A stretch of DNA of 62,039 nt from Okeania hirsuta (GTDB lineage: Bacteria > Cyanobacteriota > Cyanobacteriia > Cyanobacteriales > Microcoleaceae): assembly GCF_003838195.1 (NCBI RefSeq), contig NZ_RCBY01000018.1:1-62039 (forward strand), written 5' to 3'. The position numbers and the translations under genes were made by a program. Positions 1-62,039 of this stretch are shown here, piece after piece. How positions within the stretch are numbered: the stretch's first letter is position 1; every line of letters begins with the position of its first letter. The notes under the pieces are model-generated. The model had not been told where the DNA came from and did not search any database. It saw only the letters and a list, made by a program, of their open reading frames with translations.

Positions 1-90
1 CAGGAAGGCAATTGAGCAAGAAAAAAACTTAAATTTCCTGTAGATATCCACGCTAACTTTTACACAAACGATACCAACGGACATGATATA

Positions 91-640
91 AACTCACTAT
101 CCAATTTGATGAAATGTGGTCATTTGTAGGTAATAAAAATCACAAACAATGGCTCTGGTTAGCTATGGATATAGACAGTAAAGAAATTGTGGGTTTTTAC
201 TTAGGGGAAAGAGGAGAAAAAGGGGCATTAGGATTGTGGAATTCATGACCAGGTATCTATAGACACTGTGCAGTTTGTTATACAGATTTTTGGTCAGCTT
301 ACGATCTTGTTTTTCCTGATTTAAGACATAAATCAGTGGGGAAAGAAACAGGTTTAACAGCTTATATAGAAAGATTAAATATAGCGCTGTGCGCAGGCAA
401 CAGGCAACAGGCAACAGCTCATCTGGGGGAATAAATTGCCGATAATATAAGATTTTTAGCTATTTGGCCACTCCTGCAATTTGTAAATATACCAGCGCTC
501 ATTGCTATAATACTTGGCGTCAAAGAATTTCTCGGTTGGTCAGAAAGAGTTTATCCTTTTCTAAAAAGCTATAAAACCATTTAGGAGTTATTTGGTATTT
601 CATTGATAATTATAATGAAGCGTTGGCGGATCCTAGCGGC
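91..640 (+). pseudogene. IS1-family transposase remnant
   Basis: Translation from about 93 gives an IS1 InsB-like stretch (FDEMWSFVGNK, then WLWLAMD and IVGFYLGER) up to a TGA at 247. The same frame continues (VCYTDFWSAYD, about 277-310) to AYIERLN at about 380. The reading is then interrupted by a 126-bp insert at 382-507 and resumes with TWRQRISRLVRKSLSFSKKL (about 511-571), a TAA, then GVIWYFIDNYNEAL to about 630. Order and motifs match the C-terminal catalytic half of IS1-type transposases. The N-terminal half is missing, replaced by the end of another repeat (1-90). In-frame stops and the insert make this a dead copy. Confidence 0.8.
382..507. mobile_element. 126-bp TA-flanked palindromic element inside IS1 remnant
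   Basis: The ends TAGCGCTGTGCGCAGG and (reverse complement of the right end) TAGCAATGAGCGCTGG match at 12 of 16 positions. TA dinucleotides flank it (380-381, 508-509). Removing the insert and one TA restores the reading LNNTWRQR of the IS1 transposase, so the boundaries are supported by an empty-site reconstruction. A related end (tgttcctgcgcacagcgcta) occurs in reverse orientation at about 54620-54639. TA target use suggests mobilisation by an IS630/Tc1-type transposase, which is inference. Confidence 0.6.
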
Positions 641-945
641 AGCTATATCGCCTGACCACCATTTGATCACTACATATACAGGACTACCAAAACTTTCTCT
701 GATACTACTCTTTCTTCTTATTTCTTCTCTCCTGACTCGGTTCTCCTGACTCCCCCTCCTGGGAGGGGTTAGGGATGGGTTGACTCCTAAAGAATAGACA
801 TCTGGTAAAAATCCAAAATAAAATCAATTCTCACACTAGATATATCAATTCTTTCTCCCTACTGCCTACAGCAAAGCTGCCTACTCCCTCTTTTCTGGAG
901 ATATCTAATTAAGATTAATACCATACACGATTTTCAGCAACGCCA
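641..945. repeat. Repeat-filled spacer with AGACATCT element
   Basis: This spacer has no credible gene. It holds heptamer-type tgactcc repeats with a G/C hairpin (about 735-785) and a small element at 796-906 with ends AGACATCTGG and GGAGATATCT. A better copy of that element lies at 56770-56880 (AGACATCT...AGATGTCT). The text ttaagattaataccatacacg (about 909-930) recurs near 33587-33605 and 39440-39455, marking another dispersed repeat. Confidence 0.5.
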
Positions 946-2622
946 TTATTTTAAAGTAATCACAGTTTTCACCACACCCGCACGTTGCCCCCACGCCGTA
1001 ATTTCAATTTCACAACCAGCAAAACCTTTAACTACCCACTCAACATGACAACGATAATCATTACCTCGAGCAGAATTAGCAAACGCTTTATTCGATCGCC
1101 CCTCTAAATGACCTATTTCCTGTAACTGCTTCCCACTAAGCAACATTACACTTTCAGGCAAAGTCAACATAACCTCTATAGGTCGAACACTTTTTCCTTC
1201 CCTAGCTTTTTCACTGGTATAAGTAGGCAAAAATCCCTGATTTTCCAACTGCACCACTACCAAATAAATATCACCACCCTGATGCTCAACTACCATCTGA
1301 CTCACTGCCAAACGAGGTGACATCAAAGCATGAGAAATAGCAAACTGACAATGTTGCTCACACAACTTTGGTAAATATTCCACAGGAGCATTTTGCCAAA
1401 CCTTCTTATGATTCCATCCACCAATTTCTAAAGTACCCAGTTGCGGATGTTCAAACGGTTGCCAGTCAATAAAACCCTTCCCACCCAATTTTTCATCATT
1501 CCACTGCATCAATTTCAGATCGTCTGAAACAGGATGGTGTCGTAACCACTTAACATAATCTTCCTTCTTAACTCCCGCTGCGGTAGGTGCATCCCAAAGT
1601 TCTATAATAAAACCAAACCAACCAAAGCGCTCATAACAATAATCATCCATTGCACCATAAGTCTTCCGATTAGCAGGATAGCAAAAGTTATGATAAACCG
1701 AAACACATTCATAACCAGTAATTTCAGTACCCTTTTCCCCAATCAACTTGTAAATTTCCAAATCCTCCACAGGCAAACGGTCGTCTGGGTAAATGCTATA
1801 AGGACGTAAAATTACCGCAGAAAAGGTATGATAACTAATAAAACCATTAATATTAGAATGCTTCCGCCAAAATTCTGCTACAGCACGAGTTTCCGGTTCA
1901 GAAAAAGGAAAATCTCCAGCACCTTTTTGTTTTCCCTCCGGTTGCCACTTATAAGGATAGTTGCGATTAAAATCCATTCCTTCCAGTGCAGGAGCAATTT
2001 TAATATCATAACCATTATAGTTTTTGATAATTCCCTCTGGCAGAATAGTGTAGTAAGTGCCTCCAAATTCATCGGGTTCGCGACGCACCATTATTCTAGA
2101 GTCTTCTGGCGAAATTTTCCACGCTCCACAATCATCTTTGAGTCGCATCTGCAAAATTAACCCATCCCCATTTACATCTTCCCAGTGAAGTCCGTCGCGT
2201 TCTTCAGGATATGGATAATGACGAATACTCGATCGCAATCTTTGGGGAGTTGTTAAATATTGTTCTGCTCCATCAACAGCAATACGAGGTAATACATAAA
2301 CTGTGTAGTTATCTAATAAACGAGTAATTTGAGGTTCCCTAGCATAATTATTTAGTAGATGATAAATAATATATAGAGCAACAGCAGAACCTGTAACTTC
2401 TCCAGCATGAATATTAGCATCAATCCAATATCCAGGTTTTTCTTTTGCTTTTCCTGTATTTTGATTAGTAACAGTAGCTAAGAAAATATCTAATCCACCA
2501 TAGCTTTTACCAATAACTTCTAACTTAATCAAATGGGGATTACTTTCACTCATTTGATACAAAAAATTCACCACTTCTTGATATGTATAGTAGTGGCTAA
2601 AATCAAACCCTGATTCTGTCAT
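946..2622 (-). CDS. M14-family zinc carboxypeptidase
   Basis: A 558-residue metallopeptidase of the M14 carboxypeptidase family. The zinc ligands are visible as His72 and Glu75 in IHAGE and His265 in ISYHTFS. The substrate-binding Asn-Arg pair is in FNRNYP (about 219-222), and the general-base Glu is probably Glu341 in FIIELWDAP. The catalytic domain occupies roughly residues 10-350. The remaining 200 residues look beta-rich and may be an accessory domain. No signal peptide is obvious, so a cytosolic role in trimming peptides is likely; the substrate is unknown. The gene stands alone, with repeat-rich spacers on both sides. Confidence 0.88.
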   Translation of the reverse strand: MTESGFDFSHYYTYQEVVNFLYQMSESNPHLIKLEVIGKSYGGLDIFLATVTNQNTGKAKEKPGYWIDANIHAGEVTGSAVALYIIYHLLNNYAREPQITRLLDNYTVYVLPRIAVDGAEQYLTTPQRLRSSIRHYPYPEERDGLHWEDVNGDGLILQMRLKDDCGAWKISPEDSRIMVRREPDEFGGTYYTILPEGIIKNYNGYDIKIAPALEGMDFNRNYPYKWQPEGKQKGAGDFPFSEPETRAVAEFWRKHSNINGFISYHTFSAVILRPYSIYPDDRLPVEDLEIYKLIGEKGTEITGYECVSVYHNFCYPANRKTYGAMDDYCYERFGWFGFIIELWDAPTAAGVKKEDYVKWLRHHPVSDDLKLMQWNDEKLGGKGFIDWQPFEHPQLGTLEIGGWNHKKVWQNAPVEYLPKLCEQHCQFAISHALMSPRLAVSQMVVEHQGGDIYLVVVQLENQGFLPTYTSEKAREGKSVRPIEVMLTLPESVMLLSGKQLQEIGHLEGRSNKAFANSARGNDYRCHVEWVVKGFAGCEIEITAWGQRAGVVKTVITLK

Positions 2623-2808
2623 TTTAAATTATTAAGTCTCTATATATGTAATTAAATTAGAATTAGTATTTGTTAGAATTATCCAGCCAAACTGGAGACT
2701 AACATTATCAGTTTTAACCATAATTATTAAACTCTTTGTGACTATTAGAAATGTCCAATAATAAAAAATAAAATCAATTATCTCACATAAATTATCAATT
2801 ATTTTCCC

Positions 2809-2998
2809 TTACCGAAAAATTCAGGTATCAAGCCTCTCCATTCATGGAGAAAAAGCGGTCGTTTGTGGAGCATTCCGTAGGATGGGATGGCGATCTTCGG
2901 AGCGGGTCTGCAAGAACGGGTCTCCTCGCCATATCCAATCGACCAAGAGAAGAAAAAAAATCCTTTTATTCAATCTTCTTATTTATAAGAAGAGGTAA
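2809..2998. repeat. F2 dispersed element (agcggtcg type), copy A
   Basis: Bounded by TTACC and GGTAA, with internal cctctcc...aagcggtcg...gaccaagagaag...agaggtaa. Related copies lie at 6297-6407 and 14519-14947. This copy carries a longer middle (about 2875-2945, catatccaatcgaccaag) shared with the 14.5-kb copy. It seems to sit inside a degraded AGACATCT-type element whose ends would be near 2747 and 3070, but that outer element is weak. Confidence 0.5.
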
Positions 2999-3081
2999 TT
3001 CTAAACTCTTAATTCTAAATTCTAAATTCTAAATTCTTGAATCCCTACTCCCTCTTTTGTGAAGATCTCTATTTGTAATTA

Positions 3082-3343
<262 letters not shown>

Positions 3344-3344
<1 letters not shown>

Positions 3345-3922
3345 TAATTATGTTCCCACTTCCACATACTACTAGAAATCAAATTTGTCAAAATGTGCGC
3401 AATAATTGGTATTAATAAATTATCTGTTGCTAAAGCACTATATCCCAACACCATTCCAACTATTATTGCCCAAATCATATAAGGCCATTGTTGCTTACCA
3501 CTCAAATGTAAAACACCAAAGAAAATACTTGAAGCAACTAATGCCACTGTATCCAATCCCAAGGCAGACAAAATTACACCTCGAAATAACAATTCTTCAC
3601 TCAATCCTGGTAGTAACCCCAACCAGATTAAATCGGGCCATAACAAAGGAGTCACAACTAATTTAAGATATTGATCTGCACTACGACGGTAGGTAGGCCA
3701 AATGCGATAAACTAAGGAACTGGCGATAGTAATACCTAAAGCGATCGCTACTCCCCACAATAATGCTCTTGGATTCCAACTCACAGGTAATAAATTAACA
3801 CCAAGTAGCAAGCAGGTTTTAGAGATTGCCAGTAATACCAATGCTGTTACCCCCATTGCCACCAATACTTGAGTACGAGTTAGAGGCTCGATTTCTGGAT
3901 TTTCAGGAATTTGCTCTGTCAC
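3344..3922 (-). CDS. CPBP-family intramembrane metalloprotease
   Basis: A 192-residue membrane protein with the three CPBP/Abi signatures: EELLFRG (Glu109, Glu110, Arg114), FFGVLH (Phe135, His139) and HILTN (His176, Asn180). About five or six hydrophobic segments are visible. The family is related to CAAX prenyl endopeptidases, and bacterial members act in immunity to bacteriocins, membrane signalling or protein processing; the substrate here is unknown. The stop codon (TAG) is formed at the junction with a MITE. The pre-insertion reading would end in HNYK rather than HN, so the protein is essentially intact. Start ATG at 3922. Confidence 0.85.
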
Positions 3923-4227
3923 TTGTCCGCCATCAAATTAAGTTTGGATTTTATATTTAACTATTGTACAGGATGGTATAGCAGAAGAAAGAAGGAAGAA
4001 GAAAGAAGGAAGAAGGAAAAACCTTGCCTTGTCTGAGTTTGACCGCACTTTTTAAGATAGTGAGGTACAGTTCAATATTAATCTCTATCCCCTCTTTCCT
4101 ACTCCCTCTCTTGGTGCGCGTTCCCTCACAGGAGTCAGCATTCCCTTGCGTTTGTTGCCGACGCGGGGTCGCACCACTACTCCCAAGATGTACCTCATCC
4201 ACTAGAAAACTGCTGTCAGCTTTTTAT
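3923..4227. other. Spacer downstream of DUF3326 gene
   Basis: This holds a purine-rich stretch (gaagaaagaaggaagaag, about 3983-4018) followed by a G/C-rich patch with gcgttccctcacaggagtcagc and gttgccgacgcggggtcgcacc (about 4117-4180). That patch recurs at about 14828-14890, so it is dispersed repeat sequence. I see no gene here. Confidence 0.4.
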
Positions 4228-4776
4228 CCCACATTCCGCACTTCATTTTGCAACATTAAAAGTAGTATAAAAAAACCGTGGCTTGGTAGGTATTTAGAGC
4301 TTGCTGATTAAATCTAAAAGCATTGACATATAAAGACAAGTGCCTTTTTGGGGTCGAATTGCAGTGCAAATTTTTCAGCTGTTCATGCTCATGCATGGCT
4401 CGTATTTTAGGCTCATAGTTGGACAGAAAAATCCCAAATTGACAATTGTTACTCCTACCTCCTCGCTCATTCCCATTTCTCCTGTCTTCCCCTACACAGG
4501 AGGGGTTAGGGGTGAGTTGCCTCCTACCCCTACTAAAAGACTTTTTCAGCAAACCCTATTTATACTATGCAAATCATCTCAATTACTTTTTTCGTTGATC
4601 AAATTCCGAGTAAACAATTAAGCATAAATACTTGCTTGATTATGTACTCAATCACGATAGCTATGATTTTCTCCTAAATTCTGACTCCTGTCTTCCCCTA
4701 CACAGGAGGGGTTAGGGGTGGGTTGTCTCCTGACTCCTTCTTCTATTATAATACATTTTGTGGTGCGGAATGTGGG
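4228..4776. mobile_element. F5 element (CCCACATTCCGCAC ends) carrying a nested MITE
   Basis: Outer ends CCCACATTCCGCAC and GTGCGGAATGTGGG are inverted repeats. The inside matches, in reverse, the uninterrupted copy at 53852-54088 (shared text such as gcttggtaggtatt, atactatgcaaatcatctc and gattttctc). The difference is F1 MITE copy 2 at 4297-4556 plus some heptamer-rich sequence near 4690-4735. Single ends of the same family occur at about 25005-25030 and 32299-32325. Confidence 0.7.
4297..4556. mobile_element. F1 MITE copy 2 (6-bp TSD TATTTA)
   Basis: A 260-bp element with ends GAGCTTGCTGATTAAAT and (reverse complement of the right end) GGGTTTGCTGAAAAAG. TATTTA occurs on both sides (4291-4296 and 4557-4562). 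The related copy of the host element at 53.9-54.1 kb shows the uninterrupted target (ggtattcatactatg in reverse), confirming insertion into F5. Confidence 0.8.
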
Positions 4777-4810
4777 TTTATATGTCCTAACCTTTGCTTC
4801 GACTACTGTA

Positions 4811-5878
4811 CTACTGAATTTTAGCAATTGGTAATATTTCTGGCCTTAAAGCTTCTGGATTAATGCCAGACCGATGAGCAACCAATACCCCCAACGCCTC
4901 CAAATATGAATTAACCTCTAATGCTTTTATCCCCAAACTTTCTGGTGAAGCTTGCATTTGAGTTTGATTTTCTCTAACAGCAATAATTTGCGCTGGAGTT
5001 TGACTGAAACTCATTACTGCACTACCACCACAAGCAGTAGCAGGTACAACTACAGCATCTACTTGTTTTGCCAAAATAGTATTAGGGAGTAGGGGACTAT
5101 CTTTTGTATTTACTAATTGTGGCGCTCGACTCAACCCCACTAATACACAAGGTAAAAATGTGTAACCAATTTCTTCCGCAGCAGACTGAGGCGATAAGTT
5201 AGGGTCTAAAGGTAGAGGTAATAAAGCAGGAGCATGAGCACAGGGAACCTGAAAAGTTTTGACAATCAGATGACTAATAACTGCTTCTGCACCAGCTAAA
5301 GGGTCAACTCCTTGTCCATGGCGATATAATTGTAATCCTGTACTACCTTCATCATCGGGAAATCTGGCAACAACAGCGATCGCTTCTGCTTTAGCTTTGT
5401 GAATTAGAGTTTCTGCTGCTCGTAGCAAACTATCTGAATTAGCTATTGTGCCCCAGGATGCTCCAGAATCAGATTTTTGTAATTGTACTTCTAGTGGAGC
5501 ATCTGTAATTATATAATCTGTGAGATTTAGCCCTAAAGTTGCTCTAGTCGCATCCGCGGCTTGTAAATGGCGCAGTTGCAATTCTGGTTCAATGCCTTGG
5601 TCAAGGATTAAACCGACTCGGTTTTGATGTACAGGTTTTAATCCATACCATCCCTGAGCAAATTTGTCAAGGGCATAGCCTTCTACATAGAGAGCATTAG
5701 ATAATGGCCAATAGAGTTGTGCCCCATTCAGAACATTGGGGTGAGTAATTAGGAGGTCGCAAGTTTGCGCGATCGCTCGTGCCACTGGTAAAGCATCACC
5801 AGCATAACCACCAATAGATGCACCGATACCAGTGGGAATAATTAAGACTACTGTATAAGGTTTTAAGTCGAAGGTCAA
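4811..5878 (-). CDS. DUF3326 family protein
   Basis: A 355-residue protein recognised as the DUF3326 family found widely in cyanobacteria and plants; no biochemical role is established. Near the N-terminus is a glycine-rich loop (PTGIGASIGGYAGDA). Other visible features are a Gly/Ala-rich central section with EGSTGLQLYRHGQGVDP and a C-terminal third with VVVPATACGGSAVMSF. No membrane segment or signal peptide is seen, so it is probably soluble. It is transcribed alone; flanking genes give no functional hint. Start ATG at 5878. Confidence 0.8.
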   Translation of the reverse strand: MTFDLKPYTVVLIIPTGIGASIGGYAGDALPVARAIAQTCDLLITHPNVLNGAQLYWPLSNALYVEGYALDKFAQGWYGLKPVHQNRVGLILDQGIEPELQLRHLQAADATRATLGLNLTDYIITDAPLEVQLQKSDSGASWGTIANSDSLLRAAETLIHKAKAEAIAVVARFPDDEGSTGLQLYRHGQGVDPLAGAEAVISHLIVKTFQVPCAHAPALLPLPLDPNLSPQSAAEEIGYTFLPCVLVGLSRAPQLVNTKDSPLLPNTILAKQVDAVVVPATACGGSAVMSFSQTPAQIIAVRENQTQMQASPESLGIKALEVNSYLEALGVLVAHRSGINPEALRPEILPIAKIQ

Positions 5879-6043
5879 AAGTCAAAAAGTAAGTTCAAAA
5901 GTTTTAACAAGTTTTTGATTCAATAATTTCAGCAGGAAAGCTAATTTTTAAACTCTATTAAAAATAATTTTAGGTTAGGTATTATCTTAGATAAACCCAA
6001 CCCTACACTCAACAATTATCAATCAAAAAGCATGAATAACTAA

Positions 6044-6238
6044 TTAAGCATTAGTGCTTAAACTTTCTGATTCAATTACAACAGCTTCTACATGAGCTGT
6101 TTGTTTTTCTGTATCTATCTTTGTTACTGCCCAACGTAGAGGTTCGCCACGCCTTTCTAACTCTTTTTCAATTTCTTGATTGAGTTTATTTGGTGATTCT
6201 TGCAGGTCAATTTCAGCATTAATAAAATGAGTAGTCAT
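6044..6238 (-). CDS. Small conserved hypothetical protein
   Basis: A 64-residue acidic protein (begins MTTHFINAEIDL) with a charged, probably helical middle (NQEIEKELERRGEPLRW) followed by a beta-like segment (TAHVEAVVIE). The composition and clean start support a real gene; I recall similar short cyanobacterial proteins but cannot name a family. It lies about 225 bp downstream of the ferredoxin gene on the same strand, separated by an F2 repeat element, so co-transcription is possible but unproven. Confidence 0.6.
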   Translation of the reverse strand: MTTHFINAEIDLQESPNKLNQEIEKELERRGEPLRWAVTKIDTEKQTAHVEAVVIESESLSTNA

Positions 6239-6296
6239 TTCAGTTATCAGTTATCTGTACAATTTTAAGTTAATTAGTTTACGAAATAAACTTTAT

Positions 6297-6407
6297 TTAC
6301 CGAATAATTAAGCTTTAAAGCCTCTCCTTTAAAGGATAAAAAAGCGGTCGTTTCGACCAAGAGAAGAAAAATTTTTCCTTTTACCTTTTCTTTTCTAGGA
6401 GAGGTAA
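6297..6407. repeat. F2 dispersed element, copy B (compact form)
   Basis: A 111-bp copy bounded by TTACC and GGTAA, with cctctcctttaaagg, aagcggtcg, accaagagaag and ctaggagagg inside. It lacks the longer middle seen in copies A and C and so may be the basic form. It lies between the ferredoxin and the small 64-aa gene. Confidence 0.55.
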
Positions 6408-6464
6408 TTATTAATTATTAATTATTAATTTTCAAGTCTTCCTTTTCATTCATTTTGAAGCTAT

Positions 6465-6785
6465 TTATGAAGAACCAAATTGGCGATCGTAAACCTCATC
6501 TTCCTTTCCAGTTTCTATCTTTAAATTAGACCGAGGATAGGCAACACATAATAAGACATAACCCTCTGCTTGGAGTTCTGGACCAACTCCCATACCATCA
6601 GCTTGATCTACAGTACCCTCTCCAATAATTTTTGCTGCACAGGTTGTACAAACCCCTGCGTTGCAAGAATTAGGCAAACCTAGTTCAGCTTCCTCAGCAA
6701 CCTCTAATATTTTTTTATCATCTGGCACCTGAATAGTGTGAGTTTGTCCCTGGTGTTGAATTTCAACAGTATAAGTCTTTGACAT
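6465..6785 (-). CDS. Plant-type [2Fe-2S] ferredoxin
   Basis: A 106-residue ferredoxin with the cluster cysteines Cys41, Cys46, Cys49 and Cys80 in the C-x4-C-x2-C-x30-C spacing of plant/cyanobacterial ferredoxins. It is slightly longer than the 97-99 residues of the main photosynthetic PetF. With the C-terminal extension (EDEVYDRQFGSS) and the less acidic surface, it may be one of the secondary ferredoxins rather than the photosystem I acceptor. It transfers single electrons in the cytosol; the partner is unknown. No clear rho-independent terminator is visible immediately downstream. Confidence 0.88.
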   Translation of the reverse strand: MSKTYTVEIQHQGQTHTIQVPDDKKILEVAEEAELGLPNSCNAGVCTTCAAKIIGEGTVDQADGMGVGPELQAEGYVLLCVAYPRSNLKIETGKEDEVYDRQFGSS

Positions 6786-7983
<1,198 letters not shown>

Positions 7984-8022
7984 ATAAAAAATCCCCTGCT
8001 ATAAAAAATCTATAGCAGAGGA
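7984..8022 (-). terminator. Rho-independent terminator of apcE
   Basis: On the minus strand an inverted repeat (CTCTGCTATA paired with TATAGCAGGGG, with a short T-rich loop) is followed by ATTTTTTATAG, about 40 bases past the apcE stop. This is a good stem plus U-tract. Confidence 0.75.
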
Positions 8023-8060
8023 TAAATGCAATTTAAAACCTCAGAAAAATAATTACTGGT

Positions 8061-11895
<3,835 letters not shown>

Positions 11896-13155
11896 CTACT
11901 TTTGGAAAATATTTCTGACAATTTCAACTGCTGCATCAAACTGTTGTTTTTGCCCTTTGACTCCATTCCAGCGCCCCTTTGATTCTGGATATCTATCATC
12001 ACCCAATAACTCTTTACCAGTTTTTCTAGGACTTCTGATGAACTTGCTGCTCAAGTTCCATTGTTCATCAGATAATTCTTCTGGCGATATACCTAACTCA
12101 ACTGCACCAGCAATAAACAAAGCTAACTGTTTATATTTATCAACACTAATTCCTTGCGATTTTTCTCTTAAAATCATATTCATCCATTTAGCAAATTCTC
12201 CAAAGTAGCGATTTTCAATCTCACTAAAAGAAGAAATTAGAGTTTCATTTTCATTTAAATCTTGGTGTTTAAGTTGCGCGCAGTAAATATCTAAAGCATT
12301 TTCTGTCAACCCCCCAAATCGAATTTTAAGATGTGACATATTATTCTTTAATAAACTATCTAGCTTATCTCGTTCAAGACAAATGAGATACCATAAAAAC
12401 ATTAAAGATGGTGTTTGACCTTTTGCGATCTCTTTTCCTTTCCACCATTGATACCACTTTTCTCTAGCATCATTAAAACTATTCCAAGGAGGATTTATAC
12501 CTTGTTTTTCAGCTAGGTCAAGCATTCTTTGAAACGGCTTATGATTACCTTCATCATTTTCACTATCCTCATCATTTACAGGAGTAGGATATTTGTGAAT
12601 ACCTACTAATCGAATAAAAGTAACTGATTTAGATTCACTATAGTAAGCTAACCTAATGTCTTGACCAGAAAGAGGAGTACCACCTTCATTTATTCTTCTG
12701 AATATTTCCAATTTTGTTTCTAGGCTTAAGTCTCTGGGAAGATAAATAATAGTTAAAGGATAATCCAGAAATATGTTTTGCAGCTTTATATCTAAACCTT
12801 CATATTTCTGACCACTATAATATGTTGCTTGAGGTGCTATATAAGAAGTTTTTGCATCATCAGTCATCGTCAAATCATTATTATAAAATTTCAAGATAGT
12901 GCTAAGACGTTGTTGACCATCGACTACTTCATAGTTACGGTTTTCATCTTCACAAAAAAAGAAAGCTGGTATTGTGAGATTATTTAATAAAGATTCTATA
13001 AAGAGAGATTGTTTACGAGCATCCCACTGTTCAGAATCTCTTTGATAATCGGGAATATACACCCTTTTATTCTTCAATCTGCTCAAAATAGTCTCTATAC
13101 TTTCGCTTTGAGATTTTGTCTGATCCTGTACTAGAGGTGAAAAAGAATTTGTCAT
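11896..13155 (-). CDS. DUF262 (GmrS/ParB-like nuclease) family protein
   Basis: A 419-residue DUF262 protein: PDYQR (35-39), DGQQRLST (79-86) and RRINEGGTPLSGQDIRLA (about 153-170) are the family signatures. The DGQQR motif lies in a ParB-like fold that binds and hydrolyses NTP in GmrS- and SspE-type enzymes. No HNH (GmrD/DUF1524) nuclease motif is recognisable in the C-terminal half, so it may need a partner or have a non-nuclease role. It stands alone, with no methylase, helicase or other defence gene nearby. Many relatives are modification-dependent restriction factors; a defence role here is inference only. Confidence 0.82.
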   Translation of the reverse strand: MTNSFSPLVQDQTKSQSESIETILSRLKNKRVYIPDYQRDSEQWDARKQSLFIESLLNNLTIPAFFFCEDENRNYEVVDGQQRLSTILKFYNNDLTMTDDAKTSYIAPQATYYSGQKYEGLDIKLQNIFLDYPLTIIYLPRDLSLETKLEIFRRINEGGTPLSGQDIRLAYYSESKSVTFIRLVGIHKYPTPVNDEDSENDEGNHKPFQRMLDLAEKQGINPPWNSFNDAREKWYQWWKGKEIAKGQTPSLMFLWYLICLERDKLDSLLKNNMSHLKIRFGGLTENALDIYCAQLKHQDLNENETLISSFSEIENRYFGEFAKWMNMILREKSQGISVDKYKQLALFIAGAVELGISPEELSDEQWNLSSKFIRSPRKTGKELLGDDRYPESKGRWNGVKGQKQQFDAAVEIVRNIFQK

Positions 13156-13332
13156 ATTATTTATAACTTTATATTAGGAATTGACACAATTATTGTATCT
13201 TTGTAATAACCTTTTCCCAAATTAACACAGCAACACTAACAACAATTTGCAAATTTATCGATTTAAGAAATTACATATATAGCACTATAATTTTTAGCAA
13301 ATATATTTAGTAACTATTAAACCCAAAACAAA

Positions 13333-14529
13333 ATGAAGGATAAATTAGATATCAGTGCTGCTGTAGAGGGACTGTACGATACTTTTCCATTTCCACCAGA
13401 CCCTTTAGTAGATGAAGCACCTCCTGGATACAACTGGCGCTGGAGTTGGCCAGTAGCTTACAGTTTTTGCACTGGTCAAACACCCCAAAAACAAAATATT
13501 AAAATTTTAGATGCAGGTTGTGGTACTGGTTCTAGTACAGATTATTTGGTTCATCTTAATCCTCAAGCATCTGTGGTTGGAATTGATTTGAGTAGTGGTG
13601 CTTTACAAGTGGCCAAGGAACGGTGTAGTCGTTCGGGAGCTTCACGAGTAGAATTTCATCATCTCAGCATATATGATGTAGGCCAAATAGAAGGAGAGTT
13701 TGACTTTATTAATTGTGTAGGAGTACTGCACCATTTACCCGATCCAATTAAAGGTATTCAAAATCTTACTTTGAAGTTAGCTCCTGGTGGAATTATGCAC
13801 ATCTTTGTTTATGCAGAGTTGGGTCGCTGGGAAATTAGACTCATGCAACAGGCGATCGCCATCCTTCAAGGTAATAAAGGTCGTAACTATAAAGATGGAG
13901 TAAAAATCGGACGTCAACTTTTTGCTTCTCTACCAGAGAATAACCGTCTTGTCAAATATGAACAAGAAAGATGGGCTTTTGAGAATAAAAGAGATGAGTG
14001 TTTTGCAGATATGTATGTCCATCCCCAAGAGATTGATTATAATATTGATACTCTGTTTGAATTGATAGAAGCATCTGGTTTAGAGTTTCTGGGATTTTCT
14101 AATCGTGAATACTGGAATATAGACAGACTGATCGGAAAATCTTCCGAGTTGCTCGACAGAGTTGTTGGTTTGGACGAGCAAGAACGTTATCGTTTAATTG
14201 AATTATTAGACCCTCAGATTAGTCATTACGAATTTTTCTTAGGTAGGCCACCCTTGCCCAGAATTGATTGGTCTGACGATCGCCTTCTATTAGCAGCAAT
14301 ACCTAAATTAAGTCCTTGTATTCAGGGATGGCCGAGCGAGAATATATTTGATGGTGAATATAAATTGGTAAATTTGTCAAGGAAAGAATATGAATTTCTA
14401 CAAGCTTGTGATACTAACTCAAACAGTCAATCCCCATCCACAGTAGGAGAAATATTAGCTAATATACCAGTGGAATTAGAAATTGTGCGATCGCTTCAGT
14501 CCAGACTTTTGATTCTACTTACCGAATAA
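13333..14529 (+). CDS. Class I SAM-dependent methyltransferase
   Basis: A 398-residue protein with a Rossmann methyltransferase core: motif I ILDAGCGTGSSTDYL (about 56-70), an acidic end of strand 2 (VVGIDLS), and motif IV/V FDFINCVGVLHHLPDP (about 120-135). The N-terminal segment (YDTFPFPPDP) is typical of a cyanobacterial family whose substrate I do not know. The C-terminal 150 residues contain no further motif I recognise. The last codons (LTE and stop) lie inside an F2 repeat element, so the native C-terminus has probably been replaced. It sits upstream of a second methyltransferase and the broken NRPS-PKS, but a link is unproven. Confidence 0.8.
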   Translation: MKDKLDISAAVEGLYDTFPFPPDPLVDEAPPGYNWRWSWPVAYSFCTGQTPQKQNIKILDAGCGTGSSTDYLVHLNPQASVVGIDLSSGALQVAKERCSRSGASRVEFHHLSIYDVGQIEGEFDFINCVGVLHHLPDPIKGIQNLTLKLAPGGIMHIFVYAELGRWEIRLMQQAIAILQGNKGRNYKDGVKIGRQLFASLPENNRLVKYEQERWAFENKRDECFADMYVHPQEIDYNIDTLFELIEASGLEFLGFSNREYWNIDRLIGKSSELLDRVVGLDEQERYRLIELLDPQISHYEFFLGRPPLPRIDWSDDRLLLAAIPKLSPCIQGWPSENIFDGEYKLVNLSRKEYEFLQACDTNSNSQSPSTVGEILANIPVELEIVRSLQSRLLILLTE

Positions 14530-14947
14530 TTAAGGTAAAATGCCTCTTCTTTAAAGGAGAAACAAGCGGTCGAGGGATGGCGAGGTCTCCTCGCCATATC
14601 CAATCGACCAAGAGAGAAAAAATTTTCCTTTTATTCAATCCTCTTCCTTTTAGGGCTATGCTTTACCCACATCTTTAACTTAGCAGAAAACTTGACAAAA
14701 TAGACGAGTTATGCATAAGTCTTGGTTCAGGTTTTTCGGGAGAAAAAATGTATGTAAAAAGACTTTTTTTTGACAACTTCAGTAGTTTTACTTAGCTACT
14801 ATGATTTTTTCTCCTTTCTCCCCTGCTCCCTCTCTTGGTGCGCGTTCCCTTGGGTCTGTCGCCGACGCGGGGTCGCACCGCTGCTCTCCTCCTCCCCACA
14901 AGGGTTTCAAGACTTATGGGTAAGGGATAGCTTTTAGGGAGAGGTAA
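14519..14947. repeat. F2 dispersed element, copy C, interrupted
   Basis: Ends TTACC (14519) and GGTAA (14947) with the usual aagcggtcg and ccaatcgaccaag inside. The element is split by a 275-bp insertion at 14656-14930. It supplies the stop codon of the upstream methyltransferase gene. Confidence 0.6.
14656..14930. mobile_element. F3 275-bp element with 9-bp TSD, inside F2 copy C
   Basis: The direct repeat CTTTTAGGG is at 14647-14655 and 14931-14939. Terminal inverted repeats CTATGCTTTACCCA and CTATCCCTTACCCA (reverse complement of the right end) match at 12 of 14 positions. Non-coding. It includes a G/C-rich patch (gccgacgcggggtcgcacc) also seen at about 4158-4177. The 9-bp duplication fits transposases of the IS4/IS10 type, which is inference. 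Confidence 0.65.
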
Positions 14948-14950
14948 TTA

Positions 14951-15219
14951 GGGTTTGCTGATTAAATCTAAAAGCACTGAAATATAAAGGTTGAGCGCAT
15001 TTTTTAGTTAAAAAAAGTCCAAGCTTAATGGTCATAATGGTTCAAAAAAGAGCGCATTTTAGGCTCATAGTTGCGCAGAATAATCCCTTGGTTATTCTTC
15101 CTCCTACCTCCTAATTAATTCCCATTTCTCCTGTCTTCCCCTCCACCGGAGGGGGAGGGGCGAGGGGTGAGTTGTCTCCTGTCTCCTACCCTTGCCCATA
15201 AGACTTTTTCAGCAAACCC
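14951..15219. mobile_element. F1 MITE copy 3 (6-bp TSD TAATTA)
   Basis: A 269-bp element with ends GGGTTTGCTGATTAAAT and (reverse complement of the right end) GGGTTTGCTGAAAAAG. TAATTA lies on both sides (14945-14950 and 15220-15225). It inserted exactly at the TAATTA that ends F2 copy C. Confidence 0.85.
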
Positions 15220-15360
15220 TAATTATCAATTATTGAACAATGCCCAACAGAGAATATAAAAAAATATAAATGATTCTTAGGTAAGTCATACCTAAGTGAT
15301 GTCTAATTTTAGGTATCACTTAAACTTTTTTTTTCAAAATTAACCTAAATTGATAAAACT

Positions 15361-16005
15361 ATGAGTCAAGAACCTCAGAGTATTAGTTCTGCTTGGGCAC
15401 ATAAACCTCCTGTAAATGCTTCAAAAGTCGAGGCCGATTATGACTTTTTAGCCGATGATTATGACGATCTCATCAAGCAATGGGCGTATGAAGGCCCTCG
15501 AATTGGTGTTGAGCTAGCCAAGCAGTTTTTCTCACTTGAAGACTTGATTCTAGATGCTGGTTGTGGTACTGGCCTTACTGGAGAATTTCTCTACAATCAG
15601 GGTTTTACCAATATCATAGGTGTTGACATCTCCCAAAAATCACTGGATAAGGCGGTTCAGCGCCAGGTATATCGTGAATTAGTGAAAGCCAACCTGCAGG
15701 AACCGCTTTCATGGCCAGACAACACCTTTGATGCTACATACTGTATTGGAGTTCTTACCTATTTTCCAAATCACTTCCCTTTACAAGAATTTTGCCGTGT
15801 CACCCGTCCTGGGGGATGGGTGATCTTTTCACAGCGGGTTGATTTATTTGAAGACGGGGGTCACGGAACAGAATATAACTCTATGGAATCCCAAGGGTTA
15901 TGGCAGCAAAAATACATCTCTCAGCCAATGGCTTACCTTCCTGGACATTCAGAATATGCCCAGAAAATTCTTGTTTATTACCTTGCTTATCAAGTGACTC
16001 AATAA
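15361..16005 (+). CDS. Class I SAM-dependent methyltransferase
   Basis: A 214-residue small methyltransferase: motif I LILDAGCGTGLTGEFL (about 60-75), strand-2 acid in IIGVDIS, and a catalytic-region motif (FDATYCIGVLTYFPN, about 122-136) followed by RVTRPGGWVIFSQR. It resembles Methyltransf_11 proteins that act on small molecules; the acceptor is unknown. The stop codon TAA lies within the target duplication of MITE copy 4, and removing the MITE leaves the same stop, so the gene is intact. It precedes the broken NRPS-PKS on the same strand and could once have tailored its product. Confidence 0.8.
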   Translation: MSQEPQSISSAWAHKPPVNASKVEADYDFLADDYDDLIKQWAYEGPRIGVELAKQFFSLEDLILDAGCGTGLTGEFLYNQGFTNIIGVDISQKSLDKAVQRQVYRELVKANLQEPLSWPDNTFDATYCIGVLTYFPNHFPLQEFCRVTRPGGWVIFSQRVDLFEDGGHGTEYNSMESQGLWQQKYISQPMAYLPGHSEYAQKILVYYLAYQVTQ

Positions 16006-16008
16006 CTA

Positions 16009-16234
16009 GGGCTTGCTGATTAAATCTAAAAGTTTTTATAGATAAAGGTTTTAGCCTTTTTAAGTATCAAAAAGTGCGAGGTTTTAAGTGGTAATGGTTC
16101 AATTTAGGAGCGGATTTTGGTCAAGATTTGGGCAGAAAAATTAAGGGACAATTCTTACTCCTACCTCCTCGCTCATTTCCATTTCTTCTGTCTCCTGTCT
16201 CCTGCCCCTACTAAAAGACTTTTTCAGCAAACCC
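16009..16234. mobile_element. F1 MITE copy 4 (6-bp TSD TAACTA)
   Basis: A 226-bp element with ends GGGCTTGCTGATTAAAT and (reverse complement of the right end) GGGTTTGCTGAAAAAG, flanked by TAACTA (16003-16008 and 16235-16240). It separates the small methyltransferase from the truncated NRPS-PKS. Confidence 0.85.
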
Positions 16235-16307
16235 TAACTACATTGCATTGATTCTAAAGAATTTCTAAAGGACTCATCCATGTCTACATTCCGCATTAGC
16301 CAAACGA

Positions 16308-19300
16308 ATGATTGGCAAATGTGCTGAAATTTGGAATATGTTTGGTCCAACCGAAACCACAATTTGGTCAACCCTAGCTCCAATTACAGATGCAAAAATC
16401 TCAATTGGAGTCCCAATTCACAACACTCGCATCTACATTCTGGATAATAACGAGATCGGTATTGGTGGCAAAGGTTTAGCCTTGGGTTATAAAGACCGCC
16501 ACCAGTTGAATGCAGAAAAGTTTGTGGATTCAGAAATCGCAGGCGAACGCATTTATCGCACTGGTGATATGGGTCGCATTGATGAGTCTGGACAATTACA
16601 TTTCCTGGGTCGCATCGATCATCAAGTGAAGGTGAATGGATTTCGCATTGAAACGGGTGAAATCGAAGCCCATATTGACGAATCTGAAGGTGTACAGCAA
16701 TCCCTAGTTACGGTTAAATCCTATGGATCCGATGACTCCAGATTGGTAGCTTATGTAGTTCCTCAGTTGCACACTACACCCGACATGGTTGCACTTTGGG
16801 AACAGGTTTGGACTAAAGCACACAGCGATGAATCGGCAGTTTACGATCCAACCTTTAATTACAGTGGCTACAACAATAGCTTCACTGGTAAACCGATGCC
16901 TGAAGCCGAAATGCGGGAATGGGGTCAAAATACCCTAGAGCGCATTCGATCACTGAATCCCACCCAGGTGCTAGAAGTTGGCTGTGGAACTGGTATCCTG
17001 CTTTTTGCTCTTGCTCAAGATATCAGACGTTATGTGGGAACCGATATTTCTCAGGCAGCCATATCCTATATCCAAAAACAGCTAAACCAGAATTCAGAGT
17101 TAGGCTCCAAGGTAGAGTTACACCATCGTTCTGCCCACAATCTACCGAGTCTGAAGTCTGGAACTTTCGATGCCATCATTCTGAATTCAGTGGTGCAATA
17201 TTTCCCAAGTATTGATTATTTGGAAAATGTCATTAAACAGTTAATTCCATTGCTTTGTTCCCATGGCTCTATTTTTATTGGGGATGTTCGTAACCTTCTG
17301 CTCTTGAATCACTTCCACAAACGACTGTTGGCAAAGGCGACATCGGAAACGGTTAGTGACCAGCAAGTACAGCAGTCCATGAGCAAAGAAGAAGAGCTAG
17401 TCATTAGCCCGGAATGGTTTTTAGCCTTGAAAAAAGCGATTCCAGCCATTTCCGAAGTCCGGATCGTGCCCAAAGCAGGAAACTTTGAAAACGAGTTCAC
17501 CTGCTATCGCTATGATGTGGTGATTTCAATTGGTTCCAGTCCAACTGAGACATTCGAGTGGGTTAATTGGACGCAACAAAACTGGACTAAAACTCGCCTA
17601 ACACAAACACTTCAGCATCAACCAAAGGTCTTAGGTTTGGCAGCGGTTCAGAATTCCCTGATTGTTCCAATAGATAATGAGAGCGCCATCAAACCAGCAG
17701 AATGTTTTGCTCTGGGTGAAATCTATGACTATCACGTTTACATCAGTTGGGCTAATAGTGATGAAAACGGGGTATTTGATGTTGTTTTTCTCAAGGATAA
17801 CCAGACAGCTCCGATTTTTCCAGAGTCAAACTCAGTATCTTCGGTCAATAAAATAGCTAATTGTCCGATACTACTGAGTTTAGGGCGACAAATAGAGCCT
17901 CGCTTGCGGAAGCATTTGCGGGAATTTCTACCCGACTATATGATTCCAAAGGCATTTGTATTTCTAGACTCCTTTCCGCAAACACTCAATGGCAAGATAG
18001 ATCGCAAGCAACTTCCTGAACCAGATATCAAACGACCAGTACTCACAAACCGTTTTCAACCACCCAATACAGATGAAGAACATATTTTAGTCGAGATTTG
18101 GGCTGAAACACTACAAATTGAAGAAGTAGGAATCACAGACAACTTCTTTGAGCTAGGAGGAAGTTCCATTCTTTTAACCCTACTCCATGCCAAAATTCAA
18201 GAGCGGTTTGAAGGATCTAATGTCATCGATCAAGTTGACCTCTTTCAATACCCAACAATTCAAGCCCAAGCGAGATATTTACGAAATCAAAAAAATATAA
18301 ATCTCTCTGAGGAAACTGATCGAGTTCAAAAGAATTCTGAGCAAAATTTCCCTACACAACCCCACCGAGATTTTAGAAAAGCTCTAAACAAACAATCTAC
18401 TAAAAGTCAGGTTGCAGAAACAGATATTGCCATCATTGGACTCAGTTGTCGGTTTCCTGGTGCAGATAATCCAGAAACATTTTGGCAAAACTTGCAGGAA
18501 GGGGTCGAGTCTATTACATTATTTACGGATGAAGAGTTACTGGAAAGTGGTGTTGAGCGAGAATTATTACAGAATCCAAATTACGTCAAAGCCAACCCGA
18601 TCCTGAAAGATATCCAGAATTTTGATGCCAGATTCTTTGGTATTCCCCCATTTGAAGCCGAGATTATGGACCCACAACAACGGCTATTCTTGGAATGTGC
18701 TTGGGAAGCTTTGGAAAGTGCTGGTACTATTCCTACTCAAACCACAGATACCATCGGTCTATTTGCTGGAGCCGGAATTAGCTCTTACTTACATCAGATT
18801 TTGTCCCATAGTGGTGACTTCTTTTCATCAGTGGACAACTTTCAGGTTATGCTTGGCAACGACAAGGATTACCTACCAACCAGGGTCTCCTACCGATTAA
18901 ACCTAACTGGTCCCAGTATCAACGTCCAAACCGCCTGTTCCACATCGCTAGTGGCCCTGCACCTAGCGTGCCAAAGCATCCGCAACGGCGATTGCGATTT
19001 AGCCTTAGCTGGAGGTACTTCGGTTGTTCATCCCTACCAAGCTGGCTATATGTTCCAGGAAGGCATGATTTTCTCTCCAGACGGCCATTGTCGCCCCTTT
19101 GATGCCAACGCTAAAGGCACCACTTTTGGCAGCGGGGTCGGCGTAGTCGTCCTCAAACCCTTGAGTCAAGCATTGGCAGATGGCGATCCAATTCGGGCTG
19201 TGGTCAAAGGTTCAGCGATTAATAATGATGGTGCCGAGAAGGTTGGGTTTACAGCCCCGTCAGTACAGGGGCAAGCTACTGTAATTGCTGAGGCCATGAG

Positions 19301-22300
19301 AGTTGCCGGAGTTTCACCAGAATCTATTTCCTATGTGGAAGCCCACGGAACGGCAACGGAGTTGGGAGATCCTATTGAAATTAGAGCACTCACCCAAGCA
19401 TTTGGGAGTCAGACCGATCAGCGTACCTATTGTGCCATCGGCTCGGTAAAGAGCAATATTGGACACCTGATTTCAGCCGCTGGCGTTGCCGGATTGATAA
19501 AAACAGTCCTGGCTCTGGAAAATCAACAAATTCCACCGAGTCTCCACTTCCAATCCCCTAATCCTGCAATTGATTTTGAACAGACTCCTTTCTTTGTCAA
19601 CGCTCAACTCAATCCTTGGACGACCGATGGTAATCCCCGTATTGCCGGTGTTTCTGCATTTGGTATTGGTGGCACCAATGCCCACACCATCATTGCTGAA
19701 GCTCCAACAGTTAAGGCGCAAACTAGACCCAGTAGCCGACCTAGAGTATTACTTACCCTTTCCGGCCAATCCGAGCAAGCCGTCGTCGAACTGGCTGCTA
19801 AGTATACTCACTTTTTCCAAACACATCCAGATATCTCCCTACCCGATGCTGCCTACACAACCCATTTAGGTAGGAAGCACTTCAACGTTCGAGCAGCCTA
19901 TGTGGCAAGCGATCGTAGTGAGATGATTCGGGAACTGGAACGCAACCCTGTCCTGCGATCCAGCACCACTGCTTCTGGTAAACTGGCATTCCTATTTACA
20001 GGGCAAGGTTCACAATTTGCCGGTATGGGCCGCAGATTGTATGAAACTGAACCCGTGTTTAAAGATGTATTAAATCGCTGTGAAACAGCATTTTTGGGCC
20101 ATTGCGGGCACTCTCTTCTAGATGTTCTATTGGCAAAAGACGAGGACACCTCGATCCACAGAACCGAATTTGCTCAACCAGGACTCTATGCTCTTGAATG
20201 TGGCATTGCTGCCTTGTTCCTTTCTTGGGGCATTCAACCCAGCATGGTGATTGGTCATAGTGTGGGTGAATTTGCAGCCGCATGGGTGGCTGGGGTTTTC
20301 CAGTTGGAAGAAGGGTTAATGCTGGTGGCTGAACGTGGACGCCTGATGCAGGAACTCCCAGAGTCAGGGAGCATGATCAGTGTTTTCGCTGCCCAGGATG
20401 TGGTTATGGGCTACATACAGGACTACACAGATGTTTCCATTGCTGCAATTAATGGGCCAAAAGCTGTGGTGATTTCAGGTAAACAGGAATCATTAACACA
20501 GATTATCCAGCACCTACAAGCAGAACATATCAACTACAGAGAATTAGTTGTGTCCCATGGGTTTCATTCCTCACTGATGGACCCCATTCTGGATACTTTT
20601 GAACGATTTGCCTCCCAGTTCGACTTCCATCCACCCCAAATCCCCTTCATTTCTAACTTGACAGGGGATCTTTTGGATGCAGATCGGACCCTAGATGCCA
20701 CCTATTGGACAGACCATATTCGAGGAACTGTTCGTTTTCATGATGGATTAAAAACTATTGTGGATTCTGGACTAACTATGTTTCTGGAAATTGGACCTAA
20801 ACCAATCCTCTGTGGTCTAGGACAACGAGAGTTTCCAGAACTGAACTGGATTCCCACTCTTGAAGGACCGCAAAAGGGTTATGGTGATATTTTAGATAGC
20901 CTTGCTTGTCTCTATAACTGTGGGATTTCTATAGATTGGAATGCTTTTCATGTCAATGAAAACCGACGGAAAATCCCCCTACCTACCTACGCTTTTCAAC
21001 GTCAATGTTACTGGCCAGAAACAACTATGATTTCTACACAATCCTCTAGAACTGCTTCACCATCTGCTATTTCAGAGCGGATCGGACGGGAAATGACGGA
21101 AATGATTGCAACTATGATGCGAATGGACAGCAGTGCCATCGATCGTGAAACATCTTTCCTCAGCCTAGGACTAGATTCCCTCACCTTATTAAATGTTATT
21201 GCCCGTATTGAAAAAGACTACGGCATTACTCTAGCTATTCACCAATTCCTGGATGAGTTGACCAACCTTCAACAACTCATTGACTTCTTAAGTCAGAAAG
21301 TCCCACCAGAAAAGGTTTCTCTACCAGTTGTCACCCCATCGGCCAATGGAGCAGCTCTTCTTCACCAACCTGCCCAACCATCTGAACCCACTGTTACCCT
21401 TGAAACTAAACTCCCTCAGGAACCAACGGTTTCTTTTGCACCAGTGGAAAACGGCACCTCGACAGCCTTAGAGCGCATTGTTCAGCAGCAACTACTGGTG
21501 ATGACGAAACAACTGGAAGCTATTCAAGAGAAATCCAGCATGGCTGTGGTCCCCGTGAGTCCCCCTTCTCATCAACAGCAACCCCTGGTTAAGGCAATGG
21601 AACCAATGGAACCTGCCAAGCCGGTGGAGGCCACTAAACCAAAACCAGCGGAAAAAATCGGATCGACACCTGCTCCATTCTCATTTTGGGGAGCAAAAGG
21701 CAAAGCCGGCAAACCACCAACAGCTGAACAACAGGCATTCATCGACAATTTGGTCCAAGCCTACTCCCAACGCACCAAGGGATCAAAAGAAAATGCCGCT
21801 GCCTATCGCAATTACCTGGCAGATCGCCGATCAATTAGGGGCCTTCGTCCCAAACTGAAGGAGATTTTCTACCCAATTGTTGCAGAGCGTGCCGAAGGTT
21901 CCCACATTTGGGATATTGATGGCAATGAATACATTGATATTACGATGGGCTTTGGGGTTCATCTGTTGGGTCATAATCCAGATTTCATCATGAATCCGGT
22001 TCGCTACACCCTAACCACTGGCGTACAAATGGGTCCTCAAACACCATTGGCCGGAGAAGTTGCCAAACTATTCTCTGAGGTCACGGGGAAAGAACGGGTG
22101 ACTTTCTGTAATTCTGGGACTGAAGCTGTGATGACCGCAGTAAGGATTGCTCGCGCGGCTTGTGGTAAGCATAAAATTGTGAAGTTTAAAGGTGCTTATC
22201 ATGGTCACTTTGATGGTACGTTAGCCATTCCGGCACAAACTGATGGAACACCCTATGGCCAACCTATGTTCCCAGGAACGTCACCTAATATGGTGAAAGA

Positions 22301-23138
22301 TGTTATTGTGCTGGACTATGGCAAAGCAGAGAGTCTAGAGGTTATTCGACAACATCGACATGAACTGGCCGCTGTGCTGGTAGAACCTGTTCAAAGCAGA
22401 CTGCTTAGTCTTGCGCCAAGGGAGTTTTTGCATGAGCTACGTGCCCTGACCCACTCAGAAGATATTCCCCTGATCTTTGATGAAGTGATTCTGGGATTCC
22501 GGGCCGCGCCTGGTGGTGCTCAGGAATATTTTGGGATTGAAGCCGATCTTGCAACCTATGGAAAAGCGGTTGGCGGTGGGATGCCGATCGGGGTCGTAGC
22601 TGGAAAAGCTAGGTATATGGATCGCATTGACGGGGGCACTTGGAACTATGGAGACCAATCGTATCCCCAAACGGAACCCACTTATTTTGCTGGTACTTTT
22701 TGCAAACATCCTCTGGCCATGTCAGCGGCCAAAGCAGTTCTTCTCCATATCAAGGAGCAAGGTGGAGCATTACAAGCCAAATTGAATGACTCTACGGCCC
22801 GACTTGCTCAAGCCTTGAATCACTATTTTCAAACTGAGGGACTCATGCTGCGGGCCGATCAGTTTGCGTCGATTTTTAGAATTGAGTTCCAAAGTATGTT
22901 TAGTGAACTGTACCTTCCCATTGAAATGGATCTCTTGTTTTACCTATTGATCCACAAAGGGGTTTATGTTTGGGAAGGTCGCGTCTGTTTTCTCTCCGCA
23001 GCTCACACTGACCAGGATATCGATCGCATTATTACCGTGGTTAAAGAAAGTGTTGAAGAGTTGCGTTCCGTTGGGTATTTCCCGTCACAAACTTCGCAAA
23101 AACCAGTTGCTCAAAAAAAAAACGCACTTATCCCCTAA
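16308..23138 (+). pseudogene. 5'-truncated hybrid NRPS-PKS: (A)-nMT-PCP-KS-AT-ACP-aminotransferase
   Basis: The open frame is 2276 codons. It starts inside an adenylation domain: homology begins near 16290 (SALAKRMIGK, then NMFGPTETTIW), so core motifs A1-A4 are gone. Next come an N-methyltransferase insert (LEVGCGTG near residue 222), the A-domain tail (LNGKIDRKQLPEP), a PCP (ELGGSS near 617), a KS (TACSTS near 874, EAHGTA, SNIGH), a malonyl-type AT (FTGQGSQ near 1227, GHSVGE near 1316), an ACP (LGLDSLT near 1620), a Pro/Gln-rich linker and a GSA-type PLP aminotransferase (YGKAVGGG, Lys near 2085). KS-AT-ACP-AMT blocks with no ketoreductase make beta-amino acids, as known for McyE and mycosubtilin synthases. 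The frame breaks at an A10 run. It looks more G/C-rich than its neighbours, hinting at transfer. Confidence 0.9.
23113..23122 (+). other. A10 homopolymer at the frame break between AMT and C domain
   Basis: Ten consecutive A residues. With eleven A the reading is QKKKRTYPLTEEQQRLLQIS, a seamless join from the aminotransferase linker into the start of a condensation domain. With ten A the frame ends at TAA 23136-23138. This could be a real mutation, a sequencing indel or a slippage site. Confidence 0.75.
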
Positions 23139-24349
23139 CGGAAGAACAGCAACGCCTACTTCAAATTTCCCAGGATAAACATGGTTCGACTGCCTATAAT
23201 GAATCGATTACGTTTGAGCTGACAGGAAAACTGGCCATCGATCGGTTACGGAATGCGATTCACACTGTCATCCATCGGCATGATGCTCTGAGAACATCCA
23301 TTGCTGCCGATGGATTTGCTCAAATTGTTAGGCCACTCCTGGATGTTGAAATTCCTTTGCTAGATTATTCATCTGAAGATGCTCCAGATGAAGCCCTAAA
23401 TCAGTGGCTCTTAGCAGAAAGCCAACAGCCATTCGATCTTTATCAAGGACCTCTAATTCGGGCCACAATTGTCAAACTTTCTCCAGAGAGATACGCATTC
23501 AATATCTGTACTCATCATTTAGTTTCCGATGGATGGTCTCTGGTTGTGATTTTGGAGGAAATTAGTAAGATTTATTCCGGTTGTCTAGATATTCCACCAA
23601 TTCAACAATTCACAGACTATTTGCAATGGTATAACCAAGATACCCAAAGCGATATCTTCAAGAAGTCCGAACTATTTTGGAGCGAAAATCTCAGGGCAGT
23701 ATCCCCTTTACGTTTACCCCTGGACTACTCTGCTCCAGAACAACGAACCTACAACGGCGATCGCATTAGTATACAGATACCATCCGACTTAACATTTGCT
23801 CTTAAACAACGTTCGATGGCCTGGAATGCCACCCTATTTCACACACTGCTGGGAGCTTATGCTTACCAGATGACCCAGTTTTGCCAGCAAAATACCATCA
23901 CGATTGGAATTTCTGTGAGTGGCCGTCCAACACATCTGGCCGAACATTTAGTGGGCTACTGTTCACATTTCATTCCCATCTACCTGAAAACTGATGAGAA
24001 CTTAACCTGGAACAAGCAAGTAGAACGAACCAAAGCTGCCATTAGCAAAGCATTCAAGCATCAAAATGTGCCCTTAGCCCGAATATTAGGCCAATTTCCC
24101 CAGGAACAACAGCAAAACCTCATGCAAGTTACTTTTAACCTTGACATCCCGATGACTCTTGATTTAGTCGATCTGCAAACTCAGATTATTTCTCAGCCAG
24201 TAACCTCCGCACGATATGCAATGGGCCTTAATGTCATCCCTGAACTTGATCACCTTCATTTTGATCTGGATTACAACACAGATTGCTTCAAGACAGAAAC
24301 AATGCAAGAATTTCTGATGAATTTCATAGAACTACTTCGGGTTTGCTGA
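23126..24349 (+). CDS. NRPS condensation domain, continuation of the broken megasynthase
   Basis: Read in the frame starting TYPLTEEQQ (23126), this is about 407 residues of a condensation domain. The intact catalytic motif THHLVSDGW (HHxxxDG) is near 23510-23540, and the C-terminal part includes VGYCSHFIPI and a late FIELL. It has no start codon of its own at the domain boundary; the first in-frame starts are internal, so it belongs to the upstream frame. No adenylation or carrier domain follows. The end is cut by F1 MITE copy 5, giving LLRVC and stop. Removing both nested MITEs restores FIELLQGILTGCVAK and a stop at 24882-24884. Confidence 0.85.
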   Translation, partial: TYPLTEEQQRLLQISQDKHGSTAYNESITFELTGKLAIDRLRNAIHTVIHRHDALRTSIAADGFAQIVRPLLDVEIPLLDYSSEDAPDEALNQWLLAESQQPFDLYQGPLIRATIVKLSPERYAFNICTHHLVSDGWSLVVILEEISKIYSGCLDIPPIQQFTDYLQWYNQDTQSDIFKKSELFWSENLRAVSPLRLPLDYSAPEQRTYNGDRISIQIPSDLTFALKQRSMAWNATLFHTLLGAYAYQMTQFCQQNTITIGISVSGRPTHLAEHLVGYCSHFIPIYLKTDENLTWNKQVERTKAAISKAFKHQNVPLARILGQFPQEQQQNLMQVTFNLDIPMTLDLVDLQTQIISQPVTSARYAMGLNVIPELDHLHFDLDYNTDCFKTETMQEFLMNFIELLRVC

Positions 24350-24846
24350 AAAAGTCTTTTAGTAGGGGTAGAAGACAACCCACCCCTCGCCCCTCCCCCT
24401 CCCAGGAGGGGAAGACAGGAGGAACGGGGAATGAGCGAAGAGATAGGAGTAAGAATTGTCCCTTGATTTTTCTGCCCAACTATGAGCCTAAAATACTAAC
24501 TGTTTGAGCGTTTTAGACTGAAATAGGTGAACTTTTTTCGACCCCAAAAAGGCTAAAATCTTTATATTTCAATGCTTTGATATTTAATTAGGGTTTGCGT
24601 ATGGAAAGTCTTTTTGCTGGGGTAGGAGACAGGATACAGGAGACAGGAGACAGGAGTTATGGGAATGAGTGAGGAGGTAGGAGTTAAGAATTGCCTCTCA
24701 ATTTTTCTGCCATAATCATCCCAAAATACTAGCATGCATGAGCTTTTTCCACCAAAAAGTTGGTACTTTTTTCAACTCTAAAACCCTAAAACCTTTATAT
24801 TTCAATACTTTTAGGATTAATCAGCAAACCCTAATTAGCAAGCCCT
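24339..24846. mobile_element. F1 MITE copy 5 (TSD TACTTC) with copy 6 nested inside
   Basis: Outer element in reverse orientation, with ends GGGTTTGCTGAAAAAG and (right side) TAGCAAGCCC; TACTTC flanks it at 24333-24338 and 24847-24852. Its own length is about 261 bp once the nested copy and duplicated TAATTA are removed. It inserted into the 3' end of the condensation-domain gene. Confidence 0.8.
24591..24831. mobile_element. F1 MITE copy 6 (TSD TAATTA), nested
   Basis: A 241-bp element starting GGGTTTGCGTATGG and ending ATTAATCAGCAAACCC, flanked by TAATTA (24585-24590 and 24832-24837). It sits close to the right end of copy 5, in the TTAAT motif of that end. Carries agacagg heptamers. Confidence 0.8.
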
Positions 24847-24852
24847 ACTTCA

Positions 24853-25357
<505 letters not shown>

Positions 25358-25801
25358 GTGAATACATCTGATACATCACCAGAAACCATAACTGTTGACG
25401 ATAGTGATACTCCAGAAGTTGGCACTGCAGGCGCAGAACCAAATACTTCAATGCAAGAGTATTACAAACTGCAGCAGGAACTATATGTAATCACCTTGAC
25501 AATTACAGGTATAATATTTGTCTTTGTCTGGGTTTTTTACTCCCTAAACATTGCTCTTAATTATTTGATAGGAGCAACGACAAGTGTGGTTTACTTAAGG
25601 ATGTTAGCTAAAGAAGTTGAGAGTATTGGCGGGGATAAAAGAAGTGTAGGTAAAACAAGGTTAGCAATATTTGTCGGGCTGATGATATTAGCAACTCAGT
25701 TGAATCAGCTCAAAATTTTGCCGATTTTCCTTGGGTTTCTGACTTACAAAGCAGCACTAATAATATATGTAGTGCGAACATCCTTGATGCCAAACTCATA
25801 A
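25358..25801 (+). CDS. atpI: ATP synthase operon protein I (Atp1)
   Basis: A 147-residue membrane protein at the head of the F1Fo-ATP synthase operon. Four hydrophobic segments are visible (for example [19 protein letters not shown] and [11 protein letters not shown]). Operon protein I is not part of the mature enzyme; it is linked to c-ring assembly and ion supply. The start shown is a GTG with an acidic, poorly conserved N-terminus. The ATG at 25451 ([11 protein letters not shown]) is a plausible alternative and neither has a strong ribosome binding site. It is 66 bp upstream of atpB, consistent with a shared transcript. Confidence 0.85.
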
Positions 25802-25867
25802 CAATTGAAGCAAATTCTAATTCTTGAAAAATCCACTTGATATAAATCGGGAAGCCTGAGAATCAAA

Positions 25868-26617
25868 ATGCTAGATATTTTGCATACTATTAACTATTTA
25901 CCCCTGGCCGAACTAGAAGTTGGCCAGCATTTTTACTGGGAGCTAGGCAGCCTCAAAATACATGGGCAAATTTTACTTACATCTTGGTTTGTAATTGCCC
26001 TGATAGTTTTGGCTGCTTTAACAGCAACACTCAATGTGCAGCGAATTCCTAGTGGGATGCAAAATTTCATGGAGTACATCCTAGAATTTATACGCAGCCT
26101 AACAAAAGACCAAATTGGTGAAAAAGATTATCGCCCTTGGGTGCCATTTGTTGGTACTTTGTTCCTATTTATATTTGTGTCAAATTGGTCAGGAGCGCTA
26201 GTACCATGGAAAGTAATAGAACTACCTTCGGGAGAACTAGCTGCCCCCACAAGTGACATTAATACAACAGTAGCATTGGCACTACTGACTTCCATAGCAT
26301 ATTTTTATGCAGGTATCAGCAAAAAAGGCTTAGGATATTTTGCGGGCTATGCTGAACCAGTACCATTTATGGTCCCCTTTAAGATCATAGAAGATTTTAC
26401 CAAGCCTTTGTCCCTAAGCTTCCGTTTATTTGGTAATATTCTTGCTGATGAATTGGTTGTGGGAGTGCTAGTTCTGCTAGTACCTCTATTTATTCCTTTA
26501 CCACTAATGGTTTTGGGTCTATTTTTAAGTGCTATTCAAGCATTGATTTTTGCAACCCTAGCTGCTAACTACATCGGAGAAGCGTTAGAAGAACATGGCG
26601 CAGAACATCACGATTAA
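25868..26617 (+). CDS. atpB: ATP synthase Fo subunit a
   Basis: A 249-residue integral membrane subunit forming the proton half-channels next to the c-ring in the thylakoid. The essential Arg region is visible in [17 protein letters not shown], followed by helix sequence ending in [15 protein letters not shown]. The length is normal for cyanobacteria. The spacer to atpE is unusually long (346 bp) and contains nested inverted repeats. Confidence 0.97.
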
Positions 26618-26780
26618 GAATTAGGTGGGTAGTAGAAAAAAAATTTGCTTAAAAGTAACTCAAAGTCTGGTATTCTAAGCAGTGAATGGGATGAATTATC
26701 GCCAGATTCACGGAAACTGGAAATGGTAGAGCAATAAGTCCCCCAAAACAACAAAACAAGTAAACTTCAGAGTTGACGAG

Positions 26781-26847
26781 TGATGTGAGATAAAAGCATG
26801 AAACTTGAACTTATTGAGTTTCATATTTCACTTCAATCATCACATCA
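26781..26847 (+). promoter_or_regulatory. Nested inverted repeats in the atpB-atpE spacer
   Basis: Outer arms TGATGTGA (26781-26788) and TCACATCA (26840-26847) enclose inner arms ATGAAACT (26798-26805) and AGTTTCAT (26817-26824). No U-tract follows, so this is not a normal terminator. It could protect or expose the atpE leader and help give the high c-subunit yield. That function is inference. Confidence 0.45.
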
Positions 26848-26939
26848 GTTCATCGAAAAAAGTGACAATTGTGTATGTAGTTGATTACGCAACAGTGTAA
26901 TCAATATAGTTCTAGTTAATCGTCAAGTTTGTACTTTAG

Positions 26940-27209
<270 letters not shown>

Positions 27210-27553
27210 ACAACCCTCATTATAGAAAATAGGGATTTTAGATTTTTGATTTTGGAGATCGAAAATCTAAAATCTTTAACAAGCATTTCCTGACGGAATT
27301 CTTCCCTACGGGATGCTACGCAAACGCAAACAGCAGTTCAGCAGTCAGCTTTTTAGAAGGGAATTTAAGCCTCTCCTAAAATTAAGCGACTTTATAGAAG
27401 TTGGGGATGTTTTATCCAAGCTTTTCCGTTCCGGAATGCTCCGCAAACAAATACCTAATTGCGCAAATTTTTAGGCTGATAGCTGAAGCGCTAATAGCTG
27501 ATAGCTAGTTAAATCCTACTTAAACTATGGGAACCACCTAAAGATTAGAGAAA
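27210..27553. other. 344-bp spacer between atpE and atpF2 with repeat debris
   Basis: No gene. It includes an inverted repeat (gattttagatttttgattttgg / aaaatctaaaatc, about 27234-27275), a G/C-rich patch (cttccctacgggatgctacgc, about 27301-27321) and a related patch (ttccgttccggaatgctccgc, about 27424-27444). These are dispersed repeat fragments inside an otherwise conserved operon. Confidence 0.4.
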
Positions 27554-28039
27554 ATGATAAATTGGACAATATTACTAGCCGTTGAAGAAGTAGCAGAAAA
27601 GGGTGGTTTGTTTGACATTAATGCAACTCTACCCTTAATGGCAATTCAGTTTCTGATTCTGGCTTTTGTCTTGGATAAAATTTTTTACAAACCACTGGGT
27701 AAAGCTATAGATTCTCGTGCAGATTATATCCGCGACAATCAAATCAAAGCACAAGAGGGTTTGGCAAAAACAAAAAAATTAGCTGAACAATACGAGCAAG
27801 ACCTAGCAGAAACTCGTAAAAAATCTCAAGCAATTATTACTGAAGCTCAAGCAGAAGCTCAGAAAATAGTAGCCGAAAAAGTGGCTAAAGCTCAACAGGA
27901 AGCACAAGCCAAAAGAGAACAAGCAGCTCAAGAAATAGAAGAGCAAAAGCAAGCAGCTTTGCAACAGTTAGAAGAACAGGTAGACTCTTTGAGCCACCAA
28001 ATTCTAGAAAAACTATTAGGACCAGAATTGGTCAGATAG
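27554..28039 (+). CDS. atpF2: ATP synthase Fo subunit b'
   Basis: A 161-residue b' subunit: one N-terminal membrane helix (about 25-45, [20 protein letters not shown]) followed by a long Ala/Glu/Lys/Gln coiled coil. It pairs with b to form the peripheral stator stalk. Having separate b and b' genes is characteristic of photosynthetic bacteria and chloroplasts. It lies 92 bp ahead of atpF. Often named atpG in the cyanobacterial literature. Confidence 0.95.
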
Positions 28040-28131
28040 CCAAAGAAAATTCCAGGTGGAAAAGTTGAGGCGATAGATCGTAAAACTCAGCATCCAACAA
28101 GATAATTTAAGGCTAACTATCACAGGATATC

Positions 28132-28665
28132 ATGGTAAATGTTTTATGGCTAGCCACAGAAGCTAGCGCAGAAGAAGGTTTCGGTTTAAACCTGGATCTT
28201 TTAGACACTAACCTAATTAATTTAGGAATTTTGATTGTAGTTTTAATTTATTTTGGGCGAGGCTTTATTGGGAAAATTCTTAGTGAAAGACGCGCCACTA
28301 TTGAACAAGCAATCAAAGAAGCAGAAAAACGTCAACAAGAAGCAGCATCAGCTCTAGCAGCTCAACAACAAAAGTTGACCCAAGCTCAAGTAGAGGCTGA
28401 AACAATTCTAGCCACTGCTGAAACAAGAGCACAGGAAGTCAAGCAAAAAATTGAGCAACAGGCAGAACAAGATATTGAGCGGATGAAAGCTACTGCTAGC
28501 CAAGAGATGGACTCGGAAAGAGATAAAGCAATTGCCCAACTGCGCTCAATTGTAGCATCTAAAGCATTGGCACAAGTAGAATCTCGCCTCAAAGAAACTT
28601 TAGATGAGAATGCCCAGCAACAATTAATAGATCGTAGTCTGGGGTTATTAGGAGGTCAATCATGA
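28132..28665 (+). CDS. atpF: ATP synthase Fo subunit b
   Basis: A 177-residue subunit b with a hydrophobic helix (about 28-45, [18 protein letters not shown]) and a long charged coiled coil ending [13 protein letters not shown]. Stator partner of b'. Its stop overlaps the atpH start by four bases (ATGA at 28662-28665), indicating translational coupling. Confidence 0.96.
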
Positions 28666-29207
28666 CTGTAATTGCTGGTGAAATTGTAGAACCCTACGCA
28701 GCAGCTCTAATGTCCTTGGCTAAATCAAAAGACCTTGCTGAGAGATTTGGGGAAGATATACGTTCCCTGATTAATATTATGGATGAATCCCCAGAATTGA
28801 AGCAATTTATGGGAAATCCAATTATTAAACCAGAAGACAAAAAAGCAGTGCTGCAACGCATGATGGGTGATGAAGCCGATCCCTATATGCGTAATTTTTT
28901 AATGCTGCTAGTTGATAGAGGTCGGATTATTTTTCTAGAAGAGATAGGGAAAAAATACCTAGCACTATTGCGAGAACTAAATCAAACTGTTCTAGCAGAA
29001 GTGACCTCCGCAGTAGAATTAAACGAAGACCAAAAAAATACAGTCCGCGAACGAGTCAAATCAATGACTGATGCAAGAGATGTAGATATTGAAACCAAAA
29101 TCGATTCAAGTTTACTCGGTGGTGTCATTATCAAAATAGGCTCTCAGATAATTGACTCTAGTCTGCAAGGACAACTACGCCGAATTGGCAATAGCCTCAA
29201 AGCATAA
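28662..29207 (+). CDS. atpH: ATP synthase F1 subunit delta
   Basis: A 181-residue delta subunit that links the b/b' stalk to the top of the alpha3beta3 head. Recognised by [10 protein letters not shown] near the N-terminus, the LLVDRGRI segment, and the C-terminal [20 protein letters not shown]. It overlaps atpF and is followed by atpA after 44 bp. Called atpD in some cyanobacterial annotations. Confidence 0.96.
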
Positions 29208-29242
29208 TTCACTCATTTTTTGTAATAAAGACTGGACAATAA

Positions 29243-30769
<1,527 letters not shown>

Positions 30770-31094
30770 ATTAGTTACTTTTAAGTATTAACATTTAGTG
30801 GTTAGTTGTTAATGCTCAAAAGCAACTAGCCACTAATTATTAGTTAGATGTAGTAATTAAAAGTCAGTTATCAGCAGTCAGCTTTGTTGTTTACCTGATA
30901 CTACCTAACTTTTAAGACTAATTCGCACTTAATTTATAGGCGAATCTCTATAGATTTATTGAAAAAAAAGGGTTGAGAGTAACTAGATAGACAGATATGA
31001 GAAAGTTTAATCTAGTTGACTTAGTTGAGAATAAATTAAAAATTTCCCTTCTTCTTTCTTCCTTGTTACTTCTTACTTCTTCCTACACAAAATC
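30770..31094. other. Spacer between atpA and atpG
   Basis: Contains an inverted repeat (gtggttagttgtta ... agcaactagccac, about 30798-30833) not followed by a long U-tract, and a pyrimidine-rich tract just upstream of atpG (about 31046-31085). It could attenuate read-through. No gene is seen. Confidence 0.35.
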
Positions 31095-32042
31095 ATGCCT
31101 AATTTAAAAGCTATTCGCGATCGCATCAACTCGGTCAAAAACACTAAAAAAATTACAGAAGCAATGCGCCTAGTGGCCGCTGCTAAAGTACGTCGTGCCC
31201 AGGAACAAGTGATTAATACTCGGCCCTTTGCCGACCGCCTTGCCCAAGTTTTATACGGACTTGCCGAACGTTTACAATTTGAAAGTGTAGATTTACCCCT
31301 ACTAAAACAAAGGGAAGTTAAAACAGTTGGGTTATTAGTAATTTCTGGAAATCGTGGTTTATGTGGTAGCTATAACAGCAGCATAATTAAACGTGCAGAA
31401 ATTAGAGCTCGTGAACTCACTGAGCAAGGAGTTGATTATAAATATTTATTGATTGGACGTAAAGCAATTCAATATTTCCAACGTCGGGAAGCTCCAATTT
31501 TAAACACTTATGATAATCCTGAAAAAATTCCTACAGCTGATGATGCTTCTGCAGTTACTGATGAAGTACTTGCTGATTTTCTCTCAGGATCAGTAGATAG
31601 AATAGAGTTGGTTTATACCAAATTTATTTCACTAATTAGCTCTAAACCAGTTATTCAAACTCTCTTACCTCTCGATCCTCAAGGTTTAGAAGTTCAAGAT
31701 GATGAAATCTTCCGTTTAACTACTAAAGGTGGTCACTTTGAAGTATCACGGGATAAAGTAACAGCACCTACTAAAAGCTTTCCCCGCGATATGATTTTTG
31801 AGCAAGACCCAACTCAAATTTTAGAAGCTCTCTTGCCATTATTTTTAACTAACCAGTTATTGAGGGCGTGGCAAGAATCATCTGCTAGTGAATTAGCATC
31901 TCGGATGACAGCAATGAGTAATGCTAGTGATAATGCTAGTGAATTAGTTGGTACATTAACTCTTTCTTACAATAAAGCTCGGCAAGCTGCTATTACTCAA
32001 GAAATTCTGGAAGTTGTGGGTGGTGCTAGTGCTTTAGAATAA
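31095..32042 (+). CDS. atpG: ATP synthase F1 subunit gamma
   Basis: A 315-residue central-shaft subunit. N-terminal helix ([21 protein letters not shown]) and C-terminal [21 protein letters not shown] are conserved. It is longer than the roughly 290 residues of most bacteria, consistent with the cyanobacterial/plastid insertion. The region lacks the regulatory cysteine pair of chloroplast gamma, as expected for cyanobacteria. Called atpC in some schemes. A strong terminator follows. The beta and epsilon genes are not here, as is usual. Confidence 0.97.
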
Positions 32043-32083
32043 TAGGCTACTTTGGAAAATTATTTATATTGTTAATACGTCTA

Positions 32084-32117
32084 ATACGTCTGGCATGACT
32101 CAGGCGTATTTTTTTTC
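32084..32117 (+). terminator. Terminator of the atp operon
   Basis: Stem ATACGTCTG / CAGGCGTAT (one G-T pair) with loop gcatgact, followed by a run of eight T, about 40 bases after the atpG stop. Confidence 0.85.
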
Positions 32118-32138
32118 TTATTTAGGGGTTGCTAAATA

Positions 32139-32237
32139 ATACCAAGTAGTAATTTATCTTTTTCCTCCAATAGATATTTCCTACAAATTATTTTAATACT
32201 GCTTATTATTTGTAACATTCTTTTTTCAAATTGGTAT
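32139..32237. repeat. F8 element (ATACCAA ends), copy 1
   Basis: About 99 bp between ATACCAAG and TTGGTAT. The right part (gtaacattcttttttcaaatt) is shared with the copies at 35052-35158 (reverse) and 56417-56604. Lies between the atp terminator and aroE; an F5-type end (acattttgtcgtgcggaatgtggg) follows at 32301-32324. Confidence 0.5.
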
Positions 32238-32382
32238 AATATATAGCACTAATCACAACAAGTATAAATACTTACTCAAGTTTAACTACTTTCGCATACT
32301 ACATTTTGTCGTGCGGAATGTGGGTTTTATTGTTTAATTTTTATAAAATAGACTATAGCAATTTTTACTTATATTTATCATA

Positions 32383-33264
32383 ATGATTACAGGTAAAACA
32401 AAATTATTAGGAGTCATTGGCTATCCCGTTGAACATTCTTTGTCTCCAGTAATGCACAATGCTGCAATTAAAGCAATAAATAATCAACAAAACTTAATAG
32501 ATTATGTTTATCTGCCTTTTCCAATTAAACCAGAAAATTTAAAAACAGCTATTGCTGGGTTTTCTGCTATTGGCATTCAGGGTTTTAATATTACTATTCC
32601 CCACAAACAAACAATATTACCACTTTTGTCAAAAGTTTCAGACCTTGCTCAAGCAGTGGGGGCAGTTAATACTGTTTATCAAATAGACAAAGGATGGGAG
32701 GGAACAAATACAGATGTGGAAGGGTTTCTTTCTCCACTAAAAACTTATAATTGGGATTGGCATCAAAAAGTAGCGTTGATTTTAGGTAATGGTGGTGCAT
32801 CTCGCGCAGTAGTGGCTGGTTGTGCACAATTGGGTTGTGCAGAAATTCATGTTATTGGTCGGTCTCAAGAAAAGTTAGCTGCTTTTAGGCAAAGTTGGAT
32901 TAATTCTCCTTTACCAGTAAGTTTAAAGATACATAAGTGGGATGAAATGTCAAGATTAGTTTCACAGGCAGATTTGCTAGTTAATACTACTCCGATTGGA
33001 ATGTATCCTAATATTGAGCAGTCTCCAATAGATGAGAAAGTGTTCGATCTATTATCACCAGGAGCAATAGTCTATGATTTAATCTATATTCCCAACCCTA
33101 CTAAATTTCTTCAACAAGCTCTGGTTAGAGGAGCGATCGCTATTGATGGATTAGAAATGTTGGTTCAACAAGGGGCTGCAGCTTTGGAATTATGGTTACA
33201 AAAGTCTGTACCAGTTGATATTATGCGCTATTCTCTACGCCAACATTTAGGCTTGAATGATTAG
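32383..33264 (+). CDS. aroE: Shikimate dehydrogenase
   Basis: A 293-residue NADP-dependent shikimate dehydrogenase catalysing 3-dehydroshikimate to shikimate in aromatic amino acid synthesis. The substrate motif EHSLSPVMHN is near residue 17, the catalytic Lys75 is in NITIPHK, NTD (near 109-111) is in GTNTDVEGF, and the nucleotide-binding loop is GNGGASRA near 138. C-terminal motif LVQQGAAALELW. Full length. The neighbouring MAA genes start from sedoheptulose 7-phosphate, so the proximity to a shikimate gene may be coincidental. Confidence 0.96.
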   Translation: MITGKTKLLGVIGYPVEHSLSPVMHNAAIKAINNQQNLIDYVYLPFPIKPENLKTAIAGFSAIGIQGFNITIPHKQTILPLLSKVSDLAQAVGAVNTVYQIDKGWEGTNTDVEGFLSPLKTYNWDWHQKVALILGNGGASRAVVAGCAQLGCAEIHVIGRSQEKLAAFRQSWINSPLPVSLKIHKWDEMSRLVSQADLLVNTTPIGMYPNIEQSPIDEKVFDLLSPGAIVYDLIYIPNPTKFLQQALVRGAIAIDGLEMLVQQGAAALELWLQKSVPVDIMRYSLRQHLGLND

Positions 33265-33271
33265 ACCTGTA

Positions 33272-33716
33272 ATATCATGTCCGGTTGAATACTTATTATA
33301 TAGTTGTGGGAGATGGGGAGATGGGGAGATTGAAGTGTGGATAGAATTATAAACATATACTGTATAACCGGATTCTATATCAGAGTGCGATAGAACTCCG
33401 TTCCGCGCTCCGCGTTTTCGGTCCTGAATGTACGCTTTCCATCTCAAGTAGCGTTAACGTGGGTTGTGCACCAGCTAAACAAAAAACTTTCTCCTTCTAT
33501 TCCTCTTTCTTCTTCTTTCTTCCCTCCTGACTCAGTCCTCCCCCTCCTGGGAGGGAGTTAGGGGTGGGTTGACTCCTGAGTAATTAAGATTAATATCATA
33601 CACGCGCTTCACCAACGCCGATTATTCTTATCTTTACTTCTTTCCTATCTCCCCTACTCTCCTACTTCCCCCAACTATATAAAACTATATAATAAGTGTT
33701 CAACCGGATTTGATAT
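33272..33716. repeat. F9 element (ATATCA, TCCGGTTGAA ends), long copy
   Basis: Left end ATATCATGTCCGGTTGAA and right end (reverse complement) ATATCAAATCCGGTTGAA continue as matching sequence (cttattatatagtt), giving inverted repeats of about 35 bases around a 445-bp non-coding element. Inside are ggagatgg repeats, a G/C patch (gttccgcgctccgcg), heptamer repeats and a G/C hairpin (ctcccaggaggg type). Confidence 0.6.
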
Positions 33717-33787
33717 CAGGTTCATCATCCATCTCTGTCAAACACCAACTCGTTCCTTGCTATATATGAAAATCAATGTGGGAAACA

Positions 33788-33816
33788 GCGCATCACATTA
33801 CAGTAATGTGATGCGC
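33788..33816. other. Perfect 29-bp palindrome downstream of the O-methyltransferase
   Basis: Arms GCGCATCACATTAC and GTAATGTGATGCGC pair perfectly around one A, starting 8 bases past the O-methyltransferase stop (33824) on the minus strand. There is no clear U-tract, so it may act as an RNA-stabilising hairpin, an inefficient terminator or a protein-binding site. Confidence 0.6.
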
Positions 33817-33823
33817 CGATTAT

Positions 33824-34861
33824 TTAAAGAGGACTGAACTCCATAACTGTCACACTTGTGCCAGTATGAACGATTTGTTCGAGTTGGAAACCACTTGCTG
33901 CAAACAAATCTTTGTATTCTTGTTCGGTACGCCAATAACCTCCAGGATTAGTAATCATCATTTGCACTGCAGCTAAAGCTGGTATTGTGCCATCGGGATA
34001 TTCTACAGGCGCTCCCACAGAAGGAACTAAAGTTTGTAAAAGTATAACCCGACCATCTTTTGAGAGAGCTTCTCGACAGTTAGTCAGTACCTTGATAGAA
34101 TCTTCGCGACTAAATACCGATAGAAAATATTTCATTACAATTGCATCGGCACCTTTTGGTAAAGATTCCAAAGCACTCCCACCAATAACTGTTACTGCAT
34201 CATTAACTCCATGTTTTGCCAGATTATTAGGAGCAGTTTCTACTTCATGGGGTAAGTCAAACAAAATACCTTTACAGCCGAATCTTTTCACAATATTGGC
34301 AATTAATGTACCTTGATTTCCTCCCACATCCATTACTGTCTGAAAACGACCAAAATCATAAACTGCAAATAACGGGTCAACAACTTCAGTAGTTAAATAA
34401 CTCATGGCATTGTTGAACAGGTTTTTACTTTTGGGATTTTCTGTCATATAGGAAGTATAAAAATCCTTACCTTTTGCTAATTCAAAAGGAACTTCTCCAG
34501 TCTTTAAACTGTTTTCTAATTCTCGCCAACCATCCCACATATTAGGCTCTGTAATGTGCATTAAAAAATCACCGATAGAAGGGGAACCATTAGTAATCAG
34601 AAGTTCCGATAATTCTGTAGAAGCAAATACCCGTCCAGGTTTTTCTAAAAAGACACCTAAATGAGCTAAAGCACGCAGCACAACATAAAGTTTTTCTACT
34701 TTTGTGCCTGTTTTTTCTGCTATTGCTTCAACGGTTTGTTGTCCGTTATGCAGCAATTCTGGTATACCTAAATTTGTTGCTACATAAACACACTGACTTT
34801 GCCAGTAACCGTAAATAATTCGATAGATTTTCTTCTTAGATTCTGAGGCAGATCCTAACAT
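33824..34861 (-). CDS. O-methyltransferase of the COMT/hydroxyneurosporene type
   Basis: A 345-residue SAM-dependent O-methyltransferase (Methyltransf_2 family) with an N-terminal winged-helix dimerisation domain (about 15-90, GIPELLHNGQQTVEAIAEKT). The catalytic Rossmann domain has motif I VMDVGGNQGTLIANI (about 180-194), FDLPHEVE, and the acidic region ADAIVMKYFLSVFSREDS. Such enzymes methylate hydroxyl groups on carotenoids, polyketides or phenolics. It lies 450 bp downstream of mysE on the same strand and could be a late tailoring enzyme of the MAA locus or an unrelated gene. The substrate cannot be read from sequence. Confidence 0.85.
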   Translation of the reverse strand: MLGSASESKKKIYRIIYGYWQSQCVYVATNLGIPELLHNGQQTVEAIAEKTGTKVEKLYVVLRALAHLGVFLEKPGRVFASTELSELLITNGSPSIGDFLMHITEPNMWDGWRELENSLKTGEVPFELAKGKDFYTSYMTENPKSKNLFNNAMSYLTTEVVDPLFAVYDFGRFQTVMDVGGNQGTLIANIVKRFGCKGILFDLPHEVETAPNNLAKHGVNDAVTVIGGSALESLPKGADAIVMKYFLSVFSREDSIKVLTNCREALSKDGRVILLQTLVPSVGAPVEYPDGTIPALAAVQMMITNPGGYWRTEQEYKDLFAASGFQLEQIVHTGTSVTVMEFSPL

Positions 34862-35313
34862 AATTAAGCTCCAATTTTTTTACTAACTATATGATAAAAG
34901 CAAATACTCTCAAAAAGGTACTTAAACTTATTTGTTCCATTAGACATCTCCTCCAAAAGACGGAACAGGGTTAACGAAGTCAGAAGTCAGAAGTCAACCC
35001 ACCCCTCGCCCCTCCCCCTCCCAGGAGGGGAAGTCAGAAGTTATTTTTGTAATACCAATTTGAAAAAAGAATGTTACGAATAATCAGCGTGATTAAAAGA
35101 TTTTAAAAGAGATGTCCCTTTGACAAAAAAGATAATTTATGCCCTAAAAAAATGGTATTAAAGCCATTCCTATACGACTCCTGACTCCTAAGAAATATCC
35201 TAGCTATTTGTAGCAAAAATTTATCAATTTGGTATAACGGGGATTTGAGCAAGCCTCCAAATAATTGCGAATTGCTATAACTGATAGCTGGTAGCTAACT
35301 GCTGAATACTTAC
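34862..35313. repeat. Repeat-rich spacer between mysE and the O-methyltransferase
   Basis: It contains one AGACATCT end (about 34947), agtcaga repeats, the G/C hairpin cctccccctcccaggagggg (about 35009-35029) and an F8 element at 35052-35158 (ATACCAATTTG ... ATGGTAT). No gene is seen. The repeats mean co-transcription of mysE and the methyltransferase is uncertain. Confidence 0.5.
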
Positions 35314-38300
35314 CTACTTTAAATGCTCACTCAAACGTTCTGCTAATACTTTATTGTTTGGTTCCTTGATAAATGTAAAATGATTGCCAGGAACCATAAC
35401 TACCTCCATATCAACTACATCTAAAATAGCATACATTTCTACCCAAACTAATTGCGGATCTATTCCATGAGGATGCTTTTCTTCCGCACGAAAGACTGTT
35501 ACTTTACCGGAATAAGGCCGACGTTTATAACTATAAGTTGCCTTCAAAGTGCCAATAATTACATCAATAAACCGCCGATTTTGTTCGCGAGTCGCTTCCT
35601 GGGGAAATAACTCTAATTTTTCCGCTTTATCAATAATAAACTCTATTTGCTCCTCTGAACTTAGCCCAATTAATTCATCCTCGCTAACTAAATTAGTTAT
35701 ACCAAACATTCCTCCAAAATAACGACTTAATACACCCCTCATGTACAAATTATCAATCTTTTTATTGTGGTCTAATAGAATAGGAACCCAAGGATCTAAC
35801 AAAGCCAATAAACTAACTTTTTGCCCTTGTTGAAGTAACTGCTGTGCCATTTCAAAAGCAACAACTCCACCAAAAGACCAACCACCAATTTGATAAGGCC
35901 CTTCTGGTTGAAATTCTTGAATAGTTTTGATATAGAACTCAGCCATATCTTCCACATTTGTGAAGATTTTTTCTCCTTCATTAAACCCCTGTGCTTGTAA
36001 GCCATAAAAAGGTTGATTATTACCTAAATAACGGGACAATTCTTGGTAATAAAATACATGACCTCCCGCCGGATGTACGCAGAAAAATGGTTGCTTATTT
36101 CCCTGAGTTTGCAGCGGAACTAGAGAAGAAGAAATAACTTGATTTTCTCCTCGGATTAAACTTGCTAAATCTTCAATTGTGGGATTAGTAAACAGAGTAG
36201 ATAAAGGTAATTGTTTGGCAAACTTTTGCTGAATTTTTGCCATTAAGTTAACTGCTAAAACAGAATGACCTCCTAACTCAAAGAAATTATTTTTAATTCC
36301 CACCGGATTAATATTGAGAATATTTGACCAAATTTCTGCTAACTTCCCTTCAATATCATCTCGTGGTGCAACAATATTATTACTCTCACTAAAACTAGAA
36401 ATATCTGGTACAGGTAAAGCACGACGGTTAACTTTCCCATTCGGAGTTAACGGTAGTTGTGACAAAACCACAAAAGCTGAAGGCACCATATACTCTGCCA
36501 ACTTTTGTTTTAGATATTGTTTGAGTTGCGACACAATTTCTTGATTTGCCTCAGTTTCGGGCACAATATACGCTACTAAACGTTTATTACCAGGATTATC
36601 TTCCCTTGCCAAAACTACTGTTTCTTTAACAGTGGGATGTTGACTGATAGTCGTTTCAATTTCTCCGATTTCGATCCGAAAACCTCGAATTTTGACTTGG
36701 TTATCGATGCGACCAATAAATTCGATATTACCATCAGGAAGATAGCGAGCTAAATCTCCTGTTTTGTATAGTCTGCTTTTTCCTCGATCGCTAAACGGAT
36801 TGGAGATAAATTTTTCCGCAGTCAGCTCCGGACGATTAAGATAACCATTTGCTACACCAACTCCACCAATATATAGCTCCCCAGGAACACCCATGGGAAG
36901 TGGTTGTAGATCGCGACTAAGAATGTAGAGTTGATTGTTAGCAATAGGACGACCAATGGGAGGAAGTGCTGGCCAATTTACCGCAGTTCCTTGTAAAGTA
37001 TAAGCAGAAACCACATGACTTTCTGACGGTCCGTACTGATTTTGCAACCTACAGTTGGGGAGTCGTTTCATCAACTCAATTAGGTCTGGAGTAATCTGTA
37101 ATTGTTCGCCTGCTGTCACAATTTCACGCAGTTGTGGCAAAGTTTGACATTGAGCAGCAACTGTAGCTAACTGTTGCAAGGCGACAAAGGGTACAAATAG
37201 TTTATCTACTTCGTTATCAACCATAAATTGCATCAAAGCAAAACTATCGCGCCTGACTTCTGGAGAAACTAAAACTAAAGTACCACCTGAATATAACGTG
37301 GAAAAAATTTCTTGGAAAGATACGTCAAAACTGATGGGAGCAAATTGTAATGTTTTTGCACCTTCACCAATAATTGCTTCCTGCTGCTGCCACATAATTA
37401 GGTTGACCAAAGCGCGTTGACTCATGGCAACTCCTTTAGGTTTACCTGTGGAACCGGAAGTATAGATGATGTAGCCTAGATTTTCGGGTTTAGCCACTTT
37501 TGCTAAATTTTCTGTAGGCAATTGAGCGATCGCTTCCCAATCTTTATCCAAACAAACAACCTGTGCTTGATGCTCCGGCAATGATGTCACTAATGATTCC
37601 TGAGTTAGCAACACTGATACTTGTGCATCAGCAAGCATATAAGCTAAACGTTCTGAGGGATAGCTTGAGTCGAGCGGTACATAAGCTCCTCCTGCTTTCA
37701 GGATTCCTAATATACCTACGACCATTTCCAAAGAACGTTCTACACATATTCCCAAGTGTGTTTCTGGCTTTACTCCCAACTTTTGTAAGTACTGAGCTAG
37801 TTGATTTGCTTTGGCATTCAACTCTGAATAAGTCAGTTTTTTATCTTCAAAAATTACTGCTATTCCATCTGAGTTTTTTTCTACTTGACTCTCAAATAAT
37901 TCATGGATACATTTGCCTTGAGGATAATCTGTTTTTGTATTGTTCCACTCCACCAATATTTGCTGTTTTTCCCTCTCACTCAGTATCGGTAACTTATCTA
38001 CTTCTGTCTGAGGATTTTCTATAATTGCTATTAGTAAATTCTGGAAATGTTCAGCAATTTGAGTCACAGTTTCCGCTGCTAATACATCACTATTGTATTT
38101 CCAATCAACCCAGAAATATTCCTCTAACTGAATTGCTTCTAAACTGAGTTCAAAATCTACCTTTTGTTGTGGGAGTTGATAATATTCTAATTCTAATTCT
38201 TTGGCATTAAATAACTTATCAAATTTGTAATAACCAAAGGCTGCTTGACAGATAGGAGGATAACTCAGATTAGATAATTTGAGTTGTTGTACAAGTAGAG

Positions 38301-39288
38301 CAAATTGATAATCTTTGTAGCTTTCTGTTTCAAATACTTTTTTACTGACTTGAGTCAAAAAATCTGTAAACTTGAGATTCCCTGAAATAGAATCTCTGAT
38401 CACCGTAACATTAGTAAAATTGCCAATAACTCCAGGGAATAATGGTTGATTTTCTCGGTTTTGTAATAAACCTACAAGTAAATCTTCTTCTCCTGTGTAG
38501 CGGTAAAGCAGGACTTTAAATACTGCTAATAGTATTTCTTCGACCTTGACTGTTTCTGTTTTTGCCAGTTGTTGAATTTGTTGACTTAATTGTAAATTTA
38601 TGGTACGCCTTATTGATTTTCCATTATAAGTTCTAATGGTTGGACGAGGAGAATTTGTGGGTAATTCTAACACTGGTAATTCATCAGCCAAATTCTGTTG
38701 CCAATAATCACCCAATTGTTTTCCTTCTGAACTATTGAGCAAGTCTAATTCTTTCTGAATATAATCTTCATAAGACTTATTTAATATGGGTAAATCTAGA
38801 GATTCATGATTAATTTTTGATTCATAGAGAGCAACAAATTCATTTACTAATATTAATAAAGACTCCCAATCTCCAGCTATTTGATGAACAGTCAATAACA
38901 AAATATTCTCTGTTACCGAACGTTTAAATAAACAAGCACGAAATACCCCGCTATTTTCTAAGTTAAAAGGACGTTTGAGCGAGTCAGATAAATGCCCTTC
39001 TAATTCCTCGTCGCTCCAAGATGAAGCAGAAATTTGTTCAAAATTAATATCGACATTTTCCTGAATTGTTTGAACTATTTTTCCATCTTGTTCGTAATAG
39101 ATACTGCGAAGAATAGAGTGACGTTCAATTAATACTTGTAGTGTATCTTTTACACTTTGAATATCCAGAGGTGATTTAATCTGAAATGCTACAGACACTT
39201 TGTCTGTTAAACCTGTAGCTTTGAATTTATACAGAAACCAATTTGCTTGCTGTATGTAGGAAGTAGAAATTGATCGTAAAGTAGACAA
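35314..39288 (-). CDS. mysE: MAA NRPS MysE with extra N-terminal condensation-like domain (C*-A-PCP-TE)
   Basis: A 1324-residue single-module NRPS. The condensation-like domain (1-430) has HQIAGDW (135-141) where active domains have HHxxxDG, so the catalytic second His is Gln136. The adenylation domain (about 450-950) has YTSGSTGKPKG, FDVSFQE, NQYGPSE, YKTGDLARY and NGKVNRRALP. I read its specificity code as D-V-Q-F-V-A-Q-V-V-K. A PCP (ELGGHS) and a type I thioesterase (GWSFGG, His in GNHF near the C-terminus) follow. Characterised MysE (A-PCP-TE) joins serine to mycosporine-glycine to make shinorine. The extra C-like domain makes this protein longer. Position in the mys locus and domain order support the name; the amino acid used is uncertain. 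Confidence 0.82.
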   Translation of the reverse strand: MSTLRSISTSYIQQANWFLYKFKATGLTDKVSVAFQIKSPLDIQSVKDTLQVLIERHSILRSIYYEQDGKIVQTIQENVDINFEQISASSWSDEELEGHLSDSLKRPFNLENSGVFRACLFKRSVTENILLLTVHQIAGDWESLLILVNEFVALYESKINHESLDLPILNKSYEDYIQKELDLLNSSEGKQLGDYWQQNLADELPVLELPTNSPRPTIRTYNGKSIRRTINLQLSQQIQQLAKTETVKVEEILLAVFKVLLYRYTGEEDLLVGLLQNRENQPLFPGVIGNFTNVTVIRDSISGNLKFTDFLTQVSKKVFETESYKDYQFALLVQQLKLSNLSYPPICQAAFGYYKFDKLFNAKELELEYYQLPQQKVDFELSLEAIQLEEYFWVDWKYNSDVLAAETVTQIAEHFQNLLIAIIENPQTEVDKLPILSEREKQQILVEWNNTKTDYPQGKCIHELFESQVEKNSDGIAVIFEDKKLTYSELNAKANQLAQYLQKLGVKPETHLGICVERSLEMVVGILGILKAGGAYVPLDSSYPSERLAYMLADAQVSVLLTQESLVTSLPEHQAQVVCLDKDWEAIAQLPTENLAKVAKPENLGYIIYTSGSTGKPKGVAMSQRALVNLIMWQQQEAIIGEGAKTLQFAPISFDVSFQEIFSTLYSGGTLVLVSPEVRRDSFALMQFMVDNEVDKLFVPFVALQQLATVAAQCQTLPQLREIVTAGEQLQITPDLIELMKRLPNCRLQNQYGPSESHVVSAYTLQGTAVNWPALPPIGRPIANNQLYILSRDLQPLPMGVPGELYIGGVGVANGYLNRPELTAEKFISNPFSDRGKSRLYKTGDLARYLPDGNIEFIGRIDNQVKIRGFRIEIGEIETTISQHPTVKETVVLAREDNPGNKRLVAYIVPETEANQEIVSQLKQYLKQKLAEYMVPSAFVVLSQLPLTPNGKVNRRALPVPDISSFSESNNIVAPRDDIEGKLAEIWSNILNINPVGIKNNFFELGGHSVLAVNLMAKIQQKFAKQLPLSTLFTNPTIEDLASLIRGENQVISSSLVPLQTQGNKQPFFCVHPAGGHVFYYQELSRYLGNNQPFYGLQAQGFNEGEKIFTNVEDMAEFYIKTIQEFQPEGPYQIGGWSFGGVVAFEMAQQLLQQGQKVSLLALLDPWVPILLDHNKKIDNLYMRGVLSRYFGGMFGITNLVSEDELIGLSSEEQIEFIIDKAEKLELFPQEATREQNRRFIDVIIGTLKATYSYKRRPYSGKVTVFRAEEKHPHGIDPQLVWVEMYAILDVVDMEVVMVPGNHFTFIKEPNNKVLAERLSEHLK

Positions 39289-39470
39289 AATTTGATTCCT
39301 CTTTAATTTAGCGAATATTGGCGTTGCTGATTTGAGGTATGATATCAGTTCTGGAGAAGAGCGCTAACAAAAAACTTTCTCTTCTACTACTTTCTTCTTA
39401 TTTCTTCCCTCCTGAGTCCTGACTCTTGACTCCTAAAAAATTAATATCATACACTAATTCAGCTATGCCT

Positions 39471-40442
39471 TTAGTCATTTTCCAGCTTGATAGCAGATGT
39501 GCTAGAAATAGCCAAATACATTCCAAATAAAATTACAAAGAAACTTACAACAGTCAAAAAATTCAGGCTTTCTGAGAAAATAGCCCAACCTTCCACCGCA
39601 CTGAGAGCAGGAATAATCAACGCCACTAAGCTACTAAACCCGGCAGATAACTTTTTGAGACAATAAGCCCAAAGTCCCATAGCAAGCATTTGACTAACGA
39701 GAGCTTGGGCAATTACTGCAAACCACCCATTTATCGAAGTTGGGAAAAGTTGCTCTTTGGCAATTAGAACAACAGGTAACATAAATAGAAAACTTGTTGT
39801 TGTAGACCAAGTCATAATAGTGACAGGGCTTAAATTACTACGGAGTCGCTGAATGACAAGTGGATGTATTCCAAAAAACACTGCTGAGAGCAAAGCTGCT
39901 AAACTTCCTAATAGTTCTTGGCTCATCCTCAATGATAACAGTTCTTTTGCTTCTAGTAAAGTTGCTCCAAAAATCGCAACTACCATACCAATCAAAAATC
40001 GATTGTCGAAAGTTTGACCTAAAGCTAGCCATCCTCCTAAGACGGTAAATATTGGCACCAGATTATGAATCATACTAGAGTTAGCAATACTCGTTTGATT
40101 TAAAGACCAAGCCCAAAGCATTAGACCTACTGATATAAGAACACCATCTATTATTAGTAGCTTTGCCCTATTAACTAGATGGTGCTTTTGTTGTTCGAGT
40201 TGAGTTTCTTTATTTCGGTATCGATGGCGTACTGTCAATAAAGTATTTAGCAGCCAAAAGGCAACAGCGGCTATCCAAAAACGATTAAATGCTGTAGCGT
40301 TTGGTCCTATTTCCAGTTCGCTCAAACGGATAAAAATGGGTGAAAAAGAGAGACAGATTATGCTAGCTGTTAATGCAACTAAGGAATCTATCGGTAAAAA
40401 TGAGACAAACTGTAGCTTTAATAATTTTGCTTGAGCATTCAT
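39471..40442 (-). CDS. EamA/DMT-family permease (copy 2)
   Basis: A 323-residue protein with ten hydrophobic segments arranged as two EamA repeats, a member of the drug/metabolite transporter superfamily in the inner membrane. It is closely similar along its length to the protein at 42714-43709 (shared SLSPIFIRLSE / SFSPIFIRLSE, MIHNLVPIFTVLGGWLAL, VEGWAIFSE). The two genes arose by duplication and now flank mysD. Likely to export the MAA product or an intermediate; direction and substrate are inference. Confidence 0.88.
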   Translation of the reverse strand: MNAQAKLLKLQFVSFLPIDSLVALTASIICLSFSPIFIRLSELEIGPNATAFNRFWIAAVAFWLLNTLLTVRHRYRNKETQLEQQKHHLVNRAKLLIIDGVLISVGLMLWAWSLNQTSIANSSMIHNLVPIFTVLGGWLALGQTFDNRFLIGMVVAIFGATLLEAKELLSLRMSQELLGSLAALLSAVFFGIHPLVIQRLRSNLSPVTIMTWSTTTSFLFMLPVVLIAKEQLFPTSINGWFAVIAQALVSQMLAMGLWAYCLKKLSAGFSSLVALIIPALSAVEGWAIFSESLNFLTVVSFFVILFGMYLAISSTSAIKLEND

Positions 40443-40863
40443 CTTTTTTTTTCTAGGCTAAGTCACATGGGAATGATAATAACGATAAATTAAGGCTGCT
40501 GAATAGCCAGTGTCCTAATTAGAACAGGACTTACCCATGAGGTACGAAAAACTAGGACTTGAGATTGCTTCCCTAGACGGAAATACGTTGAGGTGCTTGT
40601 CACCCCTTGAGACTCTAATGTTTACTTATCTGTAGGGACGTTGCATGCAATGTCCCTACCCACTCCCCTACTCCCCACTCCCTAACTCCTCTGCTCAATA
40701 AAATGAGAAATGGTATTATCAAAATAATATGGGTCGCGCAACCCTGCCTTTTAAGGCGAAATGTTTTTGGAGGCTTGCTCAAATCCCCTACTTCCCCTCC
40801 TGGGAGGGGGAGGGGCGAGGGGTGGGTTAACTTCTGACTTTTGACTTCTGACTTCTGACTTCA
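40443..40863. repeat. Repeat-rich spacer between mysD and EamA copy 2
   Basis: Holds a 28-bp near-perfect palindrome at 40632-40659 (GTAGGGACGTTGCA and partner), a type of hairpin common in cyanobacterial spacers, then ctcccca-type repeats and the G/C hairpin cccctcctgggagggggagg (about 40793-40812). No gene seen. Confidence 0.5.
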
Positions 40864-41973
40864 TTAAATCTTTGCTACTTGCTCTGATTTGCTGTACTTA
40901 AACAATGAACCACAAGCTACGCGAGTTCTCCCTGCTGCTGCACTCCACAGTTGCAAAGCCACATCTTCTAAACTTTGCCCATCAGCTTGAAGCATCCGAG
41001 AAATCATGCTAATTTTGCCGAAAGACCAAAATAATCCTGCTTCAAGCAGATATGGCTCATTGGTTTTTGCGTGTACTCGGAAGTCATACAAGGAGTAATC
41101 ACGACATCCCAATGCAATATGAGCCTTCTTAGCACTATCGCCAAGTTTCTTGAATAGTTCTGGTGTGACATTCGCTGGACATACTGGCTTCACTTCTGGT
41201 TTCTCAGGTTGTTTTCCAGGAGTTCCGTCTGATTTTAGCTCCAACTTATCATGTACAGTTCTAATAGGGTGTTCCTCCGTGACTAAGTACTCTATCATCG
41301 GCAAGACGGACAACTTACCTTCATACTCAACCACACCTACACGAAATTCCCTTCCAGGAATATAATCCTCCACTAACAACGTCTCGTCTAGTTTAAACCC
41401 AACTTTCAATGCTTCCTCTATTTGAGATTCATCCCACACCAATGTCACACCCAAAGAATTGTCTTCCGAGGTAGGTTTCACTACAAAGGGCGGCTCCATT
41501 GTTAATTTATCTCCTCGGCGTAGTTGTTGTGCTTTGGCAACCAGGACATCAGATGCAGAAACAATGCTCCTTGTCTGTGCTTTGTTAGTTGCTAATGCTG
41601 TGCAATGGGATGGCGACCCAACCACGGGGATACCAATGATATCCTCAAATAAAGCCCTGAAACTGGTCATTCCAGGAAAGCAGAACATATGGGGAACTAC
41701 TACATCAATCTGAGGTAGTCGAGGAATCATATCCTGGAGAGACATCTTTTCTGACAAGGAATCTAAGGATGTTCCTAACTGCCAAAGACTGTCAGGATTT
41801 ACGACTGCATAGTAGCTACTGACACCCACTGGTTGTACTACTTCTTTGGCGTAGATTATTGATAAGTTGTAGTAAAAGTCAGAGACAATGGAACCTGCGA
41901 GGTGCAATACTCGTAACATTGGCATTGTCTTTAAGGATGAAGGTTGAGTCTGAGAAATTTTTTCTAATGTCAT
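40864..41973 (-). CDS. mysD: MAA D-Ala-D-Ala ligase-like enzyme MysD
   Basis: A 369-residue ATP-grasp ligase that attaches a second amino acid to mycosporine-glycine, giving imino-MAAs such as shinorine or porphyra-334. Visible features: N-terminal LHLAGSIVSDFYYNLS, GIPVVGSPSHCTALATNKAQT (about 115-135, as in D-Ala-D-Ala ligases), the ATP-binding region PPFVVKPTSEDNSLGVTLVW, VEDYIPGREFRVGVVE, and the metal/substrate segment YSLYDFRVH...LLEAG. A Lys/Pro-rich loop (DGTPGKQPEKPEVKP) follows the central domain. Its coexistence with mysE is unusual, because the two normally replace one another. Confidence 0.88.
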   Translation of the reverse strand: MTLEKISQTQPSSLKTMPMLRVLHLAGSIVSDFYYNLSIIYAKEVVQPVGVSSYYAVVNPDSLWQLGTSLDSLSEKMSLQDMIPRLPQIDVVVPHMFCFPGMTSFRALFEDIIGIPVVGSPSHCTALATNKAQTRSIVSASDVLVAKAQQLRRGDKLTMEPPFVVKPTSEDNSLGVTLVWDESQIEEALKVGFKLDETLLVEDYIPGREFRVGVVEYEGKLSVLPMIEYLVTEEHPIRTVHDKLELKSDGTPGKQPEKPEVKPVCPANVTPELFKKLGDSAKKAHIALGCRDYSLYDFRVHAKTNEPYLLEAGLFWSFGKISMISRMLQADGQSLEDVALQLWSAAAGRTRVACGSLFKYSKSEQVAKI

Positions 41974-42465
41974 AATGGCGTTGTTTTGTTTCTATTAAAT
42001 TAGTTAATTGTGTCCTAAATTTTAACAAAACAAAAAAAGTAGAAAAATTAATTTTTATTAATTTTGACTAGTTTCATATCACGAATATTAAATATATTAC
42101 CAAAAACTGTAGGACTTTTCTAGGTGATTTTGTATTGAGTCTACTGTGGACTACAGCCAGACAATAACATCCCCTAGCTTCCACTTAAATATTACTGCAT
42201 TTTTCTATTTTTTTTCCCCAATTATTTAGCCTAATATTCTGTTATTTTACTTTGAAGGTAGTTCTTTTTCATTAGTTTTCAATGTTTTATCTTCATCTGA
42301 AAAAAAACTGTAATTTTATCTTAGATGAAGCTAAACTAGTGCCGCTACACGGAAGTTAAAAGTCAAAACTTAAAAGTCAATCATTTTTGATTTGTAATTG
42401 TTTTAGGATTTTGTAACTGGTCAGTTATTTCCACCATCCTGCACTAAGGAGATTTTCAATCAAGT
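41974..42465. other. Spacer upstream of mysD
   Basis: About 490 bp, AT-rich, with poly-A/T tracts. Should carry the mysD ribosome binding site and possibly a local promoter, since the upstream gene ends more than 700 bp away. No repeat element or gene recognised. Confidence 0.35.
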
Positions 42466-42717
42466 TCATAAAATAAAATTAAGGGGTTGCTGAATCAATG
42501 AATATTTAGGGAAGTTGACATTCCATGTACTTCCCTTATACCTTCCCTCCAACTCCTGACTCCTGACTCCTGGCAAAAAACTGAATCGCCGACAAATATC
42601 CCAAATGCGTTCTATAAATACTGATGATATTAAAGCTTCTAAATCCCCGAGTATTTCGTCTCTGGTTAATAATGAGATGTCATTTATTCTAGCAAAGCTC
42701 TCAACTTTTGCCTTCAA
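42466..42717 (-). CDS. Possible small hypothetical or gene remnant
   Basis: An 83-codon frame opening with TTG that overlaps the stop of the EamA gene. The first about 45 residues (RINDISLLTRDEILGDLEAL, then ISSVFIERIWDICRRF) look protein-like. The rest (from about 42570 down) is encoded by tgactcc heptamer repeats, which usually means a coding remnant running into repeat DNA. Whether it is translated is doubtful. Confidence 0.25.
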   Translation of the reverse strand: MKAKVESFARINDISLLTRDEILGDLEALISSVFIERIWDICRRFSFLPGVRSQELEGRYKGSTWNVNFPKYSLIQQPLNFIL

Positions 42718-43709
42718 TAAGAAGGTTCAACTTTCGGTTTGATAGCAGACCTACTAGAGATAGCCAAATACATTCCCAATAAAATTACAAAGAAACTTAC
42801 CGAAGTCAACAAGCTAAGATTTTCTGAGAAAATTGCCCAACCTTCGACAGCGCTGAGAACAGGAATAAATAACGCAACTAGACTAGTAAGTCCAGCAGAT
42901 AACCTTTTGAGAGAATAAGCCAAAAGTCCTATACCTAACATTTGAGCAACAACGGCTTGAGCAATAACTGAAAACCAACCAGTGAAAGAACTTGGAAAAA
43001 GTTGCTCTTCAACAATTAGAGCAAAAGGCAATAATAATAGAGAGCTAGTTGCCGAAGACCAAGTCATAATCGTGATTGGGTTGATATGAGATCGGAGTTG
43101 CTCAACTATCAGTGGGTGTATGCCAAAAAATACTGCTGAAAGTAATGCTGCCAAATCTCCTAGTAGTTGTTGGCTGACTCTTAGTGATAAAAGGTCATTC
43201 ATTTCTAATAATGCAGATCCAGCGAGCGCCACAAACATACCTAGCAGAAATCGATGGTCAAAGGTTTGACTTAAAGCTAGCCACCCTCCTAAAACAGTAA
43301 ATATGGGAACCAGATTATGCATCATGCTAGCGTTGGCAATGCTTGTCTGAGTCAAAGACCAAGCCCAAAATGTTAGACCCATCGAGAGAATAACCCCATC
43401 TGCTATCATCAGTAGCTTGGCTCTGTGAAGTAGATGGGGTTTTTGTTGATCTGATTGGATTTCCTTTTGGGTTTCCTTTTTTCGTTCTCGGTGGCGCACA
43501 GCCAAAAATCGACTCACTAACCCAAAGGCAACAGTCGCAATCCACAAGCGATTAAATATTGCGGCATTGGGACCGATTTCATATTCGCTCAAACGGATGA
43601 AAATTGGTGATAAAGATAGACATATCGTCCCACCCATTAATGCAGCTAAACAGTCTATCGGTAATGATAAGAATAATTGTAATCGTGATACTTTATTTGG
43701 AGCATCCAT
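42714..43709 (-). CDS. EamA/DMT-family permease (copy 1)
   Basis: A 331-residue ten-helix transporter of the drug/metabolite superfamily, close paralogue of the protein at 39471-40442. The first EamA half runs about 15-160 and the second about 175-315. The cytosolic loop after helix 2 is longer and more charged here (RERKKETQKEIQSDQQK). It lies 44 bp downstream of the sodium-solute symporter gene on the same strand, so the two are probably co-transcribed. A role in exporting MAA or amino acid precursors is suggested by context only. Confidence 0.88.
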   Translation of the reverse strand: MDAPNKVSRLQLFLSLPIDCLAALMGGTICLSLSPIFIRLSEYEIGPNAAIFNRLWIATVAFGLVSRFLAVRHRERKKETQKEIQSDQQKPHLLHRAKLLMIADGVILSMGLTFWAWSLTQTSIANASMMHNLVPIFTVLGGWLALSQTFDHRFLLGMFVALAGSALLEMNDLLSLRVSQQLLGDLAALLSAVFFGIHPLIVEQLRSHINPITIMTWSSATSSLLLLPFALIVEEQLFPSSFTGWFSVIAQAVVAQMLGIGLLAYSLKRLSAGLTSLVALFIPVLSAVEGWAIFSENLSLLTSVSFFVILLGMYLAISSRSAIKPKVEPSY

Positions 43710-43753
43710 CTTTTTCCGTCTCGATCAAACTGATACAAAGTAGTACAATTTTT

Positions 43754-45190
43754 TTATTTACTCAACTCTCTAGAGTCGGTCAAAAAATAAACAATTCCAT
43801 AAACAATAAAGCCTGTAGCCATACCGGGAAGTACTTCATAAATAGCACTAGATAACCCAAGTCCTAAATTCCAGGCTATGGAAACAATAATACCAATAAT
43901 CATCATGGCGATCGCTACTGGCACACTTATAGGTTTTTGCCAAACCCGCAATACCAATAATGGGCCTAAACCACAAGCTAAAATTGACCAAGAGAAAATT
44001 ACTAAAGCGAATACGTTATTGTCTCCTGTTAGGGCAATTACTAATACAATAGCTGTGACAACTAACGTGGCAATTTTAGCCATTCTATAAGAATTAGCTG
44101 TATTAGGAATCAAGTCTTGACTCAATGCAGCCGAACAAGATAGAATCTGAGAGTCTGCTGTGGAAATTGCTGCTGAAAATAATCCTGCTAACATTAACCC
44201 CACCATCACTGCTGGTAAAAGTTCCATAGATAGATAAGGTAATGCCAATTCTGGGTCACTTGATGTGATTAAATCTGGCAACAATGCTCTTGCAGTTAAC
44301 CCAACACCGAAGGCTGTGGCAGAGTTTATTTGACCGCAGACAAATTTGATGTTTCGAGCAAAAGCCACATTCTCTGCGGAGTCAATTGCCATTGCTCGTA
44401 CTAATATATGAGGCTGACCGACAGCGCCAAATCCTGCCACTATCCATCCCAAAAAGTAAGGGAAAAATCCCCAAGGCAGATTAGCGGGAATCAAATTTGT
44501 TAAGGTGGGGTCAATTGCATTGAGTTTTGTCCAAAGTTCTCCAAACCCACCACAGTTAATCAAACCGACTATACACAGAACTAATAAGGAGCCAATCATC
44601 AAAATTGCCTGCACTGAATCAGTCCATATAGAAGCACGAATGCCTCCTGAAAAACAGTATATAACGACAATTACAGCTCCAATGATAACTCCTAATTGAT
44701 AGTTCCAGCCAAATATTGCATTTAGTCCTTTGCTTGCTGCTACCAGTTGAGCTGAAGCATAAGTACCGAGAAAAGCAATAGTAATTAAGGCTGAAATTAT
44801 TGTAATCAAGCGCCCGTTATTTTTTCCTGACCTTAGATTTTCTTGACCGAGGAATGAGGAAACTGTATCTGAATTTGTTTGTTGAGAGACTAACCTCAAC
44901 TTTTTGAATATCAACCACCAAGCAATATAGTCTCCTATTGCCCAAGCAACAGGTATCCAAATGGAAGCAACTCCTACTTTGTAGGTAAAGCCAATTACTC
45001 CAATGAATAAATATCCACTCTGACCTGTTGCCATTGCTGATAAAGCTGTCAACCAGGGATTAACATTTCTACTAGCAAGTAGGTAATCATTTGTTGTGTT
45101 TTGTTTTTGGGTTGCGGAGTAAATGCCTACTACTGTAAATGAAAGTAAAAAGGCAATAAATGTTATCGCAATCCAAATTTGTTGATCCAT
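43754..45190 (-). CDS. Sodium:solute symporter (SSS/PutP-type)
   Basis: A membrane protein of about 478 residues with around 13 hydrophobic segments and SSS-family features: YLLASRNVNPWLTALSAMATG near the N-terminus, GGIRASIWTDSVQAILM in the middle and SAAISTADSQILSCSA later. The frame is open 31 codons further upstream (to 45283), but that part is basic and lacks membrane character. The ATG at 45190 (MDQQIWIAI) is the better start. The family imports proline, pantothenate, sugars or other solutes with sodium. With panD and amino-acid-ligating enzymes around it, uptake of an amino acid substrate is plausible but unproven. Confidence 0.85.
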   Translation of the reverse strand: MDQQIWIAITFIAFLLSFTVVGIYSATQKQNTTNDYLLASRNVNPWLTALSAMATGQSGYLFIGVIGFTYKVGVASIWIPVAWAIGDYIAWWLIFKKLRLVSQQTNSDTVSSFLGQENLRSGKNNGRLITIISALITIAFLGTYASAQLVAASKGLNAIFGWNYQLGVIIGAVIVVIYCFSGGIRASIWTDSVQAILMIGSLLVLCIVGLINCGGFGELWTKLNAIDPTLTNLIPANLPWGFFPYFLGWIVAGFGAVGQPHILVRAMAIDSAENVAFARNIKFVCGQINSATAFGVGLTARALLPDLITSSDPELALPYLSMELLPAVMVGLMLAGLFSAAISTADSQILSCSAALSQDLIPNTANSYRMAKIATLVVTAIVLVIALTGDNNVFALVIFSWSILACGLGPLLVLRVWQKPISVPVAIAMMIIGIIVSIAWNLGLGLSSAIYEVLPGMATGFIVYGIVYFLTDSRELSK

Positions 45191-45436
45191 AAAAATTGAT
45201 GATTTAACCTTAGTAGAAATCTGTTTTTTCTTTCTTAATTTCTGGTAAGCATTTAGCTGCCAGCTATCAGATCTCAGCTTCATTTAAAGCAAGCTAGTCC
45301 TTCTTGTACTTCAATTCTCTTGTTGAAAATGTAGTAGAAGTTAAACAAATGCTTGCTTCATTTATTCATTCATTAAAGAAAATGAGAGCTAAACGCTTAC
45401 GGTTTCTGAGCTTACATTCTACAGAAATCCAATTTG

Positions 45437-46801
45437 TTAATCTCCGCCCAATTCTACTAATTTCCCAATATTAAAATCAATTCTTACCCACCCCTTTAAT
45501 TTTTGCAGATTACCTAACAAAAGTAAAGGAATTTGCCAATGGTGTACCATCAAAAATGGTAAGGGGTCATTTATTTGAAAAATACCATCTGTTCCTTGAA
45601 AAATTCTGTTAATCCAAGTTTTTAATTGTCCCAAAGATCTAATTCCTGTCAGTCGCCATAATTCATGGTAAGTCCAATAAGTAGGTTTACTATTTGGCAG
45701 TGGTATTAGTGAGGCTTCATTTTCATCTTTACTATCTTTCAAATAAGCATCTGCTACTCCTGGATGGTCGTAAAATGTTGTAATAGCTGAGTGAGTTCTA
45801 GGATTACATTCTATGGGATAAACTCGACCATCTTCTGTTTGAATAAAGTCAAAGGATATTTGCCCAGTAATATTTAATTCTCTGACAAATTTTTCTACCC
45901 ATTGATAGATTTGAGGTCTATCTACATGATGATAATTGACTTGAAATTCTGATGATTCGCAACAACAATAGAGTCTAACTTTACCCTTTCTGACAGTGCT
46001 ATGGGTACAATATTCTTTGCCTTTCACAAATTCTTGCATAATCCAGGGTCTCTGTTCGCTAATCGGCAAACTATTGACAAATTCCTCCATTTCTGCTTTT
46101 GAATTCATGGGCAGTTTTGTCATATCTAAACGACGCACTGAATCGTAAGGGATACTTTTGAGAATATATTTACTCCCATCAGTAGCAAAGTCAAAATTGA
46201 GAACTTGTTCAGGATTTGTAATTAAAAATGATTTTGGTACAGATAAACCAAAACTTTTAGCTTTTTCAATAAATGTAAATTTATTATCTAATAGTTGCGT
46301 AATTTCAGCGTCAAAATGCAATACTTCACAATGTTCCGATATAAGTGGTTTTGCTAAAGATTCATAGTAGCTTCCTGCCGGACTAGAAACTGGAATAAAT
46401 ACATCTATCTTTTCTTTTTTAATAATCTCTAATAATCCTTGAGAATAGCCTTCCCAATCTTTTTGGGGAAAGGGTAATGTGTAGAAACCTGTAACAGCAT
46501 TAGAAAATCTATTTCCTGATAACCAATATTTATTTGCTTCTAGCAGAAAAACTTTGTGCCCTGCGGCATGGAATGAACGGGCAAGTTGCAAACATTTTGT
46601 CATTTTTGCACCCGTAATTAGGATGTTTTTTGGGTTTTCAGCTACTACTTTTTTTTGAAAAGGTTGACTGATAAAATTCCATAGCAGCGATGGTATTACT
46701 TTCAGGAAATTGAAAGGTAAAACAATTAATAATAAAATTAGAGTGCCGAGATTTTGGAAAAGTGCATAAGCACGTCCTTGAACAAATAAAATTAGTGCCA
46801 T
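45437..46801 (-). CDS. mysC: MAA ATP-grasp ligase MysC
   Basis: A 454-residue ATP-grasp enzyme that phosphorylates 4-deoxygadusol and couples glycine to give mycosporine-glycine. A hydrophobic N-terminal stretch (about 15-45) may touch the membrane. The Rossmann-like part starts NILITGAKMTKCLQLARSF, and the ATP-grasp region includes YILKSIPYDSVRRLD, RPWIMQEFVKGKEYCTHS and the metal-binding end PIECNPRTHSAITTFYDH. Length and motifs fit characterised MysC. It lies 75 bp downstream of panD on the same strand, likely one transcript. Confidence 0.93.
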   Translation of the reverse strand: MALILFVQGRAYALFQNLGTLILLLIVLPFNFLKVIPSLLWNFISQPFQKKVVAENPKNILITGAKMTKCLQLARSFHAAGHKVFLLEANKYWLSGNRFSNAVTGFYTLPFPQKDWEGYSQGLLEIIKKEKIDVFIPVSSPAGSYYESLAKPLISEHCEVLHFDAEITQLLDNKFTFIEKAKSFGLSVPKSFLITNPEQVLNFDFATDGSKYILKSIPYDSVRRLDMTKLPMNSKAEMEEFVNSLPISEQRPWIMQEFVKGKEYCTHSTVRKGKVRLYCCCESSEFQVNYHHVDRPQIYQWVEKFVRELNITGQISFDFIQTEDGRVYPIECNPRTHSAITTFYDHPGVADAYLKDSKDENEASLIPLPNSKPTYWTYHELWRLTGIRSLGQLKTWINRIFQGTDGIFQINDPLPFLMVHHWQIPLLLLGNLQKLKGWVRIDFNIGKLVELGGD

Positions 46802-46876
46802 GTTATTATTTATAATCAGGAAAAAAGTGTTAAGTTTTTGAGAATAAAAATTTAGCTGTAGAGGTAGGTCTAAGTA

Positions 46877-47233
46877 TTAGCTTTTCTGTAGAGGATTATT
46901 ATTTTTATCCACTAAAATAACTTGAGGACGATGTAGAAGTGCTTCTTCTGGTGTCATTTGAGCATAAGCGATGACTATTATCTCGTCCCCAACAGCATTT
47001 ATTCGGGCTGCTGGACCGTTGAGACAGACAATACGACTACCCCATTCCCCTGGAATAGTGTAGGTTTCTAGCCGTGAACCGTTATTGACATTAACTACTT
47101 GTACTTTTTCATAAGCTAAGATACTGGCAGTTTTTAGTAGTTCTTCATCAATGGTAATTGAACCCTCATAATATAGTTGTGCTTCAGTTACTTTGAGTCG
47201 ATGCAGTTTACTCTTAAAAATTGTCAGTAGCAT
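46877..47233 (-). CDS. panD: Aspartate 1-decarboxylase
   Basis: A 118-residue pyruvoyl enzyme precursor converting L-aspartate to beta-alanine and CO2. The self-cleavage site is intact: YYEGSITID with Gly24-Ser25 matches the cleavage position known for E. coli PanD. The catalytic/supporting residues Lys9, His11, Arg54, Thr57 and Tyr58 are in place. It normally serves pantothenate and coenzyme A synthesis. Here it lies between mysB and mysC on the same strand, 75 bp before mysC, so beta-alanine could feed MAA assembly. Whether another panD exists elsewhere in the genome cannot be seen from this window. Confidence 0.93.
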   Translation of the reverse strand: MLLTIFKSKLHRLKVTEAQLYYEGSITIDEELLKTASILAYEKVQVVNVNNGSRLETYTIPGEWGSRIVCLNGPAARINAVGDEIIVIAYAQMTPEEALLHRPQVILVDKNNNPLQKS

Positions 47234-47274
47234 TTGATTATAATTATTTATATCGGTAACACCTATGATGTTAT

Positions 47275-47414
47275 ATCATGTCAGGTAGCATCGGTATTGT
47301 ATAGCAAGGGTAGGGAACAGGGAACAGGCAAGAATACTTAAGAGCAAGAAAAAAACTTAAATTCCCTGTAGATATTCACCTTTGGGTTTACACTAATGAT
47401 ACCAGCTGACATGA
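47275..47414. repeat. F9-type short element in the mysB-panD spacer
   Basis: About 140 bp with terminal inverted repeats ATCATGTCAGGTAGCATC and (reverse complement of the right end) ATCATGTCAGCTGGTATC. The inner sequence (gcaagaaaaaaacttaaat, ccctgtagatat) is shared with bases 17-52 of the window, where the right end of another copy abuts the IS1 remnant. Confidence 0.6.
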
Positions 47415-47479
47415 TGTTACCGAATATTCAGGAGTTATATCCAATTATTTATTGGGTTAATAATATCCTCAAACCATAA

Positions 47480-48325
47480 CTACTTTCGTTTAATAATAGT
47501 TACCCCATCTCGTAAAGGTAGCAAAACTTGTTCTACTCTGGTATCTTCTGCAACAAAACGGTTAAATTTAGCGATCGCTTCTCCATTAGCAGCACGCTTT
47601 TCTGATGGCAGATAAGGTTGTCCTTGCAATAAAGTATTATCAACACAAATAAATCCATTTGGTGCTAATAAACTTGTATCTAAGAGAATTCTGAAATATT
47701 CTATATACTCTTTTTTATCGGCATCAATAAACACTAAATCAAAAGTTTCTCCGGCATCTGCCAACTTTTGCATAGTTTCCAAAGCTGGTGCAACTTCGAC
47801 TGATATTTTCTTCCCAGCGGGAGACTTTTCAAAACAAGCTTTAGCAAAGTCAGCTACATATTGATCGACTTCACAAGCAACTTCAAGTCCATCTTCTGGC
47901 AGCGCTTCTGCCATTGCCAATGCGGAATACCCGGTAAACATTCCTATTTCTAGGATACGTTTCGCCCCAGTCATGTGAACGAACATTTTGAGAATTTGCC
48001 CCTCAATATGCCCAGATAACATTTCCTGTTCTAACTGGCGCACTGTTTCGCCATCAGAAAATCGTAAATTCCAGGGTTCCCGGCGAGTCTTTTCTGCTAA
48101 TGCTGCCAAAGCATCTGACTCCTGGGTAGTATTTTTTTCAATGTAGGGGTCAAGACCTTCTGCTAATTGGTAAGCATCTTTAATAGCCTCAGCAAGTTGG
48201 GCAGGTATTTCTACGGTTTCTGCCATCTTGACAGTTTTTTCAAGTTTTTCTACTAAAATACCCAATGGTGTAACTGGTCTGGCAGTGTTTGTATTTACAG
48301 TTTCTGTATTTACAACGGTTATCAT
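47480..48325 (-). CDS. mysB: MAA O-methyltransferase MysB
   Basis: A 281-residue class I O-methyltransferase (Methyltransf_3 type, metal-dependent catechol-like) that methylates 2-demethyl-4-deoxygadusol to 4-deoxygadusol with SAM. Motif I ILEIGMFTGYSALAMAEALP is near residues 116-135, VACEVDQ follows, and the metal-binding acidic sites are in FDLVFIDADKKEYIEYF and ICVDNTLLQGQ. Full length. It follows mysA with a 224-bp gap on the same strand. Confidence 0.93.
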   Translation of the reverse strand: MITVVNTETVNTNTARPVTPLGILVEKLEKTVKMAETVEIPAQLAEAIKDAYQLAEGLDPYIEKNTTQESDALAALAEKTRREPWNLRFSDGETVRQLEQEMLSGHIEGQILKMFVHMTGAKRILEIGMFTGYSALAMAEALPEDGLEVACEVDQYVADFAKACFEKSPAGKKISVEVAPALETMQKLADAGETFDLVFIDADKKEYIEYFRILLDTSLLAPNGFICVDNTLLQGQPYLPSEKRAANGEAIAKFNRFVAEDTRVEQVLLPLRDGVTIIKRK

Positions 48326-48549
48326 ATTTCTATTCCATTACTATTGGATAAGTAGAATGGGCAAATACTAAATCATCTATAGCATACGAAAACTAAGTTT
48401 TAGCCTAAGCATTACAAGGCTTTGAGATTAATTATCGCAGAGGTCTAATGAAAATTTTGCAGTCTTTGCCCACTATTGTTCTTTTTTTCAAAAGGGAGCA
48501 GGGAGGAATTTCTTGTTTTCTCCACCCCACATCACAACTTCTATTTATT

Positions 48550-49893
48550 TTACTCCAAACCAAGATCACTTAAATACATTTGTTCGCCTTTTCCTTCATT
48601 TGGCACAGAGGTACAAAAATTCTTATGTTCCTCCACAGCAGATATTAATAAGTCTGAGGGAACTTCTCCAGCAAAACTACAACTACCAATACCTGTAGGT
48701 AAAGGTGCCCATAACCCACTACTACCGCGCTTGCGACGCATATTTTTCTGTCCTTGAATCATCAAATCACTGTCTTCGAGGATAGGATGATAAACTGATA
48801 AACCAAGAGAAGAACATAGTGCAACTATTCTGTCGCGATCGCCTTTTTCTAACCAACCCATTTCCATTGCTAAGGTTGCTCCAAAAGCCATACCAATAGT
48901 AACAGCATGACCGTGCATCAATTTGACTGCCGGCTCAAATTTGGGACTCCAGGTGTGACCGTAGGCGTGGGGTCTGTCTTGATAGGTCTCGAACATATTT
49001 GTTCCCTCATGCTTCATGTAGGAATACAATGCTCGATAAATTACTTCATCAGCTACCTGGGTCAGTTCCTCATCCGCATCAAAGTTAGCAAAATGGGTTT
49101 CAATTAACCGTGGGCCGTATTCTTCTAGTAAATCAAATAGCACTGGGTCATCAGTTACTGCCATTTTGATAATTTCTGCCATCCCATTGCGGATATGACC
49201 TTTTGCCAGAGTACGGAATAAGCTACGGTCTACTATTGTTATAACTGGGGGATGATATGCACCGATACTATTTTTAAATAGCTGACCATTTGTGCAGGTA
49301 CGAGGGGATGGTCCAGCATCAATAGCTGCAACAATAGAACTTCCGATCATCACATAAGGTGTTCGTCGGTGCTGCAAAGCACAGGCCAAACCTGCCACAT
49401 CGCTGAGTACGCCACCTCCAATGATTAGTACAGGTTCGTTGCGGGATACATCACAGCCATCTTTACCTAAGAATTGGAGTATGCGCTGAACTGTTTCTGG
49501 AGTTTTGTCTGATTCCCATGCACGACAAACTAGAGTTTCTAGGGGAATCTCATTGTGCTTAAAGTAAGCTTGCAGTGATTCTCCATAAAGTTCATCGACC
49601 GTTTGATCGACAACTGCTACACAACGACCACGACTTTTGTAGATTTCTGCCAACACTGGGTTAGATGGGTTTAGTACTCCATATACCAACTTTACTTCTG
49701 ACTTGAGAGTAAAGGTTGCAGAAATCTCAAATGAGCGACCATCTTCTACCGCTTTAATTTCTCCACGACCATCGTACCACTCTGAGGTTCGGTACTTCTT
49801 TGCATGATCGCGTCGAATACTGGGATCAAATGTGAAGTCTGGCTTGCTAATTTCTTCGGTTAATGCTGTAGGGGGTAATATTGTGTTGGTCAT
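48550..49893 (-). CDS. mysA: 2-demethyl-4-deoxygadusol synthase MysA
   Basis: A 447-residue sugar phosphate cyclase of the dehydroquinate synthase superfamily. It converts sedoheptulose 7-phosphate to 2-demethyl-4-deoxygadusol, the first MAA step. The NAD-binding region GGGVLSDVAGLACALQHRRT is near 158-177, followed by VAAIDAGPSPRTCTNGQLFKN, a signature of this subfamily. Metal ligands lie in MAEIIKMAV and the later HGHAV / HAYGHTW histidines. Ends with KRGSSGLWAPLPTGIG, typical of DDG synthases. It is the first gene of the locus, with a 2.3-kb non-coding region upstream. Confidence 0.95.
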   Translation of the reverse strand: MTNTILPPTALTEEISKPDFTFDPSIRRDHAKKYRTSEWYDGRGEIKAVEDGRSFEISATFTLKSEVKLVYGVLNPSNPVLAEIYKSRGRCVAVVDQTVDELYGESLQAYFKHNEIPLETLVCRAWESDKTPETVQRILQFLGKDGCDVSRNEPVLIIGGGVLSDVAGLACALQHRRTPYVMIGSSIVAAIDAGPSPRTCTNGQLFKNSIGAYHPPVITIVDRSLFRTLAKGHIRNGMAEIIKMAVTDDPVLFDLLEEYGPRLIETHFANFDADEELTQVADEVIYRALYSYMKHEGTNMFETYQDRPHAYGHTWSPKFEPAVKLMHGHAVTIGMAFGATLAMEMGWLEKGDRDRIVALCSSLGLSVYHPILEDSDLMIQGQKNMRRKRGSSGLWAPLPTGIGSCSFAGEVPSDLLISAVEEHKNFCTSVPNEGKGEQMYLSDLGLE

Positions 49894-52170
49894 AATTTTA
49901 GTTAGTTAATGGTTTGCTCCGAAATTTTACTTCTTAATAACACACAATCGAAGTTTTTGGTTAAACTTAAAGTCAGTTTATCAGCACATTATTATAGTAC
50001 ACGAATTCAGTGGTTTTTAGGGATATTACTACTTGCTGAGAGCAGTTTTTTTTCATTAATGCTAATTCAACAACTAATATTTAACGATTAATCATTAGTA
50101 ATCACCTTTTCTTCAAAAGAATATGACTGACTAATACCACTATCATCAAATCTTGCTACAGTAGTTTATTTTCCTGGTGAAAATATGGATATTAATACTG
50201 TAACCACCTTTGTATTCATTTGGTATCAAAAGGCATAATAATATTTTCTCTTGAAAGGATAGGCTTTAAACCTAAAATTATTAATCATCAATTATTCAGT
50301 GAATTTTTTTTGCTACTACAGTATTTCCGATCAGTGTACTCTAGTACTGAATGTAAATATTTTAGTACATTTACAATTAATTTTGATCGCTATCTAGGAA
50401 ATATCTATTAAGTCCTTAGAAATACATTGAAGCAATTTTAGACATCATAAACATAGACAATCTTTGTATAATTTAAAGATTGACTGATGCTATAGACTTA
50501 AGAAGTCCTGTCGTCAGAGGTTAACTAGGTGCTAATAATCACTATTTTGTCAACACCAAAACCTATTACAGTTTCCTTATTTGATAGCAAAACTGAATTG
50601 ATGTCACCATTGGTGTTTTCTTGTTATTTTACTTGTGATCAAAATTATAGCAGAAAAACGATACTCTTGTCGATCTTCTAACTTCCACTTCAAGTTACAA
50701 CCGTGATTCACGTTTTGATCTGGATTTAACGGCTGCTTGATAGGTATTGTGTTTAGCATAGTTGTCAAATCCTTGTATTAATGACTAATTGACTGACTTG
50801 GTAATTTTAATTATGGCGACGTGAATCTAATTTACATTTATGTTTGCGATCGCTTTTTATTCTTTACCACTTGGAATTATAAATTACTTCGTACTGAAGG
50901 AGTATTTTAGTAATGCTACTAGAATAACTAGCTTAATGTGTGCCTGAAGGCAGGCAAGGTAAAAGTTCTACATTTTCAACACTGTTAGGAGGTTGGAACT
51001 TTGTGCCTCACTTTTAGGGAAGTCACCCTAGAAAAATACTTCATTATCTATGAAATTGTATTAGTGAGGAATGCGTTTTCTCCAACTTTCCAAACTTCAT
51101 TTCACTATCTTGAGGTTTTAGCCAACACATTCTCAAGGTTTACTGTGTAGCTATTTTCCCCATTCATTCAATAAATTTGGTAGAGCCGTTAGATCACCAA
51201 GATATACTGACGTTTTTAGTAATATCCTTAAATTAGGGACATTCAATTTTTTGGACTGTACTAATAAATTCACTTTTGGTTTGCAATGGTTAGGTCATGG
51301 CTCTTCAATATGTTAACTATTGTTCTCGTTTGTTAGTTTAACTCTTGATTCGTATCATTTTACTTAATATTAAGTAAATCTTTATTAAGTTTTAATAATT
51401 ATACATAAATTTAATTAATATTATGCATATATATGATGTTTATATGATATAGTAAATATTTTGATTACCTTTTTTTTTAAGACCATAGCTTTTACTATAG
51501 CTAGAAATACTTAGAACTACATCAGCAAAGTGTGGAATAAGTAATATCATGTCTGGAATAATAACCCTGAAAAAAACTTTCTCATCCTTCTTCTTTTCCT
51601 CCTATATAAGCTATTTGGTATCTTGACCTTGATAATAATTTTGAGCCATGGAGTCGTCCGTGAGATAGAGGCAATAGGAGAAAAAGGTGGAAAAATATTT
51701 CCATACTCCTCCATAAAGAGTCTGGGGAGATGGGGAGTGTGGGGATATGGGGATATGGGGATATGGAGACCCACCCCTAACCCCTACCAGGATGGGAATA
51801 TTGAGAAAGATTTGGCAATGGCGCTCAGATGGAAAATTTCTTTATATCGAATTAAACGGATTTGATATAATTAGGATCTTTAGTTTTGCTGTATTGCTAT
51901 GTTCGACTATAAACCCAAATTCAGTTGAAGTAAGGGATTTAGCCGACACACTAATCTTTGCCAATATCATTCCATAATGTCCAACTCCTTAATACTCGGT
52001 ATGTTCGGTGGGTTACAGTGGACAGTTAAGATTTTGGTTCGCGACTCATAATTATTGTTGCCTAACCCACCCTACGCCTGGATTTAACATTCCTTTTACA
52101 AACAGTCTCTTATAGTTATTACTCCATAACAGAAATATATAAATATCTCTAAGAAGTTATCTAATAAAAA
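49894..52170. other. 2.3-kb non-coding region upstream of mysA
   Basis: No convincing gene on either strand. It contains AT-rich sequence, one HIP1 octamer (about 50847), an F9-type element at 51544-51868 (ATATCATGTC ... TGATAT) with ggggatat repeats, and a repeat also found at 54215-54255 (tatcattccataatgt, about 51966-51981), followed by a GGTGGGTTA / TAACCCACC inverted pair (about 52007-52070). The mysA-proximal 200 bp should hold the MAA promoter. The 50.4-51.5 kb section is unexplained. Confidence 0.4.
51544..51868. repeat. F9 element, degraded copy
   Basis: Ends ATATCATGTCTGGAATAA and (reverse complement of the right end) ATATCAAATCCGTTTAAT resemble the 33.3-33.7 kb element. The middle has tandem gggatat and ggggagt units and a fragment of the dispersed acccctaacccctaccaggatggg sequence. 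Confidence 0.5.
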
Positions 52171-53034
52171 ATGGCAAATAAAGAATATCTCGCCCTACTT
52201 AATCGGGATGTAATTACATGGAATGAATGGAGACAGAAAAATCTACATCTACAAGCAGATCTTACTAATGTCAACCTCAGAGGTATTAACCTGCAAGGTA
52301 TTAATTTTCAAGGAGTAAATCTCACAGGAGCGAATCTCTGTTTAACTCAATTAAAAACAGCTAACTTAAGATATGCTAATTTAACTTCAGCTCAACTGAT
52401 TCATGCTAACCTTACTTCTATTAATCTTCAGGGAGCTAACTTAAGATATGCTAATTTGATTTCTGCAGATCTAAGACAGGCTAACTTAATAGATGCTGAT
52501 TTAGTTGGTGCAAATTTAATTGGAACTGATTTACAAAATGCTATTTGTCGATATGCTGATGCTACTTCAGCAGACCTGAGAAGAAGCAACTTAGCCAAAG
52601 CAGATTTAATAGAAACTAACTTCAGTTATGCTAATCTTAGTCATGCTAATCTCCATGAAGCTGAATTGATTGGGGCTTATTTTTACCAGACTAATTTAGA
52701 CAAAGCTAATCTGATTGAAGCTCATCTGAGTAGAATTCATTTATCAAATGCTTCTTTAAAGGAAGCAAATCTTTATAAAGCAGATTTTAGGTTTGCAAAC
52801 CTCAAAAAAGTTAATTTTCTAGGTGCAAATTTGAGGGGGGTTTATTTCCGAGGAACTAATCTAAGTAAGGCTATTTTAATTAGAGCTGATTTGAGAGGTG
52901 CTGATTTGAGAGGTGCTGATTTGAGAGGTGCTAATCTTACTGATGCTTTGATTAATGATATTAACCTTTCTGAAGCTAATCTTCAGGAAACAATTATGCC
53001 TAATGGTAAAGTTAATTATAATGATGAAACTTGA
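52171..53034 (+). CDS. Pentapeptide-repeat protein
   Basis: A 287-residue protein made almost wholly of A(D/N)LXX pentapeptides from about residue 30 to 280 (for example ANLRYANLISADLRQ, and near the end three tandem ADLRG units). About 50 repeats would fold into a right-handed quadrilateral beta-helix. A short non-repeat N-terminus (LLNRDVITWNEWRQ) is common in cyanobacterial members. No signal peptide, so probably cytosolic. The role is unknown; the family includes DNA mimics and scaffold proteins. Stands alone. Confidence 0.92.
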   Translation: MANKEYLALLNRDVITWNEWRQKNLHLQADLTNVNLRGINLQGINFQGVNLTGANLCLTQLKTANLRYANLTSAQLIHANLTSINLQGANLRYANLISADLRQANLIDADLVGANLIGTDLQNAICRYADATSADLRRSNLAKADLIETNFSYANLSHANLHEAELIGAYFYQTNLDKANLIEAHLSRIHLSNASLKEANLYKADFRFANLKKVNFLGANLRGVYFRGTNLSKAILIRADLRGADLRGADLRGANLTDALINDINLSEANLQETIMPNGKVNYNDET

Positions 53035-53276
53035 TATTTTTAGTATTTTAACTATGTAGTATAAATACCATTTATGTTTGAGATATGAACAGGGAATTCA
53101 ATATTTTAGAAAATAGGGAAGAGGTGTAGATTTGAAAAAGTTTTTGTAAGCAGAAAAAATAATAATCTAATTGAAAAACTCATCTAAAAAGATGATAAAT
53201 CATATTAATTAAAATTTCAGACATACTCTAAGACCGAGAAAATCAAAAAACTAAGTGCTAATGACAAATTACAATA

Positions 53277-53762
53277 TTATTCGCTAGGGCCTTCTAATAT
53301 TTCTTGTACTTCATTATTAGTTTTGCCTAAAATTCTTGCTATAGGTCCTACTAAGTTTGTATCTACTGCTTTGCCTGCATAAATATCTTTGAGTTGCTCA
53401 GGAGAAATTTTATGAATATCACAAAATTTAATAAACTCATGGCCACTAACCTGCAGTTGTTCTTGCCTTTCTCGCAACAAGAGGGCTACCGCTCTTGGTC
53501 CATATTTAGGTCGTTCAGCCAGAGCTATATATTTCTGCATTAAGTCATTGACTCTACTTCTTTTTCCTCCCACCCTTCGCAGTAAATCTAGACAAGCTAG
53601 CCTTAAAGCTTTGTGTAGCCTTTCCTGCTCATTCATAACTTCTAGAATTTCTTCGGCATATTCAGGTTTACAAATGCCCACTAATTCTCCATCATTTAAA
53701 ATTGGCACATAGAAACCCATTCCACATTCCCAAGATAATTCTTCATTGGTAGTCATGCCCAA
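53277..53762 (-). CDS. Hypothetical protein with a possible helix-turn-helix-like C-terminus
   Basis: A 161-residue soluble protein I do not recognise. The first 35 residues are acidic (MGFYVPILNDGELVGICKPEY). A helical, basic middle (RLACLDLLRRVGGKRSRVND) follows. The C-terminal part (about 105-155: EFIKFCDIHKISPEQLKDIYAGK, then GPIARILGKTNNEVQEIL) has a spacing that resembles two short DNA-binding-like helical units. Start could be ATG 53762 or the next ATG at 53756. Regulatory function is only a guess. Confidence 0.6.
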   Translation of the reverse strand: MGMTTNEELSWECGMGFYVPILNDGELVGICKPEYAEEILEVMNEQERLHKALRLACLDLLRRVGGKRSRVNDLMQKYIALAERPKYGPRAVALLLRERQEQLQVSGHEFIKFCDIHKISPEQLKDIYAGKAVDTNLVGPIARILGKTNNEVQEILEGPSE

Positions 53763-53851
53763 ATCTCCTACTTTTCTTTAATTTGCTAGAATTAGAATAC
53801 TTTACTACGTTATATCAAATTCATTTCTGAGCTGCATAGAATAATATACAA

Positions 53852-54088
53852 CCCATATTCCGCACCACAAAATGTAGTATAGAAGAAGGAGTAAGGAGTC
53901 AGAATTTACGAGAAAATCATAGCTACAGTGATTGAGTAAACAATCAAGCAAGTATTTATGATTAATTATTTACTCGGGATTTGATGAACGAAAAAAGTAA
54001 TTGAGATGATTTGCATAGTATGAATACCTACCAAGCTACAGATTTTTATAATACTTTTAATGTTACAAATCGAAGTGCGGAATGTGGG
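53852..54088. mobile_element. F5 element, uninterrupted copy
   Basis: A 237-bp element with ends CCCATATTCCGCACCACAA and GTGCGGAATGTGGG. In reverse it aligns along its length with 4228-4776, lacking the MITE, and so shows the empty target site of F1 copy 2. Confidence 0.7.
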
Positions 54089-54639
54089 ATACAAGACTTA
54101 TGGCGTTGCACAGTGACAAATGATTTTAGATTTTTGATGAACAATATTTTGGGTTTGAGAATTGCTAAAATGATTAATATTAGGTTTTTTACTCAAAATC
54201 TAAACTAATTTTTGGCAATATCATTCCATAATGTGCAAACCCAGACTTATATAATGTTCGGACGGGTCAGTTATAAATATGGTTTGCTGATTAAATCTCA
54301 AAACATTGACAGATAAAGGCTTTAGTCTTTTTATTGTCGAAAAAATTGCCTGGTTTTCAGTGCCTCAAGCTCATGCTTATGAGCATTTTGAGCAGACAAG
54401 GGCAGAAAAATCAAGGGACAAAACATCCAACTACCTCCTCTATAATTCCCATTTCTCCTGACTCAGTCCTCCCTTGACCATGCATACTTTTTCAGCAAAC
54501 CCTAAATAAAATTGGTGTTGCTGAAATTTAATGGTAAGTAGCTGAAGGTAAAATTGAAAAACTTATGTTTTACATAGCTAAAAGTCTTATACTATCAGCT
54601 TTTTATCCCCCATATTGCCTGTTCCTGCGCACAGCGCTA
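54089..54639. repeat. Spacer with F1 MITE copy 7 and repeat ends
   Basis: No gene. Contains a repeat shared with about 51950-51995 (tatcattccataatgt), F1 MITE copy 7 (54280-54502) and, at about 54620-54639, one end of the palindromic element seen in the IS1 remnant. Confidence 0.5.
54280..54502. mobile_element. F1 MITE copy 7 (6-bp TSD TAAATA)
   Basis: A 223-bp element with ends TGGTTTGCTGATTAAAT and (reverse complement of the right end) GGGTTTGCTGAAAAAG, flanked by TAAATA (54274-54279 and 54503-54508). Confidence 0.8.
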
Positions 54640-54664
54640 TACTTGCTAATATAAGCATATTTTA

Positions 54665-54691
54665 TAAAAAAAACGAGAACTTTGTCCTCGC
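54665..54691 (-). terminator. Terminator of the ribosomal protein-prfA operon
   Basis: On the minus strand GCGAGGAC-aaa-GTTCTCGT is followed by a run of T, about 55 bases past the prfA stop. Confidence 0.8.
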
Positions 54692-54743
54692 TTTTTGAGT
54701 GATATTGATATTATGTGAATAAGTCCATTTCACAAAATGTCAA

Positions 54744-55871
<1,128 letters not shown>

Positions 55872-55973
55872 TTAATTAGTATTTTATTTATGGGGAATTT
55901 TTGTGAGATGTTGATGTTAATTGTTGTCCATAAAATATTACAGACAACTAATTAAGGACAATTGACATTCCAG

Positions 55974-56225
55974 CTATTTTTTATCTTTACTCTTCTTAGA
56001 TTTAGAGCTTTTCCCTCCATCTTTTTTACTATACTTACGCATAAATCTCTCAACTCTTCCTTCAGTATCAATAATTTTCTGAGTACCTGTAAAAAAGGGA
56101 TGATTTCCCGACCAAACATCAACATTAATCTCTGGTTTTGTAGAACCAATTGTCATTACTACTTCACCATTGCAGTAAACTTTGGCTTCTGGATACCACT
56201 CAGGATGAATTCCAGCTTTAGGCAT
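55974..56225 (-). CDS. rpmE: 50S ribosomal protein L31
   Basis: An 83-residue L31 starting at ATG 56225 (MPKAGIHPEWYPEAKVYCNG). The frame is open further upstream, but the upstream residues do not belong to the family. The conserved core HPFFTGTQKIIDTEGRVERF is present and a Lys/Ser-rich tail follows. Only one cysteine remains, so this is the zinc-free type. It is separated from rpsI by 709 bp filled with small mobile elements. Confidence 0.93.
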   Translation of the reverse strand: MPKAGIHPEWYPEAKVYCNGEVVMTIGSTKPEINVDVWSGNHPFFTGTQKIIDTEGRVERFMRKYSKKDGGKSSKSKKSKDKK

Positions 56226-56416
56226 TTTCTTTACTCTACTTAAAATTACAAATATTTTTTCTATACAATATCTTAGCTTATTGCACTGAATTGACAAAGC
56301 TAATTTTGTGCATTCAATTGTTGGGTTGGGGGCGGGTTCATCTAAATAATTTGTAACACCATTAACTTAATGCAGAACCCGCCCCTACTACACTATTGCA
56401 AAATTTTAGATGTGTC

Positions 56417-56604
56417 ATACCAATTTTATAAATTTTTGCTACAAATATTTGGACTGTTTCGAGTAGTCAATAGTCAATAGTCAGTAGAAGTAGCTTTTAT
56501 TCTCATTTTTTGCCATGAAAAAATCTATTATAGTAAATTTGCATCTGACTTAAATTACTTTAGTTGACTAAACTATTCGTAACATTCTTTTTTCAAATTG
56601 GTAT
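56417..56604. repeat. F8 element (ATACCAATTT ends)
   Basis: 188 bp between ATACCAATTT and AAATTGGTAT, with gtaacattcttttttc next to the right end as in the 32.1-kb copy. No clear target duplication. Confidence 0.5.
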
Positions 56605-56614
56605 CACACCACTA

Positions 56615-56739
56615 GGGCCTGTCATCAATTAGAACTATAAGCTTTGTGAGTCAAGGTTTTTAGCGCCTGTAGTCTTTCCCAGCCAAAAGTTCAAAACTCT
56701 TGCTACATAGTACTTTCAGATTTAATTGATGACACGCCC
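56615..56739. mobile_element. F6 125-bp TA-flanked MITE
   Basis: Inverted ends GGGCCTGTCATCAATTA and (reverse complement) GGGCGTGTCATCAATTA differ at one of 17 bases. TA at 56613-56614 and 56740-56741. Non-coding. TA use suggests an IS630/Tc1-type parent, which is inference. Confidence 0.75.
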
Positions 56740-56769
56740 TACTATAGCGCTATTGAAAATTTTATCAAA

Positions 56770-56880
56770 AGACATCTGGTGAAAATCAAAAATCAAATCA
56801 ATTCTTATCCATAAATTATCAATTATTTCTCCCTGTTCCCTGTTCCCTGTTCCCTGTTCCCTCTTTTGGTGGAGATGTCT
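56770..56880. mobile_element. F4 111-bp element (AGACATCT ends)
   Basis: Ends AGACATCTGG and GGAGATGTCT, with a run of tccctgt heptamers (about 56829-56862) inside. A related copy is at 796-906. Confidence 0.6.
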
Positions 56881-56934
56881 AAAGTTTTTGCCAATTATCA
56901 TCAATCTTGTAACAATTGGCAATTTTTCAGTATA

Positions 56935-57345
56935 TCATCGTTTAGAATATTGAGGTGCTTTACGAGCTTTGCGTAAACCATACTTTTTCCGTTCTTTTGC
57001 CCGGGGGTCGCGAGTCAAATATCCTTCTGTCTTGAGAGGTTTACGATTATCTGGGTCTAACTGGCACAAGGCTCTAGCAACGCCTAACTTAATAGAATCA
57101 GCTTGTCCTGTTAACCCACCTCCTGTAGCTTTCACGAGAATGTCATATTCATTTTCCAAACCTAAAGTCTCTAGTGGAGCTTTTGCAGATGATAAATAAC
57201 CATGATTATATTGTAGGTATAACTCACCATCCTTACCATTAATAATCAATTTGCCTGTACCTGGAACTAGGCGTACTGAAGCGATCGAAGACTTACGACG
57301 ACCAGTACCCCAATACATAGCACGGCCACTTTCTTTTGCTTGCAT
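56935..57345 (-). CDS. rpsI: 30S ribosomal protein S9
   Basis: A 136-residue S9 with conserved [20 protein letters not shown] near the N-terminus and the C-terminal [14 protein letters not shown] that reaches the P site. Five bases after the rplM stop, so co-translated with L13. Full length. Confidence 0.97.
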
Positions 57346-57350
57346 TATTT

Positions 57351-57800
57351 TTATTCTCCTGGAGTAGTTTCAATAATTAACGTTTCAGGTTTTTGAGCTT
57401 GGTGAGGATGGTCAGGCCCTGGATAAACTTTTAGTTTAGCATGAAGTTTTCTTCCCAGAGAATTTTTTGGTAGCATTCCGAAAACTGCCTCCTCAATAAT
57501 TCTTTGAGGCAAACGAGCTTGCAACTTAGAAAAAACCTCTGTTTTCATACCTCCTGGCCTTCCTGAATGGCGCCGATAAAGTTTCTGACTACTTTTTTTA
57601 CCAGTTACATTCACCTTTTCAGCATTAACGACAATCACAAAATCTCCTGTATCGAGATGTGGAGTATAAGTAGGTTTATTCTTACCCCTAATAATCATCG
57701 CAATAGCAGTAGCTAATCGCCCTAAACGCTGTTCTTTAGCATCAATAACATACCATTTTTGCTCTAGAGCCTTCAGTGGTGGAACGTATGTTGTATTCAT
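57351..57800 (-). CDS. rplM: 50S ribosomal protein L13
   Basis: A 149-residue L13, an early-assembly protein of the large subunit. Conserved features: [41 protein letters not shown] and [11 protein letters not shown]. It overlaps nothing and lies upstream of rpsI in the usual pair. The gap to truA holds a small mobile element. Confidence 0.97.
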
Positions 57801-58144
57801 AATTTACTTAATTTAGTTGTTTTTTTACTGCTTATATTGGCTTTTATTGTCAGTTTAATCTGATTGAATTATTTGCTCAGTTTACCCAATTGTCAGTTAT
57901 TATTCTTTGATACTTAATCAGGAATTACGCATTTTTCCGACATAAACACTATATGTACCATAGTGCTATAGTTTTTATCTACTATATGTAGTGCCTTTGC
58001 GTAATTCCTGTTAATGGAAAGTCTCAATAGAGATACTTATAGCGGTTTTTTAGAAAGAAGTCTCCAGTAACAGCAGTGAGTAAACCAGTTTCGCAACATT
58101 TTAGGAGTGACTGAATCCATCAAAGTAGCGATCGCCTGCTCTAA
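57801..58144. other. Spacer between truA and rplM
   Basis: 344 bp with no gene. It carries a 92-bp inverted-repeat element (57919-58010) in the middle and a HIP1 octamer near 58127. Confidence 0.5.
57919..58010. mobile_element. F7 92-bp MITE with perfect 13-bp TIR
   Basis: CAGGAATTACGCA (57919-57931) and TGCGTAATTCCTG (57998-58010) are exact inverted repeats. TTAAT occurs beside both ends (57914-57918 and 58011-58015). Confidence 0.7.
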
Positions 58145-58987
58145 TCAATAAAAAATAAATTGAGGCATATTATTATACCAAACTTCTTGAGTAAAAGGAA
58201 ACTCCAGATAACCAACCCGCAATAAACAGAGGCCACTAGCCGGAGCTGAGTGCTTCACAACATCCCTTCTTTGATTAACCCAGATATCTGTAAAATTTTT
58301 CACAGATAGCTTCTGTTGACCCACTTGAATGAGTAACCCCACCAATAATCGCATCATTCCATATAGAAACCCACTAGCTTGAACCTCTATATGAATAAAT
58401 GGCCCCTGACTTTCACACTTAACCTCTTGTACATCTACCCAAGAATGAGGACGAGAAGAGCCAGCTCTTTGAAAAGCAGCCAAGTGATGACAGCCAATTA
58501 AAGGATTCAAAGCTGCTTGAATCAACAATGGATCTAACTGTGCTTGATAGTAATGCCAAACAAAAGGCATCACAAACAAATTAGGCCGTTTTTCTGTATA
58601 TAGGGTGTAGCGATAACGCCGCGAAGTTGCAGAAAATCGAGCGTGCCAGGTAGATTCAACTTGAGCCGAACTTGCGATTAAGATATCATTAGCTAGCCGT
58701 GAATTGAGAATAGTAGCCCACTTATGGGCAGGAATTGGGCCTGGAACATCGAAATGGGCTACTTGTGCTGCGGCATGAACTCCCGCATCTGTTCTTCCTG
58801 CACCATGTAATATTACAGACTGGTTAACCACAGAAGAAATAGTATTTTCAATCTCTTCTTGTACAGTTCGTTGATTTGGCTGTCTTTGCCACCCATGAAA
58901 ATGAGTGCCTTGATATTGAATTACAAGAGCAACACGCTGAACTAAAGGTTGGTTATTAGCCATGGGAAAGTTGAAAGTTTGTGACAT
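58145..58987 (-). CDS. truA: tRNA pseudouridine(38-40) synthase
   Basis: A 280-residue TruA converting uridines 38-40 of tRNA anticodon arms to pseudouridine. The catalytic Asp is Asp67 in GRTDAGVHA, and FHGWQRQP and SGFLYGMMRLLVG are conserved. The first nine residues (MSQTFNFPM) are not typical; ATG at residue 9 is an alternative start. In cyanobacteria it normally follows rplQ, as here. Confidence 0.95.
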   Translation of the reverse strand: MSQTFNFPMANNQPLVQRVALVIQYQGTHFHGWQRQPNQRTVQEEIENTISSVVNQSVILHGAGRTDAGVHAAAQVAHFDVPGPIPAHKWATILNSRLANDILIASSAQVESTWHARFSATSRRYRYTLYTEKRPNLFVMPFVWHYYQAQLDPLLIQAALNPLIGCHHLAAFQRAGSSRPHSWVDVQEVKCESQGPFIHIEVQASGFLYGMMRLLVGLLIQVGQQKLSVKNFTDIWVNQRRDVVKHSAPASGLCLLRVGYLEFPFTQEVWYNNMPQFIFY

Positions 58988-59189
58988 ACTCCCACAATGC
59001 TGATCAAGAATCAGATGTAGGCTTCTCAGGGACTTCTCTATGAGAACATTGACTGAGCTACCAAGGGATGCCCCACCTCTCTAAAGCTTAAAAGTCAATC
59101 TTTGTCACCATTAAATTTTTACTATTAATAAAATGGTCAAGTACTAACTTTTTCTGATTGATTTCCCAACTATCTCTTAACTATAGACC

Positions 59190-59540
59190 TTAAACCAGTT
59201 CAATAATTGCCATTTCTGCGTTATCTCCACGACGGCGAACAGTTCTTAAAACACGGGTATAACCTCCATTACGAGAACCGTATCTATCCTGTGCTCCTTC
59301 AAATAGAGAGTGAACTAGCTTTTTGTCATAGATATAACCTAAAGCTTGTCGGCGAGCTGCTAACGATCCATCCTTTGCCAAGGAAATCATTTTTTCTGCT
59401 TCTGACTGTACAGCTTTAGCACGGGTTTTTGTGGTAGTAATCCTACCATGACGGATTAATTCAGTGGCTAGAGACCGCAGAAGAGCGCGACGCTGATCTG
59501 CTGGTTTTCCTAGCTTTGGAACACGACGACTATGACGCAT
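59190..59540 (-). CDS. rplQ: 50S ribosomal protein L17
   Basis: A 116-residue L17 starting [20 protein letters not shown], with [18 protein letters not shown] and the C-terminal [14 protein letters not shown]. Full length and in its normal place after rpoA. Confidence 0.97.
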
Positions 59541-59711
59541 GACTACTTTGAGTATCTAAAATATTTGAGCTAATTTTTTCAATTTGTGTTTCCGTACTGC
59601 TACTAACAGCTTCAAAAACTCAGTCGGTCATCTTTGAAAGCAAATAGTATTTCAGATTGACATTTTTGATGCCATTGACAAAAACTGGTTTGAATTTCTA
59701 ACTTTTGGCCT

Positions 59712-60653
59712 CTAAGTAGCTTTAGCAACTTTTTCTTGAGGCAAAGTTATTCCCAAGCGTTTCTGTAAAGCTTCTATAACTTCCTCAGCCGATTTTTGAC
59801 CAAAGTTTTTGATCTCTAAAAGGTCTTCTTGACTGTACTCCAGTAGGTCTGCAACAGAGTTAATTTGCGCTCTTTTCAGACAGTTATAAGCCCGAACCGA
59901 TAGTTGTAATTCTTCTATTGGAATCTGACTTGTTGGGTCTGTAGGCTCTCCTGATGGAGCCTCTGCCATATTAGTAATATCTTTAAGTGGCTCAAACAAA
60001 CTCATTAAGATACTAGCAGCATGACTCAAAGCATCTTGAGGTGTGTAACTGCCATTTGTCCAAACCTCCATAATAAGTCGGTCTTCTTCTATAGAGCTAC
60101 CTATACGAGCTTCAACTGTATAGTTAACCTTACGAACTGGCATAAAAATGGCATCAATTTGCAGAAAATCAAGAGCTGTAACATCATCGCGAGTACGATC
60201 TACCGCTCTATAACCAGTCCCTTTCTCAATTCTAAACTCCATTTCCAGAATTGACCCAGGAGATAGGGTAGCGACATATTGGCTGCGATCGATTATTTCT
60301 ACCTCCGAAGGTACATCAAAACGATCTGCAGTTAATGTTGCTGGCCCTTCTATCCTGACTCTACCAATTTGTGGTTGGTTGGAATGGCTTTTGAGAACAA
60401 CCTCTTTCATGTTCAGTAGGATCTCTAGAACATCTTCCCTTACCCCTTTGATTGTGGCAAATTCATGATTAACCCCAGCTATCCTCACTGATGTAATGGC
60501 TGTTCCTTCTAAGTTAGATAGTAGAACCCGCCTCAGTGCATTCCCTACTGTTGTCCCTTGACCGCGAGCTAGTGGCTCTATAATAAATTTTCCGTACTGA
60601 CTACGATCTTTGTCAGTTTTAGACTCTATACACTCGTAATGAAACTGCGCCAC
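59712..60653 (-). CDS. rpoA: RNA polymerase alpha subunit
   Basis: Alpha subunit that dimerises to start RNA polymerase assembly. I place the start at GTG 60653 (VAQFHYECIESK), because AAGGGAGGT, a near-perfect Shine-Dalgarno, ends 6 bases upstream (60660-60668). The open frame to ATG 60674 would translate that ribosome binding site. This gives 313 residues, normal for cyanobacteria. N-terminal domain (GNALRRVLLSNLEGTAI) and C-terminal domain with the helix-hairpin-helix segment (VRAYNCLKRAQINSVADLLEYS, split by helices) are complete. Confidence 0.96.
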   Translation of the reverse strand: MAQFHYECIESKTDKDRSQYGKFIIEPLARGQGTTVGNALRRVLLSNLEGTAITSVRIAGVNHEFATIKGVREDVLEILLNMKEVVLKSHSNQPQIGRVRIEGPATLTADRFDVPSEVEIIDRSQYVATLSPGSILEMEFRIEKGTGYRAVDRTRDDVTALDFLQIDAIFMPVRKVNYTVEARIGSSIEEDRLIMEVWTNGSYTPQDALSHAASILMSLFEPLKDITNMAEAPSGEPTDPTSQIPIEELQLSVRAYNCLKRAQINSVADLLEYSQEDLLEIKNFGQKSAEEVIEALQKRLGITLPQEKVAKAT

Positions 60654-60668
60654 GGAGTGACCTCCCTT
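60654..60668 (-). promoter_or_regulatory. Shine-Dalgarno deciding the rpoA start
   Basis: AAGGGAGGT on the minus strand (60668-60660) followed by a 6-base spacer and GTG. It argues against the upstream ATG at 60674. Confidence 0.8.
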
Positions 60669-60698
60669 GAACATTGAACCCCAGAGTTAATAATTTGA

Positions 60699-61094
60699 TT
60701 AGACTCTACGCCGTTTTGGTGGACGGCAGCCATTGTGAGGAATTGGGGTAATATCTCGGATCAAAGTTATCTCTAGTCCTGCCCCTTGTAAAGCCCTAAT
60801 AGCAGTTTCTCTTCCTGCTCCAGGACCACTAACCATTACTTGAATCTGACGCATTCCTTGGTCGTTAGCTCGACGTGCTGCGCTTTCTGCTGCTGTTTGT
60901 GCGGCAAAGGGAGTTCCTTTTTTTGCTCCTTTGAAACCACTAGAACCTGCTGAAGCCCAAGAAATTACTTCACCATTCAAGTCAGTAATGGTTACAATTG
61001 TATTATTGAAGGTAGACTGAATGTAAGCCACCCCATTGGGCACATTCTTTTTTTGCTTTTTTGCACCTGTTTTTTTACCTGGTTGTCGTGCCAT
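60699..61094 (-). CDS. rpsK: 30S ribosomal protein S11
   Basis: A 131-residue S11 with [36 protein letters not shown] and the C-terminal [16 protein letters not shown]. Full length. In most cyanobacteria rpsM lies directly upstream. Here the upstream 730 bp contain no gene, so the operon is split and rpsK must have its own promoter. Confidence 0.97.
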
Positions 61095-61828
61095 ATTTGT
61101 CTTTATGAGTGGTATCTTAAGGTAATAATGTACTTTTCTCAGAACAAGTTGACTTATTTCTAATCTTAAACTTATAAGAATTGTTTACTTTGATATAGCT
61201 TTAAAAGCTATGCTATATCCTTATATGACTAGCTAGAAATATTGTATTTTGGTTTTACATGACTTAATGTCTGAGAAATAAACTTTTTTGCTGGCTATTG
61301 AATTTTTAAATGCTATACTTTTAGTAGTAATACCCACATTTTACTTACATATGAGAGATGATTTTTTTGCGCCAGTAAAGTTTTTACTTTTATTTACTAG
61401 AACTATGAGTCTAGAGTTTTTGTTGTAATATCTGAAGTAGCAGATTTTTTGTGTTTCAACCCTGGCAAGTTTTTCTCACTTAAGTCAACAGACTTAACTA
61501 TAAATAATTCTTTTTTCTCCTTAATTTAATAGTTATAATTAGACAATAACAATTGACTTTCAGAGTTGATCGTTTAATTCGATTAATTTCTTTTCAATCT
61601 GACTGAATTACATTACTATAATCACTGTCAATTACTCATAATTTCAGATCATTTGCTATTATTAATAGTATTAATAATTTGTTTGTACTTAAGTAAGCTA
61701 TACAGAAATAGAATTAAGACTTAAGTAGATAATCAAATCAAATAATACTCAGTAGCAAGTAAGGCTTTAACTAAATTGTTCCCCCCCTTTGGCGAGCTTG
61801 GTCTTTACTAATGATAGTAATAGCTTTA
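61095..61828. other. AT-rich non-coding region upstream of rpsK
   Basis: No gene on either strand. Very AT-rich with several T-runs, and a CCCCCCC tract at about 61781-61787. It must hold the rpsK promoter; TATGCTATAT (about 61208-61217) is a candidate -10 area only if read on the wrong strand, so I do not assign one. Confidence 0.4.
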
Positions 61829-62039
61829 CTTGACATCCTCCCGGCGTTGAATCTAAAGATTACAACGCGGGATTCCTAACCATCACAGGTTAGGTCTTTC
61901 TGCTTAAATGCAAGCCCTCCGGAGCTTAATCCTTTCAGGCCTTACAGTCACTCCACAGACTGACACTGCGAGTCCCGCAGCCTTCTTGACATCCTCCCGG
62001 CGTTGAATCTAAAGATTACAACGCGGGATTCCTAACCAT
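61829..62039 (-). mobile_element. Tandem IS200/IS605 (TnpB-type) right ends with guide-RNA-like scaffold
   Basis: The 55-base unit cttgacatcctcccggcgttg...gggattcctaaccat occurs at 61829-61883 and again at 61985-62039. Read on the minus strand it is a hairpin (AATCCCGCGTTG pairing with CAACGCCGGGAGG) ending GATGTCAAG, as at the right ends of cyanobacterial IS605-type elements. Between the copies is structured sequence (agcagaaagacctaacc, ctccggagggcttgc, ctgtaaggcctgaaagg) resembling the omega-RNA region that follows tnpB. The tnpB gene, if present, would be beyond the right edge. Confidence 0.6.

Follow-up and report, generated by a model that had tools for sequence, protein, structure and literature searches.

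Cyanobacterial UV sunscreens of the mycosporine-like amino acid (MAA) class are assembled from 4-deoxygadusol, which is made by MysA and MysB and to which MysC adds glycine. The mys locus of the filamentous, marine-type cyanobacterium Okeania hirsuta, analysed here within a stretch of 62,039 nucleotides of contig NZ_RCBY01000018.1 (the window), raises the question of why one cluster should hold both a MysD ligase and a MysE-type NRPS, with panD, an aspartate decarboxylase gene, in its midst. MAA chemistry is ahead of MAA genetics. We read the cluster as an enlarged version of the known mys type, whose two finishing enzymes probably have different functions; the likelier account, judged from sequence, is that a mysABC-D pathway is accompanied by a mysE-mysF module that was inherited separately and serves a Pro-like residue.

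The locus occupies 33,824-49,893 on the minus strand and comprises ten genes, each an intact full-length open frame by ORF and Pfam/NCBIfam profile analysis, with intergenic gaps of 44-740 bp (Table 1). The first-pass annotation had recognised mysA to mysE on one strand and described a locus enlarged by panD, a sodium symporter, an EamA pair and an extra methyltransferase; all of these were recovered as full open frames. Co-location of mysA, mysB and mysC marks the locus as a cyanobacterial MAA cluster (Pfam/NCBIfam; matches in named mys loci), and its MysA has only 33-42% identity to MysA of many Nostoc-type clusters. A similar gene order recurs, with variations, in the neighbourhoods of related genomes, so the gene set is not a chance association. 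Compared with Okeania SIO2C9, dN/dS is 0.05-0.25 across the ten genes (mysD 0.16, mysE 0.16 and mysF 0.18), two of the ten comparisons being weak because the EamA-1 query was matched to its paralogue (68.5%) and a stop interrupts the matched region of the SIO2C9 symporter. These ratios do not bear out the suspicion that mysD or mysE might be inactive.

Table 1. Features of the mys locus in the window, from mysA to mysF.
Feature	Position	Strand	Evidence
mysA, DHQ-synthase-like cyclase, 447 aa	48550..49893	-	DHQ_synthase (Pfam)
mysB, O-methyltransferase, 281 aa	47480..48325	-	Methyltransf_3, PF01596
panD, aspartate 1-decarboxylase, 118 aa	46877..47233	-	NCBIfam PanD equivalog; Gly24-Ser25 present
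mysC, ATP-grasp ligase, 454 aa	45437..46801	-	ATP-grasp (Pfam)
sodium:solute symporter, 509 aa	43754..45283	-	SSF; nearest NCBIfam model PutP, below cut-off
EamA permease 1, 331 aa	42714..43709	-	EamA (Pfam); 69% identical to EamA permease 2
decayed mysI C-terminal piece (TauD/TfdA dioxygenase), no open gene	about 42072..42251	-	tblastn
mysD, divergent type, 369 aa	40864..41973	-	Dala_Dala_lig_C
EamA permease 2, 323 aa	39471..40442	-	EamA (Pfam)
mysE-type NRPS, C*-A-T-TE, 1324 aa	35314..39288	-	Condensation/AMP-binding/PP-binding/Thioesterase; TTG start after GAGGA motif
mysF orthologue, 345 aa	33824..34861	-	Methyltransf_2 (Pfam)

MysD of the window belongs to a divergent type, whose members share 53-100% identity with each other and 39-46% with the commoner type; 24 alignment columns are fixed differently between the two types. 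The A, carrier and thioesterase domains of MysE have intact motifs, as in shinorine-type MysE. Its specificity code, DVQFVAQVVK, is Pro-like and falls outside the Ser type of shinorine-type MysE, which reads DVWF[I/F]SLIDK in nine loci. The Pro-like reading is based on code positions and on known Pro codes (DVQxIAHVxK), whose His is Gln in the window. Among 17 genomes, which are related to each other rather than independent samples, all eight with the Pro-like code (pattern DVQF[V/I]AQVVK in genomes with both genes) have mysD in the stretch, whereas all nine with the Ser-like code have none there; the survey covered A-domain matches of at least 350 aa, took the final Lys of each code from the A10 motif rather than row by row, and scored mysD of G180, split across two frames in the assembly, as present. 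Because the predicted substrates differ and the codes partition with the presence of mysD, MysD and MysE probably differ in job, and the initial view of them as alternatives for the same step is not supported. The accompanying expectation of more than one MAA, or of a further residue, was fair: both genes are present and both are apparently under selection. Redundancy of the two enzymes for one second-amino-acid step, with one being lost, is improbable, since eight genomes retain both genes, with dN/dS well below 1 for each in the window and with differing predicted substrates, even though PMC10510106 assigns that step to either family and G084, of the M. bouillonii genus, retains only an NRPS piece, mysD not being found there at E 1e-40.

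By Pfam, the window NRPS carries an N-terminal condensation domain, in which the HHxxxDG motif has become HQIAGDW, with loss of the second catalytic His. In all 13 mys C-domain rows (12 genomes) that His is replaced by Gln or Lys; as a control, HH is retained in all eight other C-type rows of the window genome (six distinct by letters; NRPS stretches L001-L007). With this motif lost, the MysE C domain cannot use the normal His mechanism, and its role is probably binding or vestigial.

Downstream of the NRPS, the methyltransferase has Ser in place of the His of the HDW motif of the Methyltransf_2 family. It is 75.5% identical over 99% to a methyltransferase on plasmid pn1 of Nostoc sp. UHCC 0926 (NZ_CP117772.1), the gene for which is followed by genes for a TauD protein and an NRPS, as in the mysF-mysI-mysE order given in PMC10510106; the equation with published mysF is drawn from this order, the record being without annotation there. 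By these comparisons the window methyltransferase, first proposed as an "extra O-methyltransferase", is an orthologue of published MysF; judged only from the missing His, the target is perhaps nitrogen or carboxylate and not hydroxyl. In all seven genomes whose sequence extends far enough, including one added afterwards as a test, the Pro-like NRPS is followed by MysF at a distance of 0.1-1.8 kb, whereas MysF lies beside none of nine Ser-like NRPSs (1.8-7.2 kb searched). The pair accompanies either MysD type (the commoner in one genome, G215), and this distribution shows a separately inherited module and not a spare for the MysD step. MysF was found in 11 of 15 genomes picked by hand, of which no more than two also have MysI. 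In the account of PMC10510106, N-methylation of a palythine-type MAA by MysF is a prediction, and MysF acts after MysI; the ties of MysF to MysE, and its retention without MysI, qualify that scheme. The module is patchy even inside the window's genus, where two of five genomes (G250 and G323) gave no MysF match, the ~20 kb after their mysD containing neither an NRPS nor MysF.

MysI has left a trace in the locus. A remnant lies between EamA permease 1 and mysD, its best tblastn score being attained by none of 500 shuffles, and Trichodesmium has an intact mysI at the matching position; the locus formerly held a MysI that has since decayed. The earlier statement that no MysH-like dioxygenase is present holds for intact genes, none being found among the Pfam-screened ORFs of the window (28 of the 37 of at least 120 aa, plus panD and an 83-aa ORF), but it had passed over this decayed piece. 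The window genome gave no MysI match at E 1e-3 or 1e-30 with a query that was positive in 4 of 15 genomes at 64-66%. By blastn against Trichodesmium mysI, the window gap gave nothing and only the SIO2C9 gap matched; the G297 stretch had no mysI match. MysH was rejected for the locus: the seven PhyH matches in the genome are all on other contigs.

The EamA pair and sodium symporter are likely routes of MAA export and uptake. EamA permease 1 is variable: SIO2C9 and G323 have it split in two, and the G250 stretch lacks it. That the symporter imports proline for use by the Pro-like NRPS is unsupported, because the symporter also occurs in mysD loci without an NRPS in the stretch (L022, L049, L055 and L084).

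PanD of the window scores 151.1 bits against the NCBIfam equivalog (cut-off 106) and is the only PanD match in its genome. In E. coli numbering, K9, Y22, G24, S25, R54, T57, Y58 and N72 are all present, with the Gly24-Ser25 cleavage site kept. In six genera the gene is flanked by mysB and mysC (Okeania, Trichodesmium, Hydrocoleum, Symploca, Roseofilum and Moorena, the last in SIO3H5). In a PanD tree that left out duplicates from one genome, decayed genes and hits of <88 aa, all 15 mys-linked PanDs fall within one clade of 18 (99/98), separate from 33 other PanDs. The MysCs of panD-linked loci likewise belong to one clade of 19, in a tree of 82 rows (nine with unknown panD state; L027 and L148 are one genome; L046, a partial MysC, was dropped). 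An intact linked panD is the sole full-length PanD in 13 of 14 hand-picked genomes, a further PanD is present in each of the two genomes whose linked copy has decayed, and mys-type PanD occurs outside mys, as the only PanD, in G110, G023 and G258. No position in MysD divides panD-bearing from panD-less clusters. Eight MysC positions (43-79) divide the 14 panD-bearing rows (two decayed) from the four panD-less rows of the clade, yet their residues are common in panD-less MysCs. Beta-alanine was rejected as the NRPS substrate: the A domain retains the Asp that binds an alpha-amino group.

Because PanD is the sole copy in the genome, a role in MAA synthesis is no likelier than general supply of beta-alanine and coenzyme A. 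We give an even chance to the explanation that panD is a housekeeping gene for coenzyme A that was trapped in an ancestral mys operon and has been carried since as the only copy. Its copy-number pattern is that of a housekeeping gene, the same type stands outside mys in three genomes, and neither MysC nor MysD has a visible change of specificity; this explanation has to contend with the same location in three families, with a Moorena SIO3H5 MysC that clusters with Symploca and not M. bouillonii, as if panD travelled with the cluster, with the lack of any PanD match in 50 of the order's 338 near-complete genomes, so that PanD is dispensable for some, and with G323, which retains its linked panD despite two other copies. 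The same copy-number pattern, the PanDs outside mys, the lack of panD-specific positions and the alpha-amino Asp make it doubtful that PanD works in the sunscreen pathway itself, with beta-alanine joined to the ring by MysC or MysD to give mycosporine-beta-alanine or a glycine/beta-alanine imino-MAA. That role would fit the shared position in six genera and the single clades of linked PanDs and MysCs, and mycosporine-beta-alanine (Cnidaria) and mycosporine-threonine-beta-alanine (red algae) are among the compounds listed in PMC10384724. If it holds, the presence of panD within mys offers a genetic entry point to beta-alanine MAAs.

In the pathway proposed for this locus, MysA and MysB would make 4-deoxygadusol, MysC would add glycine and the divergent MysD would attach a second amino acid, yielding an ordinary imino-MAA. 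MysE is predicted to activate a Pro-like alpha-amino acid, its thioesterase would free the product, and MysF would methylate it. PanD would supply beta-alanine, probably for coenzyme A, direct use in an MAA being possible but unsupported. Against this reading counts the chemistry of proline: a neutral imine is out of reach for a Pro substituent, which makes an imino-MAA bearing Pro awkward. A secondary amine such as proline can form an enaminone instead, and MysE-MysF is present with either MysD type; both points would suit action of MysE-MysF on 4-deoxygadusol, parallel to MysC-MysD, to form a mycosporine (about 310 nm) whose single substituent is a secondary or N-methylated amino acid. We are aware of no earlier case in which MysE takes 4-deoxygadusol as its substrate and consider this branch unlikely; published MysE is described, where PMC10510106 deals with it, as acting on mycosporine-glycine. 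A bolder and rather speculative reading is that the products are new MAAs with a Pro-like residue methylated by MysF, with beta-alanine from PanD in some members, that the same genes give rise to the two abundant MAAs reported as unidentified from Trichodesmium, a bloom former of the ocean, and that the C domain has been repurposed from forming a peptide bond to joining an amino acid to the ring.

Related clusters, for example in Trichodesmium, may help to account for sunscreens reported there as unidentified. Trichodesmium and sponge Hormoscilla, which is identical with O. spongeliae, carry clusters of the window's kind, and MAA questions in these organisms become testable by expressing named genes. 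The sponge origin of Hormoscilla follows the account in PMC6520454.

No description of a cluster with intact mysD, Pro-type mysE and mysF, or with internal panD, was found in the literature searched. The shinorine clusters of Nostoc punctiforme and Anabaena variabilis (mysABCD/mysABCE) resemble the window in having MysA, MysB and MysC followed by a D-Ala-D-Ala-ligase-like or NRPS enzyme; the window has both enzymes, a divergent MysD, a MysE with C domain and Pro-like code, panD, three transporters and mysF. In Nostoc sp. UHCC 0926, besides the similar MysF on pn1, the A and T-TE parts of the NRPS are 51-60% identical to those of the window. PMC10510106 describes its MysE as specific for Gly, with a C domain that is only partial, alongside an intact MysI and at a distance from mysABC, whereas the window has all genes in one locus, a decayed mysI in place of a working one, and the Pro-like code. 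Moorena producens PAL-8-15-08-1 has, by description in the same source, a predicted Pro-specific C-A-CP-TE MysE like that of the window, but its mysD is truncated where the window's is intact. Brasilonema clusters, by the description in PMC9918943, add mysE, a transporter and a further methyltransferase to mysABC, as in the window, but include the dioxygenase mysH, with no mysD or panD mentioned in that description. Trichodesmium erythraeum GBRTRLIN201 (L017/L146) differs from the window in its decayed panD, intact mysI and duplicated mysD, and Hormoscilla GUM202 (L029/L152) in lacking panD and in gene order; both share with the window mysABC, the symporter, EamA, a divergent mysD, a Pro-like C*-A-T-TE mysE and mysF, with MysF identities of 85% and 60%, respectively.

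The mycosporine-like amino acid (MAA) biosynthesis cluster in this stretch is real, under selection and extended. Every gene named in the first-pass annotation (mysA to mysE, panD, a symporter, two EamA permeases and a methyltransferase, all on one strand) was found intact, and the ten genes follow the order mysA, mysB, panD, mysC, SSF symporter, EamA, mysD, EamA, NRPS (mysE), methyltransferase (mysF). The source genome comprises 8.79 Mb in 716 contigs, and its MysC shares 96% identity with the MysC of both Okeania sp. SIO3B5 and SIO2C9. Values of dN/dS against SIO2C9 are 0.05–0.25 for the ten genes (mysD 0.16, mysE 0.16, mysF 0.18, panD 0.12); those of EamA-1, paired with the other EamA copy, and of the symporter, whose SIO2C9 counterpart carries a stop inside the match, are weak. 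The extended cluster may be connected with marine MAAs not yet identified, a link that can be tested. Comparisons used 79 named loci of 3–21 kb from a MysC contig scan (best 80 of 144 matches), annotated with the window proteins, and whole-genome searches across the order (388 genomes), which found PanD in 321, MysC (E 1e-100) in 177 and MysD (E 1e-40) in 128.

Coordinates of the mys cluster, neighbouring features and MysF-like genes of two compared loci
Feature	Stretch	Position	Strand	Remark
mys cluster	window	33,824-49,893	-	ten genes
Shikimate dehydrogenase gene	window	32383-33264	+	adjoins mys cluster, following ATP synthase genes
PKS/NRPS hybrid	window	13333-24349	+	separate, apparently fragmentary; methyltransferases, then a 2276-aa protein (A-domain pieces flanking a methyltransferase, plus KS, AT, ACP and class-III aminotransferase) followed by an incomplete condensation domain
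59-nt inverted repeat, 97%	window	34976-35034 and 40790-40848
MysF-like methyltransferase	L067	11395-12405		after mysABC, no mysD/mysE match
MysF-like methyltransferase	L069	7980-9005		after mysABC, no mysD/mysE match

The window NRPS has a C-A-T-TE architecture in which the carrier, thioesterase and A10 motifs are intact, and its A-domain code is DVQFVAQVVK. This code or DVQFIAQVVK occurs in eight genomes (the window's, Okeania SIO2C9 and SIO2F4, Trichodesmium GBRTRLIN201, Microcoleaceae MO_207.B10, Hormoscilla GUM202 and GM7CHS1pb, and G215), and DVWF[I/F]SLIDK in nine; we take the former to be Pro-like and the latter Ser-like, with code positions likewise assumed. When neighbourhoods were compared, the joint presence of mysD and mysE pointed out in the window extended to eight genomes, all with the Pro-like code; the stretch of each also carries mysD, which in GM7CHS1pb is divided between two frames, and no mysD match was found in the stretches of the nine Ser-like genomes. 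In the accessible parts of the sources, one Moorena C-A-CP-TE MysE is termed Pro-specific, with Ser or Gly specificity given for most other MysE (PMC10510106), and a Hormoscilla cluster is described as homologous to that of shinorine (PMC6520454). In the condensation domain, HQ or HK replaces HH in all 13 mys-locus rows (12 genomes, Pro-like and Ser-like), while HH is kept in all eight rows (six distinct) from other NRPS stretches of the window's genome. The domain is partial in the NRPS of Nostoc sp. UHCC 0926 and absent from 5 of 17 MysE, consistent with the domain playing no part in condensation; an extra condensation domain was noted in HT-58-2 and Chlorogloeopsis (PMC8073705, as far as accessible). 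MysD matches from the 128 genomes form two groups, with 53–100% and 39–46% identity to the window MysD and a gap between; the first type, in 41 of 128 genomes by row count, is the rarer and includes the window MysD. In an alignment of 63 sequences (33 + 30), 24 columns differ, each at least 90% fixed per type. Tandem mysD duplicates occur in Okeania SIO3I5 (L018) and Trichodesmium (L146), with intact mysI beside or between the copies.

The window's genome has no PanD match other than the linked one. Linkage of panD to mysC recurs in other genomes: among 60 mys-bearing genomes chosen by MysC score, panD lies <2 kb from mysC intact in 14 and decayed in two. No second full-length PanD was found in 13 of the 14 (the exception, G323, has two others), and both genomes with decayed copies carry another elsewhere. 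All 15 linked and three unlinked sequences form one clade (99/98) of the PanD tree (n = 51). In the MysC tree (82 rows, SH-aLRT support only), every row with a linked panD, whether intact or decayed (14 in total), falls in one clade of 19, alongside four rows without panD and one of unknown panD state. Intact versus absent panD requires three changes, e.g., one gain and two losses, and MysC of Moorena SIO3H5 groups with Symploca, apart from other Moorena. The simplest reading is that panD entered this mys lineage once, followed by losses and by cluster transfer carrying panD. Its role may lie in MAA synthesis or in coenzyme A supply. A literature search that was blind to most subscription papers, figures and supplements found no paper on aspartate decarboxylase with MAAs or EamA with MAAs. 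Across the order, 67 of the 388 genomes, and 50 of the 338 that are near-complete, lack a PanD match, so some cyanobacteria could obtain beta-alanine by another route.

The two EamA genes, duplicates sharing 69% identity, flank mysD; EamA-1 is split into two pieces in SIO2C9 and G323, and the G250 stretch lacks it. Of the 79 named loci (from the best 80 of 144 MysC matches), 28 carry the sodium symporter (L013–L091), many of them from what we take to be marine genera; it seems mostly restricted to genera of marine or saline habitats. Its position near mysC perhaps reflects uptake or an osmotic role of MAAs. Transporters in mys clusters are already published, in the accessible parts of the sources, for Brasilonema (PMC9918943) and Hyella patelloides (PMC8472315). 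Trichodesmium reportedly releases UV-absorbing material whose peaks are typical of MAAs (PMC3083659), which would fit a putative exporter in the cluster.

The window methyltransferase, MysF, belongs to family PF00891. Four solved relatives show an HDW motif in the aligned stretch; Ser occupies that place in all 12 mys-linked MysF rows (10 genomes including the window's). In all seven genomes with sequence following the Pro-like NRPS, MysF lies 0.1–1.8 kb downstream; one of the seven is MO_207.B10, whose stretch was retrieved later and contains MysF at 89%. The G305 contig ends inside mysE, with mysF on another contig, and in G084 mysF (85%) adjoins an NRPS remnant. No MysF follows the nine Ser-like NRPS within the 1.8–7.2 kb searched downstream. 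More distant copies (55–56%) follow mysABC alone in two genomes; the product of loci L067 and L069 is possibly methylated mycosporine-glycine. Two of the five genomes that share the window's genus code, G250 and G323, lack MysF, and the ~20 kb after their mysD contains neither an NRPS nor a MysF match. Together with the EamA-1 variation, this means that the mysE-mysF module and the transporters are gained and lost within the genus. The inverted repeat is among several intergenic repeats surrounding mysD-mysE-mysF and may mark module rearrangement.

The TauD/TfdA dioxygenase MysI is intact in mys loci of two Trichodesmium, Okeania SIO3I5 and Roseofilum (62–67%) and of a Scytonema (81%), with a 25% match near a Hormoscilla locus. 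The first-pass annotation reported no MysH-like dioxygenase in the window; the window's genome gave no MysI match with a query positive in 4 of 15 genomes. Trichodesmium mysI lies between EamA and mysD, and in the window the corresponding 740-bp gap retains fragments of the C-terminal part of MysI (best tblastn E 3e-4); out of 500 dinucleotide shuffles, none reached their best score of 65 (maximum 56). Likewise, the gaps in G323, G250 and SIO2C9 each exceed 500 shuffles, with blastn support for a mysI piece in SIO2C9 only; the G297 stretch has none. The best plasmid match of the window MysF is on Nostoc sp. UHCC 0926 pn1 (75.5% identity over 99%), where a TauD-like gene and an NRPS directly follow, which is the order of the published mysF-mysI-mysE (PMC10510106). 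MysI occurs in 2 of 11 MysF-bearing genomes and in two further genomes without MysF, so inheritance of the two is separate. According to a published remark, MysF, MysI and a Gly-specific MysE were always adjacent; the distribution seen here differs.
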